From a virus: a stretch of DNA of 59,782 nt. Where the stretch lies: positions 1-59,782 of the IMG/VR virus record IMGVR_UViG_3300028840_006308, one strand, 5' to 3'. A model generated the notes under the pieces. That model was not told the origin of the DNA. It searched no databases and saw only the letters and a list, made by a program, of their open reading frames with translations. How positions within the stretch are numbered: the first letter of the stretch is position 1; every line of letters begins with the position of its first letter. The translations under genes were made by a program, and so were the position numbers. This document shows positions 1 to 59,782 of this stretch, piece by piece.

Positions 1-144
1 ACTCCGCGTTGGCTCGCCAGCCGCGGTCGTTGCCTCCGGTCAAAAACGGCGAGTCGGGAATCTTCTCGAGCGCGGCCTCGTACTCGTCCTTCCAGCCGTT
101 GTCCTTCAGGCGAGCCGAGAGCAGCCGAGAGCGCTTCTGGCCGA
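1..144. repeat. Terminal direct repeat, left copy (circular join)
   Basis: These 144 bases are identical to the last 144 of the window. They lie inside a gene whose reading frame continues from one end to the other, so the repeat is best read as assembly overlap of a circular or circularly permuted molecule of 59,638 bp. A true short terminal repeat is less likely because it would cut a coding region. Confidence 0.95.
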
Positions 145-712
145 GGCTTTTAACGGCCGGAATCTTGCCTCCGGTTTTTGTGGCCATTGCGTTCCAGGCC
201 GTGACGAAATTTGCAACGGCGCCGGAGGGGGGATGGGCCGCGGCCTTCGGGCGCGGCGAGCGGGCTTTTCTCTTCCCCTCCCCTTCACCCTCACCTTCAC
301 CCTCACCTTCACCCTCACCCTCACACATCCCCGGTCGCTTTGTCGACTCTTGGCTCAGGTTTTGGTCAAGGTTTTCGTCATCGTCCTTCCACTTGATATT
401 ACCCTTACCCCTTACACCGGGTATAGTTATGCGTCCATCGGCGTCCACCTCAATCAAGCATTTTTGCTGCAAGTTTGATACATGCTTTTGGACGGACCTT
501 GTATCCATCCCGGTCAGGTCTTGTATAGCTCTTGTATCGTACCAGCTCGGCAGCCGTACTCTCCGCAGGTGGAACGCGTCCACCCACAGCATCATAAAGA
601 GGTACCTGGCGAGCGGTGGCAGGCTCCTAAATCGGGGATCTGTGCGTACAAAATGCGTTTCAATAATGGCATAAGGTGCATATTCTCGGCGCGATTTTCT
701 GTCGCTGCTCAC
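1..712 (-). CDS. Phage replication initiator/organiser protein, N-terminal part (crosses circular join)
   Basis: Read across the join (712 to 1, then 59638 to 59550) this is an 801-base gene for 266 residues. It starts at GTG with GAGG seven bases upstream. Residues about 15-95 form a winged-helix domain containing a turn like QDLTGMDTRSVQKHVSNL and a beta wing with RITIPG. A glycine-glutamate repeat follows (bases about 276-328), then a C-terminal segment of a kind common at the end of phage replication proteins (SPFLTGGNDRGWRAN). The family binds the origin and helps load the replicative helicase. A structured leader precedes it, and the next gene starts two bases inside its stop codon. Confidence 0.85.
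   Translation of the reverse strand, partial: MSSDRKSRREYAPYAIIETHFVRTDPRFRSLPPLARYLFMMLWVDAFHLRRVRLPSWYDTRAIQDLTGMDTRSVQKHVSNLQQKCLIEVDADGRITIPGVRGKGNIKWKDDDENLDQNLSQESTKRPGMCEGEGEGEGEGEGEGEGKRKARSPRPKAAAHPPSGAVANFVTAWNAMATKTGGKIPAVKSLGQKRSRLLSARLKDNGWKDEYEAALEKIPDSPFLTGGNDRGWRANAE
276..328 (-). repeat. Hexanucleotide tandem repeat coding for a Gly-Glu run
   Basis: On the plus strand CCTTCA and CCCTCA units alternate about eight times. On the coding strand this gives an acidic glycine-glutamate linker between the DNA-binding domain and the C-terminal domain of the replication protein. Such a run can change length by slippage without breaking the frame. Confidence 0.8.
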
Positions 713-737
713 GGGGCCACCTCAAAGCCGATAAGGC

Positions 738-838
738 TGCCGACCGAGGCGACAGCACCTAATGCCAGGAGGCAAAAGGAACCCCGGTCGGCAACCCTAT
801 CTGCTCTGTTCACAAGTCCTCCTGGGCAAGGTGCTGTC
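738..838 (-). promoter_or_regulatory. Pseudoknot-capable RNA leader of the replication gene
   Basis: Bases 751-760 pair perfectly with 829-838. Next to them 763-772 pair with 818-828 with one bulge, making a rod of about 20 pairs. Nine bases in its loop (785-793) are an exact complement of 738-746, outside the rod. Stem order is therefore interleaved, as in an H-type pseudoknot. The outer strand ends about 15 bases from the Shine-Dalgarno site of the replication gene, so control of its translation is a reasonable inference, as in IncI-type plasmid repZ. Confidence 0.6.
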
Positions 839-844
839 AGGCTC

Positions 845-873
845 AATTTAGCTCGCCTTCCGTCCCCCGTCAA
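845..873 (-). promoter_or_regulatory. Sigma70-like promoter for the replication gene
   Basis: On the minus strand TTGACG (873-868) and TAAATT (850-845) are 17 bases apart. They lie just after the stop of the upstream gene and just before the structured leader. Confidence 0.55.
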
Positions 874-883
874 GTCCGTTCGT

Positions 884-1207
884 TCAGAAAAGTCGGCCCC
901 CGATTACCAGCTTGTATTCCCACAGCCGGTCGCCATCTTTCTGGCGGCGCTTGGCCACCGGGAAGTACTTCCTCAGCTCGCGCATGCGCCGCAGGCCGCT
1001 CGTTGCGGGCCTCCCGCCCTTCCCGGCTATCGACCGAATCTGCTCGGCGTCGTGCCACTTGCCGTCGCACATGAGCGCAAGCACCCGCAGAGTGCTCTCG
1101 CCCAGCTCCACCATGTCCTCGACCGAAAGGATCCCCTCGCCCCCAAGGGACCGAATCTTCCTTAGTATCGAATAGCTCGTGCGTTCCTTCTCAACCGTAG
1201 CGCCCAC
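884..1207 (-). CDS. Small winged-helix-like protein
   Basis: 107 residues from a GTG start with GGAGG five bases upstream. This start avoids the hairpin at 1252-1279, which contains an upstream ATG. Residues about 45-95 look like a winged helix: MCDGKWHDAEQIRSIAG, then a helix with LRRMRELRKYF, then a strand ending LWEYKL. It probably binds DNA. It sits between the replication gene and other small early genes, so a role in early regulation or replication is possible. Confidence 0.6.
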   Translation of the reverse strand: MGATVEKERTSYSILRKIRSLGGEGILSVEDMVELGESTLRVLALMCDGKWHDAEQIRSIAGKGGRPATSGLRRMRELRKYFPVAKRRQKDGDRLWEYKLVIGGRLF

Positions 1208-1251
1208 GATAACCTCCGTCCCCCCATTCGCAGTCTGTTGGTAGTGGAGGT

Positions 1252-1279
1252 GGGCCCTGCGCATCAAGGCGCAGGGCCC
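1252..1279 (-). terminator. Perfect 11-bp hairpin between early genes
   Basis: GGGCCCTGCGC and its exact complement flank a 6-base loop. There is no U tract after it on the minus strand, so it may be an attenuator, an RNA stabiliser or a processing site rather than a full terminator. Confidence 0.5.
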
Positions 1280-1286
1280 CCTGGTG

Positions 1287-1526
1287 TTACTCGCCGGGCT
1301 CGAACGCCGACTCGACCTCGAAGGACTCGATGCGGCAGACCTCCTCCTCATCCTTGCGGGTGAGGTGGATGAGCAAGCGGTCATCGTCGCGCTCGATTTC
1401 CTCGTCGTCGATTTCGTCGCCGTGTGCCGCCCCGACGTGCTGCAGAGCCGCGGCCAGGTTGTCGTAGACCCCCTGGTTCGCCGTGTGCCCCTTGACGTAG
1501 ACGTCCGTCACTATCCAGATGCGCAT
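1287..1526 (-). CDS. Small phage hypothetical protein
   Basis: 79 residues. It begins RIWIVTDVYVKGHTANQGVY, a pattern found in short phage accessory proteins, and ends in an acidic beta-rich region. No catalytic motif is visible. It follows the lipoprotein gene by two bases. Confidence 0.7.
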   Translation of the reverse strand: MRIWIVTDVYVKGHTANQGVYDNLAAALQHVGAAHGDEIDDEEIERDDDRLLIHLTRKDEEEVCRIESFEVESAFEPGE

Positions 1527-1528
1527 GG

Positions 1529-1777
1529 CTACTCCTTCTCCGGGACACGGCCCTTCATGGAGACCTTCTTGCCGCACTTGGCGCAACGGTACTCCTTGAC
1601 AAGCGCTGCGCCGACGTAACCGGTGAGCACCGACCGCTTCTTGCGCTCCACCTGGTCCGAGCCGCAGTGCTCGCAGGTGACCATGACGCCCTTGTAGTGG
1701 TGCGTGGCGGGGTCGCCATAGGTTGAGCAACCCGTAGCCAGCACCCCCAGCAGGAACACTCCCATCAAAGTTCTCAT
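1529..1777 (-). CDS. Small lipoprotein with zinc ribbon
   Basis: 82 residues. The N-terminus is a lipoprotein signal with lipobox LATGC (cysteine about 17). The mature part has two cysteine pairs, CEHC and CAKC, spaced as in a zinc ribbon. It would be anchored in a bacterial membrane. Function is unknown; superinfection exclusion or envelope modification are possibilities. Confidence 0.7.
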   Translation of the reverse strand: MRTLMGVFLLGVLATGCSTYGDPATHHYKGVMVTCEHCGSDQVERKKRSVLTGYVGAALVKEYRCAKCGKKVSMKGRVPEKE

Positions 1778-1791
1778 ATTGCCTCCTCTCG

Positions 1792-2109
1792 TTAGACCGG
1801 CTGTGTGGGGTTCGGAACCGCGTCGGGGTCACCCCCCGAGGGCGGCGTGAGGTCGACGACCTCGGTCTCGTCGGGGCTTCCCGGCTTGGCATCCGGGTCG
1901 GCGGTCTTTTCGCCCTCATAACCCGAGGGCGCGTCGGCCGCTGCCTTCTCGATCTCGTCGAAGGCGTCCTCCACGATCTGGGCGATGTTGCCACCGGGCA
2001 CCTCGCCCAGCACGCCCTGGTTCTTGGATGCGAGCACGATGGGCTTCTTCTGCCTCGCGCCCCACATCAGGAAATCGCAAACCGCCTCGATCTTGTGCTT
2101 GGTCTCCAC
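1792..2109 (-). CDS. Hypothetical acidic protein
   Basis: 105 residues from a GTG start with GGAG upstream. Residues 1-60 look helical (VCDFLMWGARQ, then IAQIVEDAFDEIEKAA). The last 45 residues are proline- and acid-rich and probably disordered. Function not recognised. Confidence 0.65.
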   Translation of the reverse strand: METKHKIEAVCDFLMWGARQKKPIVLASKNQGVLGEVPGGNIAQIVEDAFDEIEKAAADAPSGYEGEKTADPDAKPGSPDETEVVDLTPPSGGDPDAVPNPTQPV

Positions 2110-2120
2110 TTCTCCTCCTC

Positions 2121-2366
2121 TCAGAACTCCATTGAGTAGGCCATCTGCTGGAAGACATCCAGCCTGGCCATGAACGCCTTGTCCTTGGGGTCGGGCAACT
2201 GTTGCCCGGCCTCCCACCTCGCTATCGTAGAGCGCGACCGGTTGAAGTAGGCCCCCGCCTGCTCCTGGTTCATGCCCAGCGCCTTGCGCGCCTTGGCAAA
2301 CGCCGCACCGAAACCGCGCTGGGGAGTACCCTTCCTGCCGCGCAGGCGGCGGGTGAGCATCATCAC
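2121..2366 (-). CDS. XRE/Cro-CI family transcription regulator
   Basis: 81 residues with a complete five-helix HTH: FGAAFAKARKALGMNQEQA, then YFNRSRSTIARWEAGQQLP. The family binds operator DNA. It overlaps the exonuclease gene by four bases, so the two are translationally coupled. It is the best candidate for a switch of the left early operon. Confidence 0.85.
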   Translation of the reverse strand: MMMLTRRLRGRKGTPQRGFGAAFAKARKALGMNQEQAGAYFNRSRSTIARWEAGQQLPDPKDKAFMARLDVFQQMAYSMEF

Positions 2367-2893
2367 CGGTTGGATATCCTCTCGAGCGCACGAACCAGGG
2401 CCTGCTGTAAGAGGCAGGCGTCGGGCAAAGCCCGATGCACGGGCACCGGGTCCCCCACGCCGCTCATCTCGAGCAGTAGGCTGCTATCCCATCCGCAGTA
2501 ATGGAAGGGCCATTGCATGGCGGCCATGATCCGCTTCATAAAGGCCCACTCAAACTGGATGTTATCGCTCAGCAGGACCATGCTCTTCGTGGGGTTGCTG
2601 TATTCTTCCACCAGCTTAAATATAGAGGGGGCTATATCCGCGTCCTTTCTTCCCCGCAGTTGGATGTCCTCTACCTTTATGCCGTGTATCGCTGCCGCCT
2701 TGGAGTGCTCGGGGCGCCAGCCTCCCGCCTGCGAGGCCAAGGCGTCCCACAGAATGAGGTGTTGATATACGCCCTTCACCACAAAGTTGCTGTCGGTGAA
2801 CACGCACCCCACCTCGATGGGGTAGTCCTTCACGGTATCGACGCCCGTGGTTTCGAAATCGCAGATGCAGAAGGTTGTCCGCGGATCAATCAT
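2363..2893 (-). CDS. DnaQ-like 3'-5' exonuclease
   Basis: 176 residues. DEDDh exonuclease motifs are present: Exo I as DFETTG near residue 11, Exo II around [11 protein letters not shown], and Exo III as HRALPDA near residue 153. The family removes nucleotides from 3' ends and is used for proofreading or nucleic-acid turnover. No polymerase is visible in the genome, so it may edit for the host polymerase or process DNA ends. It overlaps both neighbours by four bases. Confidence 0.85.
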
Positions 2894-3147
2894 ACCACAT
2901 CCTCCAGTTGGATGATCACGTAGCCCGGTCGAAGGCCCGGATGGCAATAAAGGATGTACCCGCAGCGCTTGAACTCCTCACGCCCGGTGTAGTCCTCGGT
3001 GCGGGGATCCCACTCGCGCAGGTGCAGCTCGTCGCCAGGCGAGAACTTCCGGTCGTCCTCGCGCAGCTCGAAGGTCTTCGTGCCGTCCAGCACGGCCTCG
3101 AAGTACTCCGGCCAGGTCTTGAGCTCGTGCGTCTTGGGCTCGCTCAT
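2890..3147 (-). CDS. DUF3850 (ASCH/PUA-like) protein
   Basis: 85 residues, nearly all one domain: [20 protein letters not shown], then [19 protein letters not shown] and YTGR. DUF3850 is a common phage and mobile-element family related to ASCH domains that may bind RNA. Function in the virus is unknown. Confidence 0.85.
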
Positions 3148-3467
3148 CGCTTCTTACCCTTCAGCTTCTTGCGCATGGACGCCACGCGCTCGATGACCAT
3201 GGCCACCTGCCTGTCACGCTTATTATCCCACCAGGACTCGCGTCCAATGGCGATGCCTGCGGCTTGAGCCACATCCTCCAGGGCCTGGTGAAACTCCATG
3301 ACGAGCCCATCGCGAGACTCCATCGCATCCGCCAGCTCTTCGCGCGCCTTAAGCATGGCCTCCATGTACTCGTCGCATTCTTTCTTGAGGCGGTCTCGTT
3401 CTGCTATCAGCTCGTCTATCTTGGCTGCCCCCTGAACCATCAGCTCATTATCTTCGGCCTGCCCCAT
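3144..3467 (-). CDS. Coiled-coil hypothetical protein
   Basis: 107 residues, mostly charged helix ([15 protein letters not shown] and [14 protein letters not shown]) with a basic tail ending KKLKGKKR. The codons of that tail also supply the ribosome-binding site of the next gene. Confidence 0.7.
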
Positions 3468-3469
3468 GG

Positions 3470-3766
3470 CTAGCTCCTTTCCCGCAGCTCTTTGAGCATC
3501 TGCAGCTTCTCGGCCTCAAATGCCTTAAGGTCGATGTCGAAAAAGCGCGCCAGCAGCTCCTTGATGCCCCGCTCGCCAAGGCCGGGAAGCCATGCTTGGA
3601 GAGCACCGTCTTCATAGGTGGCCAGCTCAAACCGCTCCTCGCCAAGCCATTCTAGGAACCCGCCAATGGTACGCGAGGCACGGAGGTTGTCCTCAACCTT
3701 GCGGTGCTCGGGGTACCTGTCCTCCAGGAGCGCAGCCTTTTCCTCGGCGCTTATGCCATTTGCCAT
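3470..3766 (-). CDS. Phage hypothetical protein
   Basis: 98 residues. Start chosen at the second ATG because GGAGGT lies at good spacing. It contains GGFLEWLGEERFELA, a pattern seen in small phage proteins of unknown role, and a C-terminal helix. It overlaps the preceding DUF5131 gene by 16 bases. Confidence 0.7.
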   Translation of the reverse strand: MANGISAEEKAALLEDRYPEHRKVEDNLRASRTIGGFLEWLGEERFELATYEDGALQAWLPGLGERGIKELLARFFDIDLKAFEAEKLQMLKELRERS

Positions 3767-4458
3767 TCCGGCACCTCCTTCCATTCCTTCCCGAGCAGCC
3801 TCGGGTCGTTTTCCTTAGATGCGGAGCCCCATCCCTTGAAGAAGAAGGGAACTCCGGGGTTTGCGCATTGTGCGCAGAGATCTTCGGCCCAGCGGCGCTC
3901 CATGGGACGTGCGCCGGGGCCATTCTCGCCTCCGACGATAACCCAGGCGCGCTTGCCAAGCCGCAGGAACTCCTCCGGAAGCTCGAGAGGCCCCAAGAGG
4001 GGCTCGATGCTCAGGAAGAGAACCGGCGCCTTGATTTCGATCAGGTCGTAGACCTTGTAAACCTCGTCCTGGTTGCAAACCGTTACCCCCGGCCAGACGT
4101 TGCCCAGGGTGTACCATGCAGGCCAGCTGCGCTTGGCCCTTGCCGAGCGCTTTGTGAGCGGCAAGTAGACGTGCCGCCCATAGGCCGCGAAGTAATGGAA
4201 CGCCTTTTCTATGAAGGCATCGGTCACGTCCATGTGGAACAGGTCGCTCCACACGGCCCAGGCCGCGGGCTTCTTGCGCTTGCCGGGAAGCGTGAGCCGG
4301 TCCTCGCGGACGGTCACCGCGGCTGCCTCACCGCCCTTGAAGCGCTTCTCCATGGCCTTAAGCCAGCAGTGGGCGCAGCCCGGCGAGCAACGCGTGCAGC
4401 CCTCGACCAAGGTCAGGGCCTTGTCCCACCAGAGGCGCTTGTCGATGCGGTCGAACAT
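3751..4458 (-). CDS. DUF5131 family protein (phage Gp37/Gp68-like, radical SAM-related)
   Basis: 235 residues. Near the N-terminus GCTRCSPGCAHCW gives the clustered cysteines of this family, followed by WSDLFHMDV, LSIEPLLGPLEL, VIVGGENGPGARP and FFFKGWG. The family is widespread in phages and is thought to be related to spore photoproduct lyase-like radical SAM enzymes, probably with an iron-sulfur cluster. Substrate is unknown; DNA repair or modification is an inference, supported by the DNA-glycosylase-like gene just upstream. Confidence 0.85.
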   Translation of the reverse strand: MFDRIDKRLWWDKALTLVEGCTRCSPGCAHCWLKAMEKRFKGGEAAAVTVREDRLTLPGKRKKPAAWAVWSDLFHMDVTDAFIEKAFHYFAAYGRHVYLPLTKRSARAKRSWPAWYTLGNVWPGVTVCNQDEVYKVYDLIEIKAPVLFLSIEPLLGPLELPEEFLRLGKRAWVIVGGENGPGARPMERRWAEDLCAQCANPGVPFFFKGWGSASKENDPRLLGKEWKEVPEWQMA

Positions 4459-4592
4459 CAGGCCATCACCAGGCAGCCCAGGGCCCAGGCCAAGGGCACG
4501 AGGATGACCGCGCCGAAAAGGGCGGCGTCCTTCCAGCTCCACGTCACCGGATTCACATCGCTGGGACCACGGAAAGTCAGTCGGTTAGGCAC
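4458..4592 (-). CDS. 44-residue membrane peptide
   Basis: GTG start at 4592 overlapping the end of the upstream gene; the stop shares one base with the ATG of DUF5131. One transmembrane helix covers residues about 23-43 (ALFGAVILVPLAWALGCLV) after a polar N-terminus. Exact fit between two genes with overlaps at both ends argues that it is translated. Confidence 0.6.
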   Translation of the reverse strand: MPNRLTFRGPSDVNPVTWSWKDAALFGAVILVPLAWALGCLVMA

Positions 4593-5028
4593 AGGGCGTC
4601 TCCTTTCGCACAGGCCATACGTATGGCAGGTCGGCCCGCAGCTTGGGCCAGAACCGCCGATAGTGCTTGGGGTTTTTCCGGAGCAGGTTGCTGCGATGGC
4701 CCTCGTGGAATCGGCGCTTGCCGAGCCAGGGTGGCGCCTCCACGCCCAGGTGCTTTCGGGTGCGACGAAACATCTCGATCAGCTTGCAGCGACAGCCATC
4801 GCGGTATCCGCGGCGGATCCATTCCCGGCAGATGACCATGGCATAGCGCCAGAGATGTAGCTCGTAACCCTTCCACATGAGCACCGCAGGGTGGTTGCGC
4901 CATCCCTTTGTCTTTCCGGTCAGGACTCGCAGTATTTGCAGGCACTCGACACGCTGCTTGCCCAGGCGCTGGCGGTCCAGCACCCGGGCGCAGCGCTCGA
5001 AGTCGGGATAGGGGAGGAAGGTCTGCAT
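4585..5028 (-). CDS. Pyrimidine-dimer DNA glycosylase-like protein (MSMEG_6728 family)
   Basis: 147 residues matching this family along its length: MQTFLPYPDFERCARVLDRQ at the start, then LGKQRVECLQIL, GWRNHPAVLMWKGYE, a CREWIRRGY segment, and HRSNLLRKNP near the end. The family is related to T4 endonuclease V (Pyr_excise), which removes UV dimers. Activity of the MSMEG_6728 branch is predicted, not established here. Confidence 0.85.
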   Translation of the reverse strand: MQTFLPYPDFERCARVLDRQRLGKQRVECLQILRVLTGKTKGWRNHPAVLMWKGYELHLWRYAMVICREWIRRGYRDGCRCKLIEMFRRTRKHLGVEAPPWLGKRRFHEGHRSNLLRKNPKHYRRFWPKLRADLPYVWPVRKETPCA

Positions 5029-5030
5029 GG

Positions 5031-5633
5031 CTACTTGCCGAGGGCCTTTTGAACGGTCTTGATGGCGCGCAGCATGCCGCTTCGGCCCGCGCGCTCCATC
5101 ATCCAGTCGTAGTAGTCGGCCAGGGTCTTGCCGTCGAAGCTGGGGTGGGGCAGCTTGGTCATCTCGTCGCGCCGCGCCGCGCACCACTCGCGCCCTTCGG
5201 CTATCTTGGCCATCTCTTTCTTCTCGCGCGCCTCCCGGCGCAGGGCGTTGACCTTGCGGTTGACCGCCTTCTTCATGCCCGCGTCCCCGGTCTTGCCAAC
5301 GCAGGTGCTGCCAACGTCGAACTCGTTACCGTCCGCCGAGCGGATGATGAAGACATGAGCGATGCCCTCGCCGCAGTACTTGCAGACGCCCATGGGCTGC
5401 CCGGGGGAGCCCGCCGTGTGGGTTACGCCGCCCTTGACGGAGATGACCTTGGGGCCTACGTCGTAGCGGTAGCCGACGACGCGGAAGGGGGCCTTACCAA
5501 GCCCCGCCTCCTCGAACTTGTGGAGCTTTTCGTCGGCGCGCTTCTCCAAGGCGCGAACAATAGCGGCGGCCTGTTCGGCCTGCTCGTTGGCCGCGATGTA
5601 CTCGGCGGCGCGATCCCGTTCCTGCGGGCTCAT
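5031..5633 (-). CDS. Phage zinc-finger hypothetical protein
   Basis: 200 residues. A helical N-terminus is followed by a treble-clef-like segment: CKYCGEGI, then FIIRSADGNEFDVGSTCVGK, with four cysteines likely to hold zinc. The C-terminal half is helical and basic. Similar proteins are common in phages of actinobacteria and proteobacteria, without a known role. Confidence 0.75.
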   Translation of the reverse strand: MSPQERDRAAEYIAANEQAEQAAAIVRALEKRADEKLHKFEEAGLGKAPFRVVGYRYDVGPKVISVKGGVTHTAGSPGQPMGVCKYCGEGIAHVFIIRSADGNEFDVGSTCVGKTGDAGMKKAVNRKVNALRREAREKKEMAKIAEGREWCAARRDEMTKLPHPSFDGKTLADYYDWMMERAGRSGMLRAIKTVQKALGK

Positions 5634-5887
5634 GCCACACCCGCCTTCTCGATGGCCCTACGGAGCTTCATGCCGCGTTCGTGCTGGTCCGTGCCGGGCT
5701 CGCAGTCGCAGAGCCAATCGGCGGCCTCGACCGCCGCCGCTAGCAGCACCGGCTCCGCCGCGAGCTCCTTCGCCACCTCGAACGCGCCCTTGCCCTCTAC
5801 CTTCACGAGAACGTCGGGTCTTGCCATGTCCGTCAACTCGTAACCGTGCGTCACCGCCGATACCAGCCAGCCTTGTTCCGTCTTCAT
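5630..5887 (-). CDS. First gene of the left early operon, hypothetical
   Basis: 85 residues. Start ATG at 5887 preceded by GGGGCTGGAGCA, whose GGAG is the ribosome site. A beta-rich N-terminus (KTEQGWLVSAVTHGYEL) precedes a helix with VLLAAAVEAADWLCDCEPG. Its leader (5911-6004) carries interleaved stems and a segment able to pair with the ribosome site, so its translation is probably switched. Confidence 0.7.
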   Translation of the reverse strand: MKTEQGWLVSAVTHGYELTDMARPDVLVKVEGKGAFEVAKELAAEPVLLAAAVEAADWLCDCEPGTDQHERGMKLRRAIEKAGVA

Positions 5888-5891
5888 TGCT

Positions 5892-6004
5892 CCAGCCCCT
5901 TCAAAGCAACGGCGCGAGACGAGAACTCCGGGCTGGCAGAGTGCACCGTTGCGGTGCTTCGCATCTCGTCTCGCGCCTGAAAAATCCATTGTCTCTGCCA
6001 GCCC
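5892..6004 (-). promoter_or_regulatory. Bistable/pseudoknot RNA leader of the left early operon
   Basis: Two perfect long-range stems are interleaved: 5911-5924 pairs with 5964-5977 (14 bp) and 5930-5941 pairs with 5993-6004 (12 bp). A 6-bp hairpin (5943-5948/5952-5957) sits between them. In addition the RNA of 5930-5936 is complementary to 5892-5898, which overlaps the ribosome site of the first gene. The strand 5930-5941 can therefore pair either upstream or with the ribosome site, the layout of a translational switch. No U tract follows, so transcription termination is unlikely. Confidence 0.65.
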
Positions 6005-6026
6005 TTTCGTGTTGCCTTTCACCAGT

Positions 6027-6055
6027 AATATACGGCCAGGGCGCTACAAATTCAA
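6027..6055 (-). promoter_or_regulatory. Leftward sigma70-like promoter
   Basis: On the minus strand TTGAAT (6055-6050) and TATATT (6032-6027) are 17 bases apart. Transcription would start at the edge of the structured leader and run into the left early genes. Confidence 0.6.
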
Positions 6056-6180
6056 GACAAAAAACGCGAAAATTGAGCGCTCCATAAACCCTTGGCGTGT
6101 CGGGGGTTTGTGGGATGCCCTGGGGTGGGCCGAAACGGGCTGACGCTACACTTTTGGCCCCTTGCGCCCGACGTAACCCC

Positions 6181-6209
6181 TTGACGGCCAAGGGCCGAGT
6201 CCGTATAGT
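6181..6209 (+). promoter_or_regulatory. Rightward sigma70-like promoter for the virion block
   Basis: TTGACG and TATAGT with a 17-base spacer, about 120 bases upstream of the first structural gene. It diverges from the leftward promoter at 6027-6055. I see no gene in 5888-6335 itself. Confidence 0.65.
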
Positions 6210-6335
6210 TGGGAGCACATGGCGCTATCCATTGAGAGGCACCGTTGAAACGAAAAGCTCAACCAACAACGCATACCGCAAGCGGGGGGCAGGGGCCCAA
6301 GGGTCCCTCGTGGAATTCCTGAAAGGAGGCAGCGC

Positions 6336-8204
6336 GTGTCCGACCTACAAGCGGAGCTCATGAAGGCCGTCAAGAAGGAAATGCGAACGACGGCGAAGCA
6401 GGAGGTGCAAAAGGCCGCGCGAGACGCGGTGGAACCCAAGGGCGAGGGCCTTGACGACGACGAGCTGGAGGCGCTGGAGGCCGAGCTCACGGCGGCCGAC
6501 CGCCTGCTTGCGCCCATCGAGGATTACCGGGCCCTATCGGTAATCTCGGGCAAGTCGGTGAGGTGGCTCGCCACCAAGGCCATCGACCCATACAAGTGCA
6601 CGCTGGAGGTCGACCGCCGGGCACCGAAGATCCACAACGGCATAAAGATCAAGACCGGACTCCTGCGCGACTGGAAATTCCAGTGGCCGTTCGACGTCGA
6701 GCGCGTGAAGGAGCGCCTGGAGGAAGAGCTCGGCGGCGAGGAGTACGTCTTCTACCTGCGCGTCGACGGCAAGCCGCTCCGCAGCTGGCCGGTCACCTTC
6801 GACGCCGAGCCGAAGAACCCGCCGACGAATCGCAAGCAGGCGGTCGGCCCCTTCGGCAAGGAGGGCGATCCGCTGGAGAAGGCCCGCAAGGAGGAGGAGA
6901 AGAAGGCCGAGCTCCTGGAGGCGCGCAAGCGCCGCATGCAGATAGAGCGGGAAATAGAGAAGGAGAACCCCGAGCCCGACGACGGAGAGGGCCTCGAGAT
7001 TCCAACCGACATGATCACGCGCGAGGAGGCGGAGGCAATCGCCGCGGACAAACTCGAGAAAGAGCGCCTCGTCAACCGCATGGAGCGAATGCAGATAGAG
7101 AGCGACCGCAAGTTCGAGGCGCTCATGTCGGAGCTGCGGTCCGAGCGCAATAACGGAGGCAGCAGCGAGGTTTTGGTCCAAGCAATCAACCAATCCAGCC
7201 AAAATATGATGGAAGGCCTCAAGCTCGTGGTATCCAACATCGGGACGCAACTTACCTCCGTTCAACAGAATAGCTCCTCTCAATTCGACAACATGCTCAA
7301 GCTCATGCAGTTGTCTCAGGAGAGCTCGAACAAGACCGCGGCGGCCCAGGCCGATGGGAAGGCGCGCGAGACGGATCTGCTACTGCAGCTCGTCACCCAG
7401 AAGTCGGAGAACCAACAGCTGAACGCCGACAGGCAGATGGAGCTGATGCGTATGGGCATGGAGTACGCCGCGCAGTTTGGTGGCGGCGGCGGCAAGGGCG
7501 GCGACCTCGACTGGGCCAACGATGCCGCCGGGACGCTGGTCAAGGTCATCACCGCGAACCTCGCCAAGGACAAGGCCACAGAGGCGGCGGCTGGTGGACA
7601 GCCGGGTGCGCTTCCGGCACCGCAGGAAATAGACGAGGCGCAGGTGAACGCGGCAGCCCAGGAGATAGCCCAGCGCGCGGTAGCGAAACTACGCCGCCAG
7701 GCCCAGCTCCGCAAAGACGCAATCGCGGCGGCGGCAGGTGAGGCGCCTTCCGGAAGTGCTCAGCAGGATGCGGCTACTGTGGACAACCCCCCCCAAACAT
7801 CCCCAGCACAGCCCGCACAACCCGCAGGCGCGGCGGCAGCGCCTGCAGCTCCGGGTGCCCCGGCACAGCCCGCTGGCACACAGGAAACCGCTGGCGGCCA
7901 GGGGTATGCGGTGTTCGTCGCCAAGATGACGGGGCTGCTAAACCACGAGCTCGCCGAGCGCCCGGTCGAGTCCCGCTTTGTTAGCGAGGTGATGGGCGGA
8001 CCGCCCGAGATTCGCCAGCGGGTGGCCGCGGTGCAGAGCATCACCGACCTCATGGACATCGCGGCACCGCACGTAAACCCCGAGCTTATCGGGGAGATAG
8101 GCTCGAAACTCATCGACGAGAAGGCCCAGAACTGGCTCACGCGCAGCATCGTAGAAATCAAGGAGGCCTGCGGGGTTTCCGTAGAGCCCCAGGAGGGGGT
8201 GTAG
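6336..8204 (+). CDS. Large coiled-coil virion-block protein
   Basis: 622 residues, GTG start with GGAGG eight bases upstream. Residues about 50-165 look globular (YRALSVISGKSVRWLATKAI, then GLLRDWKFQWPFDVERVKERL and GEEYVFYLRVDGKPL). Residues 180-400 are charged coiled coil, then glycine-rich, then a proline-alanine-glutamine linker around 470-520. A helical domain closes the protein (LLNHELAERPVESRFVSEV). No ATPase motif is present. Position and form suggest a scaffold, internal or assembly protein, but this is inference. Confidence 0.6.
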   Translation: MSDLQAELMKAVKKEMRTTAKQEVQKAARDAVEPKGEGLDDDELEALEAELTAADRLLAPIEDYRALSVISGKSVRWLATKAIDPYKCTLEVDRRAPKIHNGIKIKTGLLRDWKFQWPFDVERVKERLEEELGGEEYVFYLRVDGKPLRSWPVTFDAEPKNPPTNRKQAVGPFGKEGDPLEKARKEEEKKAELLEARKRRMQIEREIEKENPEPDDGEGLEIPTDMITREEAEAIAADKLEKERLVNRMERMQIESDRKFEALMSELRSERNNGGSSEVLVQAINQSSQNMMEGLKLVVSNIGTQLTSVQQNSSSQFDNMLKLMQLSQESSNKTAAAQADGKARETDLLLQLVTQKSENQQLNADRQMELMRMGMEYAAQFGGGGGKGGDLDWANDAAGTLVKVITANLAKDKATEAAAGGQPGALPAPQEIDEAQVNAAAQEIAQRAVAKLRRQAQLRKDAIAAAAGEAPSGSAQQDAATVDNPPQTSPAQPAQPAGAAAAPAAPGAPAQPAGTQETAGGQGYAVFVAKMTGLLNHELAERPVESRFVSEVMGGPPEIRQRVAAVQSITDLMDIAAPHVNPELIGEIGSKLIDEKAQNWLTRSIVEIKEACGVSVEPQEGV

Positions 8205-8205
8205 C

Positions 8206-8628
8206 ATGACCGACCAGAACAACCAGGCCGCAGGCGCCGCGGGCGAGATCGTGGGCCAGCTGGCCAAAGCCGTAGCCGGTCGCATGATGGGCGACATCCC
8301 CGAGGAGGACAAGGCGGGCATCCTGCAGGACTACACCGAGGAGATAGGCACCTTCAACTTCCTCGTGGGGCACCTGGTCAACACCATGGAGCGGTTCGCC
8401 GTGTACGAGGAGGACTATCGGTGCCGGTCCCTGGTTGACTACATCAAGCTCTGGAACCGGGCCGTGCGCGATGAGGCCTCCGAACGCGACAAGGCCATCG
8501 CCGATGCCGAGGCCGCCCAGGGGCAGGAAGATGCGGAGGCCGCGGTCGACGATGGGCCCCACGAGCCCGAAGATGGCGAAGAAAGCGCGGGAGAGGTCAT
8601 CGAGGCCGACTTCCGCGTGGAAAAGTAG
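8206..8628 (+). CDS. Hypothetical protein with acidic tail
   Basis: 140 residues, one base after the preceding stop, so co-translated with it. Residues 1-95 are helical (GEIVGQLAKAVAGRMMGDI and LVGHLVNTMERFAVYEED); the rest is acidic and probably disordered. Likely partner of the coiled-coil protein. Confidence 0.65.
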   Translation: MTDQNNQAAGAAGEIVGQLAKAVAGRMMGDIPEEDKAGILQDYTEEIGTFNFLVGHLVNTMERFAVYEEDYRCRSLVDYIKLWNRAVRDEASERDKAIADAEAAQGQEDAEAAVDDGPHEPEDGEESAGEVIEADFRVEK

Positions 8629-8639
8629 GCATTGCGGGC

Positions 8640-8669
8640 TTGACTTAAGGAACTGTCAACGATTATAAT
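8640..8669 (+). promoter_or_regulatory. Internal rightward promoter with extended -35 motif
   Basis: TTGACT and a perfect TATAAT with an 18-base spacer. The bases before TTGACT (GGCATTGCGGGC) nearly repeat those at the promoter near 13851 (GGCATTTCAGGC), so both may belong to one regulated late class. Confidence 0.7.
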
Positions 8670-8694
8670 AGCAGTGCATTGAAAAGGGGACTAG

Positions 8695-8730
8695 GGGAGG
8701 CCGGGTACTCGTTCGCGGCTCCGGCCTCCC
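8695..8730 (+). promoter_or_regulatory. 10-bp hairpin in the leader after the 8640 promoter
   Basis: GGGAGGCCGG and its exact complement around a 16-base loop, between the promoter and the Com-like gene. No T tract follows, so it is a leader structure rather than a standard terminator. Confidence 0.5.
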
Positions 8731-8763
8731 TGATTAGGCTTCGGGGGAAGCGGCCTATGCCTG

Positions 8764-8988
8764 GTGACTAGCGGATACCGCGCGATACGCTGTAAAGCCT
8801 GTAATAGATCCCTCTTCCGCGTTCACGCGGGAGAGGGTTTCATTTCCCTGTCGATCAAGTGTCCCTCGTGCAAGGCCAAAGAGCACATCACCATCCGGGA
8901 CTTTACCCCCACAACCGAGCGAATGAACCCAACAGGAGAAGGCGATGTCCTTCCTCGAATCCATTCCTGCGGGGCGGCCGGGAACTAG
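8764..8988 (+). CDS. Mu Com-like zinc-finger protein
   Basis: 74 residues from GTG; the start is uncertain because no strong ribosome site is seen. Residues 8-45 match the Com pattern: IRCKACNRSLFRV, GEGFISLSIKCPSCKAKEH, four cysteines as two CxxC pairs. In phage Mu, Com binds mRNA and activates translation of the Mom DNA-modification gene. No Mom is seen here, so it may regulate another message. It overlaps the transglutaminase-like gene by 44 bases. Confidence 0.65.
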   Translation: MTSGYRAIRCKACNRSLFRVHAGEGFISLSIKCPSCKAKEHITIRDFTPTTERMNPTGEGDVLPRIHSCGAAGN

Positions 8989-9460
8989 CCGCACCATCGG
9001 ACGCATGCGTGAGCTTGCCACGCGCGATGCTCGGAACTGGCGGTTCATCCGCATCGCCACGCGCATCATCGCGGGCTGCCCGCACAAGAGCTACCTGTGC
9101 CACGGCAAGCGCATCCTGCACTTTGTGAAGCGATATGTGCAGTACGTGCCCGACCCGGCCACATCCGTGGAGAATGGGAGCCAGATAGAGCTGGTGCAGG
9201 CGCCCTTCCAGACTTTGCGGCGACGGGCCGGAGACTGCGACGACACCTCGACCCTGGTAGCCGCCCTGGCGATGGCCGTGGGCATCCCCGCGCGTTTCGC
9301 CACCATCAAGGCCGACAAACGGCGCACGGACGAGTTCAGTCACGTGTACGCCGAGCTGCAGGTCAATAACAACTGGATGGGGGCGGACGCCTCCGTCGCC
9401 AAGAGTTACCTGGGATGGCAGCCTCCCGTGCACTACGGGAAGGAAACCTGGAGGATTTAG
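8945..9460 (+). CDS. Transglutaminase-like cysteine protein
   Basis: 171 residues. The papain-like transglutaminase triad is in place: Cys98 in RAGDCDD, His133 in FSHVYAEL and Asp148 in MGADAS. The family cleaves or forms amide bonds. Among virion genes it could cross-link or mature particle proteins, or open peptidoglycan. There is no signal peptide. ATG start with AGGAG upstream. Confidence 0.8.
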   Translation: MSFLESIPAGRPGTSRTIGRMRELATRDARNWRFIRIATRIIAGCPHKSYLCHGKRILHFVKRYVQYVPDPATSVENGSQIELVQAPFQTLRRRAGDCDDTSTLVAALAMAVGIPARFATIKADKRRTDEFSHVYAELQVNNNWMGADASVAKSYLGWQPPVHYGKETWRI

Positions 9461-9462
9461 GC

Positions 9463-10908
9463 ATGAAGCGCAAGCGCGAGTTTTTCCCCAGCACCCACGT
9501 CGAGGTGACCCGTCGCCAGGGGATAATCCGGGACATCTTCGGGATGGGCAATTTCTACGAGCCGCACGACTTCTATAACCCCCTGAACGTCCGCGGACCG
9601 GAGTTCCGGAGGAAGATAGTCGAGCGCGCCAAGCGCGTCATGGCCAAGGCCCCGGAGCGCCAGCGCCTGGCGGCCACGCGCAAGGTGCTCGCCGAGAAAC
9701 TGGTCACCCGCAAAGGTCCGGCGGTCGGTAAGGCCATCGCCGCGCGGCGCCTGGAGATAGAGGCCCGCAAGAAGGGGCTCAAGCCCATTTCGCCGCGCAC
9801 CAAGGCGCTGGCCAAGATGATCCCCCCGAAGCTCTACCGCAGCCTGCGTTCAGGGCCCAAGGACGACGTCATGCGCCTGCCCGCAACCCGGCAGACCTAC
9901 CTCGTGACCGCGCCCCAGCCGGTGCTTCGAGACGAGTACCAGCTTCCCACTCCGCGGCATGCCTACAACCGGGTGGGCAAACTGGTGGCCCCGGGCAGCG
10001 AGCAGCCCTACGTGGACCCCGCGTCGATCAACGTCCAGACCGATGCCTACCAGCGCACGGCGAACCAGGTCATCCAGGTTAGCCAGGAGCCGCACCCGAC
10101 GTTCTACGACGAGGAGGTGCCCTCGACGTGGTTCAACCCCATGGAGAGCATGACCAAGCGCGGCGACCAGCCCTTTGTCCCCAAGGACCGCGGCATCGGT
10201 GAGCCCGAGAAGACCGCGGTCATCCACGAGAAGGATTACGGGCTCTTCCAGCACATCGACAAGCAGCTGCGCCCGCCCATGCTCATCTCCAAGGAGGAGA
10301 TGGGCTTCCCCTACATGCGCGGCGAGGCACAGCGCTACGCGGGCATGACCAGCGGTGCCGCGGCCGTCACGCCGGTGGACCCCAGCGTCATCAAGGGCCA
10401 GCCCTGGCAGAGCCCGGCCTTCGCGCACCACAATCTGCCCGAGGGCACCATCCAGAACGACCCCGACCCCGAGGCGGGGATGGGCGCATGGCCCTCGGGA
10501 CTCGGCATCGACTCGCGCGAGATGGCGCACAAGCTCTACGACCGCATCAGTTTCCTGGAGCAGGAGATAGAAGGGCTCAACCCGGCCGCCATGGCGGACG
10601 TCGCATCGGACTTCGCGGTCCAGCGCGCGACCATCCAGAGCCTCTTCGAGGACATCGAGAGAACCCCAACGGCGGGCGTGGTGGAGATAGCCAAGTCGGC
10701 GACCTTCATGGCTACGGGGAAATACTACCTCGAGAAGCTCGAGAAGGAGTACGAGAAGGTCTCGAGGGAAGCACCGAGGCCGGTGCCGGTTGTCCACGCC
10801 GAGCCGGTGGTTTCCGAACCCGTCAAGAAGGCCGCGCTCGGCGTCGGAGCCGTAGCCGCGCTCGCAGCCCTGGGCGTCGGCGGATATCTGCTCTATAAGG
10901 CCAGCTAG
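9463..10908 (+). CDS. Membrane-anchored virion protein with IRDIFGMG motif
   Basis: 481 residues. ATG at 9463 chosen because GGAGG lies upstream. Basic N-terminus, then IIRDIFGMGNFYEPHDFYNP (about residues 22-41), a long low-complexity and polar middle (many proline-rich and extended segments), and one C-terminal membrane helix, residues about 456-478 (LGVGAVAALAALGVGGYLLY). The FGMG motif recurs in the next protein. Likely a virion membrane protein facing the capsid. Confidence 0.65.
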   Translation: MKRKREFFPSTHVEVTRRQGIIRDIFGMGNFYEPHDFYNPLNVRGPEFRRKIVERAKRVMAKAPERQRLAATRKVLAEKLVTRKGPAVGKAIAARRLEIEARKKGLKPISPRTKALAKMIPPKLYRSLRSGPKDDVMRLPATRQTYLVTAPQPVLRDEYQLPTPRHAYNRVGKLVAPGSEQPYVDPASINVQTDAYQRTANQVIQVSQEPHPTFYDEEVPSTWFNPMESMTKRGDQPFVPKDRGIGEPEKTAVIHEKDYGLFQHIDKQLRPPMLISKEEMGFPYMRGEAQRYAGMTSGAAAVTPVDPSVIKGQPWQSPAFAHHNLPEGTIQNDPDPEAGMGAWPSGLGIDSREMAHKLYDRISFLEQEIEGLNPAAMADVASDFAVQRATIQSLFEDIERTPTAGVVEIAKSATFMATGKYYLEKLEKEYEKVSREAPRPVPVVHAEPVVSEPVKKAALGVGAVAALAALGVGGYLLYKAS

Positions 10909-10919
10909 GAGGCATACTG

Positions 10920-11654
10920 ATGGCCCGCATCGGCTGCAACCGCAATTATATAAGAGACTTCTTTGGAATGGGTACCTACGCCTGCCTTCCCAGGCTTGAG
11001 CGCCCAGACGAACATGCCCAGGTCGTGAATCGGGGCATGGGCGACCTGTACTCCGAGAGTGAGGCGCGCGGGATCCTTGATGCAGCCAACGCAGCGGCGA
11101 CCAGCGCTCAGGCCGCCTATAACAAGGCGTATCCCGAGCTGGTGAAGACCCAGGTCGACACGCTCTACAAGAAGAGCCTGCCCGCGATGCGTCAAGCCCT
11201 GGGGCGTGCCGAGGCGCAGTTTACCGCCGAGCTCGAGAAGCCGTTCTATGTGAACAGCGACTACGACCTCGCCGTGAAGAACGCGCGCCAGGCCGAGACC
11301 TACGCCAAGAACATCATCGCGGATATCGCCGCCTTCCTGCGCTACAACCGCGACGAACGCGAGCGCCTGAAGGACATGGAGGCCCAGCGCCAGTTGGCCT
11401 TGAAGCAGGCCGTTTCGGACGAGGAGGTCAAGGCCGCCCAGGGGGGGCTCGTAGCCTATGCGGGATTCAAGGCCAAGGAGGCGGGCGAGGAGCTCGGGGA
11501 GACCACGAAGCAGATAGCCGAGGGGATGATGGGGGCGTTAACGGGGTTCCTGAAGGGCATCCCCTGGTGGATGTGGGTGCTCGGGCTCGGGGTCGCGGGT
11601 GCGTACATCGCCGGTCCGGCGCTCGCCACCCGGGCCTTGGCGCGGCGCGCATAA
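10920..11654 (+). CDS. Membrane-anchored virion protein with IRDFFGMG motif
   Basis: 244 residues. The N-terminus NYIRDFFGMG repeats the motif of the preceding protein. The middle is helical (EARGILDAANAAATSAQAAY to RLKDMEAQRQLALKQAVS). The last 45 residues hold a membrane helix (IPWWMWVLGLGVAGAYIAGP) and a basic end. AGGAGG lies upstream of the ATG. Confidence 0.65.
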   Translation: MARIGCNRNYIRDFFGMGTYACLPRLERPDEHAQVVNRGMGDLYSESEARGILDAANAAATSAQAAYNKAYPELVKTQVDTLYKKSLPAMRQALGRAEAQFTAELEKPFYVNSDYDLAVKNARQAETYAKNIIADIAAFLRYNRDERERLKDMEAQRQLALKQAVSDEEVKAAQGGLVAYAGFKAKEAGEELGETTKQIAEGMMGALTGFLKGIPWWMWVLGLGVAGAYIAGPALATRALARRA

Positions 11655-11669
11655 CGGGAGGACGGTTCC

Positions 11670-12086
11670 ATGGAAGAATGGATCAACTCGCAGATGATGC
11701 ACGAGCGGTCGGGAGGCCGTTTCGGCTCCATGGAAGGCGGCCCCGCCTATCACGTCGTGGCGGGGACCGACATTCAAATCACCGGAGCGGGCACCACCGA
11801 AGAACCCGGCGGATACGAACTCGACGAGCTCAGCGCCGAGATGCGCAGCATCCTCGACGTGCCCCGGCCCGCGGTGGGCATCGTGGACGAGACGGGAACG
11901 GTGCGCGAGATGGTCGGTGCCGGGGCGAGTCCCGACGTAACCGTAACCGCCCCGCGGGAGTATGCACCCGACTACTCGCAGATTTCGCCTGTAACGCCCG
12001 CGCCCAATACCGATGCGGGCAAGTTGCTCAAGGTCGGCATCGCGGCGGCGGTCCTCGTCGGCGCCTGGATGTGGTTTAAGGGGTAA
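11670..12086 (+). CDS. Small membrane-anchored virion protein
   Basis: 138 residues. Polar, glycine- and threonine-rich body (YHVVAGTDIQITGAG) and a C-terminal membrane helix, residues about 119-135 (LKVGIAAAVLVGAWMWF), with a lysine at the end. No known family. Confidence 0.65.
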   Translation: MEEWINSQMMHERSGGRFGSMEGGPAYHVVAGTDIQITGAGTTEEPGGYELDELSAEMRSILDVPRPAVGIVDETGTVREMVGAGASPDVTVTAPREYAPDYSQISPVTPAPNTDAGKLLKVGIAAAVLVGAWMWFKG

Positions 12087-12089
12087 GGC

Positions 12090-13127
12090 ATGGCCAAGAA
12101 GAAGAAAGCCAAGAAGCGCAAGGCCAAGAAGGCCGTCAAACGCAAGAAGAAGAACCCGGCCATGAAGCCCAGGAAACGGCCGCTGGCGAAGGCCACCAAG
12201 AAGGCTCGGCGCAAGAAGGTCGCCAAGGCGCTCAAGAGCAACAAGGTGCCCAAAGCCCCCAAGGGCTACAAGCTCTGGAACCAGGTGCTCTACAAGCGCA
12301 TGGCCGACCAGGTGGCCGACCGCCTGCGCAAGGAGGGCAACCTCGCCCGGGTCGTGAAGGGCTACGACCCGAAGATATTCTCGGGCGAAGGGCACGACGT
12401 TTACACCGTGTTCTACAAGCGCGCTTCGAGGCCTCCGAAGCCCGTGCCTGTCAAGTTCAACCCGGAGAAGTACAAACGCACGCGCATCGCCGACCCGCGC
12501 GAATTCGACTCGCGCTCCTTCCGCGTGAAGAACGTACCCGGCAAGAGCCACAAGCTCGTCGTGGCCTGCCCCATCGGCTCCTGGGACGCCAAGACGGGCC
12601 GCTGCAAGGCGGGGATGGAAGTGCAGTCGGTCCTCACGGAGAAAAAGCCCCGCGGCAAGAACCCGTTGCTGATGGTGGTCCCGAACAAGAAGAAGGCCAA
12701 GAAGGCGAAGAAGAAGCCCAAGCGCAAGAACCCGCTGCTGATGGTCGTGCCGAACAAGGGCAAGAAGAAGGAGAAAAACCCCCCGAAGGGCTGGCACGAG
12801 AAGCAGCGCCGCGAGTACGCCAAGCGCATGGCCGAAGATCTGAAGGCCGAGCACGGCAAGGGCGCGGACTACTGGCAGGGCGCCACCTCGGCGGAGGCTC
12901 GCGCAGTGGCGGCCAACGCACCGCGCATTCGCAAGTTGATGGCCATCAAGAAGCGCGGCAAGGCAGGGATGGTCGACGGCCGCAAGGTCTCGGCCCCCCT
13001 GGCGAGCGCCATCGTGAAGTGCTACGCGCAGCTGGATGCGGCGGGCAAGCGGACCTTCGGCAAGGCGCCACTCGACCGCATGGTGGCCGTGGTCCAGCGC
13101 CTGCACGGCCGCGGAGTGCTCAAGTAG
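12090..13127 (+). CDS. Lysine-rich, histone-H1-like protein with KNPLLMVVPNK repeats
   Basis: 345 residues. Residues 1-60 are almost wholly lysine, arginine and alanine. A small globular region follows (residues about 60-180), with WNQVLYKRMADQVADRLRKE. KNPLLMVVPNK appears twice (about residues 190-200 and 213-223) between lysine runs. The C-terminal third is helical (DYWQGATSAEARAVAANAPR and LDAAGKRTFGKAPLDRMVAV). It is likely to bind nucleic acid or the particle membrane and to help condense the genome. The repeat has no known role. Confidence 0.65.
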   Translation: MAKKKKAKKRKAKKAVKRKKKNPAMKPRKRPLAKATKKARRKKVAKALKSNKVPKAPKGYKLWNQVLYKRMADQVADRLRKEGNLARVVKGYDPKIFSGEGHDVYTVFYKRASRPPKPVPVKFNPEKYKRTRIADPREFDSRSFRVKNVPGKSHKLVVACPIGSWDAKTGRCKAGMEVQSVLTEKKPRGKNPLLMVVPNKKKAKKAKKKPKRKNPLLMVVPNKGKKKEKNPPKGWHEKQRREYAKRMAEDLKAEHGKGADYWQGATSAEARAVAANAPRIRKLMAIKKRGKAGMVDGRKVSAPLASAIVKCYAQLDAAGKRTFGKAPLDRMVAVVQRLHGRGVLK

Positions 13128-13136
13128 GGAGGTCCC

Positions 13137-13790
13137 ATGGCGAAGCGTAAGCTACCCGATCACGTTGATAAGTGGTTCAAGACGCGCGCGGAGGCCATGG
13201 CCTACAAGCGCAAGGTGGACAAGACGGGCCGCGTGGCGACCTTGCCCCGGAAGTTCAAGGGCAAGTGGATAGTCCGCTCGACGCGTCACTCCCTGAAGGC
13301 TCCGTCGCTCTGGAGCATCCGCCAGGCGGAGAAGCGCGCGGCGGCCAAGCGGAAGGCCAAGCGCAAAGCCTCTAAGCCCAAGAAGGCCAAGGGGAAAGCG
13401 AAGAAGGGCAAGAAGAAGGCCCGTCGTAACCCCGGCACCAAGTTGTCGGCCGCCGATATGCAGGAGCTCATGAAGGATCCCGAGTTCAAGAAGGCCCTCA
13501 AGCTCTACCGGAAACTGCACGGGTGCGACCCCGAGAGCATCTCGCGCCGGGTACTTCCCATCGGCGGCAAGCGGGTCACCGGGCGCGAGTTCTTCGTTTC
13601 TATGGGAAAGGCGCCTGCGGAGAGCTACGAGCCCCACCAGAAGAACTCCAAGAAGAAGGGCACCATCTGGGTGCATCCCTACGACGACAAGCCGGAGAAG
13701 GTGGTTTCGGCCGATGGCAAGACCATCATCACGATGCCTGGTAGCCACGCGGTGCGGGTGATCGACGGCGAGGCGTGGATCGACGGATAG
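13137..13790 (+). CDS. Lysine-rich basic protein
   Basis: 217 residues. N-terminal region with WFKTRAEAMAYKRKVDKTGR resembles a small beta-hairpin/helix domain. Residues 60-98 are lysine- and alanine-rich, ending KKARRNPG. The second half looks globular (EFKKALKLYRKLHGCDPESI, then GREFFVSMGKAPAESYEP and GSHAVRVIDGEAWIDG). Probably a nucleic-acid-binding virion protein. GGAGG precedes the ATG. Confidence 0.65.
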   Translation: MAKRKLPDHVDKWFKTRAEAMAYKRKVDKTGRVATLPRKFKGKWIVRSTRHSLKAPSLWSIRQAEKRAAAKRKAKRKASKPKKAKGKAKKGKKKARRNPGTKLSAADMQELMKDPEFKKALKLYRKLHGCDPESISRRVLPIGGKRVTGREFFVSMGKAPAESYEPHQKNSKKKGTIWVHPYDDKPEKVVSADGKTIITMPGSHAVRVIDGEAWIDG

Positions 13791-13850
13791 GCTTTCTGGC
13801 AAGGAACGTCAAGACAGAGCCAAGAAAAGGAGAAACAAGGCATTTCAGGC

Positions 13851-13880
13851 TTGACTCGGTAGCCCCGCGCACTGTAAACT
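13851..13880 (+). promoter_or_regulatory. Promoter upstream of the capsid operon
   Basis: TTGACT then TAAACT with an 18-base spacer (or TGTAAA with 16). The preceding bases match those of the 8640 promoter. A strong terminator lies between it and the next gene. Confidence 0.6.
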
Positions 13881-13886
13881 ACCTGC

Positions 13887-13986
13887 GGAGCGAGTTAGAG
13901 CCCAAACAACGGACATCCAAGTAGGGCCGTAGAGAGCCCCGCGATCTGAGGCGCACGACGCCTCCTTTCGCGGGGCTTTTTGTTTT
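13887..13986 (+). ncRNA. Possible short RNA or antitermination leader
   Basis: A promoter and a strong intrinsic terminator bracket about 100 bases with no open frame of note. It is either a small stable RNA or an attenuated leader whose readthrough controls the capsid operon. No family is recognised. Confidence 0.4.
13935..13986 (+). terminator. Intrinsic terminator
   Basis: A 10-bp stem (13935-13944 with 13968-13977) encloses a second 6-bp hairpin (13948-13953 with 13959-13964) and is followed by TTTTTGTTTT. This is the clearest intrinsic terminator in the window. Confidence 0.85.
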
Positions 13987-13998
13987 GGGAGGTTTTCG

Positions 13999-15099
13999 AT
14001 GGCAGTCGAGGCAGTCGTGCTCAACCACCCCCGGGGAAAGGTGAGGCTAACCAAGAAGGAGCTCCACGCTCTCGCTGGCTGGCCAAAGCTGAACCCCAAG
14101 GGCGGGGGCACCAAGAGGAGGAAGAAGGGAATGAAGAAGAACAAGTCCGGTGTCCCCAAGAGCGCCCGGGGCAAAGCCTACCGCAAGGTGGTGAAGAAGT
14201 ACGGCGTGATCGAGGGCGCGAAGAAGTGGCGGAGCATGAAGCGCAAGCCGAAGTTCGCGGCCAACATCATCACGGGCAACCGCAAGCCCAAGCGCCCGGC
14301 CAAGAAGAAGAAAAGCGTGAAGCGGAACTACGGCACCAAGAGCGGGTTCCGGAAGGCCGCCAAGAAGAAGGGCCTCACCGTCAAGAAGTACGCCAAGCGC
14401 ATCGGCCGCAAGGGCGGCAAGGCTCGCTGGGGCCTGAACAAGCCCGCGAAGCGGAACTACGGCGTTCGCCGCAACAAGGCCGGACTGGCCTCCTTCAAGA
14501 AGAGCTTCAAGGAGCTCCTTACGCTCGACACCCTGAAGGACGGGCTGCAGGTCGCCGGTGGTGGCATGCTTTCGGTCGCCGTCCCGAACGTGGTCCTGGG
14601 CCTCAAGGCGCTCGAGGGCAAGGTCCCCGAGGTTCTGACCAAGGGCTGGGGCAAGTACCTGGTCAACCTGGTGGCCGTGGGCCTGACCAGCGGGACCGCA
14701 TCGTTCTTCGGCCAGACCAAGCTGGCCAAGAACTTCCTCCTGGGTGGCGTGGCCGCCACGCTCAACAGCGTGATCCTCGACCAGGTCCACGTCCAGGCTA
14801 AGAAGAACCCGTCCGGCGTAGCGGCCAAGGTCGCCGCGGCTGTCGCCCCCGGCGGCACCATGGGCATCCTGACCCAGGACGTCGAGCAGGCGGTGGAGCA
14901 GGCGGTCGAGGCCGAGCTGCAGCGCCAGGGCCTGAGCGACTACCTGGTCCCCGAGGAAGCCGCGAACCCCGCGCTGAAGGACTACCTGGTACCGGCCGAG
15001 GTGGTATCGCCCACCATGGCCGACTACCTGACCCCCGCCGAGGCGGTTAACCCCGCGCTGGGCATCGTTACCGACGCAGACGCCGTAATGGCTTTCTGA
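13999..15099 (+). CDS. Basic membrane virion protein with C-terminal DYLxPxE repeats
   Basis: 366 residues. Residues 1-170 are lysine-rich with KRNYG motifs and a segment GLTVKKYAKRIGRKGGKARW. Residues 175-275 are hydrophobic and glycine/alanine-rich (GGGMLSVAVPNVVLGLKAL and YLVNLVAVGLTSGTASFFG), likely membrane-embedded helices. Residues 312-353 are three tandem 14-residue repeats of the form DYLVPEE..NPA. Proteins with such basic lysine/asparagine-proline N-termini and a helical membrane domain occur in metagenomic phages. It sits right before the capsid gene and may link genome, membrane and capsid. Confidence 0.6.
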   Translation: MAVEAVVLNHPRGKVRLTKKELHALAGWPKLNPKGGGTKRRKKGMKKNKSGVPKSARGKAYRKVVKKYGVIEGAKKWRSMKRKPKFAANIITGNRKPKRPAKKKKSVKRNYGTKSGFRKAAKKKGLTVKKYAKRIGRKGGKARWGLNKPAKRNYGVRRNKAGLASFKKSFKELLTLDTLKDGLQVAGGGMLSVAVPNVVLGLKALEGKVPEVLTKGWGKYLVNLVAVGLTSGTASFFGQTKLAKNFLLGGVAATLNSVILDQVHVQAKKNPSGVAAKVAAAVAPGGTMGILTQDVEQAVEQAVEAELQRQGLSDYLVPEEAANPALKDYLVPAEVVSPTMADYLTPAEAVNPALGIVTDADAVMAF

Positions 15100-15165
15100 G
15101 CGGATGTTCCGCTCGGGCCGTAACGGCAGAGTGGTCTTTACCCTAACGGGAAGGAGCACAGTGAG

Positions 15166-15774
15166 ATGAAGGGCACGGGAATTGCACTGAGTCGCCCCGC
15201 ACCGGCTGGTTACGTGCGGGCGTACAGGAACCCCCTGTACGACACCGACGACCTGCAGGCAGCCGCGACCGCACAGGTCCGGTTCTTCCAGGTTCCGGTC
15301 GGTCAGCTGAACGCTTCGGCGGCTGTGAAGACCGAGGCAGACACCAACCTGACCCAGGCCGGGCAGCTGGCTAACCCCCAGATGTTCGACCTCTTCGGCT
15401 TCCAGTTCGAGACGGAGCCGCAGGTCGTGGTCGCGGACCAGGTGCTGGTCTACCAGCGCGGTGTCTTCGAGTTCTCCTTCGGCACCCAGCGGATCTGGCT
15501 GCAGGTTCCCCTCAGCCGCATTCCGCAGGGCCCCAGCCAGTACATCACCGCCGCAGCGACCACGGTCGCCGCGACCACCATCCAGAGCGCGGTGTGGGGC
15601 TCGCCGAGCGTGCGGGAATACTACCCGTTCGTGAAGCCGGATGGCGCTCCGTATCGCATCAAGGCGACGGAGACCTTCCAGTGCCGCACCTTCTGGCCGA
15701 GTGCGGCCATCACCGCCTCCGCGGTGACGACCCTCCGCACGTTCATGATCGGCATCCTCTACATCGGCCTGTAG
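15166..15774 (+). CDS. Candidate major capsid protein, single-jelly-roll-like
   Basis: 202 residues, AGGAG upstream of the ATG. The chain is almost all beta: FFQVPVGQLNAS, TNLTQAGQLANPQMFDLFGF, VFEFSFGTQRIWLQVPLSRI, FQCRTFWPSA, LRTFMIGILYIGL. This order of short strands and the TNLTQAGQL element resemble single-jelly-roll capsid proteins of membrane-containing tailless phages. It has no HK97 features. Its own strong ribosome site, short length and the hairpin after it fit a highly expressed product. The fold is inferred by eye. Confidence 0.55.
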   Translation: MKGTGIALSRPAPAGYVRAYRNPLYDTDDLQAAATAQVRFFQVPVGQLNASAAVKTEADTNLTQAGQLANPQMFDLFGFQFETEPQVVVADQVLVYQRGVFEFSFGTQRIWLQVPLSRIPQGPSQYITAAATTVAATTIQSAVWGSPSVREYYPFVKPDGAPYRIKATETFQCRTFWPSAAITASAVTTLRTFMIGILYIGL

Positions 15775-15803
15775 AGGCGGAAAGAAAAACGACCGGGGGA
15801 GCT

Positions 15804-15827
15804 AGTGGGGGCCTTCGGGCCCCCACT
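15804..15827 (+). terminator. UUCG-capped 10-bp hairpin after the capsid gene
   Basis: AGTGGGGGCC-TTCG-GGCCCCCACT, an extra-stable tetraloop hairpin, followed by only TTTC. It may be a partial terminator or a 3' stabiliser that raises capsid message relative to downstream genes. Confidence 0.7.
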
Positions 15828-15897
15828 TTCCCCTCCGGCCCATACAAAGGAACTTCTTTCGTCTGGGTGGCTTTTTAGCCGGAAAGGAGTCGCAGAG

Positions 15898-16773
15898 GTG
15901 GCTAGAGTCAGTTCGTTCGTTCGTAACGCCGGGGGCAAGCTGGTCCCCAACCCTTCCAAGCTAGACGTCCAGTCCTTCTACCTGGTACCCGACAACCCCA
16001 ACAATCCGGTCACGGTCGGTGCGGGCGCAACCAGCCCGCCCATCCTCTTCACCGTAGGCCAGGACGGCCCCTTCGAGGGGTTCTACCTGACTCACGAGAA
16101 GACGAACCAGACCCTCATGACCGTGGACATCTACGATGAAGCGGCGCGCCGCCACCTGATGAACCGTCCGGTGCACATCGACACGATCATGGGCCAGACG
16201 CTTACGGCGGTGGGCCCCCGCGCCGGTGGTATCGGGCCACATCTCTTCGCCGAGACGCTCTTCATGCAGACCTCTCGGTCGCTTTCGATGACATTCGTCG
16301 ACGGCGCGGCCGGGAACACGGTCTGGCCCTCGGTGGTGGGACGGCGCTTCTACAACTACGCAAATCCCAGCGAGTCGATGGCCATGGCCGTCGAAAAGCG
16401 CGGAGCGCGCGCTCGCTTCTCGACTCCGTACTTCCTGACCACGACCGAGGACGTTTCGGTCGCGGGCGCGGCCACGGGACAGCAGTTCTTCCTGCAGGTC
16501 ACGCCCGAGGCGCACTTCGAGTGGTTCAAGCTCATGGTCGTCTCGACCGGCGCCTTCTCCTTCAGGCTGTACGACGCCCGCAATAACCGCGCCATCACCA
16601 ACGACTTCATCCACGTGAGCGCGGCGGCGGGCCAGGCGTCCTTCCCGATGGTGTTGCCCGAGCCCATCCTCTACCAGGCCAACACCCGCCTGCGCCTTGA
16701 GATAAACGAGCTCAGCGGCGCGGCGAACGACATCTACTTCACGATGGGCGGGAGGCGCATCTATGTCGCATGA
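15898..16773 (+). CDS. Second beta-rich virion protein (minor capsid candidate)
   Basis: 291 residues from GTG, with AGGAG upstream. Two similar beta-rich halves can be seen: residues 15-150 (YLVPDNPNNPVTVGAG, PFEGFYLTHEKTNQTLMTVD) and 165-291 (FFLQVTPEAHFEWFKLMVVS, ILYQANTRLRLEINELSG, YFTMGGRRIYVA). The repeated F(E)WF/EGFYL plus LRLEI pattern suggests a double beta-barrel. It may be a second capsid, penton-base or vertex protein. No enzyme motif. Confidence 0.55.
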   Translation: MARVSSFVRNAGGKLVPNPSKLDVQSFYLVPDNPNNPVTVGAGATSPPILFTVGQDGPFEGFYLTHEKTNQTLMTVDIYDEAARRHLMNRPVHIDTIMGQTLTAVGPRAGGIGPHLFAETLFMQTSRSLSMTFVDGAAGNTVWPSVVGRRFYNYANPSESMAMAVEKRGARARFSTPYFLTTTEDVSVAGAATGQQFFLQVTPEAHFEWFKLMVVSTGAFSFRLYDARNNRAITNDFIHVSAAAGQASFPMVLPEPILYQANTRLRLEINELSGAANDIYFTMGGRRIYVA

Positions 16774-17380
16774 GATTCGGCCAGGAGGGAACGGCACCCT
16801 GGCGGGTCTCGGCGACTTGAGGGGCCCGGCCATCAAGCCGGATCCGCTGCCTGCGGGCCATCCGGACGGGGGCATGGGCGATTACGTCGAGCCCTTCGCC
16901 CGGCACATAGAGCCCGGTGGGCGGCGGCCGATGCCGCCGAAACCCATCGAGGCATACGTGCCACCCATCCCGGGCACACCGGGCATGCCAGGCGATGGCG
17001 TCGTCGCGATAAACCCCGCGATGCTGGAGACGCTCATCGAGGCACAACTGCGCGCGCTCGCCATCATCAAGGAGCGCGAGGGTGCCATCCCTACCATCGA
17101 AGAGCGCATGCATACCGCCACGGCGGAGGCGTTTACGGTGGGCACCACGGCGGTGCAACTTGACGCCATCACGCGCCGCGAACGCCGAGCGGTCATGCTC
17201 ACCAATACCAGCCTGGTCAACACGGTCTGGTATGGGTTCAGCGCAACCGTAGGCATCAATAACGGCGGATACCTCGCACCGGGCGGTGGCACCGCAAGCC
17301 TGCCCATCGACGAGAACGTCCAGGTCTGGACCATAGCCACCGCCGCAGGCACTGTCGTTTCCATCCTGCAGTTTGCGTAG
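16763..17380 (+). CDS. Virion protein with proline/glycine-rich stalk and beta-rich head
   Basis: 205 residues, overlapping the previous gene by 11 bases with GGAGG just upstream. Residues 1-75 are proline- and glycine-rich (PMPPKPIEAYVPPIPGTPG). Residues 75-125 are helical. The C-terminal 80 residues are a beta domain (RRAVMLTNTSLVNTVWYGFS and GGYLAPGGGTASLPIDENV) of a kind seen in phage attachment and penton proteins. Confidence 0.6.
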   Translation: MSHEIRPGGNGTLAGLGDLRGPAIKPDPLPAGHPDGGMGDYVEPFARHIEPGGRRPMPPKPIEAYVPPIPGTPGMPGDGVVAINPAMLETLIEAQLRALAIIKEREGAIPTIEERMHTATAEAFTVGTTAVQLDAITRRERRAVMLTNTSLVNTVWYGFSATVGINNGGYLAPGGGTASLPIDENVQVWTIATAAGTVVSILQFA

Positions 17381-17444
17381 GGCTCTTATGAGGAGGGCTC
17401 TTCGTGATACGCAGGACTTTAAGCTCGGAGGCCAGAGACAAGGT

Positions 17445-17472
17445 GACTAGCGCATCGCGGCCTCCGGAAGGA
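17445..17472 (+). promoter_or_regulatory. Hairpin upstream of the fibre-like gene (approximate span)
   Basis: CGGAGGCC (about 17425-17432) and GGCCTCCG (about 17459-17466) are exact complements around a 26-base loop. It lies between two structural genes and has no T tract; perhaps RNA processing or stability. Confidence 0.35.
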
Positions 17473-17479
17473 GCTCGCG

Positions 17480-18319
17480 ATGGCTGACACTCCTCGTTCT
17501 TTGGCGGCGCTTCAGGCGCTACTGGCCGACAACGTCTCCGGCGATATCTCGCCGCAGGACGTGCGGGACTTCCTGGTCTCGGTATACGCCGCGGACGGAT
17601 TGTTCCGGGACGTGGTGGTCTACAACAACACCACGAACCCCAACTACCAGCTGGACATCCCCAGCGGCAAGGTAGGCGACACCGACGGCATCGGTGTCAT
17701 CGAGGTATCGGGCACTCTAACGCTCGACATCACAGCATCCGGAGCCAACGGCCTGGATACCGGTGTTGAGGCCAACAGCACCTGGTACTACATCTACTTG
17801 ATCGCCAAGTCCTCGGACGGCACGGTGGCGAGCCTGCTTTCGACCAGCGCCAGCGCCCCGACCATGCCCGCCGATTACGACATGAAGCGCCTTGTGGGTG
17901 CGGTCTACAACGACAGCAGCGGCAACTTCCGACAGTTTGTGCAGGTCGGCAAAGACGTCTTGTATAGCGCGGCCATACAAGTTCAAAATGGAATACCATC
18001 AACAAACTGGACTGCGCTGAATTTGGACACGGCCGGAGCCGTTCCGCCCGATGTAGGGCGTCGAGCATGGATTGTGGAGTTCGTGAGTCATCAGGCCGTT
18101 CCCGGCACCTTCCTTCTGTATACCTTGCCGGGTACGCAGGCAGGAGCTGGTTCCGGAGGCGTTGCAAGGTGTAGTGTTGGTGCCTCTGCCGGTGGCCAGA
18201 ACTTCACACACCATTGGCCGCAGCGGGTCGATGCCAGCGCCATCTTCTCTTACTATAAATCCGCCTCAGGCAATACAGCATCACATAGTCTGCGGGTTGA
18301 CGGATTTGTGTTGAAATGA
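17480..18319 (+). CDS. Fibre/spike-like virion protein
   Basis: 279 residues. The N-terminus SLAALQALLADNVSGDISPQ-DVRDFLVSVY is a helical collar common at the start of phage fibre and minor structural proteins. The rest is beta-rich with DITASGANGLDTGVEANSTW and KRLVGAVYNDSSGNFRQF, ending in a likely trimeric head (SASGNTASHSLRVDGFVLK). Probable host-contact protein. Confidence 0.65.
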   Translation: MADTPRSLAALQALLADNVSGDISPQDVRDFLVSVYAADGLFRDVVVYNNTTNPNYQLDIPSGKVGDTDGIGVIEVSGTLTLDITASGANGLDTGVEANSTWYYIYLIAKSSDGTVASLLSTSASAPTMPADYDMKRLVGAVYNDSSGNFRQFVQVGKDVLYSAAIQVQNGIPSTNWTALNLDTAGAVPPDVGRRAWIVEFVSHQAVPGTFLLYTLPGTQAGAGSGGVARCSVGASAGGQNFTHHWPQRVDASAIFSYYKSASGNTASHSLRVDGFVLK

Positions 18320-18327
18320 GGTGAAGG

Positions 18328-18663
18328 ATGAAGGGCTACTGCATAGTCTACCGCACCACCGACAACGCCGTAGTGGCGGCAGCCTTCGGTTCCTTAGAGG
18401 CGACTACAGGGCAAAAGGTTGCCAGTGGGATTACAGGCGTAATACCCGATCTCTTTGGTCCTGCTGGCGAGATGCTGAAGAAGTATGACGCCACCAAAAA
18501 ACAGATCGTGGACCTACCTGCTCCCGTGTTTCCGGACAATTCGGAGGCAACGCTCAAGGAGCAGAAGTTCATCCTGCTGGCCGCCAAGAAAGAGGCCACG
18601 GCCGCAGGGGATAACGACACTGCGGCCCACATCCAGAAGAAGATAGACGCGCTTCCGAAGTGA
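18328..18663 (+). CDS. Small virion-block protein, possible fibre partner
   Basis: 111 residues. A short beta N-terminus (GYCIVYRTTDNAVVAAAFGS) precedes a helical, charged C-terminus ending AAHIQKKIDALPK. It lies between two fibre-type genes. Possibly a fibre chaperone or adaptor; not recognised. Confidence 0.6.
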   Translation: MKGYCIVYRTTDNAVVAAAFGSLEATTGQKVASGITGVIPDLFGPAGEMLKKYDATKKQIVDLPAPVFPDNSEATLKEQKFILLAAKKEATAAGDNDTAAHIQKKIDALPK

Positions 18664-18714
18664 GGGCGGCATGTCGGTTTGCGGCATACATGAGCACAAA
18701 GAGCGGAGGACACG

Positions 18715-18915
18715 ATGGTTGTCACATTAGCTGTTCCGATCAAGCGCGCGGACATCACAAAGCTGGAAATTCAGAACATGCGGGTCGTTTACTGTCCCAA
18801 GACCGCAACTGACGAGATCGACAGAACCAGCAGTGTGCATATCGACCTGGCAGATATGTCGCCTGCGCTGGTCACCGAGCTGGAGAAGTTGATAAAGGCC
18901 GATTACGAGAGCTAG
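18715..18915 (+). CDS. Small hypothetical protein
   Basis: 66 residues, acidic C-terminal helix (DMSPALVTELEKLIKADYES). GGAGG precedes the ATG. It sits directly upstream of the large spike gene. Confidence 0.6.
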   Translation: MVVTLAVPIKRADITKLEIQNMRVVYCPKTATDEIDRTSSVHIDLADMSPALVTELEKLIKADYES

Positions 18916-18924
18916 GAGCGGTAA

Positions 18925-21900
18925 TTGGCCACCAAGTATTTCATCGGAGGAACCACCGGAGGATTCAACCAGGGGTTCTCCAATGGTTTCAACATCGGCA
19001 CGCCTGACAAGGACTGGCACGACGGTAATAACTGGTCCCTGTCGAGCGGCGGTGCCGGTGGCGCGGGCGTTCCCGGAGCCAGCGACGATGTCATTTTCGA
19101 CAATAACAGCCCCGACTGCCAGCTTACGGCCAACGGCAACTGTCGGGACTTCACCATCACCGCAACTTGCCCGTCGGACGTAGACCTCAACGGCTTCACC
19201 CTGGACATCGAGGACGCGGTTAGCGTCGACGTGGCCGGTGGCGCATCTATCACGCCCAACCTGGGCACCGTGTTGCTTTCGACCGGTGGCTCACGCACAG
19301 TCGATTTCGGCGGCGAGGTTCTCTACAACCTCACCCACAGCGCGGGCGACAGCGTCACCTACGTCGACACGAACGTCAGTAACGAGTTCCGCATCACTAC
19401 CGGGTATCGCATCAACGGCACCATCAATGTGCAGGGCGATGTTAGAAGCACGACGAGCGCGCTCAACAGCACGCAAACGGGACGGGTTATCCTCGACGGC
19501 ACCGGGGCCCAGGAGGTCTATGTCGATAAGCTCGGCGGCAGCGCCGACTTCCCGGCCATCCTGGTCAACAAGGGCGGCGGCGTAGCAACGCTTTATGATC
19601 GCATCGTGATGCCCACGGCCGGGGCCACCGCGGGGCTGTCAAGCGGCCTGGCAACGCTGGATGCGTTAACCCAGCAGCCCACGCTGGTCTCCGAGCGGTT
19701 CACCCATTTCGATTTCAACGGGGCCCGCATCTGGCGCGTTGAACAGCGGACCAACGGCTTCACCATGCAGTATATGAGCGACGTGGGCGTGGTGGATCAA
19801 TTCTACCTGGCCACGGTCACGAACACCACGGGCGGAAACAAGATCAACCTCGAGGGCGACCTGCGCCTGGGCGATACGGGTGCGCTTAGTAGCACATCGG
19901 TGACCATCGAGTTCATGGGGACCGGTGACCAGAACGTCATCAACGACGACCCGTCCGACTACTCGCTCCCCTGGAACATCAACAAGCCCAGCGGCACGCT
20001 GTTCCTCGGCAGCGACATCATTCGGTTCTCGGCCAATACCAACATCACCTGGACCTATACCCAGGGGACGGTTGACCCCGGGACCGCGACCCTGGACTTT
20101 AACAGTCAGCGCAGTAAGACCATCAACCTCACGGCGGGCGACTTCACGGTCTACAACCTCAAGCTCGGCACCGGTGGTGTCTATGCGACCAACATCAACA
20201 CCAACAAGTTCCTGGTGGAAAACGTTTTTACCCTGCAAGGCGGGGGCAGCACCCAGACCCTGAACGGCTCAATCGAGGTCGGGGGCAACATCATCAACAC
20301 CAGAACCGGTGGCACCACCAACGGCACGTTCAACGTCACCATCAACGGCAGCGGTGACCAGACCATCGACGGCAACGCCGCCAACTTCCACACCGGCGCG
20401 TGGATCGTTAACAAGCCCAGCGGTTCGCTCAAGCTGATCTCCGACCTGTCGCTCAACGATACCAGCACCGACCTTACAGTCACCCAGGGCACGCTGGACC
20501 TCGACGGTTTCGACATCACCGTCAGCCGAAACTTCACGGTGAACGACGGCCTGGCGCTGACCGGCGCGGAGACCATCACGGTCGGCGGTGCCTTCACTCT
20601 CAACCCCGCAGCGAGCTCGGTCCTCTACCACGGCGCGGCCACGGCGGTGCTCAATAACCTGGCCACGGCCTTCTTCAACCTGAACCTCGACCGGGATACG
20701 GACGGCAAGACCATCCAAACCACGGCGGGGACGACCATCACCCTGAACGGCGAGGTTACGACCAACGGCACGAACGGCACCCCCACGCTGATTCGCTCGA
20801 CGATATCGGGCACGCAGGCGAAGTGGAACCTGGTAGGAACGCAGTCGCTCCTGAACGCGGTCGACGTACAGGACAACGACGCCTCGGGCGGCCTGCCGTT
20901 CTACGTGTTCGGCTCGGTGGACTCGGGCAATACCATCAACTGGTTCTTTACCACGCTCGCGGGAGCGGTTCAGCAGCACGCGCAGATTTCGGTGGTCATG
21001 CCCCAGCAGGGGGTGCTCGTAGGCGGGGCCTTCGCGTTTGACATGATGAACTACCACGGGCCGTTGGCGGCAGGAGGTGGCGGCGTGTTCCCAGGACCCG
21101 GAAGCACATACTCCATCTTCACGGCGGGCTTTACGGATGCGCCCGGCGGCGGAAACGTGATAGCAGGATACAATCACGTCACGAGCCAGTTCGACATCCT
21201 CACGCTGGTCCCCGGTGCATCGCCCTACGAGCTGGTCGTTTCGCCCACGCATGTGGCGGGGGTGGTTGCGGCGGTTCCAACCGCCACCACGCGCTCGAGC
21301 CCCTGGCCCGTAACGGCGTTTGGGAATGGGTCCTTCCCGGCCAACCAGGACATCGGCGCAGGCGCCAACCGCAAGGGCGCGGTGCGCGCGGGGAACATCC
21401 TCTACGCGTCGGAGACCAACGCGGTGGGCGGGACCTTTGTGCAGAGCAGCGCGGACGGCCTCGCCTGGGCACAGTTGGGTATCCAGGCCTCGGCCGCGCC
21501 CGCGCAGCCGCGGTGCCTGTACGTCCTTCAGAGCGGCACGATACTCATGATCGACGATAACGGCTGCCTGCGCTCGAATACGGGGGGCGCCTCCTGGACC
21601 ACGCCTGCATTGCCGGGCCTGCCCGTGGGGACCATTCTCGGGGCGATGTTCAGCGAGATAACCGCGGGGGGTACCATCTTCCTGCTGATAAGCTCGGTCT
21701 CGGGCGCATTCCAGGGCTCGCGGCTCTATCGCAGCATCGACGACGGCGTTACCTGGGCGCTGGTCTACGACGAGTCGATCAGCGGGCCTTACACCGCAAA
21801 CTGGATCGATAGCAGTAACGTGCGCATGGTGGCCATGACGGCCAACATCATCGTGGTCTCGTACAACTATTGGGTGATGCGCTCGACGGACGGCGGGCTT

Positions 21901-22149
21901 ACCTGGGCCGATACGCACACCGACTCGGTGGGCTTCTTCGGGCAGGATATGTGGGAGGACACGAAGAGCGGCGACATCTACGTAATGTTCCGCGATAACG
22001 CGGGCAACACCGGGGGGCGCATCATCCGCAGCGCGGATAACGGCGCCACCTGGGCGGCATGGTTCAACAGCCTCCTGGATATCTGCGGCCAGGGCGGCGT
22101 GGCCGTGGTTGCCCCGAGAGCGTTTGCGTTTGGCGGTTCCCGGCGATGA
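18925..22149 (+). CDS. Giant spike/receptor-binding protein: beta-solenoid plus Asp-box propeller
   Basis: 1,074 residues from TTG with AGGAG upstream. The N-terminus (DWHDGNNWSLSSGGAGGAG and DDVIFDNNS) and residues to about 690 are repetitive beta, with recurring units such as GDQNVIN and WNINKPSGTL, typical of a beta-solenoid. Residues about 720-1074 carry Asp-box motifs SIDDGVTW (938), STDGGLTW (988) and SADNGATW (1036), spaced 48-50 residues as in sialidase or sortilin propeller blades. It probably binds host surface sugar; no catalytic residues could be assigned. Confidence 0.75.
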   Translation: MATKYFIGGTTGGFNQGFSNGFNIGTPDKDWHDGNNWSLSSGGAGGAGVPGASDDVIFDNNSPDCQLTANGNCRDFTITATCPSDVDLNGFTLDIEDAVSVDVAGGASITPNLGTVLLSTGGSRTVDFGGEVLYNLTHSAGDSVTYVDTNVSNEFRITTGYRINGTINVQGDVRSTTSALNSTQTGRVILDGTGAQEVYVDKLGGSADFPAILVNKGGGVATLYDRIVMPTAGATAGLSSGLATLDALTQQPTLVSERFTHFDFNGARIWRVEQRTNGFTMQYMSDVGVVDQFYLATVTNTTGGNKINLEGDLRLGDTGALSSTSVTIEFMGTGDQNVINDDPSDYSLPWNINKPSGTLFLGSDIIRFSANTNITWTYTQGTVDPGTATLDFNSQRSKTINLTAGDFTVYNLKLGTGGVYATNINTNKFLVENVFTLQGGGSTQTLNGSIEVGGNIINTRTGGTTNGTFNVTINGSGDQTIDGNAANFHTGAWIVNKPSGSLKLISDLSLNDTSTDLTVTQGTLDLDGFDITVSRNFTVNDGLALTGAETITVGGAFTLNPAASSVLYHGAATAVLNNLATAFFNLNLDRDTDGKTIQTTAGTTITLNGEVTTNGTNGTPTLIRSTISGTQAKWNLVGTQSLLNAVDVQDNDASGGLPFYVFGSVDSGNTINWFFTTLAGAVQQHAQISVVMPQQGVLVGGAFAFDMMNYHGPLAAGGGGVFPGPGSTYSIFTAGFTDAPGGGNVIAGYNHVTSQFDILTLVPGASPYELVVSPTHVAGVVAAVPTATTRSSPWPVTAFGNGSFPANQDIGAGANRKGAVRAGNILYASETNAVGGTFVQSSADGLAWAQLGIQASAAPAQPRCLYVLQSGTILMIDDNGCLRSNTGGASWTTPALPGLPVGTILGAMFSEITAGGTIFLLISSVSGAFQGSRLYRSIDDGVTWALVYDESISGPYTANWIDSSNVRMVAMTANIIVVSYNYWVMRSTDGGLTWADTHTDSVGFFGQDMWEDTKSGDIYVMFRDNAGNTGGRIIRSADNGATWAAWFNSLLDICGQGGVAVVAPRAFAFGGSRR

Positions 22150-22361
22150 GCGAGGAGACATCCGTGTCGAAAAGCAAGATAAACACCAACCTGTTGCAGG
22201 CCATCGGTGACCCCACGTCGAAGGACGCCGCGCTGAAGGACATTCTACTGGACCTCGACGCGCGCATCAGCAAGATGGAGAAGATAGGGTGGCTAATCCT
22301 GGTGGGGTTAGCGGCCCTTGGCGGGAAAGAGATCATCTTTTCGATGATCACGAAGCTCTGA
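22146..22361 (+). CDS. Small membrane protein
   Basis: 71 residues, start overlapping the spike stop as ATGA. A polar helix (KDAALKDILLDLDARISKME) is followed by one membrane helix, residues about 48-68 (WLILVGLAALGGKEIIF). Layout resembles XhlA-type phage membrane proteins, but a virion role is equally likely. Confidence 0.6.
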   Translation: MSEETSVSKSKINTNLLQAIGDPTSKDAALKDILLDLDARISKMEKIGWLILVGLAALGGKEIIFSMITKL

Positions 22362-22372
22362 GGAGAAATGCC

Positions 22373-22810
22373 ATGCTGTTCGGACAGGACACGAACTTCT
22401 TCGAGAACGGAAACGGACTGGGGCAGTTCGAGCTCCAGGAGCTCGGCAGCGGGGCCATGGAGGCCACCACCAAGCTCAACATCTGGGGCAAGCTCGGGGA
22501 GATGACCAAGAACATCACGAACAACCTGATGGAGAAAATCCCCGACATCGCCGGAGATGCGCTGGGCACCCTGGTCCAGGCCAAACTCAGCGAGAAGATT
22601 CTCGGCGACATGGGCGGCGGTGGGGAGGACAGCAAGACCCAGACCATCGTCAAGCGCGAGATAATCGAGCGCCAGGTACCGGTTTCGGCCGCGCCCGTGC
22701 AGCCCACGGCACAGGCCGCAAAGGAGGGCCTGCCGGGCTGGGTTATCCCCGCAGGCATCGGCGCGGCGGTCCTGGTCGGCCTGGTGGGCTACAAGGCCCT
22801 CAAGAAGTAG
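22373..22810 (+). CDS. Membrane-anchored virion protein
   Basis: 145 residues; ATG at 22373 with AGGAG upstream. N-terminus LFGQDTNFFENGNGLGQFEL, amphipathic helices in the middle, and a C-terminal membrane helix, residues about 124-141 (WVIPAGIGAAVLVGLVGY), followed by KALKK. No known family. Confidence 0.65.
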   Translation: MLFGQDTNFFENGNGLGQFELQELGSGAMEATTKLNIWGKLGEMTKNITNNLMEKIPDIAGDALGTLVQAKLSEKILGDMGGGGEDSKTQTIVKREIIERQVPVSAAPVQPTAQAAKEGLPGWVIPAGIGAAVLVGLVGYKALKK

Positions 22811-22896
22811 CCGAGAAAGGGCCATTGCTGCCCCATGACAGGGGGGCACACGGCGTTTTCTCGGGAAATGCGCCCCGCAAGGGCAGGAGAAGGGAA

Positions 22897-23112
22897 ATGA
22901 GACCTCAGAGCTTCTTTGCACCTGGTGCACTGCCTTACGGCACGGACACGGGAGTCTACCTGCGTGAGGGCGCGTTTGAAGAGCACGGCCTCGGCCAAGC
23001 CGAGGAAAAAGAGGATCCGGTCACCGCATTCGCCCGCCGTTGGGGGGATGTGATCAAGTTGGCGGCCACAGTAGGCTTGCTGATAAAGTTCGTAGCACCC
23101 AAGCTCAAGTAA
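22897..23112 (+). CDS. Small membrane-anchored virion protein
   Basis: 71 residues; start chosen after AGGAGAAGGGAA. The N-terminus SFFAPGALPYGTDTG is extended and polar; residues about 51-68 (VIKLAATVGLLIKFVAP) are a weak membrane helix. The segment 22811-22896 before it holds no gene. Confidence 0.6.
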   Translation: MRPQSFFAPGALPYGTDTGVYLREGAFEEHGLGQAEEKEDPVTAFARRWGDVIKLAATVGLLIKFVAPKLK

Positions 23113-23128
23113 AAGGAGGCATAGGACC

Positions 23129-23449
23129 ATGGCCAAGAAGAAAGCGAAGACGAAACCCGCGAGCAAGCGCAAGGACGCCGCTGTGGCGAACCGCGCGCCG
23201 AAGGTGCTGAAGTCGAAGGCCAAGCCTCGGCTGAAGGCCAAGATGGACGCAGGCCTCGAGGCCGCGCTGGCCGCCGTAGCAGGCCGGGACGCCAAGGGCG
23301 CCGCCGCCGCGCTCGGCAAGGTCAAGCTCAAGGACAAGGCCGCCCAGGGCAAGGTCAAGGATGCGCTCGCGGCCCTGAAGTCCGGGTCGCTAGCCAAAGC
23401 GCGCGTCTGCATCGGCCAGGCACGGACCTTCCTGCTCAACGCCGAGTAA
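23129..23449 (+). CDS. Lysine/alanine-rich histone-H1-like protein
   Basis: 106 residues. Residues 1-45 are lysine-rich (AKKKAKTKPASKRKDAAVAN); the rest forms alanine/lysine helices (GRDAKGAAAALGKVKLKDKA). Composition is that of bacterial H1-like nucleoproteins, so DNA condensation in the particle is likely. Confidence 0.65.
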   Translation: MAKKKAKTKPASKRKDAAVANRAPKVLKSKAKPRLKAKMDAGLEAALAAVAGRDAKGAAAALGKVKLKDKAAQGKVKDALAALKSGSLAKARVCIGQARTFLLNAE

Positions 23450-23456
23450 GCGCTCC

Positions 23457-25952
23457 ATGCTGCGCGACTGGGAAACGTCTGCCATCTTCCCGAAGGGGAA
23501 GTGGTACAACACCGGGGCCAATCCGGCGGGGCAGGCCAACGCCATCGCCGAGATGTTCTTCGAGAAGGCGTTTCCCAAGCTGGTGCCACCCCTGGAGGCG
23601 GGCGCGGGCATCCTGTCGGCCAAGCCGCAAGCTATTAGCCTGTTCTACGAGTACGAGGCACCGCCCTCGCCGAGTACTTTCGCCGCGGAGTACGCCGCCG
23701 ACGTCCAGGCCGAGGTGGGGCCCATTCCCGCGGGGCTGGGGCAGGTAAAGGTCGACACCGAGGAGCTGGTCAAAGACGCCGCTGTATCGGCCGTGAAAAA
23801 GGCCGCCATCGAGGCGGTGGCCAAGGGCGTGGCCATGCAGATAGGTGCCGAGGCGGTACCTGTCGCCAAGCTGGCCATCGCGGTCGCCGACGTGGTGAAG
23901 GACTACAAGTCCATCGTCGAGGACGAGAGCGCGCGGTGGTCGGCGGCCTTCGGGCTAACCAGCGCGGTGGCGGCGGCGTTCGCCATCCCCGTAGTGGGCC
24001 AGTTGGCGGCCATCGGCGCGCTCGCCAAGGGATTCATCGACTTCCGCCAGGCCAAGGAGGAAATCGAAAAGCAGAAGCGTGCGTCCGAGGAGCTGTCCAA
24101 GATGCTGCGCAGCAGCATCGACGCGGTCATGCCCGAGGTGCAGGCGCTGGTTGAGACCATCCAGTCGCGCGGATACGGCATCGACCCGAAGGGCACCGAG
24201 GCATTCCGGAAAGACCTCCTCAAGCACTATCGCGCGCTCCTGGCCACCAAGCTCAAGCGGTCGCCGTTCAAGACGCCCACGGCGCCGTATGAGGCGGCCC
24301 GCAAGCAGATGGCGGCGCAGGCCAGCGAGCTCGAGGGCTACTTGAAGTCCAAGGTCTACAGCGACAAGGCTTGGGGCAACTTTACCCGGCAGCTAATCAA
24401 GCCGCCGACGCCCAGCCTCGAGAGCTTCTTCGAGAAGGTCGACGATGCGCTGGGTAAGAGCTCATACATCCCGCGCGGGTCGGGGCTGTCGGGCCTGGGG
24501 TTCGGCATGCCCGGAAGCAGCATCGACGAGAAACTGTTCCAGGCCGCCCAGGCGGCCCAGAAGAAGTCCAAGCCGTACATCGCTCCGGAGAAAGAGCGCC
24601 AGGCGGCTATCTACCAGCAACTCACCACGCAGCCCACGACCGTTTTCGCGCAGCCGTTGCCGATAGACAGGGAGCTCTTCGCGCGCTTCTGGCGGGTGGA
24701 TCCCGATAAGTTGCCCGACGTCGAGTACCGCATCACCGATGACGCAGGCAGGGGCCTGGGTTACACGACCACGCTGCGCAAGCAGTACGATCAGCTCAAG
24801 ACGGCCATGGAGAAGGCGCTGGGCGACACGGTGGGCGCGGGCGAGCTGTCGGGGCTTAAGTCCTGGCGCTCGAAGTGGTTATCGGCCTGGAAGGACTACG
24901 ACAAGAAACGCGAGGCGCTCTTTGAGTCGGTCGCGGGCCTTCCCCGCGGCGGCGAGCTCACCGGCGAGGACGACTGGCTGGTCAAGGCCGTCGGCCAGGA
25001 CAACATGCTGCGCTATGAACGTGGCCGCAACGCGGCGCTGTTCCTGCTCGGCAAGCACGGAGGCTTTGCCACGGTAAGCGCGATGCAGGCCAAGGGCGGC
25101 ATCGGCGACTGGAAGGACGCGCTCTGGACCGCCGACTACTGGAACGACACGGTCATGCCCATCTACAACAAGATGATGGAGCAGCGCTGGGGTCGGCGCG
25201 ACATGGTGCGGGCCTTCCTGCAGTTGGCGCGCGACATGCGCAAGGTCCGCCTGGCGCTCGAGAAGTTGCCTCCGTACCTCTTCGAGAACGAGGTTAAGAT
25301 GCTGGGCGAGGCCATCGTGGCCGCCGACTCGCTGATTCCGATGTCCTTGGCGGTGGCCATCGCGGCGGATCTCCTGCAACCCATCAAGGGCCGGGCGCTT
25401 ACGCCCGCCCAGCGCAAGCAAGTGGGCGGAAGCATCGCCAAGCGCATCGTCGAGCGCTCCAGAACAGCGCTCCTAACCGCCCGATTCACGCCCGATTACG
25501 TCATGGGCCTGCTCGTGCCCCCCGTCACCGAGTACTTCGCGCTCATGAAGGGCCTCACGGGCAAGATATCGGCCCTTCCGCGCCCCGAGGGCGATGCCCC
25601 CACCCCTGAGTACAACGAGGCACTGGCGGCGATTGTGGCCGAGCACGAGGCCCCCCTGAAGGCGTTGACGGAGAAGTACTCCCAGGCCGTCAAGGTCTAC
25701 AAGCCGGGAGTGGTGTCCGAGGCTATTGGCGCCATACTCAAGGAGATAGGAGTAGAGGAGCAGCGAGGGCGCATCGCGGATGCGATTGCGGCCAAGCTAG
25801 GTGGCGAGTTTACGCGGTTTGCGGCCGCCGAGCTCATCTACCGGGCGACTACTACGCCCGCGGACAAGTTCCTGGCCAGCGTCGGCGCTCCCAAAGGCGG
25901 CCTTTTGCCCCTCGCCGCCGCCGCCGCTGGCCTGGTTTACCTGTTGGGATAG
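23457..25952 (+). CDS. Large membrane-associated virion protein
   Basis: 831 residues, the largest protein after the spike. Residues about 95-200 are hydrophobic and helical (AAFGLTSAVAAAFAIPVVGQ), the long middle is helical with tryptophan-rich parts, and the last 18 residues GGLLPLAAAAAGLVYLLG form a terminal membrane anchor shared with the next protein. Could be a membrane-organising or vertex/DNA-delivery protein. No lytic or ATPase motif. Confidence 0.6.
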   Translation: MLRDWETSAIFPKGKWYNTGANPAGQANAIAEMFFEKAFPKLVPPLEAGAGILSAKPQAISLFYEYEAPPSPSTFAAEYAADVQAEVGPIPAGLGQVKVDTEELVKDAAVSAVKKAAIEAVAKGVAMQIGAEAVPVAKLAIAVADVVKDYKSIVEDESARWSAAFGLTSAVAAAFAIPVVGQLAAIGALAKGFIDFRQAKEEIEKQKRASEELSKMLRSSIDAVMPEVQALVETIQSRGYGIDPKGTEAFRKDLLKHYRALLATKLKRSPFKTPTAPYEAARKQMAAQASELEGYLKSKVYSDKAWGNFTRQLIKPPTPSLESFFEKVDDALGKSSYIPRGSGLSGLGFGMPGSSIDEKLFQAAQAAQKKSKPYIAPEKERQAAIYQQLTTQPTTVFAQPLPIDRELFARFWRVDPDKLPDVEYRITDDAGRGLGYTTTLRKQYDQLKTAMEKALGDTVGAGELSGLKSWRSKWLSAWKDYDKKREALFESVAGLPRGGELTGEDDWLVKAVGQDNMLRYERGRNAALFLLGKHGGFATVSAMQAKGGIGDWKDALWTADYWNDTVMPIYNKMMEQRWGRRDMVRAFLQLARDMRKVRLALEKLPPYLFENEVKMLGEAIVAADSLIPMSLAVAIAADLLQPIKGRALTPAQRKQVGGSIAKRIVERSRTALLTARFTPDYVMGLLVPPVTEYFALMKGLTGKISALPRPEGDAPTPEYNEALAAIVAEHEAPLKALTEKYSQAVKVYKPGVVSEAIGAILKEIGVEEQRGRIADAIAAKLGGEFTRFAAAELIYRATTTPADKFLASVGAPKGGLLPLAAAAAGLVYLLG

Positions 25953-25961
25953 GAGTCGAAC

Positions 25962-26213
25962 GTGGCCAAAGACCTGCGCCGAGAGGACATCGTTGCGGAA
26001 GTACGCGAGCAGACCTACGACATCCTCGCGGCCGCAAGCGAAATCCCCCTGCCGGTGGCCGCCCGCGCGGCGGCCAAGCTGGTGGTGGACAGGTCGGTGA
26101 CCCCGGTCGATTCCGGCGATGCGAGGGAGATAGAGGCTGAGAGCAAGAAGGGTGGCCTGCTGCCTTTACTGGCAGCAGTCGCAGGTGTAGCATTGCTGGC
26201 CACGGGAGGCTGA
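25962..26213 (+). CDS. Small membrane-anchored virion protein
   Basis: 83 residues from GTG, nine bases after the preceding stop. Its end KGGLLPLLAAVAGVALLATG repeats the terminal anchor of the 831-residue protein. The N-terminal part is helical and charged (DIVAEVREQTYDILAAASEI). Confidence 0.65.
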   Translation: MAKDLRREDIVAEVREQTYDILAAASEIPLPVAARAAAKLVVDRSVTPVDSGDAREIEAESKKGGLLPLLAAVAGVALLATGG

Positions 26214-26214
26214 C

Positions 26215-26403
26215 ATGTTGGCGAAACTTGGAGAGGCCGTAGCGAACCGCCTTCTTGGCAAGGTCGACAAGAACCCCACGATGATCGACTGGCAGATGAT
26301 CCAGTTGATGGCGTTCGGCACCGCAATCTTCGCGGGCTACATGCTGTGGCGCAAGGAGAAACGCGAAGAGGAAATCGTGCAATCGAGAGGAGGCGAGAAA
26401 TGA
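26215..26403 (+). CDS. Small single-span membrane protein
   Basis: 62 residues. One membrane helix at about residues 26-42 (IQLMAFGTAIFAGYML) then a charged tail (WRKEKREEEIVQ). It overlaps the next gene as ATGA. Confidence 0.65.
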   Translation: MLAKLGEAVANRLLGKVDKNPTMIDWQMIQLMAFGTAIFAGYMLWRKEKREEEIVQSRGGEK

Positions 26404-27086
26404 GGTTCCCGTCCTACAAGGAGCGCCGTTGGCGCCTGCGCGAGACGTTCGCGCTGTTCCTGGGCACTGGCTTGATGACTTTCGTGTTCGCGGGCTGCAT
26501 CCGCGAGGGCACCCGGGTCACGCTCGACCGCAACAAGAAGTCCCTGCCGACCTTGAAGAAGGTCACGCCCGCCGAGGCGCATCCGGGCATCGACGCCATG
26601 ACCGCCGAGAACGAGCAGGCGGCCCGTAACGTCGGTGCGCCGAAAACACCCGCCACGCCCATAGATTTCGGCAAGGATACCACCAACCAGGCCGGAACCA
26701 TCGAGGCGCGCACGAACGCCGCCGAGCTCAAGAAGCAACTGGATGCTGCCGAGACGCGCAACAAGTGGCTCCTGGGCATAGGCATGGGCCTGCTGGGGCT
26801 CCTTGGCGCCAAGGGGATATGGATAAAGCGCCTCATCAACGTGGGCCGGAGCCTGAAACAGAACCTCGGCCAAGCCGAGGGTCAGGTGAACAGCCTGGTG
26901 GAGGCCACGCAGGAGACCATCGCGCAGGCCAAGGACAAGCCCATCTCGGCGGACATGGTCAAGAAGATTCACCGCGAGTACCAGGAGGTGCACGGCACCT
27001 GGCACACGCTTAAGGACTTGGTGGCGAAAACGAAGGCGGTATGGGAGGCGGGCCAGCCCGCGTCCGCGGCAAAGGGAGGCAAGTGA
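26400..27086 (+). CDS. Membrane protein with lipobox-like N-terminus and coiled coil
   Basis: 228 residues. An N-terminal hydrophobic segment (TFALFLGTGLMTFVFAGC) could be a signal anchor or lipoprotein signal. A second membrane helix is at about residues 122-140 (WLLGIGMGLLGLLGAKGIW). Helices follow (LKQNLGQAEGQVNSLVEATQ). Possibly a virion or spanin-like envelope protein; its role is not clear. Confidence 0.55.
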   Translation: MRFPSYKERRWRLRETFALFLGTGLMTFVFAGCIREGTRVTLDRNKKSLPTLKKVTPAEAHPGIDAMTAENEQAARNVGAPKTPATPIDFGKDTTNQAGTIEARTNAAELKKQLDAAETRNKWLLGIGMGLLGLLGAKGIWIKRLINVGRSLKQNLGQAEGQVNSLVEATQETIAQAKDKPISADMVKKIHREYQEVHGTWHTLKDLVAKTKAVWEAGQPASAAKGGK

Positions 27087-27316
27087 TGTCAGAGCTGGAA
27101 AGCCCGATAGACGAGCAGGTTCTGTGGGACGCGCTGATGGATAACTATAGCCCAGAGGCTATTGTGGCCATGCACGCGATTCTGGACGCATACGTCGGCC
27201 AGATACCAAATGCGCAGGTCAAGGGCCAGCTGCGCTACTTCCGGAACATGCTCGAAGAGTTGATCGAGGCCAGCGGCGAGAACTACAACGAGCTGCTGGA
27301 CCAGGCAGGACTCTAA
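27086..27316 (+). CDS. Small acidic helical protein
   Basis: 76 residues, starting one base before the end of the upstream gene with GGGAGG upstream. All-helical sequence (DEQVLWDALMDNYSPEAIV, RYFRNMLEELIEAS). No known domain. Confidence 0.6.
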   Translation: MSELESPIDEQVLWDALMDNYSPEAIVAMHAILDAYVGQIPNAQVKGQLRYFRNMLEELIEASGENYNELLDQAGL

Positions 27317-27328
27317 GGAGGCAACGCG

Positions 27329-27556
27329 ATGACGGTTTGGGTGGTGATGGTGTGGCCCCGCGGCGAACAGATGCCTGTGGTGGATGTCTACGATGACGTC
27401 GAGGCGGCCGAGGCGCTGGCCTACGACTGGCTAGAGGAAGAGCACGGGCTCGACCGCGAGGACGTCTTTGAAGATGCCGACGAGAAAGAGGGCATGGTCC
27501 GGTACCTGGACGACGACGGGGGCCTTCTCGGCGCCCTGGTGATGCGCCAGGCGTAG
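27329..27556 (+). CDS. Small acidic hypothetical protein
   Basis: 75 residues. A beta start (TVWVVMVWPRG) resembles short phage proteins such as the one at 1287; the rest is acidic helix and hairpin. GGAGG precedes the ATG. Confidence 0.6.
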   Translation: MTVWVVMVWPRGEQMPVVDVYDDVEAAEALAYDWLEEEHGLDREDVFEDADEKEGMVRYLDDDGGLLGALVMRQA

Positions 27557-27567
27557 GGGTTCCGTGC

Positions 27568-27795
27568 TTGACGACCAACGACGACATGCACAAAGCGGTC
27601 CAGCGGGCCGTGCGCGACGAGAGGACCCGGGTGATGAGCGCGCTGCTAAAGCTGCGCAACCGGATCGACGGCATGGCCAAGATGTGCGCCGGAAACGGCG
27701 AGACCGCCGCCGAGGCTTACGAGGCCGCCGCAGGGCAGGTGGCCGCTTTCATAACCGAACAGTTCGGAGATGTGCCGGACGCATTGGGGAGGTAG
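27568..27795 (+). CDS. Small helical hypothetical protein
   Basis: 75 residues from TTG (an ATG lies 18 bases in). Helical throughout (MHKAVQRAVRDERTRVMSAL, AAEAYEAAAGQVAAFITEQF). Not recognised. Confidence 0.55.
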   Translation: MTTNDDMHKAVQRAVRDERTRVMSALLKLRNRIDGMAKMCAGNGETAAEAYEAAAGQVAAFITEQFGDVPDALGR

Positions 27796-27801
27796 GCACC
27801 C

Positions 27802-28224
27802 ATGGCTACCACGCGCAGCGAGATGATCAAGGCGATGGTGTTCGAGACGTTGAAGGAGAACGGGAACTATCCCCGTGCACCGCGATATCGCCAGTTCTTT
27901 GGCCAGAATTGCGCGCCAATCGTTGAGGGCGGCGATGTGCATCGTCAAACGGGACTCGGCGCCGACATCATCACCAAACTGATTAACGTCGCGGGCGAGG
28001 CCATCGCCATCCCCGAAGGGGCCCCCACGCCGGGGCAGCTGTACGCCGAGGCCGCGCCGCGCGTGCAGCGGATCCTCAAGCAATACGACGAGGCCTCCCC
28101 GCACATCGACTGGGTCAACCGCAACTGGCCGACCCTGGCGATAACCCTGATCCTCGGCGGCACCGTGGCCGTCGTGGGCGGGAACGCGCTCTACGACTGG
28201 CTCAAGAAGCCCCGCAAGAAGTGA
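27802..28224 (+). CDS. Membrane-anchored protein, last gene of the virion block
   Basis: 140 residues. The N-terminal half contains RYRQFFGQNCAPIVEGGDVH; a membrane helix spans about 111-130 (TLAITLILGGTVAVVGGNAL), followed by a basic end KKPRKK. The C-terminal anchor matches the pattern of other proteins in this block. Confidence 0.65.
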   Translation: MATTRSEMIKAMVFETLKENGNYPRAPRYRQFFGQNCAPIVEGGDVHRQTGLGADIITKLINVAGEAIAIPEGAPTPGQLYAEAAPRVQRILKQYDEASPHIDWVNRNWPTLAITLILGGTVAVVGGNALYDWLKKPRKK

Positions 28225-28439
28225 GCTCTCTCGAGGACCGTCGGCCTGGCGCTTCTCGCCTTGGCACCTGCCCCGTCGCCCTGGTGGCTTTTGCTAAGCG
28301 TCTTGTGCGCGATGATCTTGCTGGTAATAATCCACCGGCTCCCAAAGCATCGCGGGTAGCCGACAAGCCAACTCCGCCCCCCGCCGGGCGCCGCTAGTCC
28401 CCGCCTCCTTTCCTCCGGTGCGGTGCCGGAGTTAAGAAG

Positions 28440-28460
28440 GGGCAACGCGGTGCCCGGTCT
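28440..28460 (+). terminator. Weak rightward terminator
   Basis: GGGCA and TGCCC around a 6-base loop, followed by GGTCTTTTT. It ends the virion block. The rest of 28225-28439 is GC-rich with no gene that I can support. Confidence 0.45.
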
Positions 28461-28469
28461 TTTTATGGG

Positions 28470-28509
28470 AAGTGCTAAATGTGCACCAATTAGCAGTTGG
28501 TTAGCACTT
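28470..28509. terminator. Hairpin between convergent operons
   Basis: AAGTGCTAA (28470-28478) pairs with TTAGCACTT (28501-28509); inside, CCAA (28486-28489) pairs with TTGG (28497-28500). The stop codon of the leftward gene lies in the stem. It separates the convergent rightward and leftward blocks. Confidence 0.5.
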
Positions 28510-28683
28510 GCCCTCGTCATAGAAGATGCGAGTATCCAGCCAGGAACCATCGAAAAAGCAGCCTCTCCCAGTCGTTATCCGCACTAGTCGACCGTCAAGA
28601 CGATATGTGCATACCTGCTCAAGATGCAGAAGCCCCCAAGCGCCAGCCCGCACAAAGGCCCATAGGATCCGCGTCCAGCGCAT
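28501..28683 (-). CDS. Small hypothetical protein, last gene of the leftward block
   Basis: 60 residues, ATG overlapping the preceding TGA by one base. N-terminal hydrophobic stretch WTRILWAFVRAGAWGLLHL, then a beta-rich polar end. No family recognised. Confidence 0.55.
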   Translation of the reverse strand: MRWTRILWAFVRAGAWGLLHLEQVCTYRLDGRLVRITTGRGCFFDGSWLDTRIFYDEGKC

Positions 28684-28898
28684 CAGTCGTATTCCCCGCA
28701 GATGATCATCATTAGGGCCACCACGGCACCAAGAGGCCAGAAGAAGAGGAACAACCAGAAGTCTTTCCAGCTAAAGGGCGGCACATGGTGATCGTCTCGC
28801 TCAAGCTGCCGCAGCTGTACCTCCTTCACCCGCAGGAGAGAGGCAAAGGCGCCTCCTGCCAGGAGGTACATGACGGCGAAGACGATCAACGCGATCAT
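28683..28898 (-). CDS. Two-span membrane protein
   Basis: 71 residues with membrane helices at about 2-21 (IALIVFAVMYLLAGGAFASL) and 46-66 (WLFLFFWPLGAVVALMMII), joined by a charged loop with DDHH. Small size and terminal position would fit a holin-like or envelope role, unproven. Confidence 0.65.
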   Translation of the reverse strand: MIALIVFAVMYLLAGGAFASLLRVKEVQLRQLERDDHHVPPFSWKDFWLFLFFWPLGAVVALMMIICGEYD

Positions 28899-29248
28899 CG
28901 CTCCTCCTTCATCTCATCGGCTATCTTGCGGACCTCTTCTGTAAGCTCGTCGGCCAGCTCCTCGATACTCTTGGGCCACTTCTCCTCGCCGGGGTAGGGA
29001 TGGAGCTTGCGCACCGCGTAGACCTTGCCGCCGCAGGGACAGATGCCTATCACGACGGCGTTCCCCTTCGACCGGGAGCACTCAAGTGCCGATTTCATAA
29101 GCTCTCGGGCCGTGTGTTGCGGTTTTCGCGGTTCTGCCTTCGATGGGCCTGTTCCTCGCGAATAGGTTAGCCCAATCGCGAGGAATGAGCCGGTCAAAAG
29201 GGCTCCCATGATTGCCGCGATAATCTTCGCCTCTTTATGCCAGGTCAT
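28895..29248 (-). CDS. Membrane-anchored protein with cysteine-rich domain
   Basis: 117 residues. A membrane helix at about 8-28 (IIAAIMGALLTGSFLAIGL) is followed by a domain with ALECSRSKGNAVVIGICPCGG and an acidic helical tail. Overlaps both neighbours by four bases. Confidence 0.65.
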   Translation of the reverse strand: MTWHKEAKIIAAIMGALLTGSFLAIGLTYSRGTGPSKAEPRKPQHTARELMKSALECSRSKGNAVVIGICPCGGKVYAVRKLHPYPGEEKWPKSIEELADELTEEVRKIADEMKEER

Positions 29249-29460
29249 GTTGCCTCCTTGGTAGACGGGCGCTTTTTCTTGGCCTCATCAACAAGATACT
29301 GGAGAATCGCACCGAAGTCTGCCTCGTCTCGAAACCAGTACTGGTCGGTGAACTCCGCCGCCAGGCGCTTCATGAGCTCTTCATCGTTAGGGTCCAGGAC
29401 CCAATCGGTCATGTCGCCAACCCGGATGGCCAGCATGCTATCCAGTTTTAGCTTACTCAT
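29245..29460 (-). CDS. Small acidic hypothetical protein
   Basis: 71 residues, helical with WVLDPNDEELMKRLAAEFTD and a basic end. No domain recognised. Confidence 0.65.
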   Translation of the reverse strand: MSKLKLDSMLAIRVGDMTDWVLDPNDEELMKRLAAEFTDQYWFRDEADFGAILQYLVDEAKKKRPSTKEAT

Positions 29461-29462
29461 CT

Positions 29463-29612
29463 CTACCTCCAGAAGAAGATAATCGCGTTACACAGGCCGA
29501 ACATCCAGGCGAGGATGGCGGCCTTCCAGTGGCCGTCGAAGGCGTCCAAGCTCCCCGCCGCTATGAAGCAGGCCACCATGAGCCCGTAGATGCAGAGCTT
29601 GATCGTGGTCAC
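29463..29612 (-). CDS. Small membrane protein
   Basis: 49 residues from GTG overlapping the upstream stop as GTGA. Two hydrophobic segments (IKLCIYGLMVACFIAAGSL and WKAAILAWMFGLCNAIIFF), so likely a two-span membrane protein. Confidence 0.65.
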   Translation of the reverse strand: MTTIKLCIYGLMVACFIAAGSLDAFDGHWKAAILAWMFGLCNAIIFFWR

Positions 29613-29812
29613 CGCTTCTTTCCCCTCTCCTCTATCCGCCGCATGTAGCTGTAGAGGCACGACTCGCACAGCAGGGGGCCCTTGTCATCCTCCTCGGTCG
29701 AGTAGAAGTCGAAATCTGGCCGACAGACGGCCTCGATGCCGCAGTTCGAGCACCGGCACAACCGGTTACGCCGGTCGGTGCCTCCCTCGGTGATGACTTG
29801 CTCGGCTACCAT
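29609..29812 (-). CDS. Small zinc-finger protein
   Basis: 67 residues with CRCSNCGIEAVC and CESC pairs and a basic helical end ERGKKR. Likely zinc-binding; role unknown. GGAGG precedes the ATG. Bases 29813-29890 upstream hold no gene. Confidence 0.7.
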   Translation of the reverse strand: MVAEQVITEGGTDRRNRLCRCSNCGIEAVCRPDFDFYSTEEDDKGPLLCESCLYSYMRRIEERGKKR

Positions 29813-29890
29813 GGTGCCTCCAGGGGCTATGGCAGGGGGGCGAAGAAGAACCTACCGGTCGGGCCCGAGCGGCAGGTGAAGAACGCCCCC

Positions 29891-30505
29891 CTACCGGAGC
29901 TGCAGCTTGTCCATGTCCACGTCGTCGAGGAATTGGAGCGTGTCCCCCGGGCGATAGCGGACGTCGAGGCCCAAGTTATCGAGGACCCATTGGTCGGCCG
30001 CGGGCTCGGCGCTGCCCTCATCGTCGACCCCGCTCATCACGTGTCCCACCTCGTGGGCTATTATCCCGGCCACCGTGGGCATCTCGAGGTCGTCCATGGC
30101 CGGATGCACGCAGATTGCGTTGGGATGGTGGAAGGCGTGCGCGACGTATCGCTCCTTCGCCTCGTGGTCCTTGTAGAGCTCGGGGCACATGCCTTTGAGG
30201 TGGACCTTGGAGATGGAGACTCCGCGATTGGCCGCGTAGCGCTTGAGGGCTTTCAGGGCGGCTTTGGCCTTGTGCGGGATGTACTTGCCGTGCCGCACGG
30301 ACATGGCCCACGCCCAGGCGTCCTCGCCCCGGAAGGGCTCTTTGCCCTCGCGGGACTTGGGCAGGCCCAGGCGCCCCTGGCTTATCTCGTACTCGCGGGC
30401 CACCTGGCGCACGCGTTTCTCCCCCACCCCGGCCAGCGCGGCCACCTCATCGGTCGACATCCAGGCGGGCAGTCCCTCGGGCGGGCTCGGTATCCTGGTG
30501 TTCAT
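29891..30505 (-). CDS. HTH-metallopeptidase fusion
   Basis: 204 residues. Residues 15-45 (MSTDEVAALAGVGEKRVRQV) resemble an excisionase/MerR-type HTH. Near residue 153 IIAHEVGHVMSG gives the HExxH zinc-peptidase motif, with a downstream glutamate in GSAEPAADQW as third ligand. Related layouts (HTH plus HExxH) occur in ImmA/IrrE-type proteases that cut repressors, though this sequence is not close to them. It could cleave a host or viral regulator. Confidence 0.65.
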   Translation of the reverse strand: MNTRIPSPPEGLPAWMSTDEVAALAGVGEKRVRQVAREYEISQGRLGLPKSREGKEPFRGEDAWAWAMSVRHGKYIPHKAKAALKALKRYAANRGVSISKVHLKGMCPELYKDHEAKERYVAHAFHHPNAICVHPAMDDLEMPTVAGIIAHEVGHVMSGVDDEGSAEPAADQWVLDNLGLDVRYRPGDTLQFLDDVDMDKLQLR

Positions 30506-30507
30506 GG

Positions 30508-31914
30508 TTACTCCTCGATCAACTTCAGGAATCGGGCGTACTGGTAGCAGAGGACGAAATCCCCCGAGCCGTACCAGCGTTTTTTGCTGCCTCCGGCGTC
30601 GAGCTTGAAGGGCGTCTTTACCGGGTAGAACCCCATGCGCGGCGCCATGAACCACGGCAGTGGGTCCTTGGCGACGTACCCCGAGATGCCCTTGCGCTTG
30701 AGGGGCAGGTCCGGCCGGTTCGAGTTGACTATCTCGCGCTCGCGCCTCGGCAGTTTCGGGTAGGTCTTGAGGCGTTTCGCTATGACGGCCCCCAGGCGCT
30801 TCCGGTCCTTGCCCGTGAGCTCGTAATAGACCCCGTACCAGAGCGCGTTCTCCCAAGATGCCGTCTTCTGCCACCACACTCTCAGGGCCTTCTCGTACTC
30901 GCGCGTGGTGGCATCGGTCCTGGGGTGGGTAGGCAAGAGCATGGCGAGTGCTGCCATGGTGCCGAGGTGGCTCGAGCCCTTGCCTACCCGGAGGTCGCCA
31001 ATCTCGATGGTCGCGCGGTACACGTTGCGGTGGCGGCCCTCCTTCACGAAGGTGTCGTACCAGAGCAAAAACTTGGGATCCCTCGTGTGATGATAAGCCA
31101 TGCTCATCACCGCGAGGCAGTTGAGGTTGTACTTCTCGGCCAGGTTCACGTAGGTCTTCTTGTATTTGCCGTAACCCATCGTGATGTGCCCCACGCCGGG
31201 CAGGAAGACCTTGGGTCCCCGCAGCAGGAAGAACGGAATGTCCGTGGGGAACCCATCGGGCTTCTTGAGCGTGAATCCGGTGGTCACGAGGTCGTCGCAG
31301 ATGTCCTTTAAGGTCTCGAGCGAGAGCTTATAGAGCTCGACGTCCTTGCCCTTGAGGTGCGTCACGGCCACGTGCAGGCCGTAGAGCGTCCCCATGTATT
31401 GTCCCGGGCTGGGTCCCCTCGCGTAGTACATATAGCCCTCATACGGCGCCTTACACCTGATGAACTTGTGGGCACCTTTTACGGGGCAATCCGTGCTCGT
31501 AAAGCCCCGGGGCAAGTACCCGCGCCGCCCGCAAGCCAGGGTCTTCAGGCGGTGCTGCGCTAGCGCCTTCCGCAAGTGGGCCTTTTTGGTAGGGTTAGAG
31601 GGGTCGTTGAGGTAGTTGTAGACCAGCCCTGCGGTCAAGTACCCCGAGTAACACGCCTGGTCGCCGAACTCGTCGTAGAGCACCTTCCCCTTCGTCTTGC
31701 GCAGGCACTCGGCCCATCCCGCGTATTTCCAATGATGTGCGAAAAGGGCCGCCTCCGCATCCCGCGAGAAGGCCGCGAGTGTGCCGTTTTGGCGCGTCTT
31801 CCGGGCAGCCTCCACGAGACCCACAGTTTCGCTGTACGGCCTCGGGTCGATATCCTGCCCGGTTAGCTTGCAGCCTGCTAAAAGCGCCACACAGGCGAAC
31901 AGTGCGCGTCTCAT
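30508..31914 (-). CDS. Large lipoprotein, possible helical-barrel enzyme
   Basis: 468 residues. The N-terminus ends in lipobox LLAGC (cysteine 15). The mature chain is alpha-helical with repeated helix pairs and aromatic loops (HHWKYAGWAECLRKTKG, GYLTAGLVYNYLN, YGVYYELTGKDRKRLG), which suggests an alpha/alpha toroid like those of polysaccharide lyases and glycosidases. No active site could be assigned. A virus-made lipoprotein of this size is unusual; envelope polysaccharide degradation or superinfection exclusion are possible. Confidence 0.55.
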   Translation of the reverse strand: MRRALFACVALLAGCKLTGQDIDPRPYSETVGLVEAARKTRQNGTLAAFSRDAEAALFAHHWKYAGWAECLRKTKGKVLYDEFGDQACYSGYLTAGLVYNYLNDPSNPTKKAHLRKALAQHRLKTLACGRRGYLPRGFTSTDCPVKGAHKFIRCKAPYEGYMYYARGPSPGQYMGTLYGLHVAVTHLKGKDVELYKLSLETLKDICDDLVTTGFTLKKPDGFPTDIPFFLLRGPKVFLPGVGHITMGYGKYKKTYVNLAEKYNLNCLAVMSMAYHHTRDPKFLLWYDTFVKEGRHRNVYRATIEIGDLRVGKGSSHLGTMAALAMLLPTHPRTDATTREYEKALRVWWQKTASWENALWYGVYYELTGKDRKRLGAVIAKRLKTYPKLPRREREIVNSNRPDLPLKRKGISGYVAKDPLPWFMAPRMGFYPVKTPFKLDAGGSKKRWYGSGDFVLCYQYARFLKLIEE

Positions 31915-31922
31915 GGCCCCTC

Positions 31923-32255
31923 CTACGCCTCTGGCTTAACTTGCAGAACCTCGAGCTCCCGGGGGTCGCCCTCGAGGATGCCCTTGGCCCGCAAGGTGTT
32001 GACCCGCATCATCAGGTGCTCCTGCACGTAGCCCAGGGAGTCGAGCTTGTCGAGTACCGGCTTCCAGATGCCCGCCAGGCCGGTCGCCCGGTCGTCCTTG
32101 CTCATGTTGGACTTCTTGGCGTTCTCCATGAAGGCCGCGGTCTGGGCGATGGCCCCCGACCACATCTCCTTCAGGGGCGCCAGGACGGTGTCCTCGATGG
32201 CCGCAAAGAGCTCGACGTCCTTCGCCTCATTGATCGGTTTCACCTGCTGTGTCAC
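31923..32255 (-). CDS. Helical hypothetical protein
   Basis: 110 residues from GTG after AGGAGG. All helical (DVELFAAIEDTVLAPLKEMW, GYVQEHLMMRVNTLRAKGIL). It overlaps the upstream gene by 29 bases. Confidence 0.6.
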   Translation of the reverse strand: MTQQVKPINEAKDVELFAAIEDTVLAPLKEMWSGAIAQTAAFMENAKKSNMSKDDRATGLAGIWKPVLDKLDSLGYVQEHLMMRVNTLRAKGILEGDPRELEVLQVKPEA

Positions 32256-32505
32256 GTTTCGCCTCCTTTTCTTCTTCCTGAATCTGCCCCCAAAATTCGC
32301 CCACGAGGGCGACCATCTTTACGGATCCGGCCTCAAGGCAGGATCCTTTCTTGCAGAACCAGAACCGATGGCTCTTGGCGTTTGAGGGAAGCCAATCACC
32401 GTGCTGCAACTGAGCATCGACCATCACCGTCAGGTATTCATCGGTCTCGTCCTTCCCAAGCACGTCGCCGCAAACATCGCACGTTATCGTCCGTTTAACA
32501 GGCAT
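32227..32505 (-). CDS. Zinc-binding hypothetical protein
   Basis: 92 residues with ITCDVCGDVLGK and FWFCKKGSC, two cysteine pairs as in a zinc ribbon, and an acidic helical tail. Confidence 0.65.
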   Translation of the reverse strand: MPVKRTITCDVCGDVLGKDETDEYLTVMVDAQLQHGDWLPSNAKSHRFWFCKKGSCLEAGSVKMVALVGEFWGQIQEEEKEAKRDTAGETDQ

Positions 32506-32514
32506 CGTTCCTCC

Positions 32515-32874
32515 TCACTCCATCTCGTGTCCGCAAGCCCCACACGATAGGGGCTCGCTGCCTTTGTAGTCCAGAAAAACCTCGGGGGGCATCTTGCCGC
32601 AAGAATCGCACGCCAGGTAGAGCTTACCGTTGGATGTCAGTACCTCCCAATGCGCTCCGCAGCAGGGGCTGTGGATGCAATCCAGCGCGCCCTTCGCCGC
32701 CGGGGGTATCTGCTCCATGATCTCCGGCGAACGCACCTCCACATCGGGGCCGATGGTTAGATAGCAAGCTTCGCAAACCAGAACGAGGCCATCGCACGTC
32801 CTGCCCAGCTCCCAGTGCTTGCCGCAGCACTTGCTGTGGATGTAGCCGTCAGCCCTTACGCTTTCCGCCCGCAT
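32515..32874 (-). CDS. Cysteine-rich protein with internal duplication
   Basis: 119 residues. Two similar modules: IHSKCCGKHWELGRTCDG with VCEAC (residues about 12-37) and IHSPCCGAHWEVLTSNG with ACDSC (67-92), then a third pair CGACGHEME. Each module looks like a zinc ribbon. It overlaps the recombinase gene by 26 bases. Confidence 0.7.
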   Translation of the reverse strand: MRAESVRADGYIHSKCCGKHWELGRTCDGLVLVCEACYLTIGPDVEVRSPEIMEQIPPAAKGALDCIHSPCCGAHWEVLTSNGKLYLACDSCGKMPPEVFLDYKGSEPLSCGACGHEME

Positions 32875-33454
32875 TCTCTTTCTCCCACCGGATGAAGTCC
32901 TTGGCCAGCTTCTCGTACTTCTCGGCCTTGACCCTCTCCTTGATGCGCATCTCACGCTTGAGGTAGTGGATGTCCTTGGTCGCCTTCCAGAGCGTAACTC
33001 CGCGATAGTTGCGGAGCGAGTGGAATGAGAAGTTCTCGTCGAACCCGAGCCCCTTGATAAGCAGGCGCCAGTACTTGATGATGGTCTGGTTCTGTTGTGG
33101 CTCGTCTTTCTTCGGCTTCGGGAACAGGTATCGGCTCCCACGCGGCAGGGTCTTGATGTGCTTGCGGATCTTGTCGATGGTCTCCTGCGTGGCTATCACC
33201 CCCGCCTCCGGAGGGCTCCGCCGCCCGGGACGGACCTTGATGCGGTTGATGCACGGGACCATGACCCAGCTCTTGTAGCAGTATCGCAGGCAGTCGGTCC
33301 GCATCTTGGCCAGGTCGCCCACGGCTATGCCCAGGGCACCCGCCAGGTAGACCATCATGTGCATGCGCGGGTCGGACTCCTCGGTCTCGCGCAGAATGTA
33401 CGCGAACTCCTCGGCGGTGAGGGTGTTGAAGCGCGGGCGGTTTACGAGGGGGAT
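32849..33454 (-). CDS. Degenerate tyrosine recombinase
   Basis: 201 residues if read from ATC at 33454, which lies seven bases after GGAGG; the first ATG is 30 codons in (33364) and would cut a helix that aligns with the other recombinase. Catalytic-domain features: LAGALGIAVGDLAKM, SRYLFPKPK, SFHSLRNYRGVTLW. The first catalytic arginine (normally G-L-R-x-x-E) is replaced by alanine, and the late histidine and the tyrosine context are not evident. It may be an inactive, DNA-binding partner of the recombinase at 37357. Confidence 0.65.
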   Translation of the reverse strand: MPLVNRPRFNTLTAEEFAYILRETEESDPRMHMMVYLAGALGIAVGDLAKMRTDCLRYCYKSWVMVPCINRIKVRPGRRSPPEAGVIATQETIDKIRKHIKTLPRGSRYLFPKPKKDEPQQNQTIIKYWRLLIKGLGFDENFSFHSLRNYRGVTLWKATKDIHYLKREMRIKERVKAEKYEKLAKDFIRWEKENAGGKRKG

Positions 33455-33468
33455 GGCTTGGCCTCCTG

Positions 33469-33681
33469 CTAGGTGTCCAGCAGGACGTCGAGCGTGTCGT
33501 AGATGGTTACGGCGTCCTCGCGCGTAAAGGTGGCCTTGTGCTCCTTGTCGCCTATCTTGAACGCCACCAGGAACAGCTCATCGATGCCCTCCACCGGAGG
33601 GATTTCGCTGTTTCCGTCTACCCGGCGCACCTCGGTGAGCGGCGTGGGGCCGAAACGCAGGTGAATAGGTTCAACGGTCAT
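33469..33681 (-). CDS. Small hypothetical protein
   Basis: 70 residues, beta-rich (PIHLRFGPTPLTEV, ELFLVAFKIGDKEHKATF) with a C-terminal acidic helix. One base separates it from the upstream PAPS reductase-like gene. Confidence 0.65.
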   Translation of the reverse strand: MTVEPIHLRFGPTPLTEVRRVDGNSEIPPVEGIDELFLVAFKIGDKEHKATFTREDAVTIYDTLDVLLDT

Positions 33682-34473
33682 CTAGTCGCCCTCCTGAAAG
33701 AACATCGTGAATTGGTCCTCATCTTGTTTCGCGTAGGCGCTATCGCGGTCCAGCCACCATTCCCAATACTCCTCAGCACTGGCGAACTTCGCGCGCAGGG
33801 CTTCGCTCTTCGTGTAGAACTTGAAAGCCGCACGGCGCGTGGCCTCCCATATCCCGGGCCACAGATCCATGCCCTCTGCAATTCGTCGCTCGCTGGGGCA
33901 GATAACGCATCCCAAGCGTTTCCAGCCATGATCGTAGAGCTCGCAATAGGGCAATCCACGGTCGCGGATGAACCACCACACCATCTCCTCGGTCCAGTGC
34001 TTGATGGCATGGAAGAAGGTGATGCTCCCATCCTTCATACATGCCTCTACTTGGCGGCGATTCTTGCGGCGGGGGCTTTCTTCGCTGCGAATTCCGGTTA
34101 TGACCCGTCGACCGGCCCCAGCCCCATCTTTGTACTCATCGCAGCACCACTTTCTCCGGTGAAGCGGCAGACCGCGCCGAGCTATCTGTGTGAATATGCT
34201 TTGCCCATTCTTGGGTCTCTCGAACCTCACGTCGGGGTGCTCCCTCCGGATGAACTTGATCAGCTCGGGGGGGTCGCATGTGGTTACGTTGTAGTGCGCA
34301 TCGAACTTAACTCCGGCCTCAACGGCCAGCTGCTTGATAGAGATGGAATCCTTGCCCCCACTGAACGCCAGCCAGTAACCCTCATCTGGCTCAAACTCCC
34401 GCAGAAGGTCGATGCTCATCTGCACGGGGCACCGGTCGAATAGATCCACGAAGGGTGAGGGGCGCGTTGTCAT
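33682..34473 (-). CDS. PAPS reductase/DndC-like adenine-nucleotide hydrolase
   Basis: 263 residues. The PP-loop motif FSGGKDSISIKQLA (about residue 38) binds the adenylate. The tail has RKWCCDEYK, ITGIRSEESPRR and CVICPS, cysteines typical of the phage PAPS-reductase branch that may hold iron-sulfur. Possible roles are sulfur metabolism or sulfur-based nucleic-acid modification. It overlaps a radical SAM gene by four bases, so the two probably act together. Confidence 0.85.
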   Translation of the reverse strand: MTTRPSPFVDLFDRCPVQMSIDLLREFEPDEGYWLAFSGGKDSISIKQLAVEAGVKFDAHYNVTTCDPPELIKFIRREHPDVRFERPKNGQSIFTQIARRGLPLHRRKWCCDEYKDGAGAGRRVITGIRSEESPRRKNRRQVEACMKDGSITFFHAIKHWTEEMVWWFIRDRGLPYCELYDHGWKRLGCVICPSERRIAEGMDLWPGIWEATRRAAFKFYTKSEALRAKFASAEEYWEWWLDRDSAYAKQDEDQFTMFFQEGD

Positions 34474-35291
34474 GCGGGCACGCCCCTCTTGCGCATGATG
34501 CTGCGGGTTGCCGCCGGGCGCGCCCAGCCCCGTTGGAACTTGTGCCATTCCGGATCGGTGTCGCCCTTGCCGTTCTTATAGAGCATGGCCATGGGCATGA
34601 ACCCCGCCTCCCAAGCCTCCACCAGGCGCTTTTCGGCGGCCTTCATGGTATCCTTCGGCCATCCCATCAGCACGTAGCATCGGAGATGACTACGAGTGAA
34701 ATCCGCGTATTGCAGCAGCTTGGCCGCCTCTACAAGAGGCTCCAGGTCGTCGGGCGTATCATAGGCAAAGAACATCTGCGATGGGCGAACCTCCCACAGG
34801 GCATTCACGTGCCAAGGCTTGAGGCGCGCGGCCTCCAGTCCTCCTGTAAGCTCGATGCGGCGGTTCTGCCTGCCCAGCATGGACATCACCTTAAGGATAT
34901 GCTCTTCTGAGCACGCTAGGAGATTGCTATCGAGCAGGTTCCAACCGTCGTGAACTTCCAGCTCGCGGATGCCACCCTCTCGCTTGGGGACATCGCAGAA
35001 CCAGCAATTGTTCGGGCATCCCCGGCTGGTGATGACGTAGCCCTCTTTCAGGTACTGACCGGGCACGAACGCGCCGCCGGGGTCGCCCAGGGCGGGTCCG
35101 CCCATCTTGACCGGCGCCACACGCTCCCAGTCCTTGGCCAACTCTTCTGCCTTGGGGATGTCGTAGCTGAAAGCTACCGATATGTGTACCTCATCGGCCT
35201 CGGAGTACATATCGGGGGGCCCAAAGTAGGCGAGATCGTCATCGGGGCTGGCATGCGTCTTTCGGGGAAAGACCCGAACAATGCGACTCAT
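34470..35291 (-). CDS. Radical SAM protein
   Basis: 273 residues. ITSRGCPNNCWFCDVP (about residue 89) has the CxxxCxxC iron-sulfur motif, followed by LLACSEEHILKVM, ELTGGLEAARL and FFAYDTPDDLEPL, typical of the barrel. The enzymes generate a deoxyadenosyl radical; the substrate here is unknown. Coupling with the PP-loop gene suggests a two-step modification, perhaps of nucleic acid. Confidence 0.85.
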   Translation of the reverse strand: MSRIVRVFPRKTHASPDDDLAYFGPPDMYSEADEVHISVAFSYDIPKAEELAKDWERVAPVKMGGPALGDPGGAFVPGQYLKEGYVITSRGCPNNCWFCDVPKREGGIRELEVHDGWNLLDSNLLACSEEHILKVMSMLGRQNRRIELTGGLEAARLKPWHVNALWEVRPSQMFFAYDTPDDLEPLVEAAKLLQYADFTRSHLRCYVLMGWPKDTMKAAEKRLVEAWEAGFMPMAMLYKNGKGDTDPEWHKFQRGWARPAATRSIMRKRGVPA

Positions 35292-35530
35292 GCCCTTTTC
35301 TCCCTGTAGCTATTGAGGTCCGTCCCGCACTTAGGGCACCAGCGCAGGCGCCCTGTGCCCCGGCATTCTGTACAGATGAGGTATTCCTCGCCAGGCGCGA
35401 AATTCACCGCGTCCTCCTCGTGTTCGTCAACCCATCCATCCTCACACAAGAGGTTGTCGCAGCAGCGCGTGTGCGTGGGATGTTGGCCGCACTTGGGGCA
35501 GACGACCTCGAGAAGCTCGTAGTCATCCAT
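35288..35530 (-). CDS. Cysteine-rich zinc-finger protein
   Basis: 80 residues with five cysteine pairs (CPKCGQHPTHTRCC, CTECRGTGRLRWCPKCG), similar to DnaJ-type zinc repeats. Overlaps both neighbours. Function unknown. Confidence 0.7.
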   Translation of the reverse strand: MDDYELLEVVCPKCGQHPTHTRCCDNLLCEDGWVDEHEEDAVNFAPGEEYLICTECRGTGRLRWCPKCGTDLNSYREKRA

Positions 35531-35882
35531 TGCGCTCGGCCTCGGATATCATGGCCAGAATTACATCACAGGCCTCTGTGTGTTTCTTGAACATTGGGTT
35601 ATCGAGGCTCTTCTGGCACCAACACAGGCGGCCGTTATCGAGCCTGCCCTGGTCCTTGAGTAGCTTGATCAATGTCTTTTCTCGGAGGAGCGCGCACTCC
35701 AACTTGGCGTGGAGCTCCTCATACTGGTCTTGCAGCTTATCGGCCACCTCTCTCCACTTCCCGATCTCGCCCCGTAGCGCAGGCAACAGCGGGCAAACAG
35801 CCGTGTGGCACTCGGGGCCTGGGTTGTCCTCATTGCAGCAAAGAGAACCGGGGCCATTGGCGTTCCAGTGATGGCAGGTCAC
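35523..35882 (-). CDS. Hypothetical protein with coiled coil and cysteines
   Basis: 119 residues from GTG with AAGGAG upstream. The N-terminus has TCHHWNANGPGSLCC and CHTAVC; a coiled coil follows (ADKLQDQYEELHAKLE). Possibly zinc-binding. Confidence 0.65.
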   Translation of the reverse strand: MTCHHWNANGPGSLCCNEDNPGPECHTAVCPLLPALRGEIGKWREVADKLQDQYEELHAKLECALLREKTLIKLLKDQGRLDNGRLCWCQKSLDNPMFKKHTEACDVILAMISEAERNG

Positions 35883-35907
35883 TTCTTCTCCTTGTATTCG
35901 TGACCAG

Positions 35908-36240
35908 TCATCCGCGGGTCTCCGCCTCCACTCGTGGAGCAACGCGAAAGGATTTGCAGATATCCACCTTGGTGCCGCATTCCGTGTACTGGTCCGCGCT
36001 CGTCTGGGCAACGACAGGACAATGCTTCAAGAAAGCCCATATGGCCACCGTGGCTTTCTCCACGTAAAGAGGCAGGGATTGATTGCCAATTTTCTCCCAC
36101 CAGCCTGATGGGGGCTCCTGGTCCATCCCCAGCATGCCCCACGCGCGAAGGTCCCGCACTAAGAGGGCCCTCCCCGCATCTTCCAGCTTCTTGCACACTT
36201 CGCTGGGGATATCCTCCCGCGTTGGCAAATTCATCGCCAT
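35908..36240 (-). CDS. Hypothetical protein
   Basis: 110 residues, helical N-terminus (REDIPSEVCKKLEDAGRALL), then SLPLYVEKATVAIWAFLKH and a C-terminal part with two cysteines. ATG overlaps the upstream stop by one base. Confidence 0.65.
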   Translation of the reverse strand: MAMNLPTREDIPSEVCKKLEDAGRALLVRDLRAWGMLGMDQEPPSGWWEKIGNQSLPLYVEKATVAIWAFLKHCPVVAQTSADQYTECGTKVDICKSFRVAPRVEAETRG

Positions 36241-36464
36241 TACTTCTTCTCCTTCTCCCTCGGCGGACGAATCTCCACTACGTGGCCCCCGAAAGCCGGG
36301 CACTGCTTGCTGGGCCGGAAACTGGCGTTCATCCAGCCCATGGAGCAGGTTCGCATGTTGTAGGCGCTGCTCCAGCCGCAGGCGAAGCACGTCTGGCTGC
36401 ACTTGCCGTCCTTGCGGACCAGGGCCCGGAGTATCTTGGGCTTGTTGTCGAACTTGCCGGTCAC
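36240..36464 (-). CDS. Small zinc-binding hypothetical protein
   Basis: 74 residues with CSQTCFACGW, CSMGW and CPAFGG, ending REKEKK. The lysine tail overlaps the next ribosome site. Confidence 0.65.
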   Translation of the reverse strand: MTGKFDNKPKILRALVRKDGKCSQTCFACGWSSAYNMRTCSMGWMNASFRPSKQCPAFGGHVVEIRPPREKEKK

Positions 36465-36688
36465 TTCTTGGCCTTCCTCGGCACCAGGCGCTCGGGCTTC
36501 ACGTAGCGGACACGGCTGATGTGCGAGCGTCCCCGCCAGTAGCGGTCACCGAACACCTGCACCTTGGCGTTGCCGGTATCCGTATATCCCAAGAGCACGC
36601 AGGGCATGGTGTAGTTGGTCCGTGCCCGTCCGAGGCAATGGCTGCACTCAAGCTCGTGCGTGGCGTCGTCTATGGTGTATTCGGGCAT
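36461..36688 (-). CDS. Small hypothetical protein with CxxC pair
   Basis: 75 residues. HELECSHCLGRA holds one pair; the rest is beta-rich (AKVQVFGDRYWRGRSHISRV) with a basic end PRKAKK. Confidence 0.65.
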   Translation of the reverse strand: MPEYTIDDATHELECSHCLGRARTNYTMPCVLLGYTDTGNAKVQVFGDRYWRGRSHISRVRYVKPERLVPRKAKK

Positions 36689-37077
36689 CACGCCTCTTTC
36701 CCCAGCAGCTCGCGGATTTCCGTGAGCGTGCTCTTGCAATCGGGACAGTCGGCGATTTCGGGGTGGTTGTCGTGGACGTAGAGCACGTCCTCCAGCAACC
36801 TTCGCATGTCGTCGATCATGCGCCCCGCCCCGGCAAAGGACTCGGCCAACGCCTCACCGTAGCCCTCGGGCTCGATGTTGGTGTATATCCGGGCCACCTC
36901 GACGGCACCGAGCATCAGGTGCGTGTACCCGTCGCGCTTCTCGATCAACATCAGCTCACGCACTCCGGCCCCGTTACCCAGCTCGGCAACCATCTCGCTC
37001 GGGGTCATCTTCTTCGGGTAACGGCATCCGACCGCCAGCTCCGGTTCCGGATGCCACTTGTAGTCTACGGCTCCCAT
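36688..37077 (-). CDS. Hypothetical protein
   Basis: 129 residues. A beta-rich first half (KWHPEPELAVGCRY, HLMLGAVEVARIYTNIEP) precedes a helical end with CPDC. Not recognised. Confidence 0.65.
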   Translation of the reverse strand: MGAVDYKWHPEPELAVGCRYPKKMTPSEMVAELGNGAGVRELMLIEKRDGYTHLMLGAVEVARIYTNIEPEGYGEALAESFAGAGRMIDDMRRLLEDVLYVHDNHPEIADCPDCKSTLTEIRELLGKEA

Positions 37078-37078
37078 C

Positions 37079-37357
37079 TCATTCCTCCTCAAGTGCCTCG
37101 TCTGCCGCTTCGCAGGCAGCCTTATAGTTAGCATTCGCGGTTGGTAAACTCGCCTCAGCACGATGGAAATAACGGAGCAAGATCATCTCCCGGACCGCCA
37201 CTATTTGAGCATCGCCCTCTTCGGTGCCTCCCTCAAACCAGAATGCCTCGAACGCGGCCATGTTGCCCTCGCGCACCTCGGCGGCGAGTTTCATAAGGGT
37301 CGCGGCGACTTGCTCGCAGTCCTTGGCCGCCAGCTCCTTCTGCTCCTTGAAGTCCAT
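37079..37357 (-). CDS. Helical hypothetical protein
   Basis: 92 residues, helical and acidic (CEQVAATLMKLAAEVREGNM, NYKAACEAADEALEEE). The stop of the recombinase gene and its start codon share one base. Confidence 0.65.
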   Translation of the reverse strand: MDFKEQKELAAKDCEQVAATLMKLAAEVREGNMAAFEAFWFEGGTEEGDAQIVAVREMILLRYFHRAEASLPTANANYKAACEAADEALEEE

Positions 37358-37953
37358 CAGTCGCCCTCCCGATGCTTATCCTCTATCCGCCTGGCGGCTT
37401 CTATCTTCTTCGACTCGTCCATGTGCACGTATATCTCGGTGCTCTGCGTGGTCGTATGCCGGAGCTCGTCGCGCACCGTCACCATGTTACGGGTCTCGTT
37501 CCAGAGCTCCAAGCCCCGGTGATGACGCAGGGCGTGAAAGGATACACCCTCGGGCAGGCCCGCTTTCCGAGCGCACCACTTGAAGATGCGGTCGGCGGTG
37601 CGGGAGCTGATGTGGTCATGACCTCTTCCGGGGAAGAGGTACTGCTGGCGCGCAGGCATTCTCTTGAGATAGGCCGAGAAGAACTTCCGCGCGAAGTCCC
37701 CGATGTGTACGGGGAGCTCGGGCGTATCCTGGCGCTTGAGCGTTGGGATGTAAACGGCGTTCTCGGACAGGTACCGGAAACAGTGGCGGTCGAGGGCCAC
37801 GGCCTCGTTGATGCGTAAGCCCAGGGTCCCGGCGGCGTACAGGAGCGCGTAGGCGTAGGGCCAGGGCGATTTCTTGGCCGCACGGACCAGCTTCTCGAAT
37901 TGCCCGCGGTCGAGGTATTTGTCGCGGTTGCGCTTGCGCTGGCCTTTAAGCAA
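37357..37953 (-). CDS. Tyrosine recombinase, catalytic domain only
   Basis: 198 residues from TTG after GAGGAGG. Catalytic set complete: GTLGLRINEAVAL (Arg), a lysine in PTLKRQDT, SFHALRHHRGLELW (His and Arg), and DELRHTTTQSTEIYVHM (His and nucleophilic Tyr). There is no N-terminal SAM-like or arm-binding domain, so it is shorter than classical integrases. Roles may be multimer resolution of the circular genome, inversion or integration; no att site is seen. Confidence 0.8.
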   Translation of the reverse strand: MLKGQRKRNRDKYLDRGQFEKLVRAAKKSPWPYAYALLYAAGTLGLRINEAVALDRHCFRYLSENAVYIPTLKRQDTPELPVHIGDFARKFFSAYLKRMPARQQYLFPGRGHDHISSRTADRIFKWCARKAGLPEGVSFHALRHHRGLELWNETRNMVTVRDELRHTTTQSTEIYVHMDESKKIEAARRIEDKHREGD

Positions 37954-38293
37954 CGGGATCGGCCTCCTCATGGAGCGCCAAGTAGACCCGGGCACAGTCG
38001 CCCATTGTTTTCATGTCCTTCTCCGCACCGGCGGTTTCGGACGAATCGTAGCCATGCTCCAGGCAGGACTTACGAAAGGCGGCCTCGGCTTCCTGCAGGT
38101 TATACAGAACCTGCTCCGCGGTCGCTACCCGCATCCGCAGCTCCTCGTTTGCATCCTGGGATATCTCGAGACGCTCTTCAAGGTGGTCGATAGTAGCGAA
38201 GATGCGCGCCTGCCACTCGGCCTTGGCCATCATGCGCGGGTCCTTGCGGATGAAGGCCACCTGCTTGGCGTTGAGGGGCTTGACGCCGGTCAT
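37946..38293 (-). CDS. Helical hypothetical protein
   Basis: 115 residues, coiled-coil-like (ATIDHLEERLEISQDANEEL). Its end contains the ribosome site of the recombinase gene. Confidence 0.65.
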   Translation of the reverse strand: MTGVKPLNAKQVAFIRKDPRMMAKAEWQARIFATIDHLEERLEISQDANEELRMRVATAEQVLYNLQEAEAAFRKSCLEHGYDSSETAGAEKDMKTMGDCARVYLALHEEADPVA

Positions 38294-38958
38294 TTCTTGC
38301 CCTTCGGATACATTGCCCTGTCCTCGGCCTTGGCCTTGTCCTCGAGGAAGTCCGCGATGGCGGCTCCAACGCCCTCCTCGCGCAGCAAGGCCGCCGCATC
38401 GCGCAGGAGGTGGCCATGGGAGAAATAGCTCAGGTTGAGGGCATCGTAGGCCGCCCCGGCGAATTCTATCCGCTCGCGGACCTTCTGGGCGATGGGTCCC
38501 CAGTCGGGGATGCCTCCGAGGGCGCTTCCCACCTCGTTGACCGTTACTCGCTGGGTCTTGGCCTCGGTCGCCCAGACTTGAGCTTCGAGGAGCATGATGT
38601 CGCGCTGTTTCTCCGCCTCGGCGAGGCGCTCGTTCGTTTCCTTCCACTGCTTGCCCACCTGCCGCGCGCAGGGGCCGCACATCATCTCACCCGGGGGTTC
38701 GGACTCGTCCATCAGGGGCACCGCGCAGTGGTCGCAGCACACCGTGCTGAGGAAGTTATCGACGTCCTCGGGCTTGTAGACCCCGCACAGGTCCGATAAC
38801 TGCTTCTCGAGCTTCTCCAGCGCATCGGCCAGGGGCGTCACCAAGTTCAAGAGCGCAACGGAACAATCCTCAACCACGTCATGATCTTCGTGGGAGCTAG
38901 CCGTGTCGGCCACGGCGTTGAGACGGCGAGCTTCTGCGATGAGCTCCTTAGTGGTCAT
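38290..38958 (-). CDS. Hypothetical protein with zinc-finger centre
   Basis: 222 residues from ATG at 38958 (38967 is the alternative start; GGAAGG fits 38958 better). Helical arms flank VCCDHCAVPLMDESEPPGEM with MCGPCARQ. The end KGKK overlaps the next ribosome site. Confidence 0.65.
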   Translation of the reverse strand: MTTKELIAEARRLNAVADTASSHEDHDVVEDCSVALLNLVTPLADALEKLEKQLSDLCGVYKPEDVDNFLSTVCCDHCAVPLMDESEPPGEMMCGPCARQVGKQWKETNERLAEAEKQRDIMLLEAQVWATEAKTQRVTVNEVGSALGGIPDWGPIAQKVRERIEFAGAAYDALNLSYFSHGHLLRDAAALLREEGVGAAIADFLEDKAKAEDRAMYPKGKK

Positions 38959-38963
38959 GGCGT

Positions 38964-39266
38964 TCATCCTTCCCGCCCGGCAACCGTGCGCAGTGCCAGG
39001 TTGTGGACGCGGGACACGCCCGCGTTGGTTTCGTCGCCTGTTTCGGGCAGAACCATGGCGTTCAAGTCCACCTCACGCACCGAATCGGCCATCTCGCCAA
39101 TCATGCGAACGGCCTCCTTGTCGCCACCCCCCGATGTCCACATTCGACGTATGGTATGCAGCTCACCCGCGACAAATTTGTCCGGGGCGCTTAGGCTGAG
39201 CTTCTCCCAATCTTCGGGCACCTCGATGATCACAAGGCGGGGCAGGGGCTTTTCCTCGGCGTCCAT
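38964..39266 (-). CDS. Hypothetical protein
   Basis: 100 residues. LPRLVIIEVPEDWEKLSLSA at the start, then a helical second half. No known domain. Confidence 0.65.
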   Translation of the reverse strand: MDAEEKPLPRLVIIEVPEDWEKLSLSAPDKFVAGELHTIRRMWTSGGGDKEAVRMIGEMADSVREVDLNAMVLPETGDETNAGVSRVHNLALRTVAGREG

Positions 39267-39272
39267 TTTCTG

Positions 39273-39545
39273 TTATCCCCTCTCTTCCTTATCCAACCCC
39301 AGATGCCGACGAGCGGCTCTGGATAACTCCAGGCATGCCTCAGACGGGTGTATGTCCCTGGCACAGAATGCCCCTGCCAGGCGGGGCTCGCTTAACAGTT
39401 CGGTGGGCACCAGCGTGAGGCGTCCCGGCCCCGGACAAGTGGAGCCGTCCTCGCATCCTGTCAGGCGGCAAAAGCCATACTTGTCGTTGAACCAGGGACA
39501 GTCGTCGCACTCCAAGTACTCGATTACTATTTCGGCTAGACTCAT
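39273..39545 (-). CDS. Cysteine-rich hypothetical protein
   Basis: 90 residues with ECDDCPWFNDKYGFCRLTGC and CPGPG, a spacing like small metal or iron-sulfur proteins. Overlaps the upstream gene by four bases. Confidence 0.65.
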   Translation of the reverse strand: MSLAEIVIEYLECDDCPWFNDKYGFCRLTGCEDGSTCPGPGRLTLVPTELLSEPRLAGAFCARDIHPSEACLELSRAARRHLGLDKEERG

Positions 39546-39766
39546 ACCTTAATCTCCAAGGCTACGGAGAACGTCGGTGTCGATCCGTCGTATCCCGCAA
39601 AGAAGGCGAACATCGAAACCCACAGCTCGTCGCAGATGCAGTCGCAACGACAAGCGGGGGCTACGCTCCGGCACATTTCCAAGACCAGGTCGGCTATAGC
39701 TAGCGTGCGGTCCGCGCCGATCATCAAGTCCAGCAGGCCCTGGATGGCATCGCTATCGATCTTCAC
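39542..39766 (-). CDS. Small hypothetical protein with cysteines
   Basis: 74 residues: helical start (AIQGLLDLMIGADRTLAIAD), then CRSVAPACRCDCICDE. Possibly metal-binding. Confidence 0.6.
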   Translation of the reverse strand: MKIDSDAIQGLLDLMIGADRTLAIADLVLEMCRSVAPACRCDCICDELWVSMFAFFAGYDGSTPTFSVALEIKV

Positions 39767-40014
39767 TTGTTCTTCCTCCTGTTTCGGGGCTTGGCGATGC
39801 CCTCATTCTCGATGCGGCGAATAAGGCGCTGGATCCGATGGCTGATGACGGTCGCATGCCTCTCCAGCCAGTCGTCATCGGCCCACAAAGCCTCCAGTAT
39901 CTTCTTGGCCGACTTTCCGCGCGCCTGCTGGTAGTTGAGGAGCTCCCAGCTGTCATCTCCAATAGCCGCCGCCTCGCGGTCTATTTCATCGCGAGTGATA
40001 GGCTCTTCGCTCAC
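39763..40014 (-). CDS. Small helical hypothetical protein
   Basis: 83 residues from GTG overlapping the previous stop as GTGA; AAGGAGGAAGGGCAA upstream. Helical with a basic end KPRNRRKNK. Confidence 0.65.
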   Translation of the reverse strand: MSEEPITRDEIDREAAAIGDDSWELLNYQQARGKSAKKILEALWADDDWLERHATVISHRIQRLIRRIENEGIAKPRNRRKNK

Positions 40015-40241
40015 TTGCCCTTCCTCCTCTTTACCACGAGCTCTATCGCCTTGGCCTGCTGCGGCGTTCGGATAATCCCCTTGGGGCACCCGACGGTTCT
40101 TCCTGTGAACCAGCACATGTTGCAAGCCGCCAGCGCCAGGCGCTCTTCTTTGTGCATACCGCTAAGCGGGCCCTTGTTGCTGTATCGCGGTGGTTCCGGC
40201 CAACAGGGGCGTCCCCACAGGACTATCGGGGTGTTCTTCAC
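40011..40241 (-). CDS. Small hypothetical protein with CxxC
   Basis: 76 residues from GTG with the same upstream cassette as its neighbour. ACNMCWFTGRTVGCPKGII has three cysteines. Basic end VVKRRKGK. Confidence 0.65.
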   Translation of the reverse strand: MKNTPIVLWGRPCWPEPPRYSNKGPLSGMHKEERLALAACNMCWFTGRTVGCPKGIIRTPQQAKAIELVVKRRKGK

Positions 40242-40468
40242 TTGCCCTTCCTCCTCTTCCGCGCGTTTTCGATTATCTTGTCGGCCTGGGGCCAACTGCC
40301 CTCCACGATGCTCTTGTAGTAGTCGCGGTCCATCTCGACGTGGGCGAGCTCCTCGGCAAGCTCCAAGAGGAAGGCGTACATCTCGCCTTTGGAGGCCGCC
40401 ATGACCTTCCTGATCTTACGGATGCGCTGGCAAAGCGGACAGGTGCAGTCCTTGAGTTTCTTGGGCAT
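40238..40468 (-). CDS. Small helical protein with CxxC
   Basis: 76 residues. CTCPLCQRIRKIRKVMAASK then acidic helix and a basic end NARKRRKGK, whose codons form the next ribosome site. Confidence 0.65.
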   Translation of the reverse strand: MPKKLKDCTCPLCQRIRKIRKVMAASKGEMYAFLLELAEELAHVEMDRDYYKSIVEGSWPQADKIIENARKRRKGK

Positions 40469-40827
40469 CAGACAGCTCCGCACAGGGGACAGTCCCCATC
40501 AAGATGGGCTTCTTGGCATTCGATGGCCGCGTATAGGTAATCGTCACCGCATAATGTCTTCGCGGCATCCACCTTCCACCAGGGCACAGATTCGAGCCTG
40601 CGGATAACCTCAGCATCTAGTTTTCTCCGGCGCATGGCCCGCTTCAGGAATATCACCGCCGAGAGGAGAAAGACGACCATCACAGTCGCAAGAACCACCC
40701 TGCTCTTAAGAGCGGAGGCAATCATCAGGGCCATGCTCGACAACGATAGGATGTAGTAGGGCCAGTCCAAGGGAATGGAATCAAGCTCGCCCTTAATGAG
40801 CCAGATTTCGCGGTCGCGCACCTTCAT
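40468..40827 (-). CDS. Two-span membrane protein with cysteine end
   Basis: 119 residues. Membrane helices at about 24-41 (YYILSLSSMALMIASALK) and 43-61 (VVLATVMVVFLLSAVIFL). The C-terminal half is soluble with CGDD and CPLCGA. Confidence 0.65.
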   Translation of the reverse strand: MKVRDREIWLIKGELDSIPLDWPYYILSLSSMALMIASALKSRVVLATVMVVFLLSAVIFLKRAMRRRKLDAEVIRRLESVPWWKVDAAKTLCGDDYLYAAIECQEAHLDGDCPLCGAV

Positions 40828-40828
40828 C

Positions 40829-41026
40829 TTAGTAGTACCCCAGGAAGCTCATCGTCACACGGCCGTGGACCTTGCAGGTCGCGTTGTGCTCCATCTTTAC
40901 CTCCCCCAAGCCGTTGATCAGGATGGTCTCGTCGGCCTTCACAAAGCGCCCACAGATAGGGCAAGTGCGCAGAAACATGGCCCCCTCGTCGCCATACGAG
41001 ACCAAGGGGCTTCCCTCTTGGATCAT
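40829..41026 (-). CDS. Small zinc-finger-like protein
   Basis: 65 residues with TCPICGRFVKADETILI and a later CKVHG, a CxxC...CxxH arrangement. Confidence 0.65.
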   Translation of the reverse strand: MIQEGSPLVSYGDEGAMFLRTCPICGRFVKADETILINGLGEVKMEHNATCKVHGRVTMSFLGYY

Positions 41027-41349
41027 CAGCTGGCCTCTCCGCGTGCAACCCTATCTTGCGCCAGCTTTAAGTCATCTAGAAATCCCACCAGCTTCTCGTG
41101 GTCCTCCCGATTGAGCATTTGAAAGGAGAAGAAGAATCCTCGATCTGCTGCCTTGTCGATGTATTCGTAGCACATGGAAATTTCGTCGGCGATCATCTGA
41201 TCTAATGTTTCGGAGCCAAGAAGACGGAATATGGGAAAGCGCAGGTCGCCAGGCTCGTAAACACAGATCTTACCTGAAGCGATATCCTTGGCCAGTTTGC
41301 GCAGACAATCGTCGGGTCTGGGGGTATAGGAGGCTGTTTCTTGATTCAT
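41026..41349 (-). CDS. Hypothetical protein
   Basis: 107 residues, helical (DQMIADEISMCYEYIDKAAD). One-base overlap with the next gene. Not recognised. Confidence 0.65.
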   Translation of the reverse strand: MNQETASYTPRPDDCLRKLAKDIASGKICVYEPGDLRFPIFRLLGSETLDQMIADEISMCYEYIDKAADRGFFFSFQMLNREDHEKLVGFLDDLKLAQDRVARGEAS

Positions 41350-41350
41350 C

Positions 41351-41716
41351 TTACCACTCCGAGGTGCAGATGCAACAGGGCACCTGGCCCTTTTCCATGG
41401 CCTGGGCCAAGAGCGAGCCCGCTGTTTCGTCGGTCACAATGGTCTGATCGTGGTCGTGATGGAATCGCATCTCCTTGGCTAGCGGCACCGGTTCGCCGTC
41501 GAGGTCTTCGATCAACTCCTCGATGCTGCGCCAGTCGCACTGATTGTCTTTCACCGAAACCGTATCGCGCAGGTAGGCCATCAGCGCCTCGGATAGGCTC
41601 CGGCCCGCGTACCACATCGTCACGCAGGTAGAGAGGCTGTAGACCCGCCAGCGGCCGGGATAGAGCTCGAAACGCCAGGCGTCGACTTGCTCGGCGGTGG
41701 TAAGCATGTCCTTCAT
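41351..41716 (-). CDS. Hypothetical protein
   Basis: 121 residues. WRFELYPGRWRVYSLSTCVT and SLSEALMAYLRDTVS resemble phage proteins of unknown role; the end has CCICTSEW. Four-base overlap with its upstream gene. Confidence 0.65.
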   Translation of the reverse strand: MKDMLTTAEQVDAWRFELYPGRWRVYSLSTCVTMWYAGRSLSEALMAYLRDTVSVKDNQCDWRSIEELIEDLDGEPVPLAKEMRFHHDHDQTIVTDETAGSLLAQAMEKGQVPCCICTSEW

Positions 41717-42015
41717 ACCTTGTGCCCCTTCCGATTGCGCTCGTTCTCCGCGTTGTGCGGGGCAACGCAGAGCTCTACTAGGGGAAGCCGCCGCACTTCA
41801 TCGGCGGCGGTCAACTTGGTGCTTCCTGCGACGTTCTGGATGTACTTGCGAACCGCGGCCTTTAGCTGGGATAGCAGCAGCTCGTACTTGTTGGCGCCGG
41901 AGTAGAACCCCTCCGAGTGCTCGTGGCTCATGCACTTGGCGCAATAGATAACGCCCTCGTCCAGGTGCCTGCCGCAGCCGTCGCAGGTGATATCTACCTG
42001 TGCCTCGGCACCCAT
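41713..42015 (-). CDS. Zinc-finger hypothetical protein
   Basis: 100 residues with ITCDGCGRHLDEGVIYCAKC (zinc ribbon), then a helical basic region. Confidence 0.7.
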   Translation of the reverse strand: MGAEAQVDITCDGCGRHLDEGVIYCAKCMSHEHSEGFYSGANKYELLLSQLKAAVRKYIQNVAGSTKLTAADEVRRLPLVELCVAPHNAENERNRKGHKV

Positions 42016-42383
42016 TACTTGGCCTCCGGTTTCGGCGGATAGGGCTTTGCAAGCACGGCGCGCATCTCCGCCTCTATCTGTTCCGTAAGCACGCAGCCGT
42101 TTTCGATGTACGCCAAGATGGCCGCACGTGCCTGGGCGAGCTGTCCTTCGGCGGCATTGGCGCGAGCTTGTTCCTTGAACATGAGCGTCAGGGGATGGCG
42201 GTCCTCCTTGGCCTTCCAGCGTCGCTCGGCCTCTTCACGCCGCTTTGCAACGGTATTGGGGTGGTGCTGCCGACAGTAGCCATCCTTTACGGCCCTGCGG
42301 CTACACCGGGCCGCCCCGGCGGGCGGATAGTTTCGCGCATACCGGACCACCTTTTCCTTGCAGCGCTCTTTCTTGGGGATCAT
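42015..42383 (-). CDS. Zinc-knuckle hypothetical protein
   Basis: 122 residues. ARCSRRAVKDGYCRQHHP is a short knuckle seen in phage proteins, followed by a charged coiled coil (RREEAERRWKAKEDRHPL). Confidence 0.7.
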   Translation of the reverse strand: MIPKKERCKEKVVRYARNYPPAGAARCSRRAVKDGYCRQHHPNTVAKRREEAERRWKAKEDRHPLTLMFKEQARANAAEGQLAQARAAILAYIENGCVLTEQIEAEMRAVLAKPYPPKPEAK

Positions 42384-42697
42384 TTCTTGCTCTTCCGCTT
42401 CGCCTTCTGGCGAACGGCCTTGAACTCCGGGACCATCGAAACCAGCACTGACCAGCTCGTCACGTTGCCCTTGTAGTCGCGGACGTTGATGTCGCTGTAA
42501 TGCGCGTTTGTCTGACCGTCGTGGTGTGGCTTGGCATATTCCTTTGCGGCCTGTGCGGGGCTAGTGGCGCACACCACAAGGATGCCGTCCTTCTCGCTGG
42601 CCTCGTAATGCTTAGACCAGCACCAATACTCATCGGGCATGAGGCGCGATGCCCAGCTGGGCCGTTTGCCCTTGTCTATGCGTGCTATTGATCGCAT
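42380..42697 (-). CDS. Hypothetical protein
   Basis: 105 residues. YWCWSKHYEASEKDGILVVC and SPAQAAKEYAKPHHDG; basic tail KAKRKSKK overlaps the next ribosome site. Confidence 0.65.
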   Translation of the reverse strand: MRSIARIDKGKRPSWASRLMPDEYWCWSKHYEASEKDGILVVCATSPAQAAKEYAKPHHDGQTNAHYSDINVRDYKGNVTSWSVLVSMVPEFKAVRQKAKRKSKK

Positions 42698-42849
42698 CGT
42701 TTCCCCTTCTTCCTCTTGGCCTTTTGCTTGGCCCTGGCCGCGTTCCAAGCGTCGATCTTCTCCTGGTCGGGATCCGGTGGGGGTGGCTTACGATTGCGCT
42801 TGTGGTGCTTGGCGGCGAGTATCATGGAGAGTGCGTAGGGGAGGTCCAT
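42685..42849 (-). CDS. Short basic protein
   Basis: 54 residues (MDLPYALSMILAAKHHKRNR, then a proline run and a lysine-rich end). It fits exactly between genes at 42852 and 42697, overlapping the latter by 13 bases in another frame, and its end supplies the ribosome site. Confidence 0.6.
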   Translation of the reverse strand: MDLPYALSMILAAKHHKRNRKPPPPDPDQEKIDAWNAARAKQKAKRKKGKRCDQ

Positions 42850-42851
42850 GG

Positions 42852-43103
42852 TTATCTCGCCGTCACGTCTCTAGGGCCAATCTGTGAAAGCCCATCCGGG
42901 GCTTCTCCGGCGTTAATAAAGGAAATCCCCTCATCTATAAGCTCGCCCAGCAAGGGCTCTTCGCTCCCGGTCACATATGCTTCTTTGCACTGTGGAGAGC
43001 AGAAATAGACACGGCCGCCCGGGAGCCCGTTTAGATATGGCTGCCCGCGGGACCCGCGTCGAGCGCTAAGGGGTTCTCCGCAGAAGGGGCACGGATAGCT
43101 CAT
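42852..43103 (-). CDS. Zinc-finger protein (MYND/YHS-like)
   Basis: 83 residues. YPCPFCGEPLSARRGSRGQP, then RVYFCSPQCKEAYVTG, a cysteine pattern like small YHS/FCS zinc fingers; acidic tail. Confidence 0.7.
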   Translation of the reverse strand: MSYPCPFCGEPLSARRGSRGQPYLNGLPGGRVYFCSPQCKEAYVTGSEEPLLGELIDEGISFINAGEAPDGLSQIGPRDVTAR

Positions 43104-43113
43104 GGGCTCCGAC

Positions 43114-43389
43114 CTAGTACGACTGCCCATCGGCCAGGTCGGCCAGGCGGTCGCTCTCCTTTTCCCAATCGCCGATGGCTTTCTTGATGGTGGAACAATC
43201 ATCGCGGACGTGACCCTCCAGGCCCTTTCTTGAGGCCCGCACGTAGCCTATTAGCCTGTCGAGCTCCGGCCATTCGCCCGGCTTTGCATCGATTTCGGTG
43301 CGCTCTTGATCGAGCTGCTTTTCGGCCTGTTCCAGGAACGCGCAGGCCTCCTCGATAGAGCCCAATGCATCGGAAAGAAGATGGCTCAC
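43114..43389 (-). CDS. Helical hypothetical protein
   Basis: 91 residues from GTG overlapping the previous stop. Helical with coiled-coil character (CAFLEQAEKQLDQERTEID). Confidence 0.65.
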   Translation of the reverse strand: MSHLLSDALGSIEEACAFLEQAEKQLDQERTEIDAKPGEWPELDRLIGYVRASRKGLEGHVRDDCSTIKKAIGDWEKESDRLADLADGQSY

Positions 43390-43565
43390 GTCTTGGTCTC
43401 CTTGGCCTGTGCGTTCACTTGGCGCCGGATTTCCCGGTAGCAAGTATGGCAGAGCCGCATCTCCGTACAGCGGCCTCTTACGACCCACACGTAGACCGTA
43501 TCGCTGACGCAGAAGTTGCAACCGCCTGCATCGCGGGCCTTGGCGCGGTGTACGGTGGGATCCAT
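43386..43565 (-). CDS. Small zinc-finger protein
   Basis: 59 residues with GCNFCVSDTVYVWVVRGRC and LCHTCYREI, a treble-clef-like pattern. Confidence 0.7.
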   Translation of the reverse strand: MDPTVHRAKARDAGGCNFCVSDTVYVWVVRGRCTEMRLCHTCYREIRRQVNAQAKETKT

Positions 43566-43567
43566 CT

Positions 43568-43954
43568 TCACACGGCCGCCGTGATATAGCGGGCCAGGTT
43601 TTCCCCGGCTATTTCGAGATGATCGAACTCGGGGATATACTTGTCCGAGTCGTCGGCGGGTATAGCCCGCACAAGGGCCTTGGTGGCATCGCAATAGGCT
43701 TGGACGGCCTCTTCTACCCGTTCGGCGTCCAGGCGCTCCTCGTCCCGTACACGGGCCGCTTCCCGCTTTGCGTGCCCACGAGCGGCCTGCACTGCGGCAA
43801 TACCCACTTCCACGGCAATGTGGACTTCCTCGGGACCCAGTTTGGCCTTGTAGAACTCCTTCATTGCCCACTCCTCGGCAGCTTCTATCTCCGCTTGGGC
43901 GGGGTTGCCGCAGGATCCGCAGTAAGGGTCTCCACATAGGCACGGTCCGCTCAT
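43568..43954 (-). CDS. Helical hypothetical protein, first gene after the 43976 promoter
   Basis: 128 residues. MSGPCLCGDPYCGSCGNP at the start (metal-binding), then long helices with a basic-acidic pattern (KREAARVRDEERLDAERVEE). AGGAGG upstream. Confidence 0.65.
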   Translation of the reverse strand: MSGPCLCGDPYCGSCGNPAQAEIEAAEEWAMKEFYKAKLGPEEVHIAVEVGIAAVQAARGHAKREAARVRDEERLDAERVEEAVQAYCDATKALVRAIPADDSDKYIPEFDHLEIAGENLARYITAAV

Positions 43955-43975
43955 TTCCTTTCCCTCCTGTTGTCC

Positions 43976-44003
43976 ATTATGTAGACATCTCTGCCAAAGT
44001 CAA
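43976..44003 (-). promoter_or_regulatory. Leftward promoter inside the accessory block
   Basis: On the minus strand TTGACT (44003-43998) and CATAAT (43981-43976) are 16 bases apart, in an AT-rich gap of 73 bases. It would drive the genes from 43954 down to 28501. Confidence 0.6.
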
Positions 44004-44027
44004 GGCATAAATTAGGTAAATACCGGA

Positions 44028-44348
44028 CTAATAGCGTAAACCCTTGAGACTGCGGCCTGCACGGAAGGATACGGTTCTGCTTTCAGGGACGGCCTTTGCC
44101 TGGCCCTTAGGGGCCTTCACGCGCCTTTTGGCCCACCCCCGGGGCCGAAAGCTACCAAAGCCCCTCAACTCAACACAGTGGCCTTTCTGCAGGGCGGAAA
44201 CCAACTCGTCCAGGAATGCGTTCAAGACGATCCGCACGGGCTCGGCCTTTACGTCAAGAGCCTCGGCCGCCCGGCGGCACAGCTCCCGCTTGTGGACCGT
44301 AACCTTCGCGGCCTTGTTGCGCTTGATGACCCACTTGGGCTTAGGCAT
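44028..44348 (-). CDS. HU/IHF-family DNA-binding protein
   Basis: 106 residues. The HU core is clear: KRELCRRAAEALDVKAEPVR, NAFLDELVSALQKGHCVELR, GFGSFRPRGWAKRRVKAPKG, FRAGRSLKGLRY. It bends or wraps DNA as a dimer. It may serve replication, recombination or genome compaction together with the lysine-rich virion proteins. The basic N-terminus is longer than in HU. Confidence 0.9.
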   Translation of the reverse strand: MPKPKWVIKRNKAAKVTVHKRELCRRAAEALDVKAEPVRIVLNAFLDELVSALQKGHCVELRGFGSFRPRGWAKRRVKAPKGQAKAVPESRTVSFRAGRSLKGLRY

Positions 44349-44362
44349 CGGTGTTCTCCTCG
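44338..44362. repeat. 25-bp junction repeat, copy 1
   Basis: Exact copy of 44606-44630. It covers the end of one gene (ENTDA stop), the ribosome site and the MPKP start of the next gene. Confidence 0.9.
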
Positions 44363-44616
44363 GACTCCAAGGGCAGCATCTCCAGCAGGAGGTCGCGCAG
44401 GATTAACGCATCCTCCATATCAAGGAGCAATTCCCCGCCATCGCGGACCACGCTCTCAACTCGCAGGGCTTCTCTTCCTTGCCAGCTCTCGACAAACTCA
44501 AGATTGAAGTGAAGCGTGCCGGACGAGTCAATGAACGCCCCTGCCTGGGGTTTCTGGGTCTCTAGCTCTCGTCGCAGTGCCGCGAAACGCTGTCCCCAGG
44601 TATTCGGCTTAGGCAT
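44341..44616 (-). CDS. Hypothetical protein
   Basis: 91 residues (WGQRFAALRRELETQ, then GTLHFNLEFVESWQGREALR). Its first four and last residues repeat those of its neighbours because of the 25-bp junction cassette. Confidence 0.65.
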   Translation of the reverse strand: MPKPNTWGQRFAALRRELETQKPQAGAFIDSSGTLHFNLEFVESWQGREALRVESVVRDGGELLLDMEDALILRDLLLEMLPLESEENTDA

Positions 44617-44630
44617 CGGTGTTCTCCTCG
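44606..44630. repeat. 25-bp junction repeat, copy 2
   Basis: Second copy of the gene-junction cassette, 268 bases from the first, suggesting gene duplication or insertion at the junction. Confidence 0.9.
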
Positions 44631-45136
44631 TCGCGCCATTCTCCAAGCATGGTGAGTATAGGCAGAACCGCCCGCACCGCATCTCGGATAGTCTCGTGGC
44701 CATCGCCATCGTAATCCTGCCGGTGCAAGAGAATGACCGCCGCCCTCCGAAGCTCCACTAATATGCCGTACAGGGGCAATGGGGTGTCCAGGCGCAGCAA
44801 CCTTTCAAGGCGGCGGCTGGCCCGAAGTTCCGGCGCGTTGACGTGCATCGTGAGCTCATCTAGCCTCTCCCGCATCGCCCACATATCAAGCCAGGCGTTC
44901 TTGAGCCACTCGTCGTCCTTTTCGGTGGGAGTGGGCGAGCGCTCCTGGTCCATCACCGCATCCATGCGGGCATAGATGTCCTCGAGTTTCCGGCCTGCCG
45001 CTCTTTCCAACATCACGGACTCCTTGTAGACCCTGGCAAACTTCTCGGCCAATTTCCCTGCCTCGCCATCGGGCACCTCGCACGTTAAGAGCGGACGATT
45101 GCGGGGATCTTGGAAGAAGCATAACTCCTTGGCCAT
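44609..45136 (-). CDS. Helical hypothetical protein
   Basis: 175 residues, helical (GKLAEKFARVYKESVMLERA, LRASRRLERLLRLDTPLPLY). No domain recognised. Confidence 0.65.
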   Translation of the reverse strand: MAKELCFFQDPRNRPLLTCEVPDGEAGKLAEKFARVYKESVMLERAAGRKLEDIYARMDAVMDQERSPTPTEKDDEWLKNAWLDMWAMRERLDELTMHVNAPELRASRRLERLLRLDTPLPLYGILVELRRAAVILLHRQDYDGDGHETIRDAVRAVLPILTMLGEWRDEENTDA

Positions 45137-45141
45137 CGAGG

Positions 45142-45330
45142 TTACTCCTTGGCGGACGATTCGATCTCCGCCCTTATCTTCATGGCCTGATAGGTATCCA
45201 GCGACATGATCATCAGCCCGTACTCGGCCTGTAGGTTGTCGCCGCAGGCCAGGCATACGTGCGGGCAGGTCATCACGAACGAGTCGGGGTTGCCGCAGAA
45301 CAAGCAGGCCTTGGGGTCGTGTTTAGTCAT
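45142..45330 (-). CDS. Small zinc-finger protein
   Basis: 62 residues with ACLFCGNPDSFVMTCPHVCL and CGDN; several cysteines and a histidine. Confidence 0.65.
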   Translation of the reverse strand: MTKHDPKACLFCGNPDSFVMTCPHVCLACGDNLQAEYGLMIMSLDTYQAMKIRAEIESSAKE

Positions 45331-45937
45331 TGGAGCCTCCCACCGCGATGTTCTCTATTTCCTCGCGCGTCTTGGAACGCTCCAGGGCCATCTGGATGCC
45401 AATGAGGTGCGCCCGGCAACGCATGGATACCATCTTGCCCGGCAATTCTACATCCCACCAGTCGGGGCCTAAGACATACTGGCCATGCTCGCGGATCCAG
45501 ACGTCCCAGTAGAACTCCGACTCCATGTGCGAAAGCATTCGCAGTTCTTCGGCCTTATCGACGGCCTTCTGGTTGTCCTCCTCTCGCTGCGTCTTAACCC
45601 ACCACTCGTACCAGCGCTCGGCCTCGCGAGTGTTCCATTCCCGGTGGCCTTTCCCATTTTCGCTGGCCTCGCACTTACTAGCGAAGTAGTCGATGCCACA
45701 GCCCGCCAGGAAGTCCCAACTAATGGGGCCGCTCCACCAGTAGGTGGCGCATCCCAGGTCGCCGCGAACTACCAGCCACCGGTCGTCCATGATGGTGTAG
45801 AGCACGCGGTTGCACCAGCTGTCGTCCGGTGTGCTCCATTTGAGGTGATGGCCGTGGTCGGTCTTCAGGAAAGAGGGCTCGTGGTCCTTGAACCAGGTCG
45901 TGCGAATTGTGTGGTCCATCTTCTCATAGGCGTCCAT
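45323..45937 (-). CDS. Hypothetical protein, tryptophan-rich
   Basis: 204 residues with many aromatic residues (SWCNRVLYTIMDDRWLVVRG, CATYWWSGPISWDFLAGCG, ERWYEWWVKTQREEDN). Such proteins occur in phages without a known role. GGAGG upstream. Confidence 0.7.
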   Translation of the reverse strand: MDAYEKMDHTIRTTWFKDHEPSFLKTDHGHHLKWSTPDDSWCNRVLYTIMDDRWLVVRGDLGCATYWWSGPISWDFLAGCGIDYFASKCEASENGKGHREWNTREAERWYEWWVKTQREEDNQKAVDKAEELRMLSHMESEFYWDVWIREHGQYVLGPDWWDVELPGKMVSMRCRAHLIGIQMALERSKTREEIENIAVGGSND

Positions 45938-46166
45938 TGGTTTCCTCCTTCTTGCCTGTGCTTACTATCGGTCTTCGGGCTCTTTCGATGTCGCGAGTCT
46001 TATTCCATCGGCAGGTACTGCACTGGCGCGCTTCTTGAAATCCGGAGCATAGCGCACCGAACGATACCTCGCCCGGCTCATGTTCAGGGCACTTCTCCGG
46101 ACGATAGAGGTCCGTAGGGTTCTTGTTGCCGCTCAGGCGGGCGCAGAGGCGCGATACAAAGCTCAT
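45924..46166 (-). CDS. Small hypothetical protein with CxxC
   Basis: 80 residues with CPEHEPGEVSFGALCSGF and CSTCRW, likely metal-binding. Confidence 0.6.
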   Translation of the reverse strand: MSFVSRLCARLSGNKNPTDLYRPEKCPEHEPGEVSFGALCSGFQEARQCSTCRWNKTRDIERARRPIVSTGKKEETNGRL

Positions 46167-46183
46167 GCCTATCCTCCTCTTGG

Positions 46184-46378
46184 TCATCGCTGCCAAACCC
46201 TTATCAGGTTTACCAGCCAGAACCAGACTCGGTGCCGCATGCGAATGGGCGGCCGAGAGTACAACACTGGGCCATCGGCGAGGTACTGATAGCCATCGAG
46301 CGGTGCTGGGGCGTAGTTTGGCCATCGATACCAGCCGATGTCGTCGGTCGTCCAGGGGGAGCCCGGGTTATTTATCAT
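46184..46378 (-). CDS. Small hypothetical protein
   Basis: 64 residues, proline- and tyrosine-rich, with a hydrophobic basic end (RHRVWFWLVNLIRVWQR) that may sit on a membrane. Its start overlaps FliS by 11 bases. Confidence 0.55.
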   Translation of the reverse strand: MINNPGSPWTTDDIGWYRWPNYAPAPLDGYQYLADGPVLYSRPPIRMRHRVWFWLVNLIRVWQR

Positions 46379-46745
46379 CCGTCTTCGATTCCTTCAACTT
46401 CATCGCCTGTTCCCAGGCAGACCGCAGGCCCTTGAGCACGCTCATGGCGTCATCTATCCGCTGGGGTTCCTGGTAGACGTTGGCCTCCACCAGGCGGTTG
46501 TAGGAGTAGGTGTAGAGGCTGGCCAGATTGTCGCCGATCTCACCTGCTTTCTTGCGGTCCAGGGCATACAGCAGCTCCATCACGATGTTCTGGGCCTTGG
46601 TCAGATGCTGGTGGGCGGCCTCCTTGTCTTTGCGCGCCATGGCCTCCTTGCCGTCCTGGCAGTACTTCAGGGCACCGTCGTAGAGCATCAGCACCAGTTG
46701 CTCGCGACTGGCATTCTGTATCTCGGTCTTGATGTCTTCGGTCAT
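46368..46745 (-). CDS. fliS: FliS-like flagellar export chaperone
   Basis: 125 residues matching FliS over most of its length: SREQLVLMLYDGALKYCQDG, AHQHLTKAQNIVMELLYALD, then GEIGDNLASLYTYSYNRLVE and ANVYQEPQRIDDAMSVLKGL. FliS binds the C-terminus of flagellin and stops early polymerisation. This copy lacks most of the N-terminal lid that carries a conserved tyrosine in cellular FliS. No other flagellar gene is nearby; it sits in an operon of phage hypotheticals. It could sequester flagellin and stop motility, or mimic the host chaperone. Confidence 0.85.
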   Translation of the reverse strand: MTEDIKTEIQNASREQLVLMLYDGALKYCQDGKEAMARKDKEAAHQHLTKAQNIVMELLYALDRKKAGEIGDNLASLYTYSYNRLVEANVYQEPQRIDDAMSVLKGLRSAWEQAMKLKESKTDDK

Positions 46746-46978
46746 TTCTCCTTCTCCGCCAGGGCTGCAATGATGTCCTGCGCCATGTCATAGGCGCGCC
46801 GTTCGCCCCGTTTCAACCCCGCGTGCTTGAGCATATCGTGGAGCACCTGGATGCACGTCAGGCTCTTGCCCAGCAAACTGCGAAACGCACTCTCCCTCAA
46901 CCGCGACCGCTCCGCCTCGGCCTTTAGCCGCTGGAACCGGCCGTCTCGGCAGTCGCTGCACTTGCATTCGTTAGTCAT
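46742..46978 (-). CDS. Helical hypothetical protein
   Basis: 78 residues. N-terminal CKCSDC then helices (LGKSLTCIQVLHDMLKHAGL). Overlaps fliS by four bases, so it is a possible partner. Confidence 0.6.
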   Translation of the reverse strand: MTNECKCSDCRDGRFQRLKAEAERSRLRESAFRSLLGKSLTCIQVLHDMLKHAGLKRGERRAYDMAQDIIAALAEKEK

Positions 46979-47256
46979 GCGTCACCCCCGGCATTGGCGG
47001 CAACATGGTGCAGGCGTATCGCCCGGTCTATCACATCGCGCATGTCATCTCCCCACCTTTCGATGGTGTTGGGGTAGTATCCGTCCTCGTCGGCCTTGGG
47101 TCCGTGCGAGAGCGCCTCCTCGAGCGCCTCGCTTCGCACGACTACGCCTGGACAGTAGCTCTCGTCGCCCACGTCCTCTATCGATATGTATCGCAGGAGG
47201 AAGTCGAGACGCTCCTTGTCGGTACCACACTGTGAGTGCTTGATCCTTATCGGCAT
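46975..47256 (-). CDS. Hypothetical protein
   Basis: 93 residues (ERLDFLLRYISIEDVGDESY, then IERWGDDMRDVIDRAIRLHH). No domain known. Confidence 0.65.
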   Translation of the reverse strand: MPIRIKHSQCGTDKERLDFLLRYISIEDVGDESYCPGVVVRSEALEEALSHGPKADEDGYYPNTIERWGDDMRDVIDRAIRLHHVAANAGGDA

Positions 47257-47257
47257 C

Positions 47258-47638
47258 TCAGGGCTCCTCGCGCTGGCGCTCTTTCGGCGCTTTGATTATC
47301 AGGTACTTGCCTATGGGAAGTGTGTTGATGTCGCCGCGCCACGTTTTGCTTGGGCTATCGTAGAATCCTCCGTTGCGGCCCATTATGCGATCATGCATCT
47401 CGAACACTTCCAGTTCCACGCTATCGCCCCGACCCTCTAGCTCTGTAATGGCTTGGAGTGCCTCCGTAAGCTGTGAATGTAGGCTGTCGCGTTCCTCGCG
47501 TAGCTTCTCAATCGCGGCATTGAGGAAAATGCAGCTCGCACACTGCGCATCCTTCCGGCAATGCTCGCACCCCATGCTTCCATAGTTCTCATAGCAGGAC
47601 TCCCCACACTTTTGGCATACTCTTGGCCAGTGCATCAC
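47258..47638 (-). CDS. Zinc-ribbon plus coiled-coil protein
   Basis: 126 residues. Three cysteine pairs at the start (CQKCGESC, CEHCRKDAQCASC), a coiled coil (IEKLREERDSLHSQLTEALQ) and a beta-rich tail. Confidence 0.65.
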   Translation of the reverse strand: MMHWPRVCQKCGESCYENYGSMGCEHCRKDAQCASCIFLNAAIEKLREERDSLHSQLTEALQAITELEGRGDSVELEVFEMHDRIMGRNGGFYDSPSKTWRGDINTLPIGKYLIIKAPKERQREEP

Positions 47639-47850
47639 TCAATCCCCACTTTCGACGTATACCGATGGCCCCCCTTAGGCCCCCCGCCAGGCAGGCGCAC
47701 GAGGTGGCCCCGCTTCCAGAGCTTGTGCAACCGCGAGCTGGCCTTGTTGCAGTCCATGCCTATCAGCTCGCTTACCTCCCATGCGGTCACCGGGCCGTGA
47801 CGAACCACGCACCAGTAGACCCGATGGGCCTGGCTGTTAGCCCTTAGCAT
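47635..47850 (-). CDS. Winged-helix DNA-binding protein
   Basis: 71 residues, one winged helix: HRVYWCVVRHGPVTAWEVSE, LIGMDCNKASSRLHKLWKRG, then a wing GHLVRLPGGGPKGGHRYTS. Likely a transcription regulator. Confidence 0.75.
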   Translation of the reverse strand: MLRANSQAHRVYWCVVRHGPVTAWEVSELIGMDCNKASSRLHKLWKRGHLVRLPGGGPKGGHRYTSKVGIE

Positions 47851-48064
47851 GGGTCCCCTCGCGCGCGGCCAGCCACTTCTCGAAGTGTGGCCATATCGGG
47901 TGTTTCTCGCCGGGCTGGCGCTTCATCACCGCCCCGTCTTTGCGCAGGAACAAGGGACCCAGCCACTCGTTGAAGCTCCATCGGTACTCGCGGTCATTTA
48001 CGAACGCCGAGCCGAAGTCATCGTCCACGCAGATGAAACCGCAGGGGATCCTTATGCAGGCCAT
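47837..48064 (-). CDS. Phage hypothetical protein
   Basis: 75 residues (FVNDREYRWSFNEWLGPLFL, then GEKHPIWPHFEKWLAARE). The pattern is common in phages; no known role. Confidence 0.7.
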   Translation of the reverse strand: MACIRIPCGFICVDDDFGSAFVNDREYRWSFNEWLGPLFLRKDGAVMKRQPGEKHPIWPHFEKWLAAREGTHAKG

Positions 48065-48067
48065 CGG

Positions 48068-48274
48068 CTAGTTCTCGGCGCATAGCTGGGCAAGAGTTCT
48101 CGGTTTGGGGCACAAACCCCTCGGGTGATAGGTATAACACCCCGTATCCTTGCCATCTATCAGGAGGGGGCGCGCCTCAGTGGGATACCCCAGCTCGCAT
48201 CCAGGACAGGGGCAACCCGCCCAGTCCCGGAGGGCGCGACAACCACCGCAGCTTCGGGCCTTGCGCTTCAGCAT
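48068..48274 (-). CDS. Cysteine-rich hypothetical protein
   Basis: 68 residues with CGGCRALRDWAGCPCPGCEL and two further cysteines, probably zinc- or iron-binding. Confidence 0.65.
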   Translation of the reverse strand: MLKRKARSCGGCRALRDWAGCPCPGCELGYPTEARPLLIDGKDTGCYTYHPRGLCPKPRTLAQLCAEN

Positions 48275-48576
48275 AGCTCCCTCGAAAGCCTCTCGGCCTC
48301 CCGCCTCTGCATGTCGGCGAATCTACGCAGGGCCCCGGAAAGGGCGTGGCGGTGTGCGAGCACAAATTGGGCGTACTTCATGACGCCATCACAGCGGCAG
48401 CAATGCACAACCAAGGTGCCCGCGAGCTCGCCCACCCCCACGGTCTCATTGGGGACCTGCCCTTCGGCTACCGGGGTGCCGTATTCCTTCCCGCAGAAAC
48501 CGCATTCGGCAGCATCGGTGCCGCCGTCGCAAACGGCCTCCATCAGACAATCAGCCATCATACTTAGTTGGCTCAT
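48268..48576 (-). CDS. Zinc-finger hypothetical protein
   Basis: 102 residues with CGFCGKEYGTP and HCCRCDGVM, then a basic helix (LSGALRRFADMQRREAERLS). Confidence 0.65.
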   Translation of the reverse strand: MSQLSMMADCLMEAVCDGGTDAAECGFCGKEYGTPVAEGQVPNETVGVGELAGTLVVHCCRCDGVMKYAQFVLAHRHALSGALRRFADMQRREAERLSRELC

Positions 48577-48899
48577 GATCCTTTTTCCTCCCCGGCCTTC
48601 GGCTGCACATCATGCGGCCCCCACTCCACGTTGTGTCGCTTGCCCGTGTATCCGCACTCGTGGCATCCGCAGCCAAGGGCCACGCCATTCCCGTCAACGG
48701 GAGCGCCCTGCACAGGATGGCCGTCTATCGTCTCGTGACATCCGCTACACGGCGTGGTGTAGGCGAACCGCGTGAATAGCAGTGCCCCGCCGTAGCATTC
48801 ATCCGGCTGTCCATCATCCGTAGTGGCGTAGCGCCTGCGGCGGTCGAGTCGTTGTTCTGCGAGCTTTTCGGCCTCTTGAATCGTCAACTCTCGCATCAT
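48573..48899 (-). CDS. Zinc-finger hypothetical protein
   Basis: 108 residues: helical start, then TPCSGCHETIDGHPVQGAP and LGCGCHECGYTGKRH. Confidence 0.65.
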   Translation of the reverse strand: MMRELTIQEAEKLAEQRLDRRRRYATTDDGQPDECYGGALLFTRFAYTTPCSGCHETIDGHPVQGAPVDGNGVALGCGCHECGYTGKRHNVEWGPHDVQPKAGEEKGS

Positions 48900-48907
48900 T
48901 CACCCCT

Positions 48908-49090
48908 TTACCAACGCACAATAATGTGCCTCACCGGACAGAAAAGTTGGCCGATGGCCACTGCAATCTCAGGGCCACATAGCCCCAGCACGTTCCCTGT
49001 CGCCGGTAGATCAGATCGTTTGCTGTCGACCTGCGTGCTGCCCCGGATGGTCATCGGGGGAGTTACCAGTGGAGGTTGTGTCGCTCGCAT
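48908..49090 (-). CDS. Possible small protein
   Basis: 60 residues filling exactly the space between two genes, but with only a weak ribosome site and unusual composition. Low confidence that it is translated. Confidence 0.35.
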   Translation of the reverse strand: MRATQPPLVTPPMTIRGSTQVDSKRSDLPATGNVLGLCGPEIAVAIGQLFCPVRHIIVRW

Positions 49091-49094
49091 CGGC

Positions 49095-49328
49095 CTAATC
49101 CTTGATACAATCCCTGAGCTCCGCTTCCAGCTTGGCCACCTCGCGCTTCAGGCGCTTGAGCCGACGCCGCTTCGCAGCCTTCTCGGGTCCGCGACGTTTT
49201 CGGCCCTTGCGAGCCTTGGCAGTCCCGTCCAGGTAGCCTGCGCCATAGGAGAAGAGCAGGCAGCCCAGGCCCGCGATCATGGAAAGCGAGCGAGTTTGGG
49301 CATCTTGAAAGCGCTCTATCGGGTCCAT
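49095..49328 (-). CDS. Single-span membrane protein with basic tail
   Basis: 77 residues. Membrane helix at about 17-35 (MIAGLGCLLFSYGAGYLDG), then a strongly basic helix (KARKGRKRRGPEKAAKRRRL). Could tether nucleic acid to a membrane. Confidence 0.65.
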   Translation of the reverse strand: MDPIERFQDAQTRSLSMIAGLGCLLFSYGAGYLDGTAKARKGRKRRGPEKAAKRRRLKRLKREVAKLEAELRDCIKD

Positions 49329-49651
49329 CACTCCTCCTCTTTCGGCACCAGCTCCCCGCACTGCGGGCAGTAGGTGCCCTCGCGGGAGATGCTCTTTGCG
49401 TCCTTGGCGTCGAAGTTGAGCTCGCACTTCGGGCATACGTAGTAACCCACCGACAGGAACCACGTGCCGTCCTGGGCGTAGAGGTGGATGTCCTCGAAGT
49501 GCGGGGCGAAGTGCGTCAGGGCCTGCTCGGCCTCGTCGCGGTCCAGGCCCTCGGGGTTCTTCTCGTCGAGGATACCCACGATGCGCCTTAACTCCTTCAC
49601 CCGCTTGGGCAGGCGCGAGTTGGCGTAGGCGGCGAAGGAACGGATCCTCAC
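49328..49651 (-). CDS. Zinc-ribbon hypothetical protein
   Basis: 107 residues. Helical N-terminus; VCPKCELNF and YCPQCGELV form a C-terminal zinc ribbon. Confidence 0.7.
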   Translation of the reverse strand: MRIRSFAAYANSRLPKRVKELRRIVGILDEKNPEGLDRDEAEQALTHFAPHFEDIHLYAQDGTWFLSVGYYVCPKCELNFDAKDAKSISREGTYCPQCGELVPKEEE

Positions 49652-49654
49652 GAG

Positions 49655-49960
49655 TTACCTCAGCTCCCTGCGGCCCGTCTTGAGGTCTGCCCCAATCTTG
49701 GCCATGGCTACCGTTCGGTCCAGGCACTGCTCCCGTTCCTCGTCCCACATGGGGCAGATGCCCAGCTTGCCGACGCAGGGGGCGCCACCTACCGAGGACT
49801 GGACGGCTATCCCGGCCTGGCCACCGACTATCTGCGGGGGCACCTGTCCGATGGTCTGCGTCACCCATGTGCGTCGATGGCAGTAGCCGCCCTGCTCGCG
49901 GATGGCCTTGAGCTGTTCCTCGGGGATAGCCGCCCCCAAGTCCATGGGCTTAGGCTCCAT
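49655..49960 (-). CDS. Hypothetical protein
   Basis: 101 residues. GYCHRRTWVTQTIGQVPPQI and GKLGICPMWDEEREQCLDRT; cysteines could bind metal. Start overlaps the upstream stop by one base. Confidence 0.65.
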   Translation of the reverse strand: MEPKPMDLGAAIPEEQLKAIREQGGYCHRRTWVTQTIGQVPPQIVGGQAGIAVQSSVGGAPCVGKLGICPMWDEEREQCLDRTVAMAKIGADLKTGRRELR

Positions 49961-50322
49961 CAGTCCTCCTCCTCTTCGCCATCCGTACCTTCACCTTCCG
50001 CTTCGGCTTCGGCTTCCGCCCCCGCCTCCGCTTCTTCCCCGCCATCGCCTTGCGAATCGCCTTCTCCAGGCTCGCCATCGCTGTCGTTCTCCTCCGGCAC
50101 TTGCACGACCTTGCCGATGTTGCCGATATCCTCCTTGGGGGTCTCCTCGATAATAGGGATGAGGGTGTCGAGCACATTGGCCACCAGGTTCGACACGCTC
50201 ATGCCCAACCGCGCGGCCTGGGCCTGCCATCGCTCGGGCATCTCCTGATCGGCGTAGTAGACCGTGATGTTTCCGCGCTGCTTCTCGACCGGCGCGTCCT
50301 TCTTCTTTCTCCTCCTTGCCAT
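49960..50322 (-). CDS. Ribbon-helix-helix-like protein with acidic tail
   Basis: 120 residues. Basic start (ARRRKKKDAPVEKQRGN), then ITVYYADQEMPERWQAQAAR and LGMSVSNLVANVLDTLIPII, which look like a ribbon-helix-helix DNA-binding domain. The last 45 residues are glutamate-, alanine- and glycine-rich repeats. Confidence 0.6.
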   Translation of the reverse strand: MARRRKKKDAPVEKQRGNITVYYADQEMPERWQAQAARLGMSVSNLVANVLDTLIPIIEETPKEDIGNIGKVVQVPEENDSDGEPGEGDSQGDGGEEAEAGAEAEAEAEGEGTDGEEEED

Positions 50323-50328
50323 GACGCT

Positions 50329-50529
50329 CTACTCCTTCTTGAAAAACTGCATGAGCTTGCCTATTTCGAGCTTGCACCAGCCCAACTTCTTGCGGGTGCC
50401 TGCCGAATCGGTCTCGACCACCTCCAGCTCCACGTCGTTGAGGTCGGAGGGGTCCACCCGCACCACCGCCTGGCGCTTGGGCGCATCCTCCTCGCCGGTC
50501 TTGAGCTCGAAGTTAAGATCAACCTTCAC
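50329..50529 (-). CDS. Small hypothetical protein
   Basis: 66 residues from GTG with GGGAGG upstream. Beta-rich (KVDLNFELKTG, QAVVRVDPSDLNDVELEVVE). Overlaps the membrane-protein gene by 11 bases. Confidence 0.6.
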   Translation of the reverse strand: MKVDLNFELKTGEEDAPKRQAVVRVDPSDLNDVELEVVETDSAGTRKKLGWCKLEIGKLMQFFKKE

Positions 50530-50752
50530 AACTGCCTCCCTTCCCGTTGCCCGCTTCACCAGGACCGCCACCGTGCGGGTAGCAGCCCCGATAAGGGCTC
50601 TTGCGGCGCTTTCTAACACATCGGCTCCAGAAATCGTTGATGGCATCCGGCGACAGGATTATCCAGGCGAGCACGGTCGCGGCGACCATGAGTATGGCCG
50701 ATAGGCACCAGATGGCCGCGTCTACCAGGCGCTCCCAGAGCGTGCGAATCAT
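50519..50752 (-). CDS. Small membrane protein
   Basis: 77 residues with a membrane helix at about 12-34 (AAIWCLSAILMVAATVLAWI) and a basic, glycine-rich end. Confidence 0.65.
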   Translation of the reverse strand: MIRTLWERLVDAAIWCLSAILMVAATVLAWIILSPDAINDFWSRCVRKRRKSPYRGCYPHGGGPGEAGNGKGGSCEG

Positions 50753-51024
50753 CCGATGAACCCCTCGCGGTTGGCCAGCTCCAGTAGGATATCGGCGTGG
50801 CAGGGGGCCGGTGCACACCAGCACACCAGGTCTCGGCCGCGTAACTCCGGCAACGCCTCGATGAGCTGTCGGTTGCCCAGCAGCATGCTGCGATACTTCT
50901 CGATGACTTGAGTGCGCGTGCCGTCCTTGCCCACCGTAAAGGGGTTGCCCCATTTCGAGGGACGCCCCACGTAGACGGCCTCGGGCGGGATGGTATCGCG
51001 GCGCTTGTTAAGTACGCGAGGCAT
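50749..51024 (-). CDS. DUF4326 family protein
   Basis: 91 residues covering the whole family: VYVGRPSKWGNPFTVGKDGT, then LRGRDLVCWCAPAPCHADIL. Widespread in phages; the conserved CWC and C-H suggest catalysis or metal binding, with no function established. Confidence 0.85.
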   Translation of the reverse strand: MPRVLNKRRDTIPPEAVYVGRPSKWGNPFTVGKDGTRTQVIEKYRSMLLGNRQLIEALPELRGRDLVCWCAPAPCHADILLELANREGFIG

Positions 51025-51233
51025 CACTTGCCCTCCTTGAAGGCCGCCGCGGCCATCTCGCTGATGCACTTGGCGCATACCTGACAGGGCATCAGGTTGC
51101 CCTTCTTGTATACGCGCGAGGCTGTCACGCTCACCTGGTATACCACGCCCTTACGGCGGATTTTCTTGGAGACGATGGGATGATGATAGGTGTTCTTGCG
51201 AATCTTGGCTCCGCACTCGTCGCAAATGATCAT
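51024..51233 (-). CDS. Small zinc-finger protein
   Basis: 69 residues with IICDECGAKIRKNTYHH and CQVCAKC. Lysine tail KEGK overlaps the next ribosome site. Confidence 0.7.
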   Translation of the reverse strand: MIICDECGAKIRKNTYHHPIVSKKIRRKGVVYQVSVTASRVYKKGNLMPCQVCAKCISEMAAAAFKEGK

Positions 51234-51484
51234 CCGGCCGTCCCCTCCAGGAATCCCAGCGTCTTCTCCACGCTGGTGCGGATGTAGGTATCGGGCACGA
51301 CCATCCCCATCTCGCCGTAGTGCTCCAGGATGGCCGTCACGATGAACTCGACCATCAGGTCGCGGTCGTGGCCTCCGGGGATGCGAACCCGCGTTCCGTA
51401 GATGGCCCTCATGTTGCGGTCGAAAGCCGCGCGGTCCTGCACCGGCCGGGGGTCGGATCCCTTGCCCGCCTCGCTAGCCCCCAT
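51230..51484 (-). CDS. Phage hypothetical protein
   Basis: 84 residues. GKGSDPRPVQDRAAFDRNMR resembles the short GKGD.RP motif seen in many phage proteins. Role unknown. Confidence 0.65.
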   Translation of the reverse strand: MGASEAGKGSDPRPVQDRAAFDRNMRAIYGTRVRIPGGHDRDLMVEFIVTAILEHYGEMGMVVPDTYIRTSVEKTLGFLEGTAG

Positions 51485-51776
51485 GGATGCTCTCCTCGTC
51501 ATGCCGGTCCTCGGATGCCGCCCTCCGCAGGCGCAGGCGGTACTTCATGACCTCCTCCTCCGGGATCCCTATCAGGGCGGGGTTGAAGAAGCGGGCCTGG
51601 CCGCACTGCTTGCAGGTGATCACGATGTATATGGCGATGCGGTCCTTCACCTCGTATGGGAAGACCCCCGCCTGTATCATTGGCGCGTCCGGGTCTACCC
51701 GGTAGTCCAGGGCTCCGCACAGGCACGGCGGGGGAGCCTTCTTGTTGAACGCCCGTTGTATCTGGTACTCGATCAT
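51474..51776 (-). CDS. Zinc-binding hypothetical protein
   Basis: 100 residues with PPCLCGALDYR and ITCKQCGQARFF, two cysteine pairs. IGIPEEEVMKYRLRLRRA near the end. Confidence 0.65.
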   Translation of the reverse strand: MIEYQIQRAFNKKAPPPCLCGALDYRVDPDAPMIQAGVFPYEVKDRIAIYIVITCKQCGQARFFNPALIGIPEEEVMKYRLRLRRAASEDRHDEESIHGG

Positions 51777-51777
51777 G

Positions 51778-52341
51778 TTACTTGCCCGCCAGGGCTCCCG
51801 TTACGTCGATGGGCTTCTTGAAGTTGGGCTCCCAATAGAACATGCCTTTGAGCATCTGATCTATTTGATGCTGGAGGCCCATCAGTTTCTCGTCGTCCAG
51901 TTGATCGGAAAGCCCCTCCCCACCGTTATCGTCGATGCGCTCTGCCATTTCGGTGTGCAGGTCGAAGTCGGGCGACTCCACATCGCATCCGTAGACGCGG
52001 GGCAACTGCCCCTCGCAGTCCCCATCGGCAATGTCGTCAAGCAGGATGTCCATGTCCTCGTAATACCTGTCGGTGTTCTCGAGGTATACGGGCCCCTTCC
52101 AGTCCTCCGGACGCATCTTCTCGAGGGCCTGCCACTTCTCGATCTTCTCCTTCGTGAAGTAGCACATCGAACAGAGCCCTTCGCGGACCGCGGGCGCCGT
52201 CCAGGGCGGATTGGCGTCGAGCTTGCCGCAAGCCTTGCAGGTGTACTCACGCTCGCGGCAGCACATCTCCGCCTCGCTCTCGAAGAGATGGACCTTGGCG
52301 CAGTTCGCGCAAGACCACGCTTTCCTCTCGGTAGCCTTCAT
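51778..52341 (-). CDS. Zinc-finger protein with acidic C-terminus
   Basis: 187 residues. Three zinc-type pairs (SCANCAKVHLFESEAEMCC, TCKACGKL, LCSMCYFT), then an acidic region (EDMDILLDDIADGDCEGQLP). Possibly an RNA/DNA-binding adaptor. Confidence 0.65.
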   Translation of the reverse strand: MKATERKAWSCANCAKVHLFESEAEMCCREREYTCKACGKLDANPPWTAPAVREGLCSMCYFTKEKIEKWQALEKMRPEDWKGPVYLENTDRYYEDMDILLDDIADGDCEGQLPRVYGCDVESPDFDLHTEMAERIDDNGGEGLSDQLDDEKLMGLQHQIDQMLKGMFYWEPNFKKPIDVTGALAGK

Positions 52342-52526
52342 ATATCTTCTCCTATCAGCAATCTCGTCTTGTTGGGTTCCCGCGTCAGGAAACCCCTCGG
52401 GCACTCGGAGGATATCCGCCAGCAACGGCGGCAAGCCTCATCGCACTCTTTGCGGGTTTCATAGACCTCGGCCTTATCCTCCTTGAGGTCCGTCATGAAG
52501 CACGGATGGGTCCAGACCGTCAGCAC
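52338..52526 (-). CDS. Small hypothetical protein
   Basis: 62 residues from GTG, one base after the stop of the 31-residue peptide. ECDEACRRCWRISSECPRG holds four cysteines. Confidence 0.6.
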   Translation of the reverse strand: MLTVWTHPCFMTDLKEDKAEVYETRKECDEACRRCWRISSECPRGFLTREPNKTRLLIGEDI

Positions 52527-52527
52527 G

Positions 52528-52623
52528 TTATCGAATCCTCCGCTTTGCGCGCTTCTTTGCCCGCTCGCGCTTCTCCTTCAGCGCCTTGGGCACCTTCCTC
52601 CGCTTGATGGTCCTGCACGCCAT
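52528..52623 (-). CDS. 31-residue highly basic peptide
   Basis: MACRTIKRRKVPKALKEKRE and so on; about half the residues are lysine or arginine. GGGAGG six bases before the ATG is among the best ribosome sites here. It fills the space between two genes and ends one base before the next start. Probably binds nucleic acid. Confidence 0.55.
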   Translation of the reverse strand: MACRTIKRRKVPKALKEKRERAKKRAKRRIR

Positions 52624-52634
52624 GTGTTACCTCC

Positions 52635-52889
52635 CTACTTGATCGCGTCCTTGTAGCTGTCGCAGACGAAGGCCAGGCGAAAGGCAACGTTCCGAGCCCG
52701 GCTGCGTTTCACGCCCCCGCCGTAGGCCAGCGACGGGAGAAATTCCTCGCCATCGGCCGCAGTGCACGTCGCGTATCGGTCGCACGCCTTCCACGGACAC
52801 TTGTCGCGCGGGCGGAAGGTAATGAGGGCCTGGCCGCTGTCCGGCCTGCCGTCCTTACGGTCCTCGGTTGATGCTCTTTGCTTACTCAT
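52635..52889 (-). CDS. Hypothetical protein
   Basis: 84 residues from the second ATG, which has GGAGG at proper distance. CPWKACDRYATCTAADGEEF suggests a metal-binding centre. Confidence 0.65.
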   Translation of the reverse strand: MSKQRASTEDRKDGRPDSGQALITFRPRDKCPWKACDRYATCTAADGEEFLPSLAYGGGVKRSRARNVAFRLAFVCDSYKDAIK

Positions 52890-53238
52890 CGCCATCCTCC
52901 GGAATGATGCTCTGTATCTTTCCCCCGCAGTCGCACTGCATAACGTGCTCCAGCGCCTCCTCGGCGGTAAAGAACCGCTCGCAGTCGCTGCATCCGAATG
53001 TGGTCTTGGGCCGCAGGGGGCACGGCTCCACGTCCACGAGCATGCCGCGCGCGTGCAACCCCACCAACAACCCCACCTGGGCGTTTACCGCCACGCACCG
53101 GCCCTCCTGGGTTTCGATGAGATCGGCGGCACCGTGCTTGTAGAGGTTCATGGTGCCCTCGACCCCGTCATCACCGGTATCGGTAACGAGGTCGGCGTAC
53201 TGGTGCATCCAGGCGGGCATCTCCCACTGGCTTTTCAT
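52882..53238 (-). CDS. Hypothetical protein with C-terminal zinc finger
   Basis: 118 residues. Globular N-terminus, then FGCSDCERFFTAEEALEHVM and CDCGG, similar to C2H2/C4 fingers. Confidence 0.65.
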   Translation of the reverse strand: MKSQWEMPAWMHQYADLVTDTGDDGVEGTMNLYKHGAADLIETQEGRCVAVNAQVGLLVGLHARGMLVDVEPCPLRPKTTFGCSDCERFFTAEEALEHVMQCDCGGKIQSIIPEDGDE

Positions 53239-53423
53239 CGGTCACCTCGCGGAGGGCGTTCGGACTCGCGCACGACGACCGGGTCCTTGCCCTCGCCGTG
53301 CTTGGTGATGGTTACGCGCAGGGTGCCGCAGAGCTTGCACCAGTAGGCGGACACGGTCTCGGGGAATCGCTCCAGCGCCATCACCATCTCGTAATCGTGT
53401 CGTCCCTCGGCGCAGACGCTCAT
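53235..53423 (-). CDS. Small hypothetical protein
   Basis: 62 residues. CAEGRHDYEMVMALERFPET and YWCKLCGTLRVTITKHGEG; short zinc-ribbon type. Confidence 0.65.
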   Translation of the reverse strand: MSVCAEGRHDYEMVMALERFPETVSAYWCKLCGTLRVTITKHGEGKDPVVVRESERPPRGDR

Positions 53424-53926
53424 TCCTCCGCCTCCAGGCCCGCACGAATCATCATCCACGCCACTATCTCCTTGGTGCCGCGGACCTGGGCCAGGTTCGC
53501 CAGCAGTTTCTTGCGGGTCTCTCGGATGGTCTTCTCGAGGCGCTCAACCCGACACTCGCGGCAGGGCTTGCCGCGGACCTTGTCGCGGTGGTCTGCGCAG
53601 AATGGCATGCGCGCCATCGCCGAGTCTAGGATGGCCTCTTTCTGCGCGGCATTCGCATCGACGGCATCGTAGGTCTTAGCCTTGATGTTCGGCTTGATGG
53701 GGTACTTCTCGCCCTCTACGCCGGTGACGATGCTGTCTCCCGGGCACACGATGTGATAGCCCTCGAGCGTGGCTACCACTCCATGCAGAGCCAACAGGTT
53801 CTCGCAATGCTCGCACTTGCCGCCGGGGTTATTTCCGTTGTATTTCTCCACCTCGGGAAGGTCCCCGTGCTTCTGCCAGGGATCCGAAATATCGACCACC
53901 ACGGGCTTCTTCCTGTACTTAGCCAT
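53420..53926 (-). CDS. Phage protein with PGDSIVTGVEGEKYPIKP motif
   Basis: 168 residues. The N-terminal 90 residues follow a common phage family: KYRKKPVVVDI, CPGDSIVTGVEGEKYPIKP, then KTYDAV. A helical domain with CADHRDKVRGKPCREC follows. The family is of unknown function; the zinc-like addition is unusual. Confidence 0.75.
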   Translation of the reverse strand: MAKYRKKPVVVDISDPWQKHGDLPEVEKYNGNNPGGKCEHCENLLALHGVVATLEGYHIVCPGDSIVTGVEGEKYPIKPNIKAKTYDAVDANAAQKEAILDSAMARMPFCADHRDKVRGKPCRECRVERLEKTIRETRKKLLANLAQVRGTKEIVAWMMIRAGLEAEE

Positions 53927-54345
53927 CAGCTGAAGTCTCCTTCGAGTAGGTCCCACGTGCCCTCTCCGGCACCGACGCGACCCCAGTGGTCATGCGCGCG
54001 GCGCAGGAGGCCGTTGGGCCCCGGCTCGGTTCTATTCTCCCGGTGGAACTCCTTCCACGAGCCATACATGGTCGGGGGCTCGTCCTTGGGCCAGTCCCCG
54101 AACTCCCTAACGGTGATGACGCGCTCCATCTCGACGGGACTGAGAGCGGTCTCATACTCGTCCACTATCCTCACGCCGGGCTTGGCCCATTCGGCCTGCC
54201 AGTCCGCCAGGCTGTTGATGTTGCGCTCGGGGTGGACGTGCAGCGCGAAGCACCAGCCCGCGGAACTCTTGCCTATGTGCACCGGCTCGTCCGAGCGCCC
54301 GCAGTGCGGGCAGGGCTCGGTCTCCATGTAATAGTTCGTGCCCAT
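53926..54345 (-). CDS. Conserved phage protein (MGTNYY family)
   Basis: 139 residues. MGTNYYMETEPCPHCGRSDE, then HIGKSSAGWCFALHVHPE, a pattern seen in many phages. AGGAGG upstream, directly after the structured RNA at 54363-54529, so its translation may be RNA-controlled. Confidence 0.75.
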   Translation of the reverse strand: MGTNYYMETEPCPHCGRSDEPVHIGKSSAGWCFALHVHPERNINSLADWQAEWAKPGVRIVDEYETALSPVEMERVITVREFGDWPKDEPPTMYGSWKEFHRENRTEPGPNGLLRRAHDHWGRVGAGEGTWDLLEGDFS

Positions 54346-54362
54346 CCCCAACCTCCTGCGCA

Positions 54363-54529
54363 GGGGGACCGGTGGCCTATTTCCGCACCTCTGGCTCCAG
54401 GCAAGGCGTCCCTGCCCTTTCGGCTGACCACTAACGAGGACTTTACATGGTCATTCAGCGGATCACCGGGGCCTACGGTCCCCGACCGGGTCCGACACGC
54501 TACGTCTGTCGGCACCGCACCGGCCCCCC
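54363..54529 (-). ncRNA. Branched structured RNA, candidate cis-regulator
   Basis: Bases 54363-54374 pair with 54518-54529 (12 bp); the single non-Watson-Crick position is G-U on the minus strand but A-C on the plus strand, which points to minus transcription. Inside are four local hairpins: 54492-54497/54507-54512 (6 bp), 54467-54471/54480-54484 (5 bp), 54425-54430/54448-54453 (6 bp) and 54400-54403/54413-54416. The closing stem ends six bases before AGGAGG of the next gene. No known riboswitch class is recognised. The whole gap 54346-54538 has no gene. Confidence 0.5.
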
Positions 54530-54538
54530 TACTGCAGA

Positions 54539-55006
54539 TCATCCACCATCTCCTCTGTCCGGGGTGGGCTCGGTGTTTTTCTCTACCCATCCCAGGTAAC
54601 AGCGGTTCTCCGGACCGTCCTGCGGGCCCATCCAGGGGCGCAGGTCCATGCGCTCGACCTTCGGGTCCCACATGAAGGTATGCATGATGCCGTTCTGTTG
54701 CTTGTCGCCCACGGCCTCGAACTTGAGGCCCTTGTTCCTGGCCATGTCGCGCATCCAGTCCAACAGGTCCGCGTTGGGCAGGAGCTTGGGGTCGGCCACC
54801 ACCTTGCACATGACCTGGCTAAGGCGACGGCGAATCTCGTTTACCCGCGCGAGCGCGTACTCCTTCGGGTGCTGTTTCTTGAGGAAGTCCAGCTGTGCCC
54901 GCTCGTGCGGCGACAGCGTCTTCTCCGCCTTGTCCCACAGGTCGGCGAGGTCGCGCGGACGATTGGCGGGGTCGTTCTGGTCGCCGGGTAGGATGATCTT
55001 GCCCAT
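54539..55006 (-). CDS. Hypothetical protein
   Basis: 155 residues. Helical N-terminal half (RDLADLWDKAEKTLSPHERA, then EYALARVNEIRRRLSQVMC), beta-rich end. Not recognised. Confidence 0.65.
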   Translation of the reverse strand: MGKIILPGDQNDPANRPRDLADLWDKAEKTLSPHERAQLDFLKKQHPKEYALARVNEIRRRLSQVMCKVVADPKLLPNADLLDWMRDMARNKGLKFEAVGDKQQNGIMHTFMWDPKVERMDLRPWMGPQDGPENRCYLGWVEKNTEPTPDRGDGG

Positions 55007-55404
55007 CAGCCCTGTCCCCAGCTCTCGCGGTCCGAGTCCTTCTGGCCTTTGGCCATGCCCTTGGCGAGTGCCTCGCCCAGGGCCGCGGTCTTGGCCTTTT
55101 CCTCCTCCAGCATGGCCTGCTTTTCCTCGTCGGTCAGCTCGCGAGGCGGCGCGAAGGAGGTCATGGGCGGAAGCGCATCGATGACGGCATCCAGCACCTC
55201 TTCGCCGGTGTGGGCCACCTCGACGGACGGCTTGTGATCAGCGCCGAAGACCTGGCTTGCCAAGCCCACGAAGCAACAGCCCGGACGGTTGAGGGAGTCC
55301 TTAACCGCCATCACGGTCTGGGGCAGAATGTAGGCATAAGCCTTCGCATCCTCTTTGGAGCCTGCGCGCAACATCTTGAGCCACGATCCCTTCGTCTCGA
55401 TCAT
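55006..55404 (-). CDS. Hypothetical protein
   Basis: 132 residues. GSKEDAKAYAYILPQTVMAV and a glutamate-lysine helix near the end. Four genes in this stretch overlap or nearly touch. Confidence 0.65.
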   Translation of the reverse strand: MIETKGSWLKMLRAGSKEDAKAYAYILPQTVMAVKDSLNRPGCCFVGLASQVFGADHKPSVEVAHTGEEVLDAVIDALPPMTSFAPPRELTDEEKQAMLEEEKAKTAALGEALAKGMAKGQKDSDRESWGQG

Positions 55405-55409
55405 CTCGT

Positions 55410-55775
55410 CTACTCCTCGCTCTTGCCTTCGACCCCGCGCTCGATGCGCTTCGCCGTGCGCCGGTTCAGGGCCTCAAGGGCTTTGCTGAGGTGGTCGATG
55501 GCCTCCTGGTTCTCCTCGCAGGGAAACTCGCCCCCCTGGAAGCACTGCAGGCGGTCCAGGACCACCGCGATAAGATCCTCGTTCTGGGCGCCGTTGACGC
55601 CGCCCTCTCCTATGGGGCCGCTCTGAAAGTTGATGTCGGCAAAGAGTCGTGGCGCCTGGCGCTCTACCGATGGCACGTCCACCACCATGTAGTGGTGGAA
55701 GGCACCTCCGGCGCCCTTCTCGTCGACGGTCATTACTCGGGTATGCTGTCCGGTAGTTACGTTGCGCTCGGGCAT
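55410..55775 (-). CDS. acb2: Acb2/Tad1-like anti-CBASS cyclic-nucleotide sponge
   Basis: 121 residues. Residues about 48-110 match the Acb2 helical hairpin: INFQSGPIGEGGVNGAQNED, LIAVVLDRLQCFQGGEFPCE, ALEALNRRTAKRIERGVEGK. Acb2 forms hexamers that bind CBASS signal nucleotides and so stop host abortive infection. The N-terminal 45 residues are an extension. It lies next to other nucleic-acid and defence-type genes. Confidence 0.8.
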   Translation of the reverse strand: MPERNVTTGQHTRVMTVDEKGAGGAFHHYMVVDVPSVERQAPRLFADINFQSGPIGEGGVNGAQNEDLIAVVLDRLQCFQGGEFPCEENQEAIDHLSKALEALNRRTAKRIERGVEGKSEE

Positions 55776-56324
55776 CTACTCGTTCTCCTTGTCAATGCGC
55801 CATGTGGCCTCGCGCACGTAGGAGTCAAAATCCTCCGCGGCGTATGGGCCGAGGTACTCGTTTACGATGTCGCGCGTGCCACCCACGTCGATGTCGGTGT
55901 GCATGAGCAGGAACATTAAGTCCTCCTCGTCCTTGTGCCTGCGGGCGGCGAGCTTCATGGCGGCAAGATGCTCGGGCTGGACCACGTTGTAGGTCTCACC
56001 TTCCACGGGGACCGCCATCCGAACGGCCTCCTGGTAGAGCTCCTCGTAGGCGTCGTCGCGGACGACCCAACACACTCGCGCTCCGTTTCCCGCGCGAAGC
56101 ACGTTGCCACCAAACGACAGCGTGCCCTCGTATTCGTAATCGGGCAGCTCCTCGAGCGCCGCGATGTCTACGTCGGCGGTAAAGCGGATCGAGCCGTAGA
56201 GGCGCATGGCGAACCCGCCTATGACCGCCGCGGGGATGTTTTCCTCCCGGGCTATCTCGGCCATCTCGGTTGCCGCGGCCTCCATCTCCTCGGGGCTCAG
56301 AACCTTTGCGCGCTTGGGGGTCAT
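55776..56324 (-). CDS. Nucleotidyltransferase-fold protein (DUF6036-like)
   Basis: 182 residues. The NTase core is visible: AAVIGGFAMRLYGSIRFTAD with VDIAAL, the GG...DxD arrangement, followed by HLAAMKLAARRHKDEEDLMF. Relatives include AbiEii-type and MNT-type enzymes that modify tRNA or proteins with nucleotides. Its place between the tmRNA and the Acb2-like gene suggests host takeover or defence. Confidence 0.7.
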   Translation of the reverse strand: MTPKRAKVLSPEEMEAAATEMAEIAREENIPAAVIGGFAMRLYGSIRFTADVDIAALEELPDYEYEGTLSFGGNVLRAGNGARVCWVVRDDAYEELYQEAVRMAVPVEGETYNVVQPEHLAAMKLAARRHKDEEDLMFLLMHTDIDVGGTRDIVNEYLGPYAAEDFDSYVREATWRIDKENE

Positions 56325-56340
56325 TCGCTTTCTCCTGTCA

Positions 56341-56693
56341 TGGTGGAGGCGGGGGGAATCGAACCCCCGTCCCAGCCTGTAGTCCGGTGCGCGTCTACGT
56401 GTGTAGTCAGAGATTCATTCTCGCCCGTCGTGATCCTGCTCCCTGCTGGCTCGGCTATGGGCACAGCCCCACATTTGCGGGACCAGTCAGCGGTCTTTCC
56501 GTCGCCGTCAGCCACAGTGCGGCGCCCGTCCCGAAGTCGTGGCCCCCTATCGGGCGGACGGATGGCTAAGCAGCCATCTTGAGCGGTGTGCGCTCGGCAG
56601 TTCTTTTTGCAATCGGCTTTTAACGAGGCCTGCCGATCAACCTCGACACGCGGCAACACCATCCCATCAAGCGGTCGAAACCATTTCGCCCCC
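56341..56693 (-). ncRNA. ssrA: tmRNA (transfer-messenger RNA)
   Basis: 353 bases, complete. The 5' end GGGGGCGAAATGGTTTCGACC pairs with the 3' acceptor CGCCTCC (one G-U) followed by ACCA, so CCA is encoded. The T arm is GGGGGTTCGATTCCCCC. An internal reading frame at 56610-56566 begins GCA and ends TAG, giving the tag AKRTAERTPLKMAA, with the usual hydrophobic-Ala-Ala end recognised by ClpXP. tmRNA with SmpB frees stalled ribosomes and marks broken products. No smpB is seen, so host SmpB would be needed. Confidence 0.95.
56566..56610 (-). CDS. tmRNA tag-peptide reading frame
   Basis: Fourteen codons plus TAG inside the tmRNA: resume codon GCA, then AKRTAERTPLKMAA. The tag is more basic than typical cellular tags such as ANDENYALAA but keeps the terminal AA degron. 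Confidence 0.85.
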   Translation of the reverse strand, partial: AKRTAERTPLKMAA

Positions 56694-56700
56694 ATGCTGT

Positions 56701-56733
56701 GGGGGACCGGCGGCAACCCGCAACCGGTCCCCC
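56701..56733 (-). terminator. 10-bp hairpin upstream of tmRNA
   Basis: GGGGGACCGG and its exact complement with a 13-base loop, between the methyltransferase stop and the tmRNA 5' end. Without a U tract it may be an RNA-processing signal that releases the tmRNA precursor from the operon transcript. Confidence 0.5.
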
Positions 56734-56760
56734 GGCTCAGGGCCTTCTGGCGGAGGCCCC

Positions 56761-57660
56761 TCATTCCTTGTCTCCGGATAGAGAGGAGGTCCCGGCATCG
56801 CCGCGCGCCGGTGTAACGGGTCCGCACGGGACCTCGCTCTCGGTTTCTCCGAACAACGTATCCTGCCCCTGTTCCACGTCTTCCAAAGAGCAGCCTAACT
56901 TCGCGGCTTGGATCCTATCGTTGGCCACGCGCACCCAGTGGGGCTCGAGCTCGAAGCCCAGGAAGCGCCGCCCCATCGATACGCACGCCACGCCTACGGG
57001 CGAGCTTCCACAGAAGGGGTCGAGCACCAGCTCTCCCGGCTTGGTGTGGAGCTCGAGGAAGTGCTTTATCAGCTCCACCGGTTTGGGCGTGGGGTGCTCC
57101 TTGGCCTTGGGGATGACCTTCGGGACGCGGACCACGTTCGCCGTCTTCTTATCGCCCCGAACCCGGGCCCACAGTAGTTTTCCGGTCCGGCGCTTGGCTA
57201 TCATGACGAACTCGTAGTTGCGGCGATAGCGCAGGCCCAGGCCCAGGCCCATCTTGTCCCACACCACCGCGTGGAAGAACTCCAGCGGGGGCTCGTCCAT
57301 CATGAGCGCGACCTTGGCGAAGAGGGGCTTCGGACCACCGCCTCCGCAGCAACAGCAACACACGCAGCACTCTTTATCGAGCACCCGACCGGCCTCCACG
57401 AGCATCTTGCGGGTGATGGCCATGGCGTCGGCCTCGCCGTCGTTCGCCACGGTCTCGACCGGTTTCTCTATGTGGCGGCGCTTGCGACCCGAGAATATCT
57501 GGTCCAGGGAGCTGTTCATGTCCCCGTCGTTGTAGTCCACGCCGTAGGGCGGGTCGGTCCAAATCATGGGCACCGAGCCCGCGGGCAGTTCCTTCATGAG
57601 CTCGACGCAGTCGCCCTGGTAGACGTGGTCGAGCTCGTAGGGCCCGAGCTTGTCAGGCAT
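56761..57660 (-). CDS. DNA methyltransferase (N6-adenine/N4-cytosine type)
   Basis: 299 residues. Motif IV TDPPYG is at about residue 35 and motif I LDPFCGSSPVGVAC near residue 224, the order of the beta class. Between them a cysteine run (CCVCCCCCGGGGPKP), seen in related phage methyltransferases, and LGLRYRRNYEFVMIAKRR. It would methylate viral DNA to escape restriction; no restriction partner is seen, so it is an orphan. Confidence 0.85.
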   Translation of the reverse strand: MPDKLGPYELDHVYQGDCVELMKELPAGSVPMIWTDPPYGVDYNDGDMNSSLDQIFSGRKRRHIEKPVETVANDGEADAMAITRKMLVEAGRVLDKECCVCCCCCGGGGPKPLFAKVALMMDEPPLEFFHAVVWDKMGLGLGLRYRRNYEFVMIAKRRTGKLLWARVRGDKKTANVVRVPKVIPKAKEHPTPKPVELIKHFLELHTKPGELVLDPFCGSSPVGVACVSMGRRFLGFELEPHWVRVANDRIQAAKLGCSLEDVEQGQDTLFGETESEVPCGPVTPARGDAGTSSLSGDKE

Positions 57661-57985
57661 CCGGGTCCTCCGCGTAGTCGATGCGCTTGTTAAGCAGGCG
57701 CCCCCGATTGATCTCCTCGCGGACACCACGCGAGTGGTTCCAGTCTTCGAGCTTCAGGACCAAGACGCTATCGGCACGGACGAGGTGCGCGAGGCAGAAG
57801 GGCTCCCAGAAAGACCAGGAGCCAGGCAAGTCGCAGAGCTGGGCTATCGGGTGGTAATGGACAATGGGACTAAAAGCCACCACGCCCCGCGTAACGAGGT
57901 CCCCGCAGAAGCGGGCGACCGCCTCGAAGCGCGCCTGGCGGACCTGCGAGCTCGCGTGGGTGTAGGGGGAGGCTATGTAGATCAC
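57653..57985 (-). CDS. DUF1937 (nucleoside 2-deoxyribosyltransferase-like) protein
   Basis: 110 residues from GTG overlapping the upstream stop. IYIASPYTHASSQVRQARFE, SPIVHYHPIAQLCDLPGSWS, LVLKLEDWNHSRGVREEIN cover the fold. Related enzymes break or swap nucleobases on deoxyribose; a role in nucleotide metabolism or defence escape is inferred. Confidence 0.8.
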   Translation of the reverse strand: MIYIASPYTHASSQVRQARFEAVARFCGDLVTRGVVAFSPIVHYHPIAQLCDLPGSWSFWEPFCLAHLVRADSVLVLKLEDWNHSRGVREEINRGRLLNKRIDYAEDPDA

Positions 57986-58317
57986 TTGGCCCTCGCGGTG
58001 TAGATTCCGGGTGCCTCGCGCACGAAACGCGAGTCGTCTCCCTTGGCTTTGATCTCGCGGTTGATCGCCGAGCGGATGGTGGCCTCGGGGGTCTTGCCCT
58101 TCAGGGGCCAGGTGCCCCACTCCTTGGCAACCTCGATCATGGCCTTCACCGTCATAGGGCATCCCGCCTGGGACAGAACGCTGTAGGCCGCGTCGAGTCC
58201 GCTGAGCCTTTTCGGTTTCTCTGCGGTCACGCTCTTCTCCTCGCTCTCCCCCGCCGGTTTCGTCTTGCGCTTCATGCGCCGCCAGTTGGGATCGCCCTTG
58301 GCGAGTTGCTTAGCCAC
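57982..58317 (-). CDS. HARE-HTH domain protein
   Basis: 111 residues from GTG. A basic N-terminus precedes a HARE-HTH winged helix: SGLDAAYSVLSQAGCPMTVK, AKEWGTWPLKGKTPEATIRS, then REAPGIYTARAK. The domain occurs in chromatin and restriction-modification proteins and binds DNA. Adjacent to a methyltransferase operon. Confidence 0.8.
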   Translation of the reverse strand: MAKQLAKGDPNWRRMKRKTKPAGESEEKSVTAEKPKRLSGLDAAYSVLSQAGCPMTVKAMIEVAKEWGTWPLKGKTPEATIRSAINREIKAKGDDSRFVREAPGIYTARAK

Positions 58318-58519
58318 GGTAGTCCTCCGAGCACTCGGGGCAGACGATAAGTCCGTCGCCAAACGTCCAGTCGTTGGCTCCCAGCTCGTCCTCGATTGCC
58401 GCGTTCACCTCCGCGCTCGTCTGCAATCCGGTCACGTTGACCTCGATAACGAGGCCGCAGTCTTCGCACGGAATTTTCAGGACGTCCTCGAGCTCTTTCG
58501 ACTTCGGATAGGGCGTCAT
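58310..58519 (-). CDS. Small zinc-finger protein
   Basis: 69 residues with IPCEDCGLVIEVNV and IVCPECSEDYRG. AAAGGAGG upstream of the ATG. First gene downstream of the 58520-58887 gap. Confidence 0.7.
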   Translation of the reverse strand: MTPYPKSKELEDVLKIPCEDCGLVIEVNVTGLQTSAEVNAAIEDELGANDWTFGDGLIVCPECSEDYRG

Positions 58520-58541
58520 TTCCGGCCTCCTTTCAACGGCC

Positions 58542-58569
58542 ATAATAGCGCGCTGAAATCGGAGCGCAA
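58542..58569 (-). promoter_or_regulatory. Weak leftward promoter
   Basis: On the minus strand TTGCGC (58569-58564) and TATTAT (58547-58542), 16 bases apart, just upstream of the 58519 start. Likely drives the methyltransferase/tmRNA operon. Confidence 0.4.
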
Positions 58570-58887
58570 GGGAAATTGTCTAGAAATTCGCGGACTTTGT
58601 TTTCCGGCCCCATTTTCGGGCCCCGGAATGCGCCCCTCAAGCGAGACCAAAACGGGACCCTAAACGGGACCCTGAAATGCCGATTTCCGAAAATCGCCAC
58701 TATTCCCATTTAAAGCCCCGTGGCGCGTTTCCGGCGTATAGGGATAGCGGGTCGGAAAAAAGTCGGCACCTACCCCCCCTTTTTAGGCCAGCAATGGCCA
58801 ATTTTCGGCGCCGAGGCTCGCCGAATTGCAAATTTCTTGAAATCTGGGCATTTCGGGGAGGGAGGCAGGGCGAGTAGGGGAGGGGGG
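58570..58887. other. Intergenic region with short repeats, origin candidate
   Basis: No gene is supported. It holds a tandem copy of AAACGGGACCCT (about 58648-58672), the palindromic CGATTTCCGAAAATCG (about 58681-58696), an interrupted hairpin near 58600-58628 and several ATTTTCGG-like motifs. Next to the replication genes, this makes a possible replication origin. Confidence 0.35.
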
Positions 58888-59553
58888 TCAGAAGGGCGCA
58901 TCTTTGGGCTCCTCGTCGGCGTTGAAAACCGACTCCTCGTCGAGCTCGCCGAAGGCCACCGGATCGCCTTCTTCCCGGGCCGGAAGAGGGGCGCGCCTGG
59001 GCGGAGTCGATATACTTTTCTGGTTATGCTTACGGACCTGCTTTTCGAGGTGGTTATCGACCGCGAAGGGAGAGCAGGGCTCGCCTCGTTTTTGGAGCTC
59101 GGCGATGACGCTCTTGCGCCACTCTCGAGCTCGAATGCGCTTGTCCTCTCCGGAACCCTTTGCCATCGCCTCACCCTTCGGGCAGAGGCAGGGCAGGCGA
59201 TACACGCGGCAGTGGCCCGGCCCAATCCCGAGCTGCCAGGAGGCTTGCGATGAGACCCGCGACCAGGCTGCCGCGAAAGTTCCAACGCCTCCGCAAAAGC
59301 CGCATCCACCCGGACGCTCGCGTTGCTCGGTCTCGCCGGTGATGGCGCTATACGCCCTGCGAAAGTCCTCGAGGCGCGGTTTTCCCCGGGCGTCTACCCG
59401 GGCGTCGACCACCACGGCTACCAGGGGCTCGACCTGCTCGGGGCGCAGGCGGTCGAGAAACTTTCTCCAGACCGCCGCCTGCTTGGGGTCCTCCGCAGGA
59501 AAGGGACCGAAGTTCGCCTCGTAGAGCGTGAGAAATTTCTGGCGGAGGCTCAA
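58888..59553 (-). CDS. Replication-associated protein with zinc motif
   Basis: 221 residues from TTG, overlapping the replication-gene stop by two bases, so translationally coupled. The N-terminus is helical (LRQKFLTLYEANFGPFPAED, LEDFRRAYSAI); the middle has GGCGFCGGVGTF and PCLCPKGE, four cysteines as in a zinc finger; the end is disordered and acidic. Genes next to phage initiators often load helicase or bind ssDNA, but no Walker motif is present here. Confidence 0.6.
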   Translation of the reverse strand: MSLRQKFLTLYEANFGPFPAEDPKQAAVWRKFLDRLRPEQVEPLVAVVVDARVDARGKPRLEDFRRAYSAITGETEQRERPGGCGFCGGVGTFAAAWSRVSSQASWQLGIGPGHCRVYRLPCLCPKGEAMAKGSGEDKRIRAREWRKSVIAELQKRGEPCSPFAVDNHLEKQVRKHNQKSISTPPRRAPLPAREEGDPVAFGELDEESVFNADEEPKDAPF

Positions 59554-59782
59554 TCTTCATCCCCCCAGTCGATGGCCCTCGCCTTGCGGTCGTAGTTGCC
59601 CTCGAGAATTTTCTCGAGGTTGCCTGGACGCAGGAACCACTCCGCGTTGGCTCGCCAGCCGCGGTCGTTGCCTCCGGTCAAAAACGGCGAGTCGGGAATC
59701 TTCTCGAGCGCGGCCTCGTACTCGTCCTTCCAGCCGTTGTCCTTCAGGCGAGCCGAGAGCAGCCGAGAGCGCTTCTGGCCGA
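59550..59782 (-). CDS. Phage replication initiator/organiser protein, C-terminal part (crosses circular join)
   Basis: C-terminal continuation of the gene that starts at base 712. The unique part is 59550-59638; the remaining 144 bases are the terminal repeat. It encodes the conserved ending IPDSPFLTGGNDRGW, then WFLRPGN and LEKILEGNYD, and stops at TGA. This ending is a recognisable signature of phage replication and replisome-organiser proteins. Confidence 0.85.
   Translation of the reverse strand, partial: GQKRSRLLSARLKDNGWKDEYEAALEKIPDSPFLTGGNDRGWRANAEWFLRPGNLEKILEGNYDRKARAIDWGDED
59639..59782. repeat. Terminal direct repeat, right copy (circular join)
   Basis: Second copy of the 144-base overlap. 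Joining the window at base 59638 to base 1 restores an uninterrupted replication-protein frame. Confidence 0.95.

Follow-up and report, generated by a model that had tools for sequence, protein, structure and literature searches.

A 60-kb phage genome, probably of a tailless SSIP-1-like group, in which no known DNA-packaging motor is recognised

Introduction

How a phage of about 60 kb would package its DNA when no known packaging motor is found in its genome is the question raised by a stretch of viral DNA of 59,782 nucleotides (IMG/VR record IMGVR_UViG_3300028840_006308, positions 1 to 59,782), which as a whole is referred to as the window. A sequence-only reading had proposed that the block at 6336-28224 encodes a large tailless, membrane-containing virion of a new group, far above the 10-20 kb that it gave for known tailless membrane phages. 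That range was wrong: SSIP-1 has a genome of 44 kb and HHIV-2 one of 30 kb (PMC6260650). The block is best explained here as the virion module of a dsDNA phage that is tailless and belongs to an SSIP-1-like group, and the probability of this explanation as a whole is estimated at about 0.62. The phage would probably be a large one with a single jelly-roll capsid, assembling without an FtsK-type motor.

Results

A direct repeat of 144 bp was found at the window ends, with 1-144 as an exact copy of 59639-59782, which would suit a molecule that is circular or has terminal redundancy. With this overlap of the contig ends, the genome comes to about 59638 bp (~59.6 kb) and is probably circular or else circularly permuted. 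Because of this repeat the 60-kb phage genome is probably complete, and because it is probably complete the absence of packaging genes is meaningful. In the window 122 genes were predicted: 28 are densely set on the plus strand in the block 6336-28224, with good ribosome-binding sites, and 94 lie on the minus strand, where PHROGs matches are to families common in phage collections. Two integrase-like genes are present, and no polymerase or helicase was recognised in the window among the family matches listed (Pfam, PHROGs).

The link to a cultured phage was provided by one gene; genes of the window are named by their first coordinate.

8945..9460, plus strand: transglutaminase-like (papain-fold) cysteine protein, homologue of SSIP-1 gp34 by sequence

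When the virion proteins were concatenated, the single match in the phage database was SSIP-1, a cultured, unclassified and proven tailless phage, and it was obtained through gp34, which is annotated in SSIP-1 as a structural protein. The similarity of 8945 to gp34 was 1e-8 by tblastn and 7e-16 by blastp; C98, H133 and D148 are conserved in the alignment, and matches were obtained to Pfam Transglut_core, PDB 3isr and a profile of the group built without the window (3.6e-12, 9.5e-5 and 1.6e-20, respectively). The protein may act as a processing enzyme. Phages gave no match by megablast or by tblastn with single proteins, and plasmids gave none when the virion proteins were searched as a concatenate.

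Hand-made DNA motif patterns led to several related records of 34-110 kb, three of them with end repeats (77.7, 79.6 and 109.5 kb). The relatives are metagenome records and are designated A, C, D, E and F, with their genes named by record letter and coordinate; the end repeats are of 120 bp in C, 127 bp in D and 110 bp in F, and one relative was binned with a Planctomycetota genome from bog. As queries for related loci, single capsid proteins retrieved nothing, and alignments of the transglutaminase, even with synthetic variants added for broader patterns, retrieved only SSIP-1. In one motif-pattern search an unrelated short protein accounted for most matches, and in another several matches were chance or unrelated ORFs. 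Every lineage that was examined has the transglutaminase-like protein, and no other virion component was detected by sequence in all of them. The gene directly upstream shares its position with SSIP-1 gp33 and C22236, to which sequence homology was not detected.

6336..8204, plus strand: 622-aa coiled-coil-rich protein (gene call), directly upstream of the transglutaminase-like gene

The small beta-rich capsid candidates that had been proposed are present at 15166 and 15898, flanked by two further genes.

13999..15099, plus strand: protein with a basic N-terminus, a hydrophobic region and C-terminal DYL-type repeats (sequence, position)
15166..15774, plus strand: 202 aa, probably the small major capsid protein with a single jelly-roll fold (homologues, model, Foldseek)
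15898..16773, plus strand: two-domain beta protein of 291 aa with an internal tandem duplication, candidate large capsid (VP17-like) or vertex/spike protein
16763..17380, plus strand: minor capsid or vertex candidate of 205 aa, N-terminal pair of G[LM]G motifs (position)

Homologues of 15166 are the capsid candidates of E, of F (109-kb) and of a Planctomycetota MAG contig. Its AlphaFold2 model is of low confidence (pLDDT 59.6, pTM 0.62), and the Foldseek matches of this model were mostly single jelly-roll proteins and not HK97. The capsid of Sulfolobus polyhedral virus 1 (SPV1) was match 3 (E 0.059, TM 0.37-0.40). For a double jelly roll, the 202 aa of 15166 would be a short length. The best BFVD match was I1ZBH9 (211 aa, E 3.2e-4) and the sixth was I1ZBI0 (256 aa), with lengths exactly equal to those of the consecutive SSIP-1 proteins gp46 and gp47; from these lengths and the consecutive accessions, the two entries are probably gp46 and gp47. 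With the 15166 profile, SSIP-1 gp45/46 gave a weak signal (P 0.0037, probability 9%), and the A/D and C capsid candidates gave none. Searching the PDB by sequence, with 15166, its profile or 15898 as query, gave nothing useful, and no sequence match there accompanied the structural match to the SPV1 capsid.

The internal repeat of 15898 scored 69, against a maximum of 57 in 2000 shuffles, and its C-terminal domain is homologous to F55796 (1.5e-8). Since F55796 lies far from the capsid gene of F, among spike-like genes, the main shell may be built without 15898. With few homologues its AlphaFold2 model was poor (pLDDT 41.7), and its Foldseek list was excluded from the evidence. Of the structural check that had been suggested for both genes, the part on 15166 thus came out weakly in favour of a jelly roll and the part on 15898 yielded no usable model; taken together with the absence of any PDB match to the 15166 model at E <= 0.001, model support for the capsid fold is weak.

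Directly upstream of the capsid gene, 13999 occupies the place of F72524, E10494, gp44, A50653, D50668 and C25689 in the relatives and SSIP-1, with a weak profile signal to them (E 0.05-0.2; P 0.055). The position of 16763 matches that of SSIP-1 gp48.

The rest of the block is made up largely of candidate membrane, basic and spike genes.

9463..10908, plus strand: 481-aa probable virion membrane protein, G[LM]G motifs, C-terminal membrane helix (motif, hydropathy)
10920..11654, plus strand: 244-aa protein, N-terminal GMG motifs, probable C-terminal membrane helix below the strict cut-off (motif, hydropathy)
11670..12086, plus strand: 138-aa protein, probable C-terminal membrane helix below the strict cut-off (hydropathy)
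12090..13127, plus strand: very basic (30% K+R), candidate genome-condensing virion protein (composition)
13137..13790, plus strand: very basic (28% K+R), candidate genome-condensing virion protein (composition)
17480..18319, plus strand: 279-aa candidate spike protein, weak match to the Mtd second domain (E 0.0039, below Pfam cut-off)
18925..22149, plus strand: 1074-aa repetitive candidate receptor-binding spike, C-terminal BNR/Asp-box-like repeats (E 1.7e-5, below Pfam cut-off)
22146..22361, plus strand: small protein, C-terminal membrane helix, start placed at 22164 by the gene caller (hydropathy)
22373..22810, plus strand: 145-aa protein, N-terminal GLG motif, C-terminal membrane helix (motif, hydropathy)
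22897..23112, plus strand: 71-aa protein, GLG motif, C-terminal membrane helix (motif, hydropathy)
23129..23449, plus strand: 106-aa basic protein, 26% K+R (composition)
23457..25952, plus strand: 831-aa protein, several hydrophobic stretches, G[LM]G motifs (motif, hydropathy)
25962..26213, plus strand: 83-aa protein, one C-terminal membrane helix (hydropathy)
26215..26403, plus strand: 62-aa protein, possible membrane helix below the strict cut-off (hydropathy)
26400..27086, plus strand: 228-aa protein, lipobox-like N-terminus FVFAGC, second helix (sequence, hydropathy)
27802..28224, plus strand: 140-aa protein, GLG motif, C-terminal membrane helix (motif, hydropathy)

By a strict hydropathy cut-off over 19 residues, membrane helices were assigned to 9 of the 28 block genes, whereas 5 of the 94 minus-strand genes were hit. 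Eleven one-helix genes had been listed earlier, of which seven pass the cut-off (9463, 22146/22164, 22373, 23457, 25962, 26400 and 27802) and four lie below it (10920, 11670, 13999 and 26215); 22897-23112, missing from that list, also passes, and the strict hits 8945 and 18925 are probably false positives. The lipobox-like start of 26400 resembles that of SSIP-1 gp50. The spike genes, also claimed earlier, stand as candidates at 17480 and 18925, on weak matches of Mtd-like and BNR-repeat type. Among virion blocks, those of the window, A and F are enriched about 2.5-fold in the G[LM]G motif, that of SSIP-1 more weakly, and those of C and D show no such enrichment; with an enrichment so uneven across the group, a role as maturation cleavage site is only a lead. 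Enrichment of [KR]NP motifs in the virion block is confined to the window and F.

As regards the packaging motor, none of the Pfam and PHROGs matches listed for 115 window proteins was to a terminase, portal, tail or FtsK family, and none of those listed for the window was to an HK97 capsid family. By direct FtsK and TerL searches of the window, SSIP-1, A, C, D, E and F, no TerL and no FtsK above cut-off was found, and the FtsK/HerA check suggested for the window was negative. A credible Walker A motif occurred in none of the 122 predicted window proteins (0/122). The pattern GxxxxGK[ST] matched once, on the minus strand, in a protein that was rejected as a P-loop protein, with the string in a CxxC...C context.

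5031..5633, minus strand: 200-aa Cys-rich protein with the sole Walker-A-like string, GSTCVGKT (motif scan)

The claim that the window has no terminase, portal, tail or Walker-A packaging ATPase was thereby borne out, and none of the contrary outcomes named beforehand (HK97 fold, terminase or portal) turned up. The lack of a recognisable packaging motor is supported at the level of sequence. A motor may have escaped recognition, as a diverged ATPase among 6336, 9463 and 23457 or as a mechanism without a P-loop; several large virion proteins are without a family, and in SSIP-1 the virion-associated ATPase gp40 is the predicted packaging ATPase (PMC4124505). However, gp40 falls in Pfam AAA_25 and not in FtsK/HerA, no homologue of it was seen in the comparisons by blastp, and in view of the negative Walker A scan this explanation is considered unlikely.

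The minus-strand matches to phage-collection families would also suit a diverged tailed phage with undetected head and packaging genes. This is very improbable: the matches listed for the window, A, C, D and F include no family of TerL, portal, HK97 or tail proteins, and the sole database relative of the virion block is the proven tailless SSIP-1. The P-loop proteins of the relatives are of replication, repair or nucleotide-metabolism types.

The window, with no recognised polymerase or helicase among its listed family matches, already leans heavily on its host, and a host translocase (FtsK, HerA or helicase) might fill the particle. Yet F and D carry their own polymerase or helicase genes and still have no FtsK or terminase match, and the idea is judged quite improbable. 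Two integrase-like genes and the lack of recognised replication enzymes or motor would suit a plasmid-like element or a satellite that relies on a helper virus for its packaging; this is scarcely credible for an element with its own large virion block, containing capsid and spike candidates and longer than that of a typical satellite.

Discussion

The preferred reading remains a tailless phage of an SSIP-1-like group. With SSIP-1 the window shares a genome size well above 40 kb, in a molecule that is probably circular here too, the transglutaminase-like structural protein, integrase and PAPS reductase genes, and a similar gene order of coiled-coil, transglutaminase-like, membrane, small beta and spike proteins. 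It differs in size (60 kb vs 44 kb), in capsid proteins that are weakly similar to those of SSIP-1, and in having no recognised counterpart of the gp40 ATPase, the sigma factor and the primase-like genes. The shell is most likely tailless, membrane-lined and distantly related to that of this halophile phage, and the proposed group is therefore not wholly isolated, although its size and breadth are new. We infer the tailless morphology, the membrane and the roles of individual proteins from these comparisons; each of the proposed traits (tailless, capsid-forming, membrane-associated, no recognisable motor) is supported, the last by sequence only.

SPV1, an archaeal virus of ~20 kb, is only a weak structural match to the window phage, and FLiP, with a 9-kb ssDNA genome and a double jelly-roll capsid, differs from the large dsDNA of the window. 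Both are without a packaging ATPase, SPV1 (Portogloboviridae) being tailless with a single jelly-roll capsid and FLiP (Finnlakeviridae) a membrane-containing bacterial phage (PMC8812541). In Thermus phage P23-77 (Helvetiavirae, sphaerolipoviruses), adjacent genes encode the small single-barrel capsid protein VP16 and the larger, two-domain VP17 (PMC4958249), an arrangement that the 15166/15898 pair would match. Unlike the window, these viruses have an FtsK/HerA packaging ATPase, their genomes are 2-3 times smaller, and no sequence similarity was found.

In the proposed virion, an icosahedral shell would be built from the single jelly roll of 15166, with 15898 as a second capsid or vertex protein, and the membrane beneath it would carry the multi-helix 13999 and many single-helix proteins. 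The DNA may be condensed by the very basic proteins 12090, 13137 and 23129 and the N-terminus of 13999, and membrane and shell would assemble around the condensed genome instead of being filled by a motor, as in other tailless viruses without an ATPase. Such motor-free assembly is considered the most likely mode, given the lack of a recognisable motor in the window and of any FtsK or terminase match in the relatives searched; packaging would probably proceed without an FtsK-type motor.

Evolutionary models treat the packaging ATPase as a later gain by helvetiaviruses. A deep and widespread lineage of tailless phages with single jelly-roll capsids and genomes of ~44-110 kb may tentatively be considered, though it is doubtful, which packages without its own ATPase and uses basic nucleoproteins to condense genomes that exceed severalfold those of all known tailless viruses lacking an ATPase. 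Its branch would lie close to portogloboviruses and helvetiaviruses, either preceding the gain of the FtsK motor or alongside it. To our knowledge, no cultured virus packages a genome of 60-110 kb without a motor. What is novel is the size, the breadth and the link to SSIP-1, small tailless precedents without an ATPase being already known (FLiP, 9 kb; SPV1, ~20 kb). The group is barely described and has genomes of up to ~110 kb, and no known engine for packaging DNA was found in the members searched. If the reading is true, large genomes (to ~110 kb) would be packaged in another way, or a hidden motor would be exposed, and SSIP-1, long an orphan, would become the cultured entry point of the group.

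Search for packaging and tail genes in the window

The sequence-only reading had claimed a large tailless, membrane-containing virion without terminase, portal or Walker-A packaging ATPase. Of the window proteins, 115 were searched with Pfam and PHROGs, and none of the matches listed was to a terminase, a portal or an HK97 capsid family; two weak PHROG matches named a tail fibre (5e-5) and a head scaffold (0.003), respectively. Because the family results comprised the matches listed only, TerL and FtsK were searched for directly, and neither gave a match in the window. The only Walker A string in the predicted window proteins was located in 5031-5633, which was rejected as a P-loop protein (motif in a CxxC...C context, without a family match). 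At the sequence level, the claimed absences largely hold.

Genome layout and gene content

Since the first and last 144 bases of the 59,782-base window, an IMG/VR virus record, match exactly, the genome is probably complete, circular or terminally redundant, at about 59.6 kb. A total of 122 genes were predicted by a codon-usage gene caller. The features discussed are as follows (single numbers are gene starts):

6336-28224 (+): virion block of 28 genes, flanked on both sides by minus-strand blocks
8945-9460 (+): transglutaminase-like protein
12090, 13137, 13999, 23129 (+): basic proteins, 13999 being multi-helix
15166 (+): capsid candidate
15898 (+): capsid candidate
29891-30505 (-): probable metallopeptidase, judged from the HExxH-like stretch AHEVGH, possibly with a lysis role
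30508-31914 (-): 468-aa protein with a lipobox-like start, without a family match
46368-46745 (-): FliS flagellin chaperone (Pfam, 1.8e-35), a hint that the host has flagella or that the virus interferes with them
56341-56693 (-): full-length tmRNA gene (Rfam, 123.5 bits, E 8e-48), with a predicted 29-residue tag ending in ...GLCP instead of the usual LAA-type degradation signal

Membrane helices were enriched in the virion block (9/28 genes versus 5/94 minus-strand genes). Pfam and PHROGs matches in the window included integrase-like genes, PAPS reductase, a radical SAM protein, HU, DNA methylase, RNase T, DUF5131, FliS and others. No DNA polymerase, helicase or primase was recognised among the matches listed for the 60-kb, 122-gene window, and one weak PHROG match named a polymerase exonuclease subunit; from gene content, replication appears to be largely host-dependent.

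Relation to SSIP-1 and other records

Ten window virion proteins, joined as one query against 50,697 phage records, matched a single organism, Salisaeta icosahedral phage 1 (SSIP-1), via 8945-9460. This protein matched gp34 (blastp, 7e-16), annotated as a structural protein in the SSIP-1 record, and Cys98, His133 and Asp148 were identical in the alignment. SSIP-1 is a membrane-containing phage with a 44-kb circular dsDNA genome and a 100-nm, T=49 particle (PMC6260650); therefore, the supposed limit of 10-20 kb for tailless membrane phages was wrong. G[LM]G motifs occur in 9463-28224, often close to the N-terminus where the protein has a membrane helix at its C-terminus, and in SSIP-1 structural proteins too; the transglutaminase-like protein may process proteins at these motifs.

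The conserved YVPDP...DCD motif, written as DNA search patterns, led to contigs A-F.

Related contigs, with end repeats and P-loop proteins
A: 69.3 kb (shorter copy, B); Sak4-like protein and helicases
C: 77.7 kb, 120-bp end repeat; DnaB
D: 79.6 kb, 127-bp end repeat; AAA_24, UvrD-type and kinase-like proteins
E: 44.9 kb
F: 109.5 kb, 110-bp end repeat; helicase

Searching with the 15166 family brought in four additional viral records, 34-97 kb long, and a 62-kb contig belonging to a bog Planctomycetota MAG, these finds being partly redundant (some are near copies of each other or of E). Each lineage had the transglutaminase-like protein; when the window protein was left out of the profile, it was still recovered at 1.6e-20, and contig C was matched weakly (7e-6). 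The window, SSIP-1, A and C were alike in the order of their coiled-coil, transglutaminase-like, membrane, multi-helix and small beta proteins and spikes, and 13999 resembled F72524 of contig F in place and layout, with weak sequence similarity.

Capsid candidates

Among the capsid candidates, sequence homology was restricted: 15166 was homologous to the candidates of F and E (4.6e-5) and to the MAG type, and 15898 matched F55796 with its C-terminal half (1.5e-8); A and D had capsid candidates of their own, common to both. In F and the MAG contig, capsid-like-domain paralogues were fused to a BrnA-antitoxin-like DNA-binding N-terminus (L062:7300-8346 and L069:9608-10507).

In the proposed jelly-roll comparison, 15166 gave weak matches. 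Its AlphaFold2 model (ten homologues) was mainly beta, with pLDDT 59.6 and pTM 0.62; no PDB match reached E 0.001, and jelly-roll proteins, viral capsids and TNF among them, made up most of the PDB list, where the SPV1 capsid ranked third. In a viral-library fold search, I1ZBH9 (211 aa) was the sole match below 0.001 and I1ZBI0 (256 aa) was sixth. From their consecutive accessions and lengths, exactly those of SSIP-1 gp46 and gp47, we infer that they are these proteins. The 15166-family profile matched gp45/46 weakly (P 0.0037) in a plausible register.

For 15898, an internal tandem duplication (score 69 versus 57, the maximum of 2000 shuffles) would suit a likeness to the two-barrel large capsid protein VP17 of P23-77, and the model was poor. 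Because of this model and the position of its F relative among spike-like genes, 15898 may have a vertex or spike role instead of a shell role.

Motor genes in the relatives and proposed assembly

Direct searches of A, C, D, E, F and SSIP-1 gave no TerL and no FtsK above cut-off; the few P-loop proteins were of other kinds. No terminase, portal or tail family was among the matches listed for 46 large proteins of F (PHROGs) or 73 of C and D (Pfam). SSIP-1 gp40, a predicted packaging ATPase in the literature (PMC4124505), matched AAA_25 best in Pfam (5e-11) and FtsK below threshold (E 0.004).

The main rivals are that an unrecognised motor or a host motor fills the particle. Because a motor was not recognised, assembly around a condensed genome is judged most likely. 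Double-jelly-roll viruses of a metagenomic group, SPV1 and FLiP are precedents that lack an ATPase (PMC8812541). DNA condensation would fall to the basic proteins 12090, 13137, 13999 and 23129. Around the condensed DNA, 15166 together with 15898 would form the shell, the helix-bearing proteins would sit in an internal membrane, and 17480 and 18925 would bind the receptor.

Phages that are tailless and contain a membrane were already known, as were shells of single jelly rolls and assembly without an ATPase. The literature searched gave no example of this combination in genomes of 60 to about 110 kb, as seen here in four records that have end repeats and a tie to the cultured SSIP-1.
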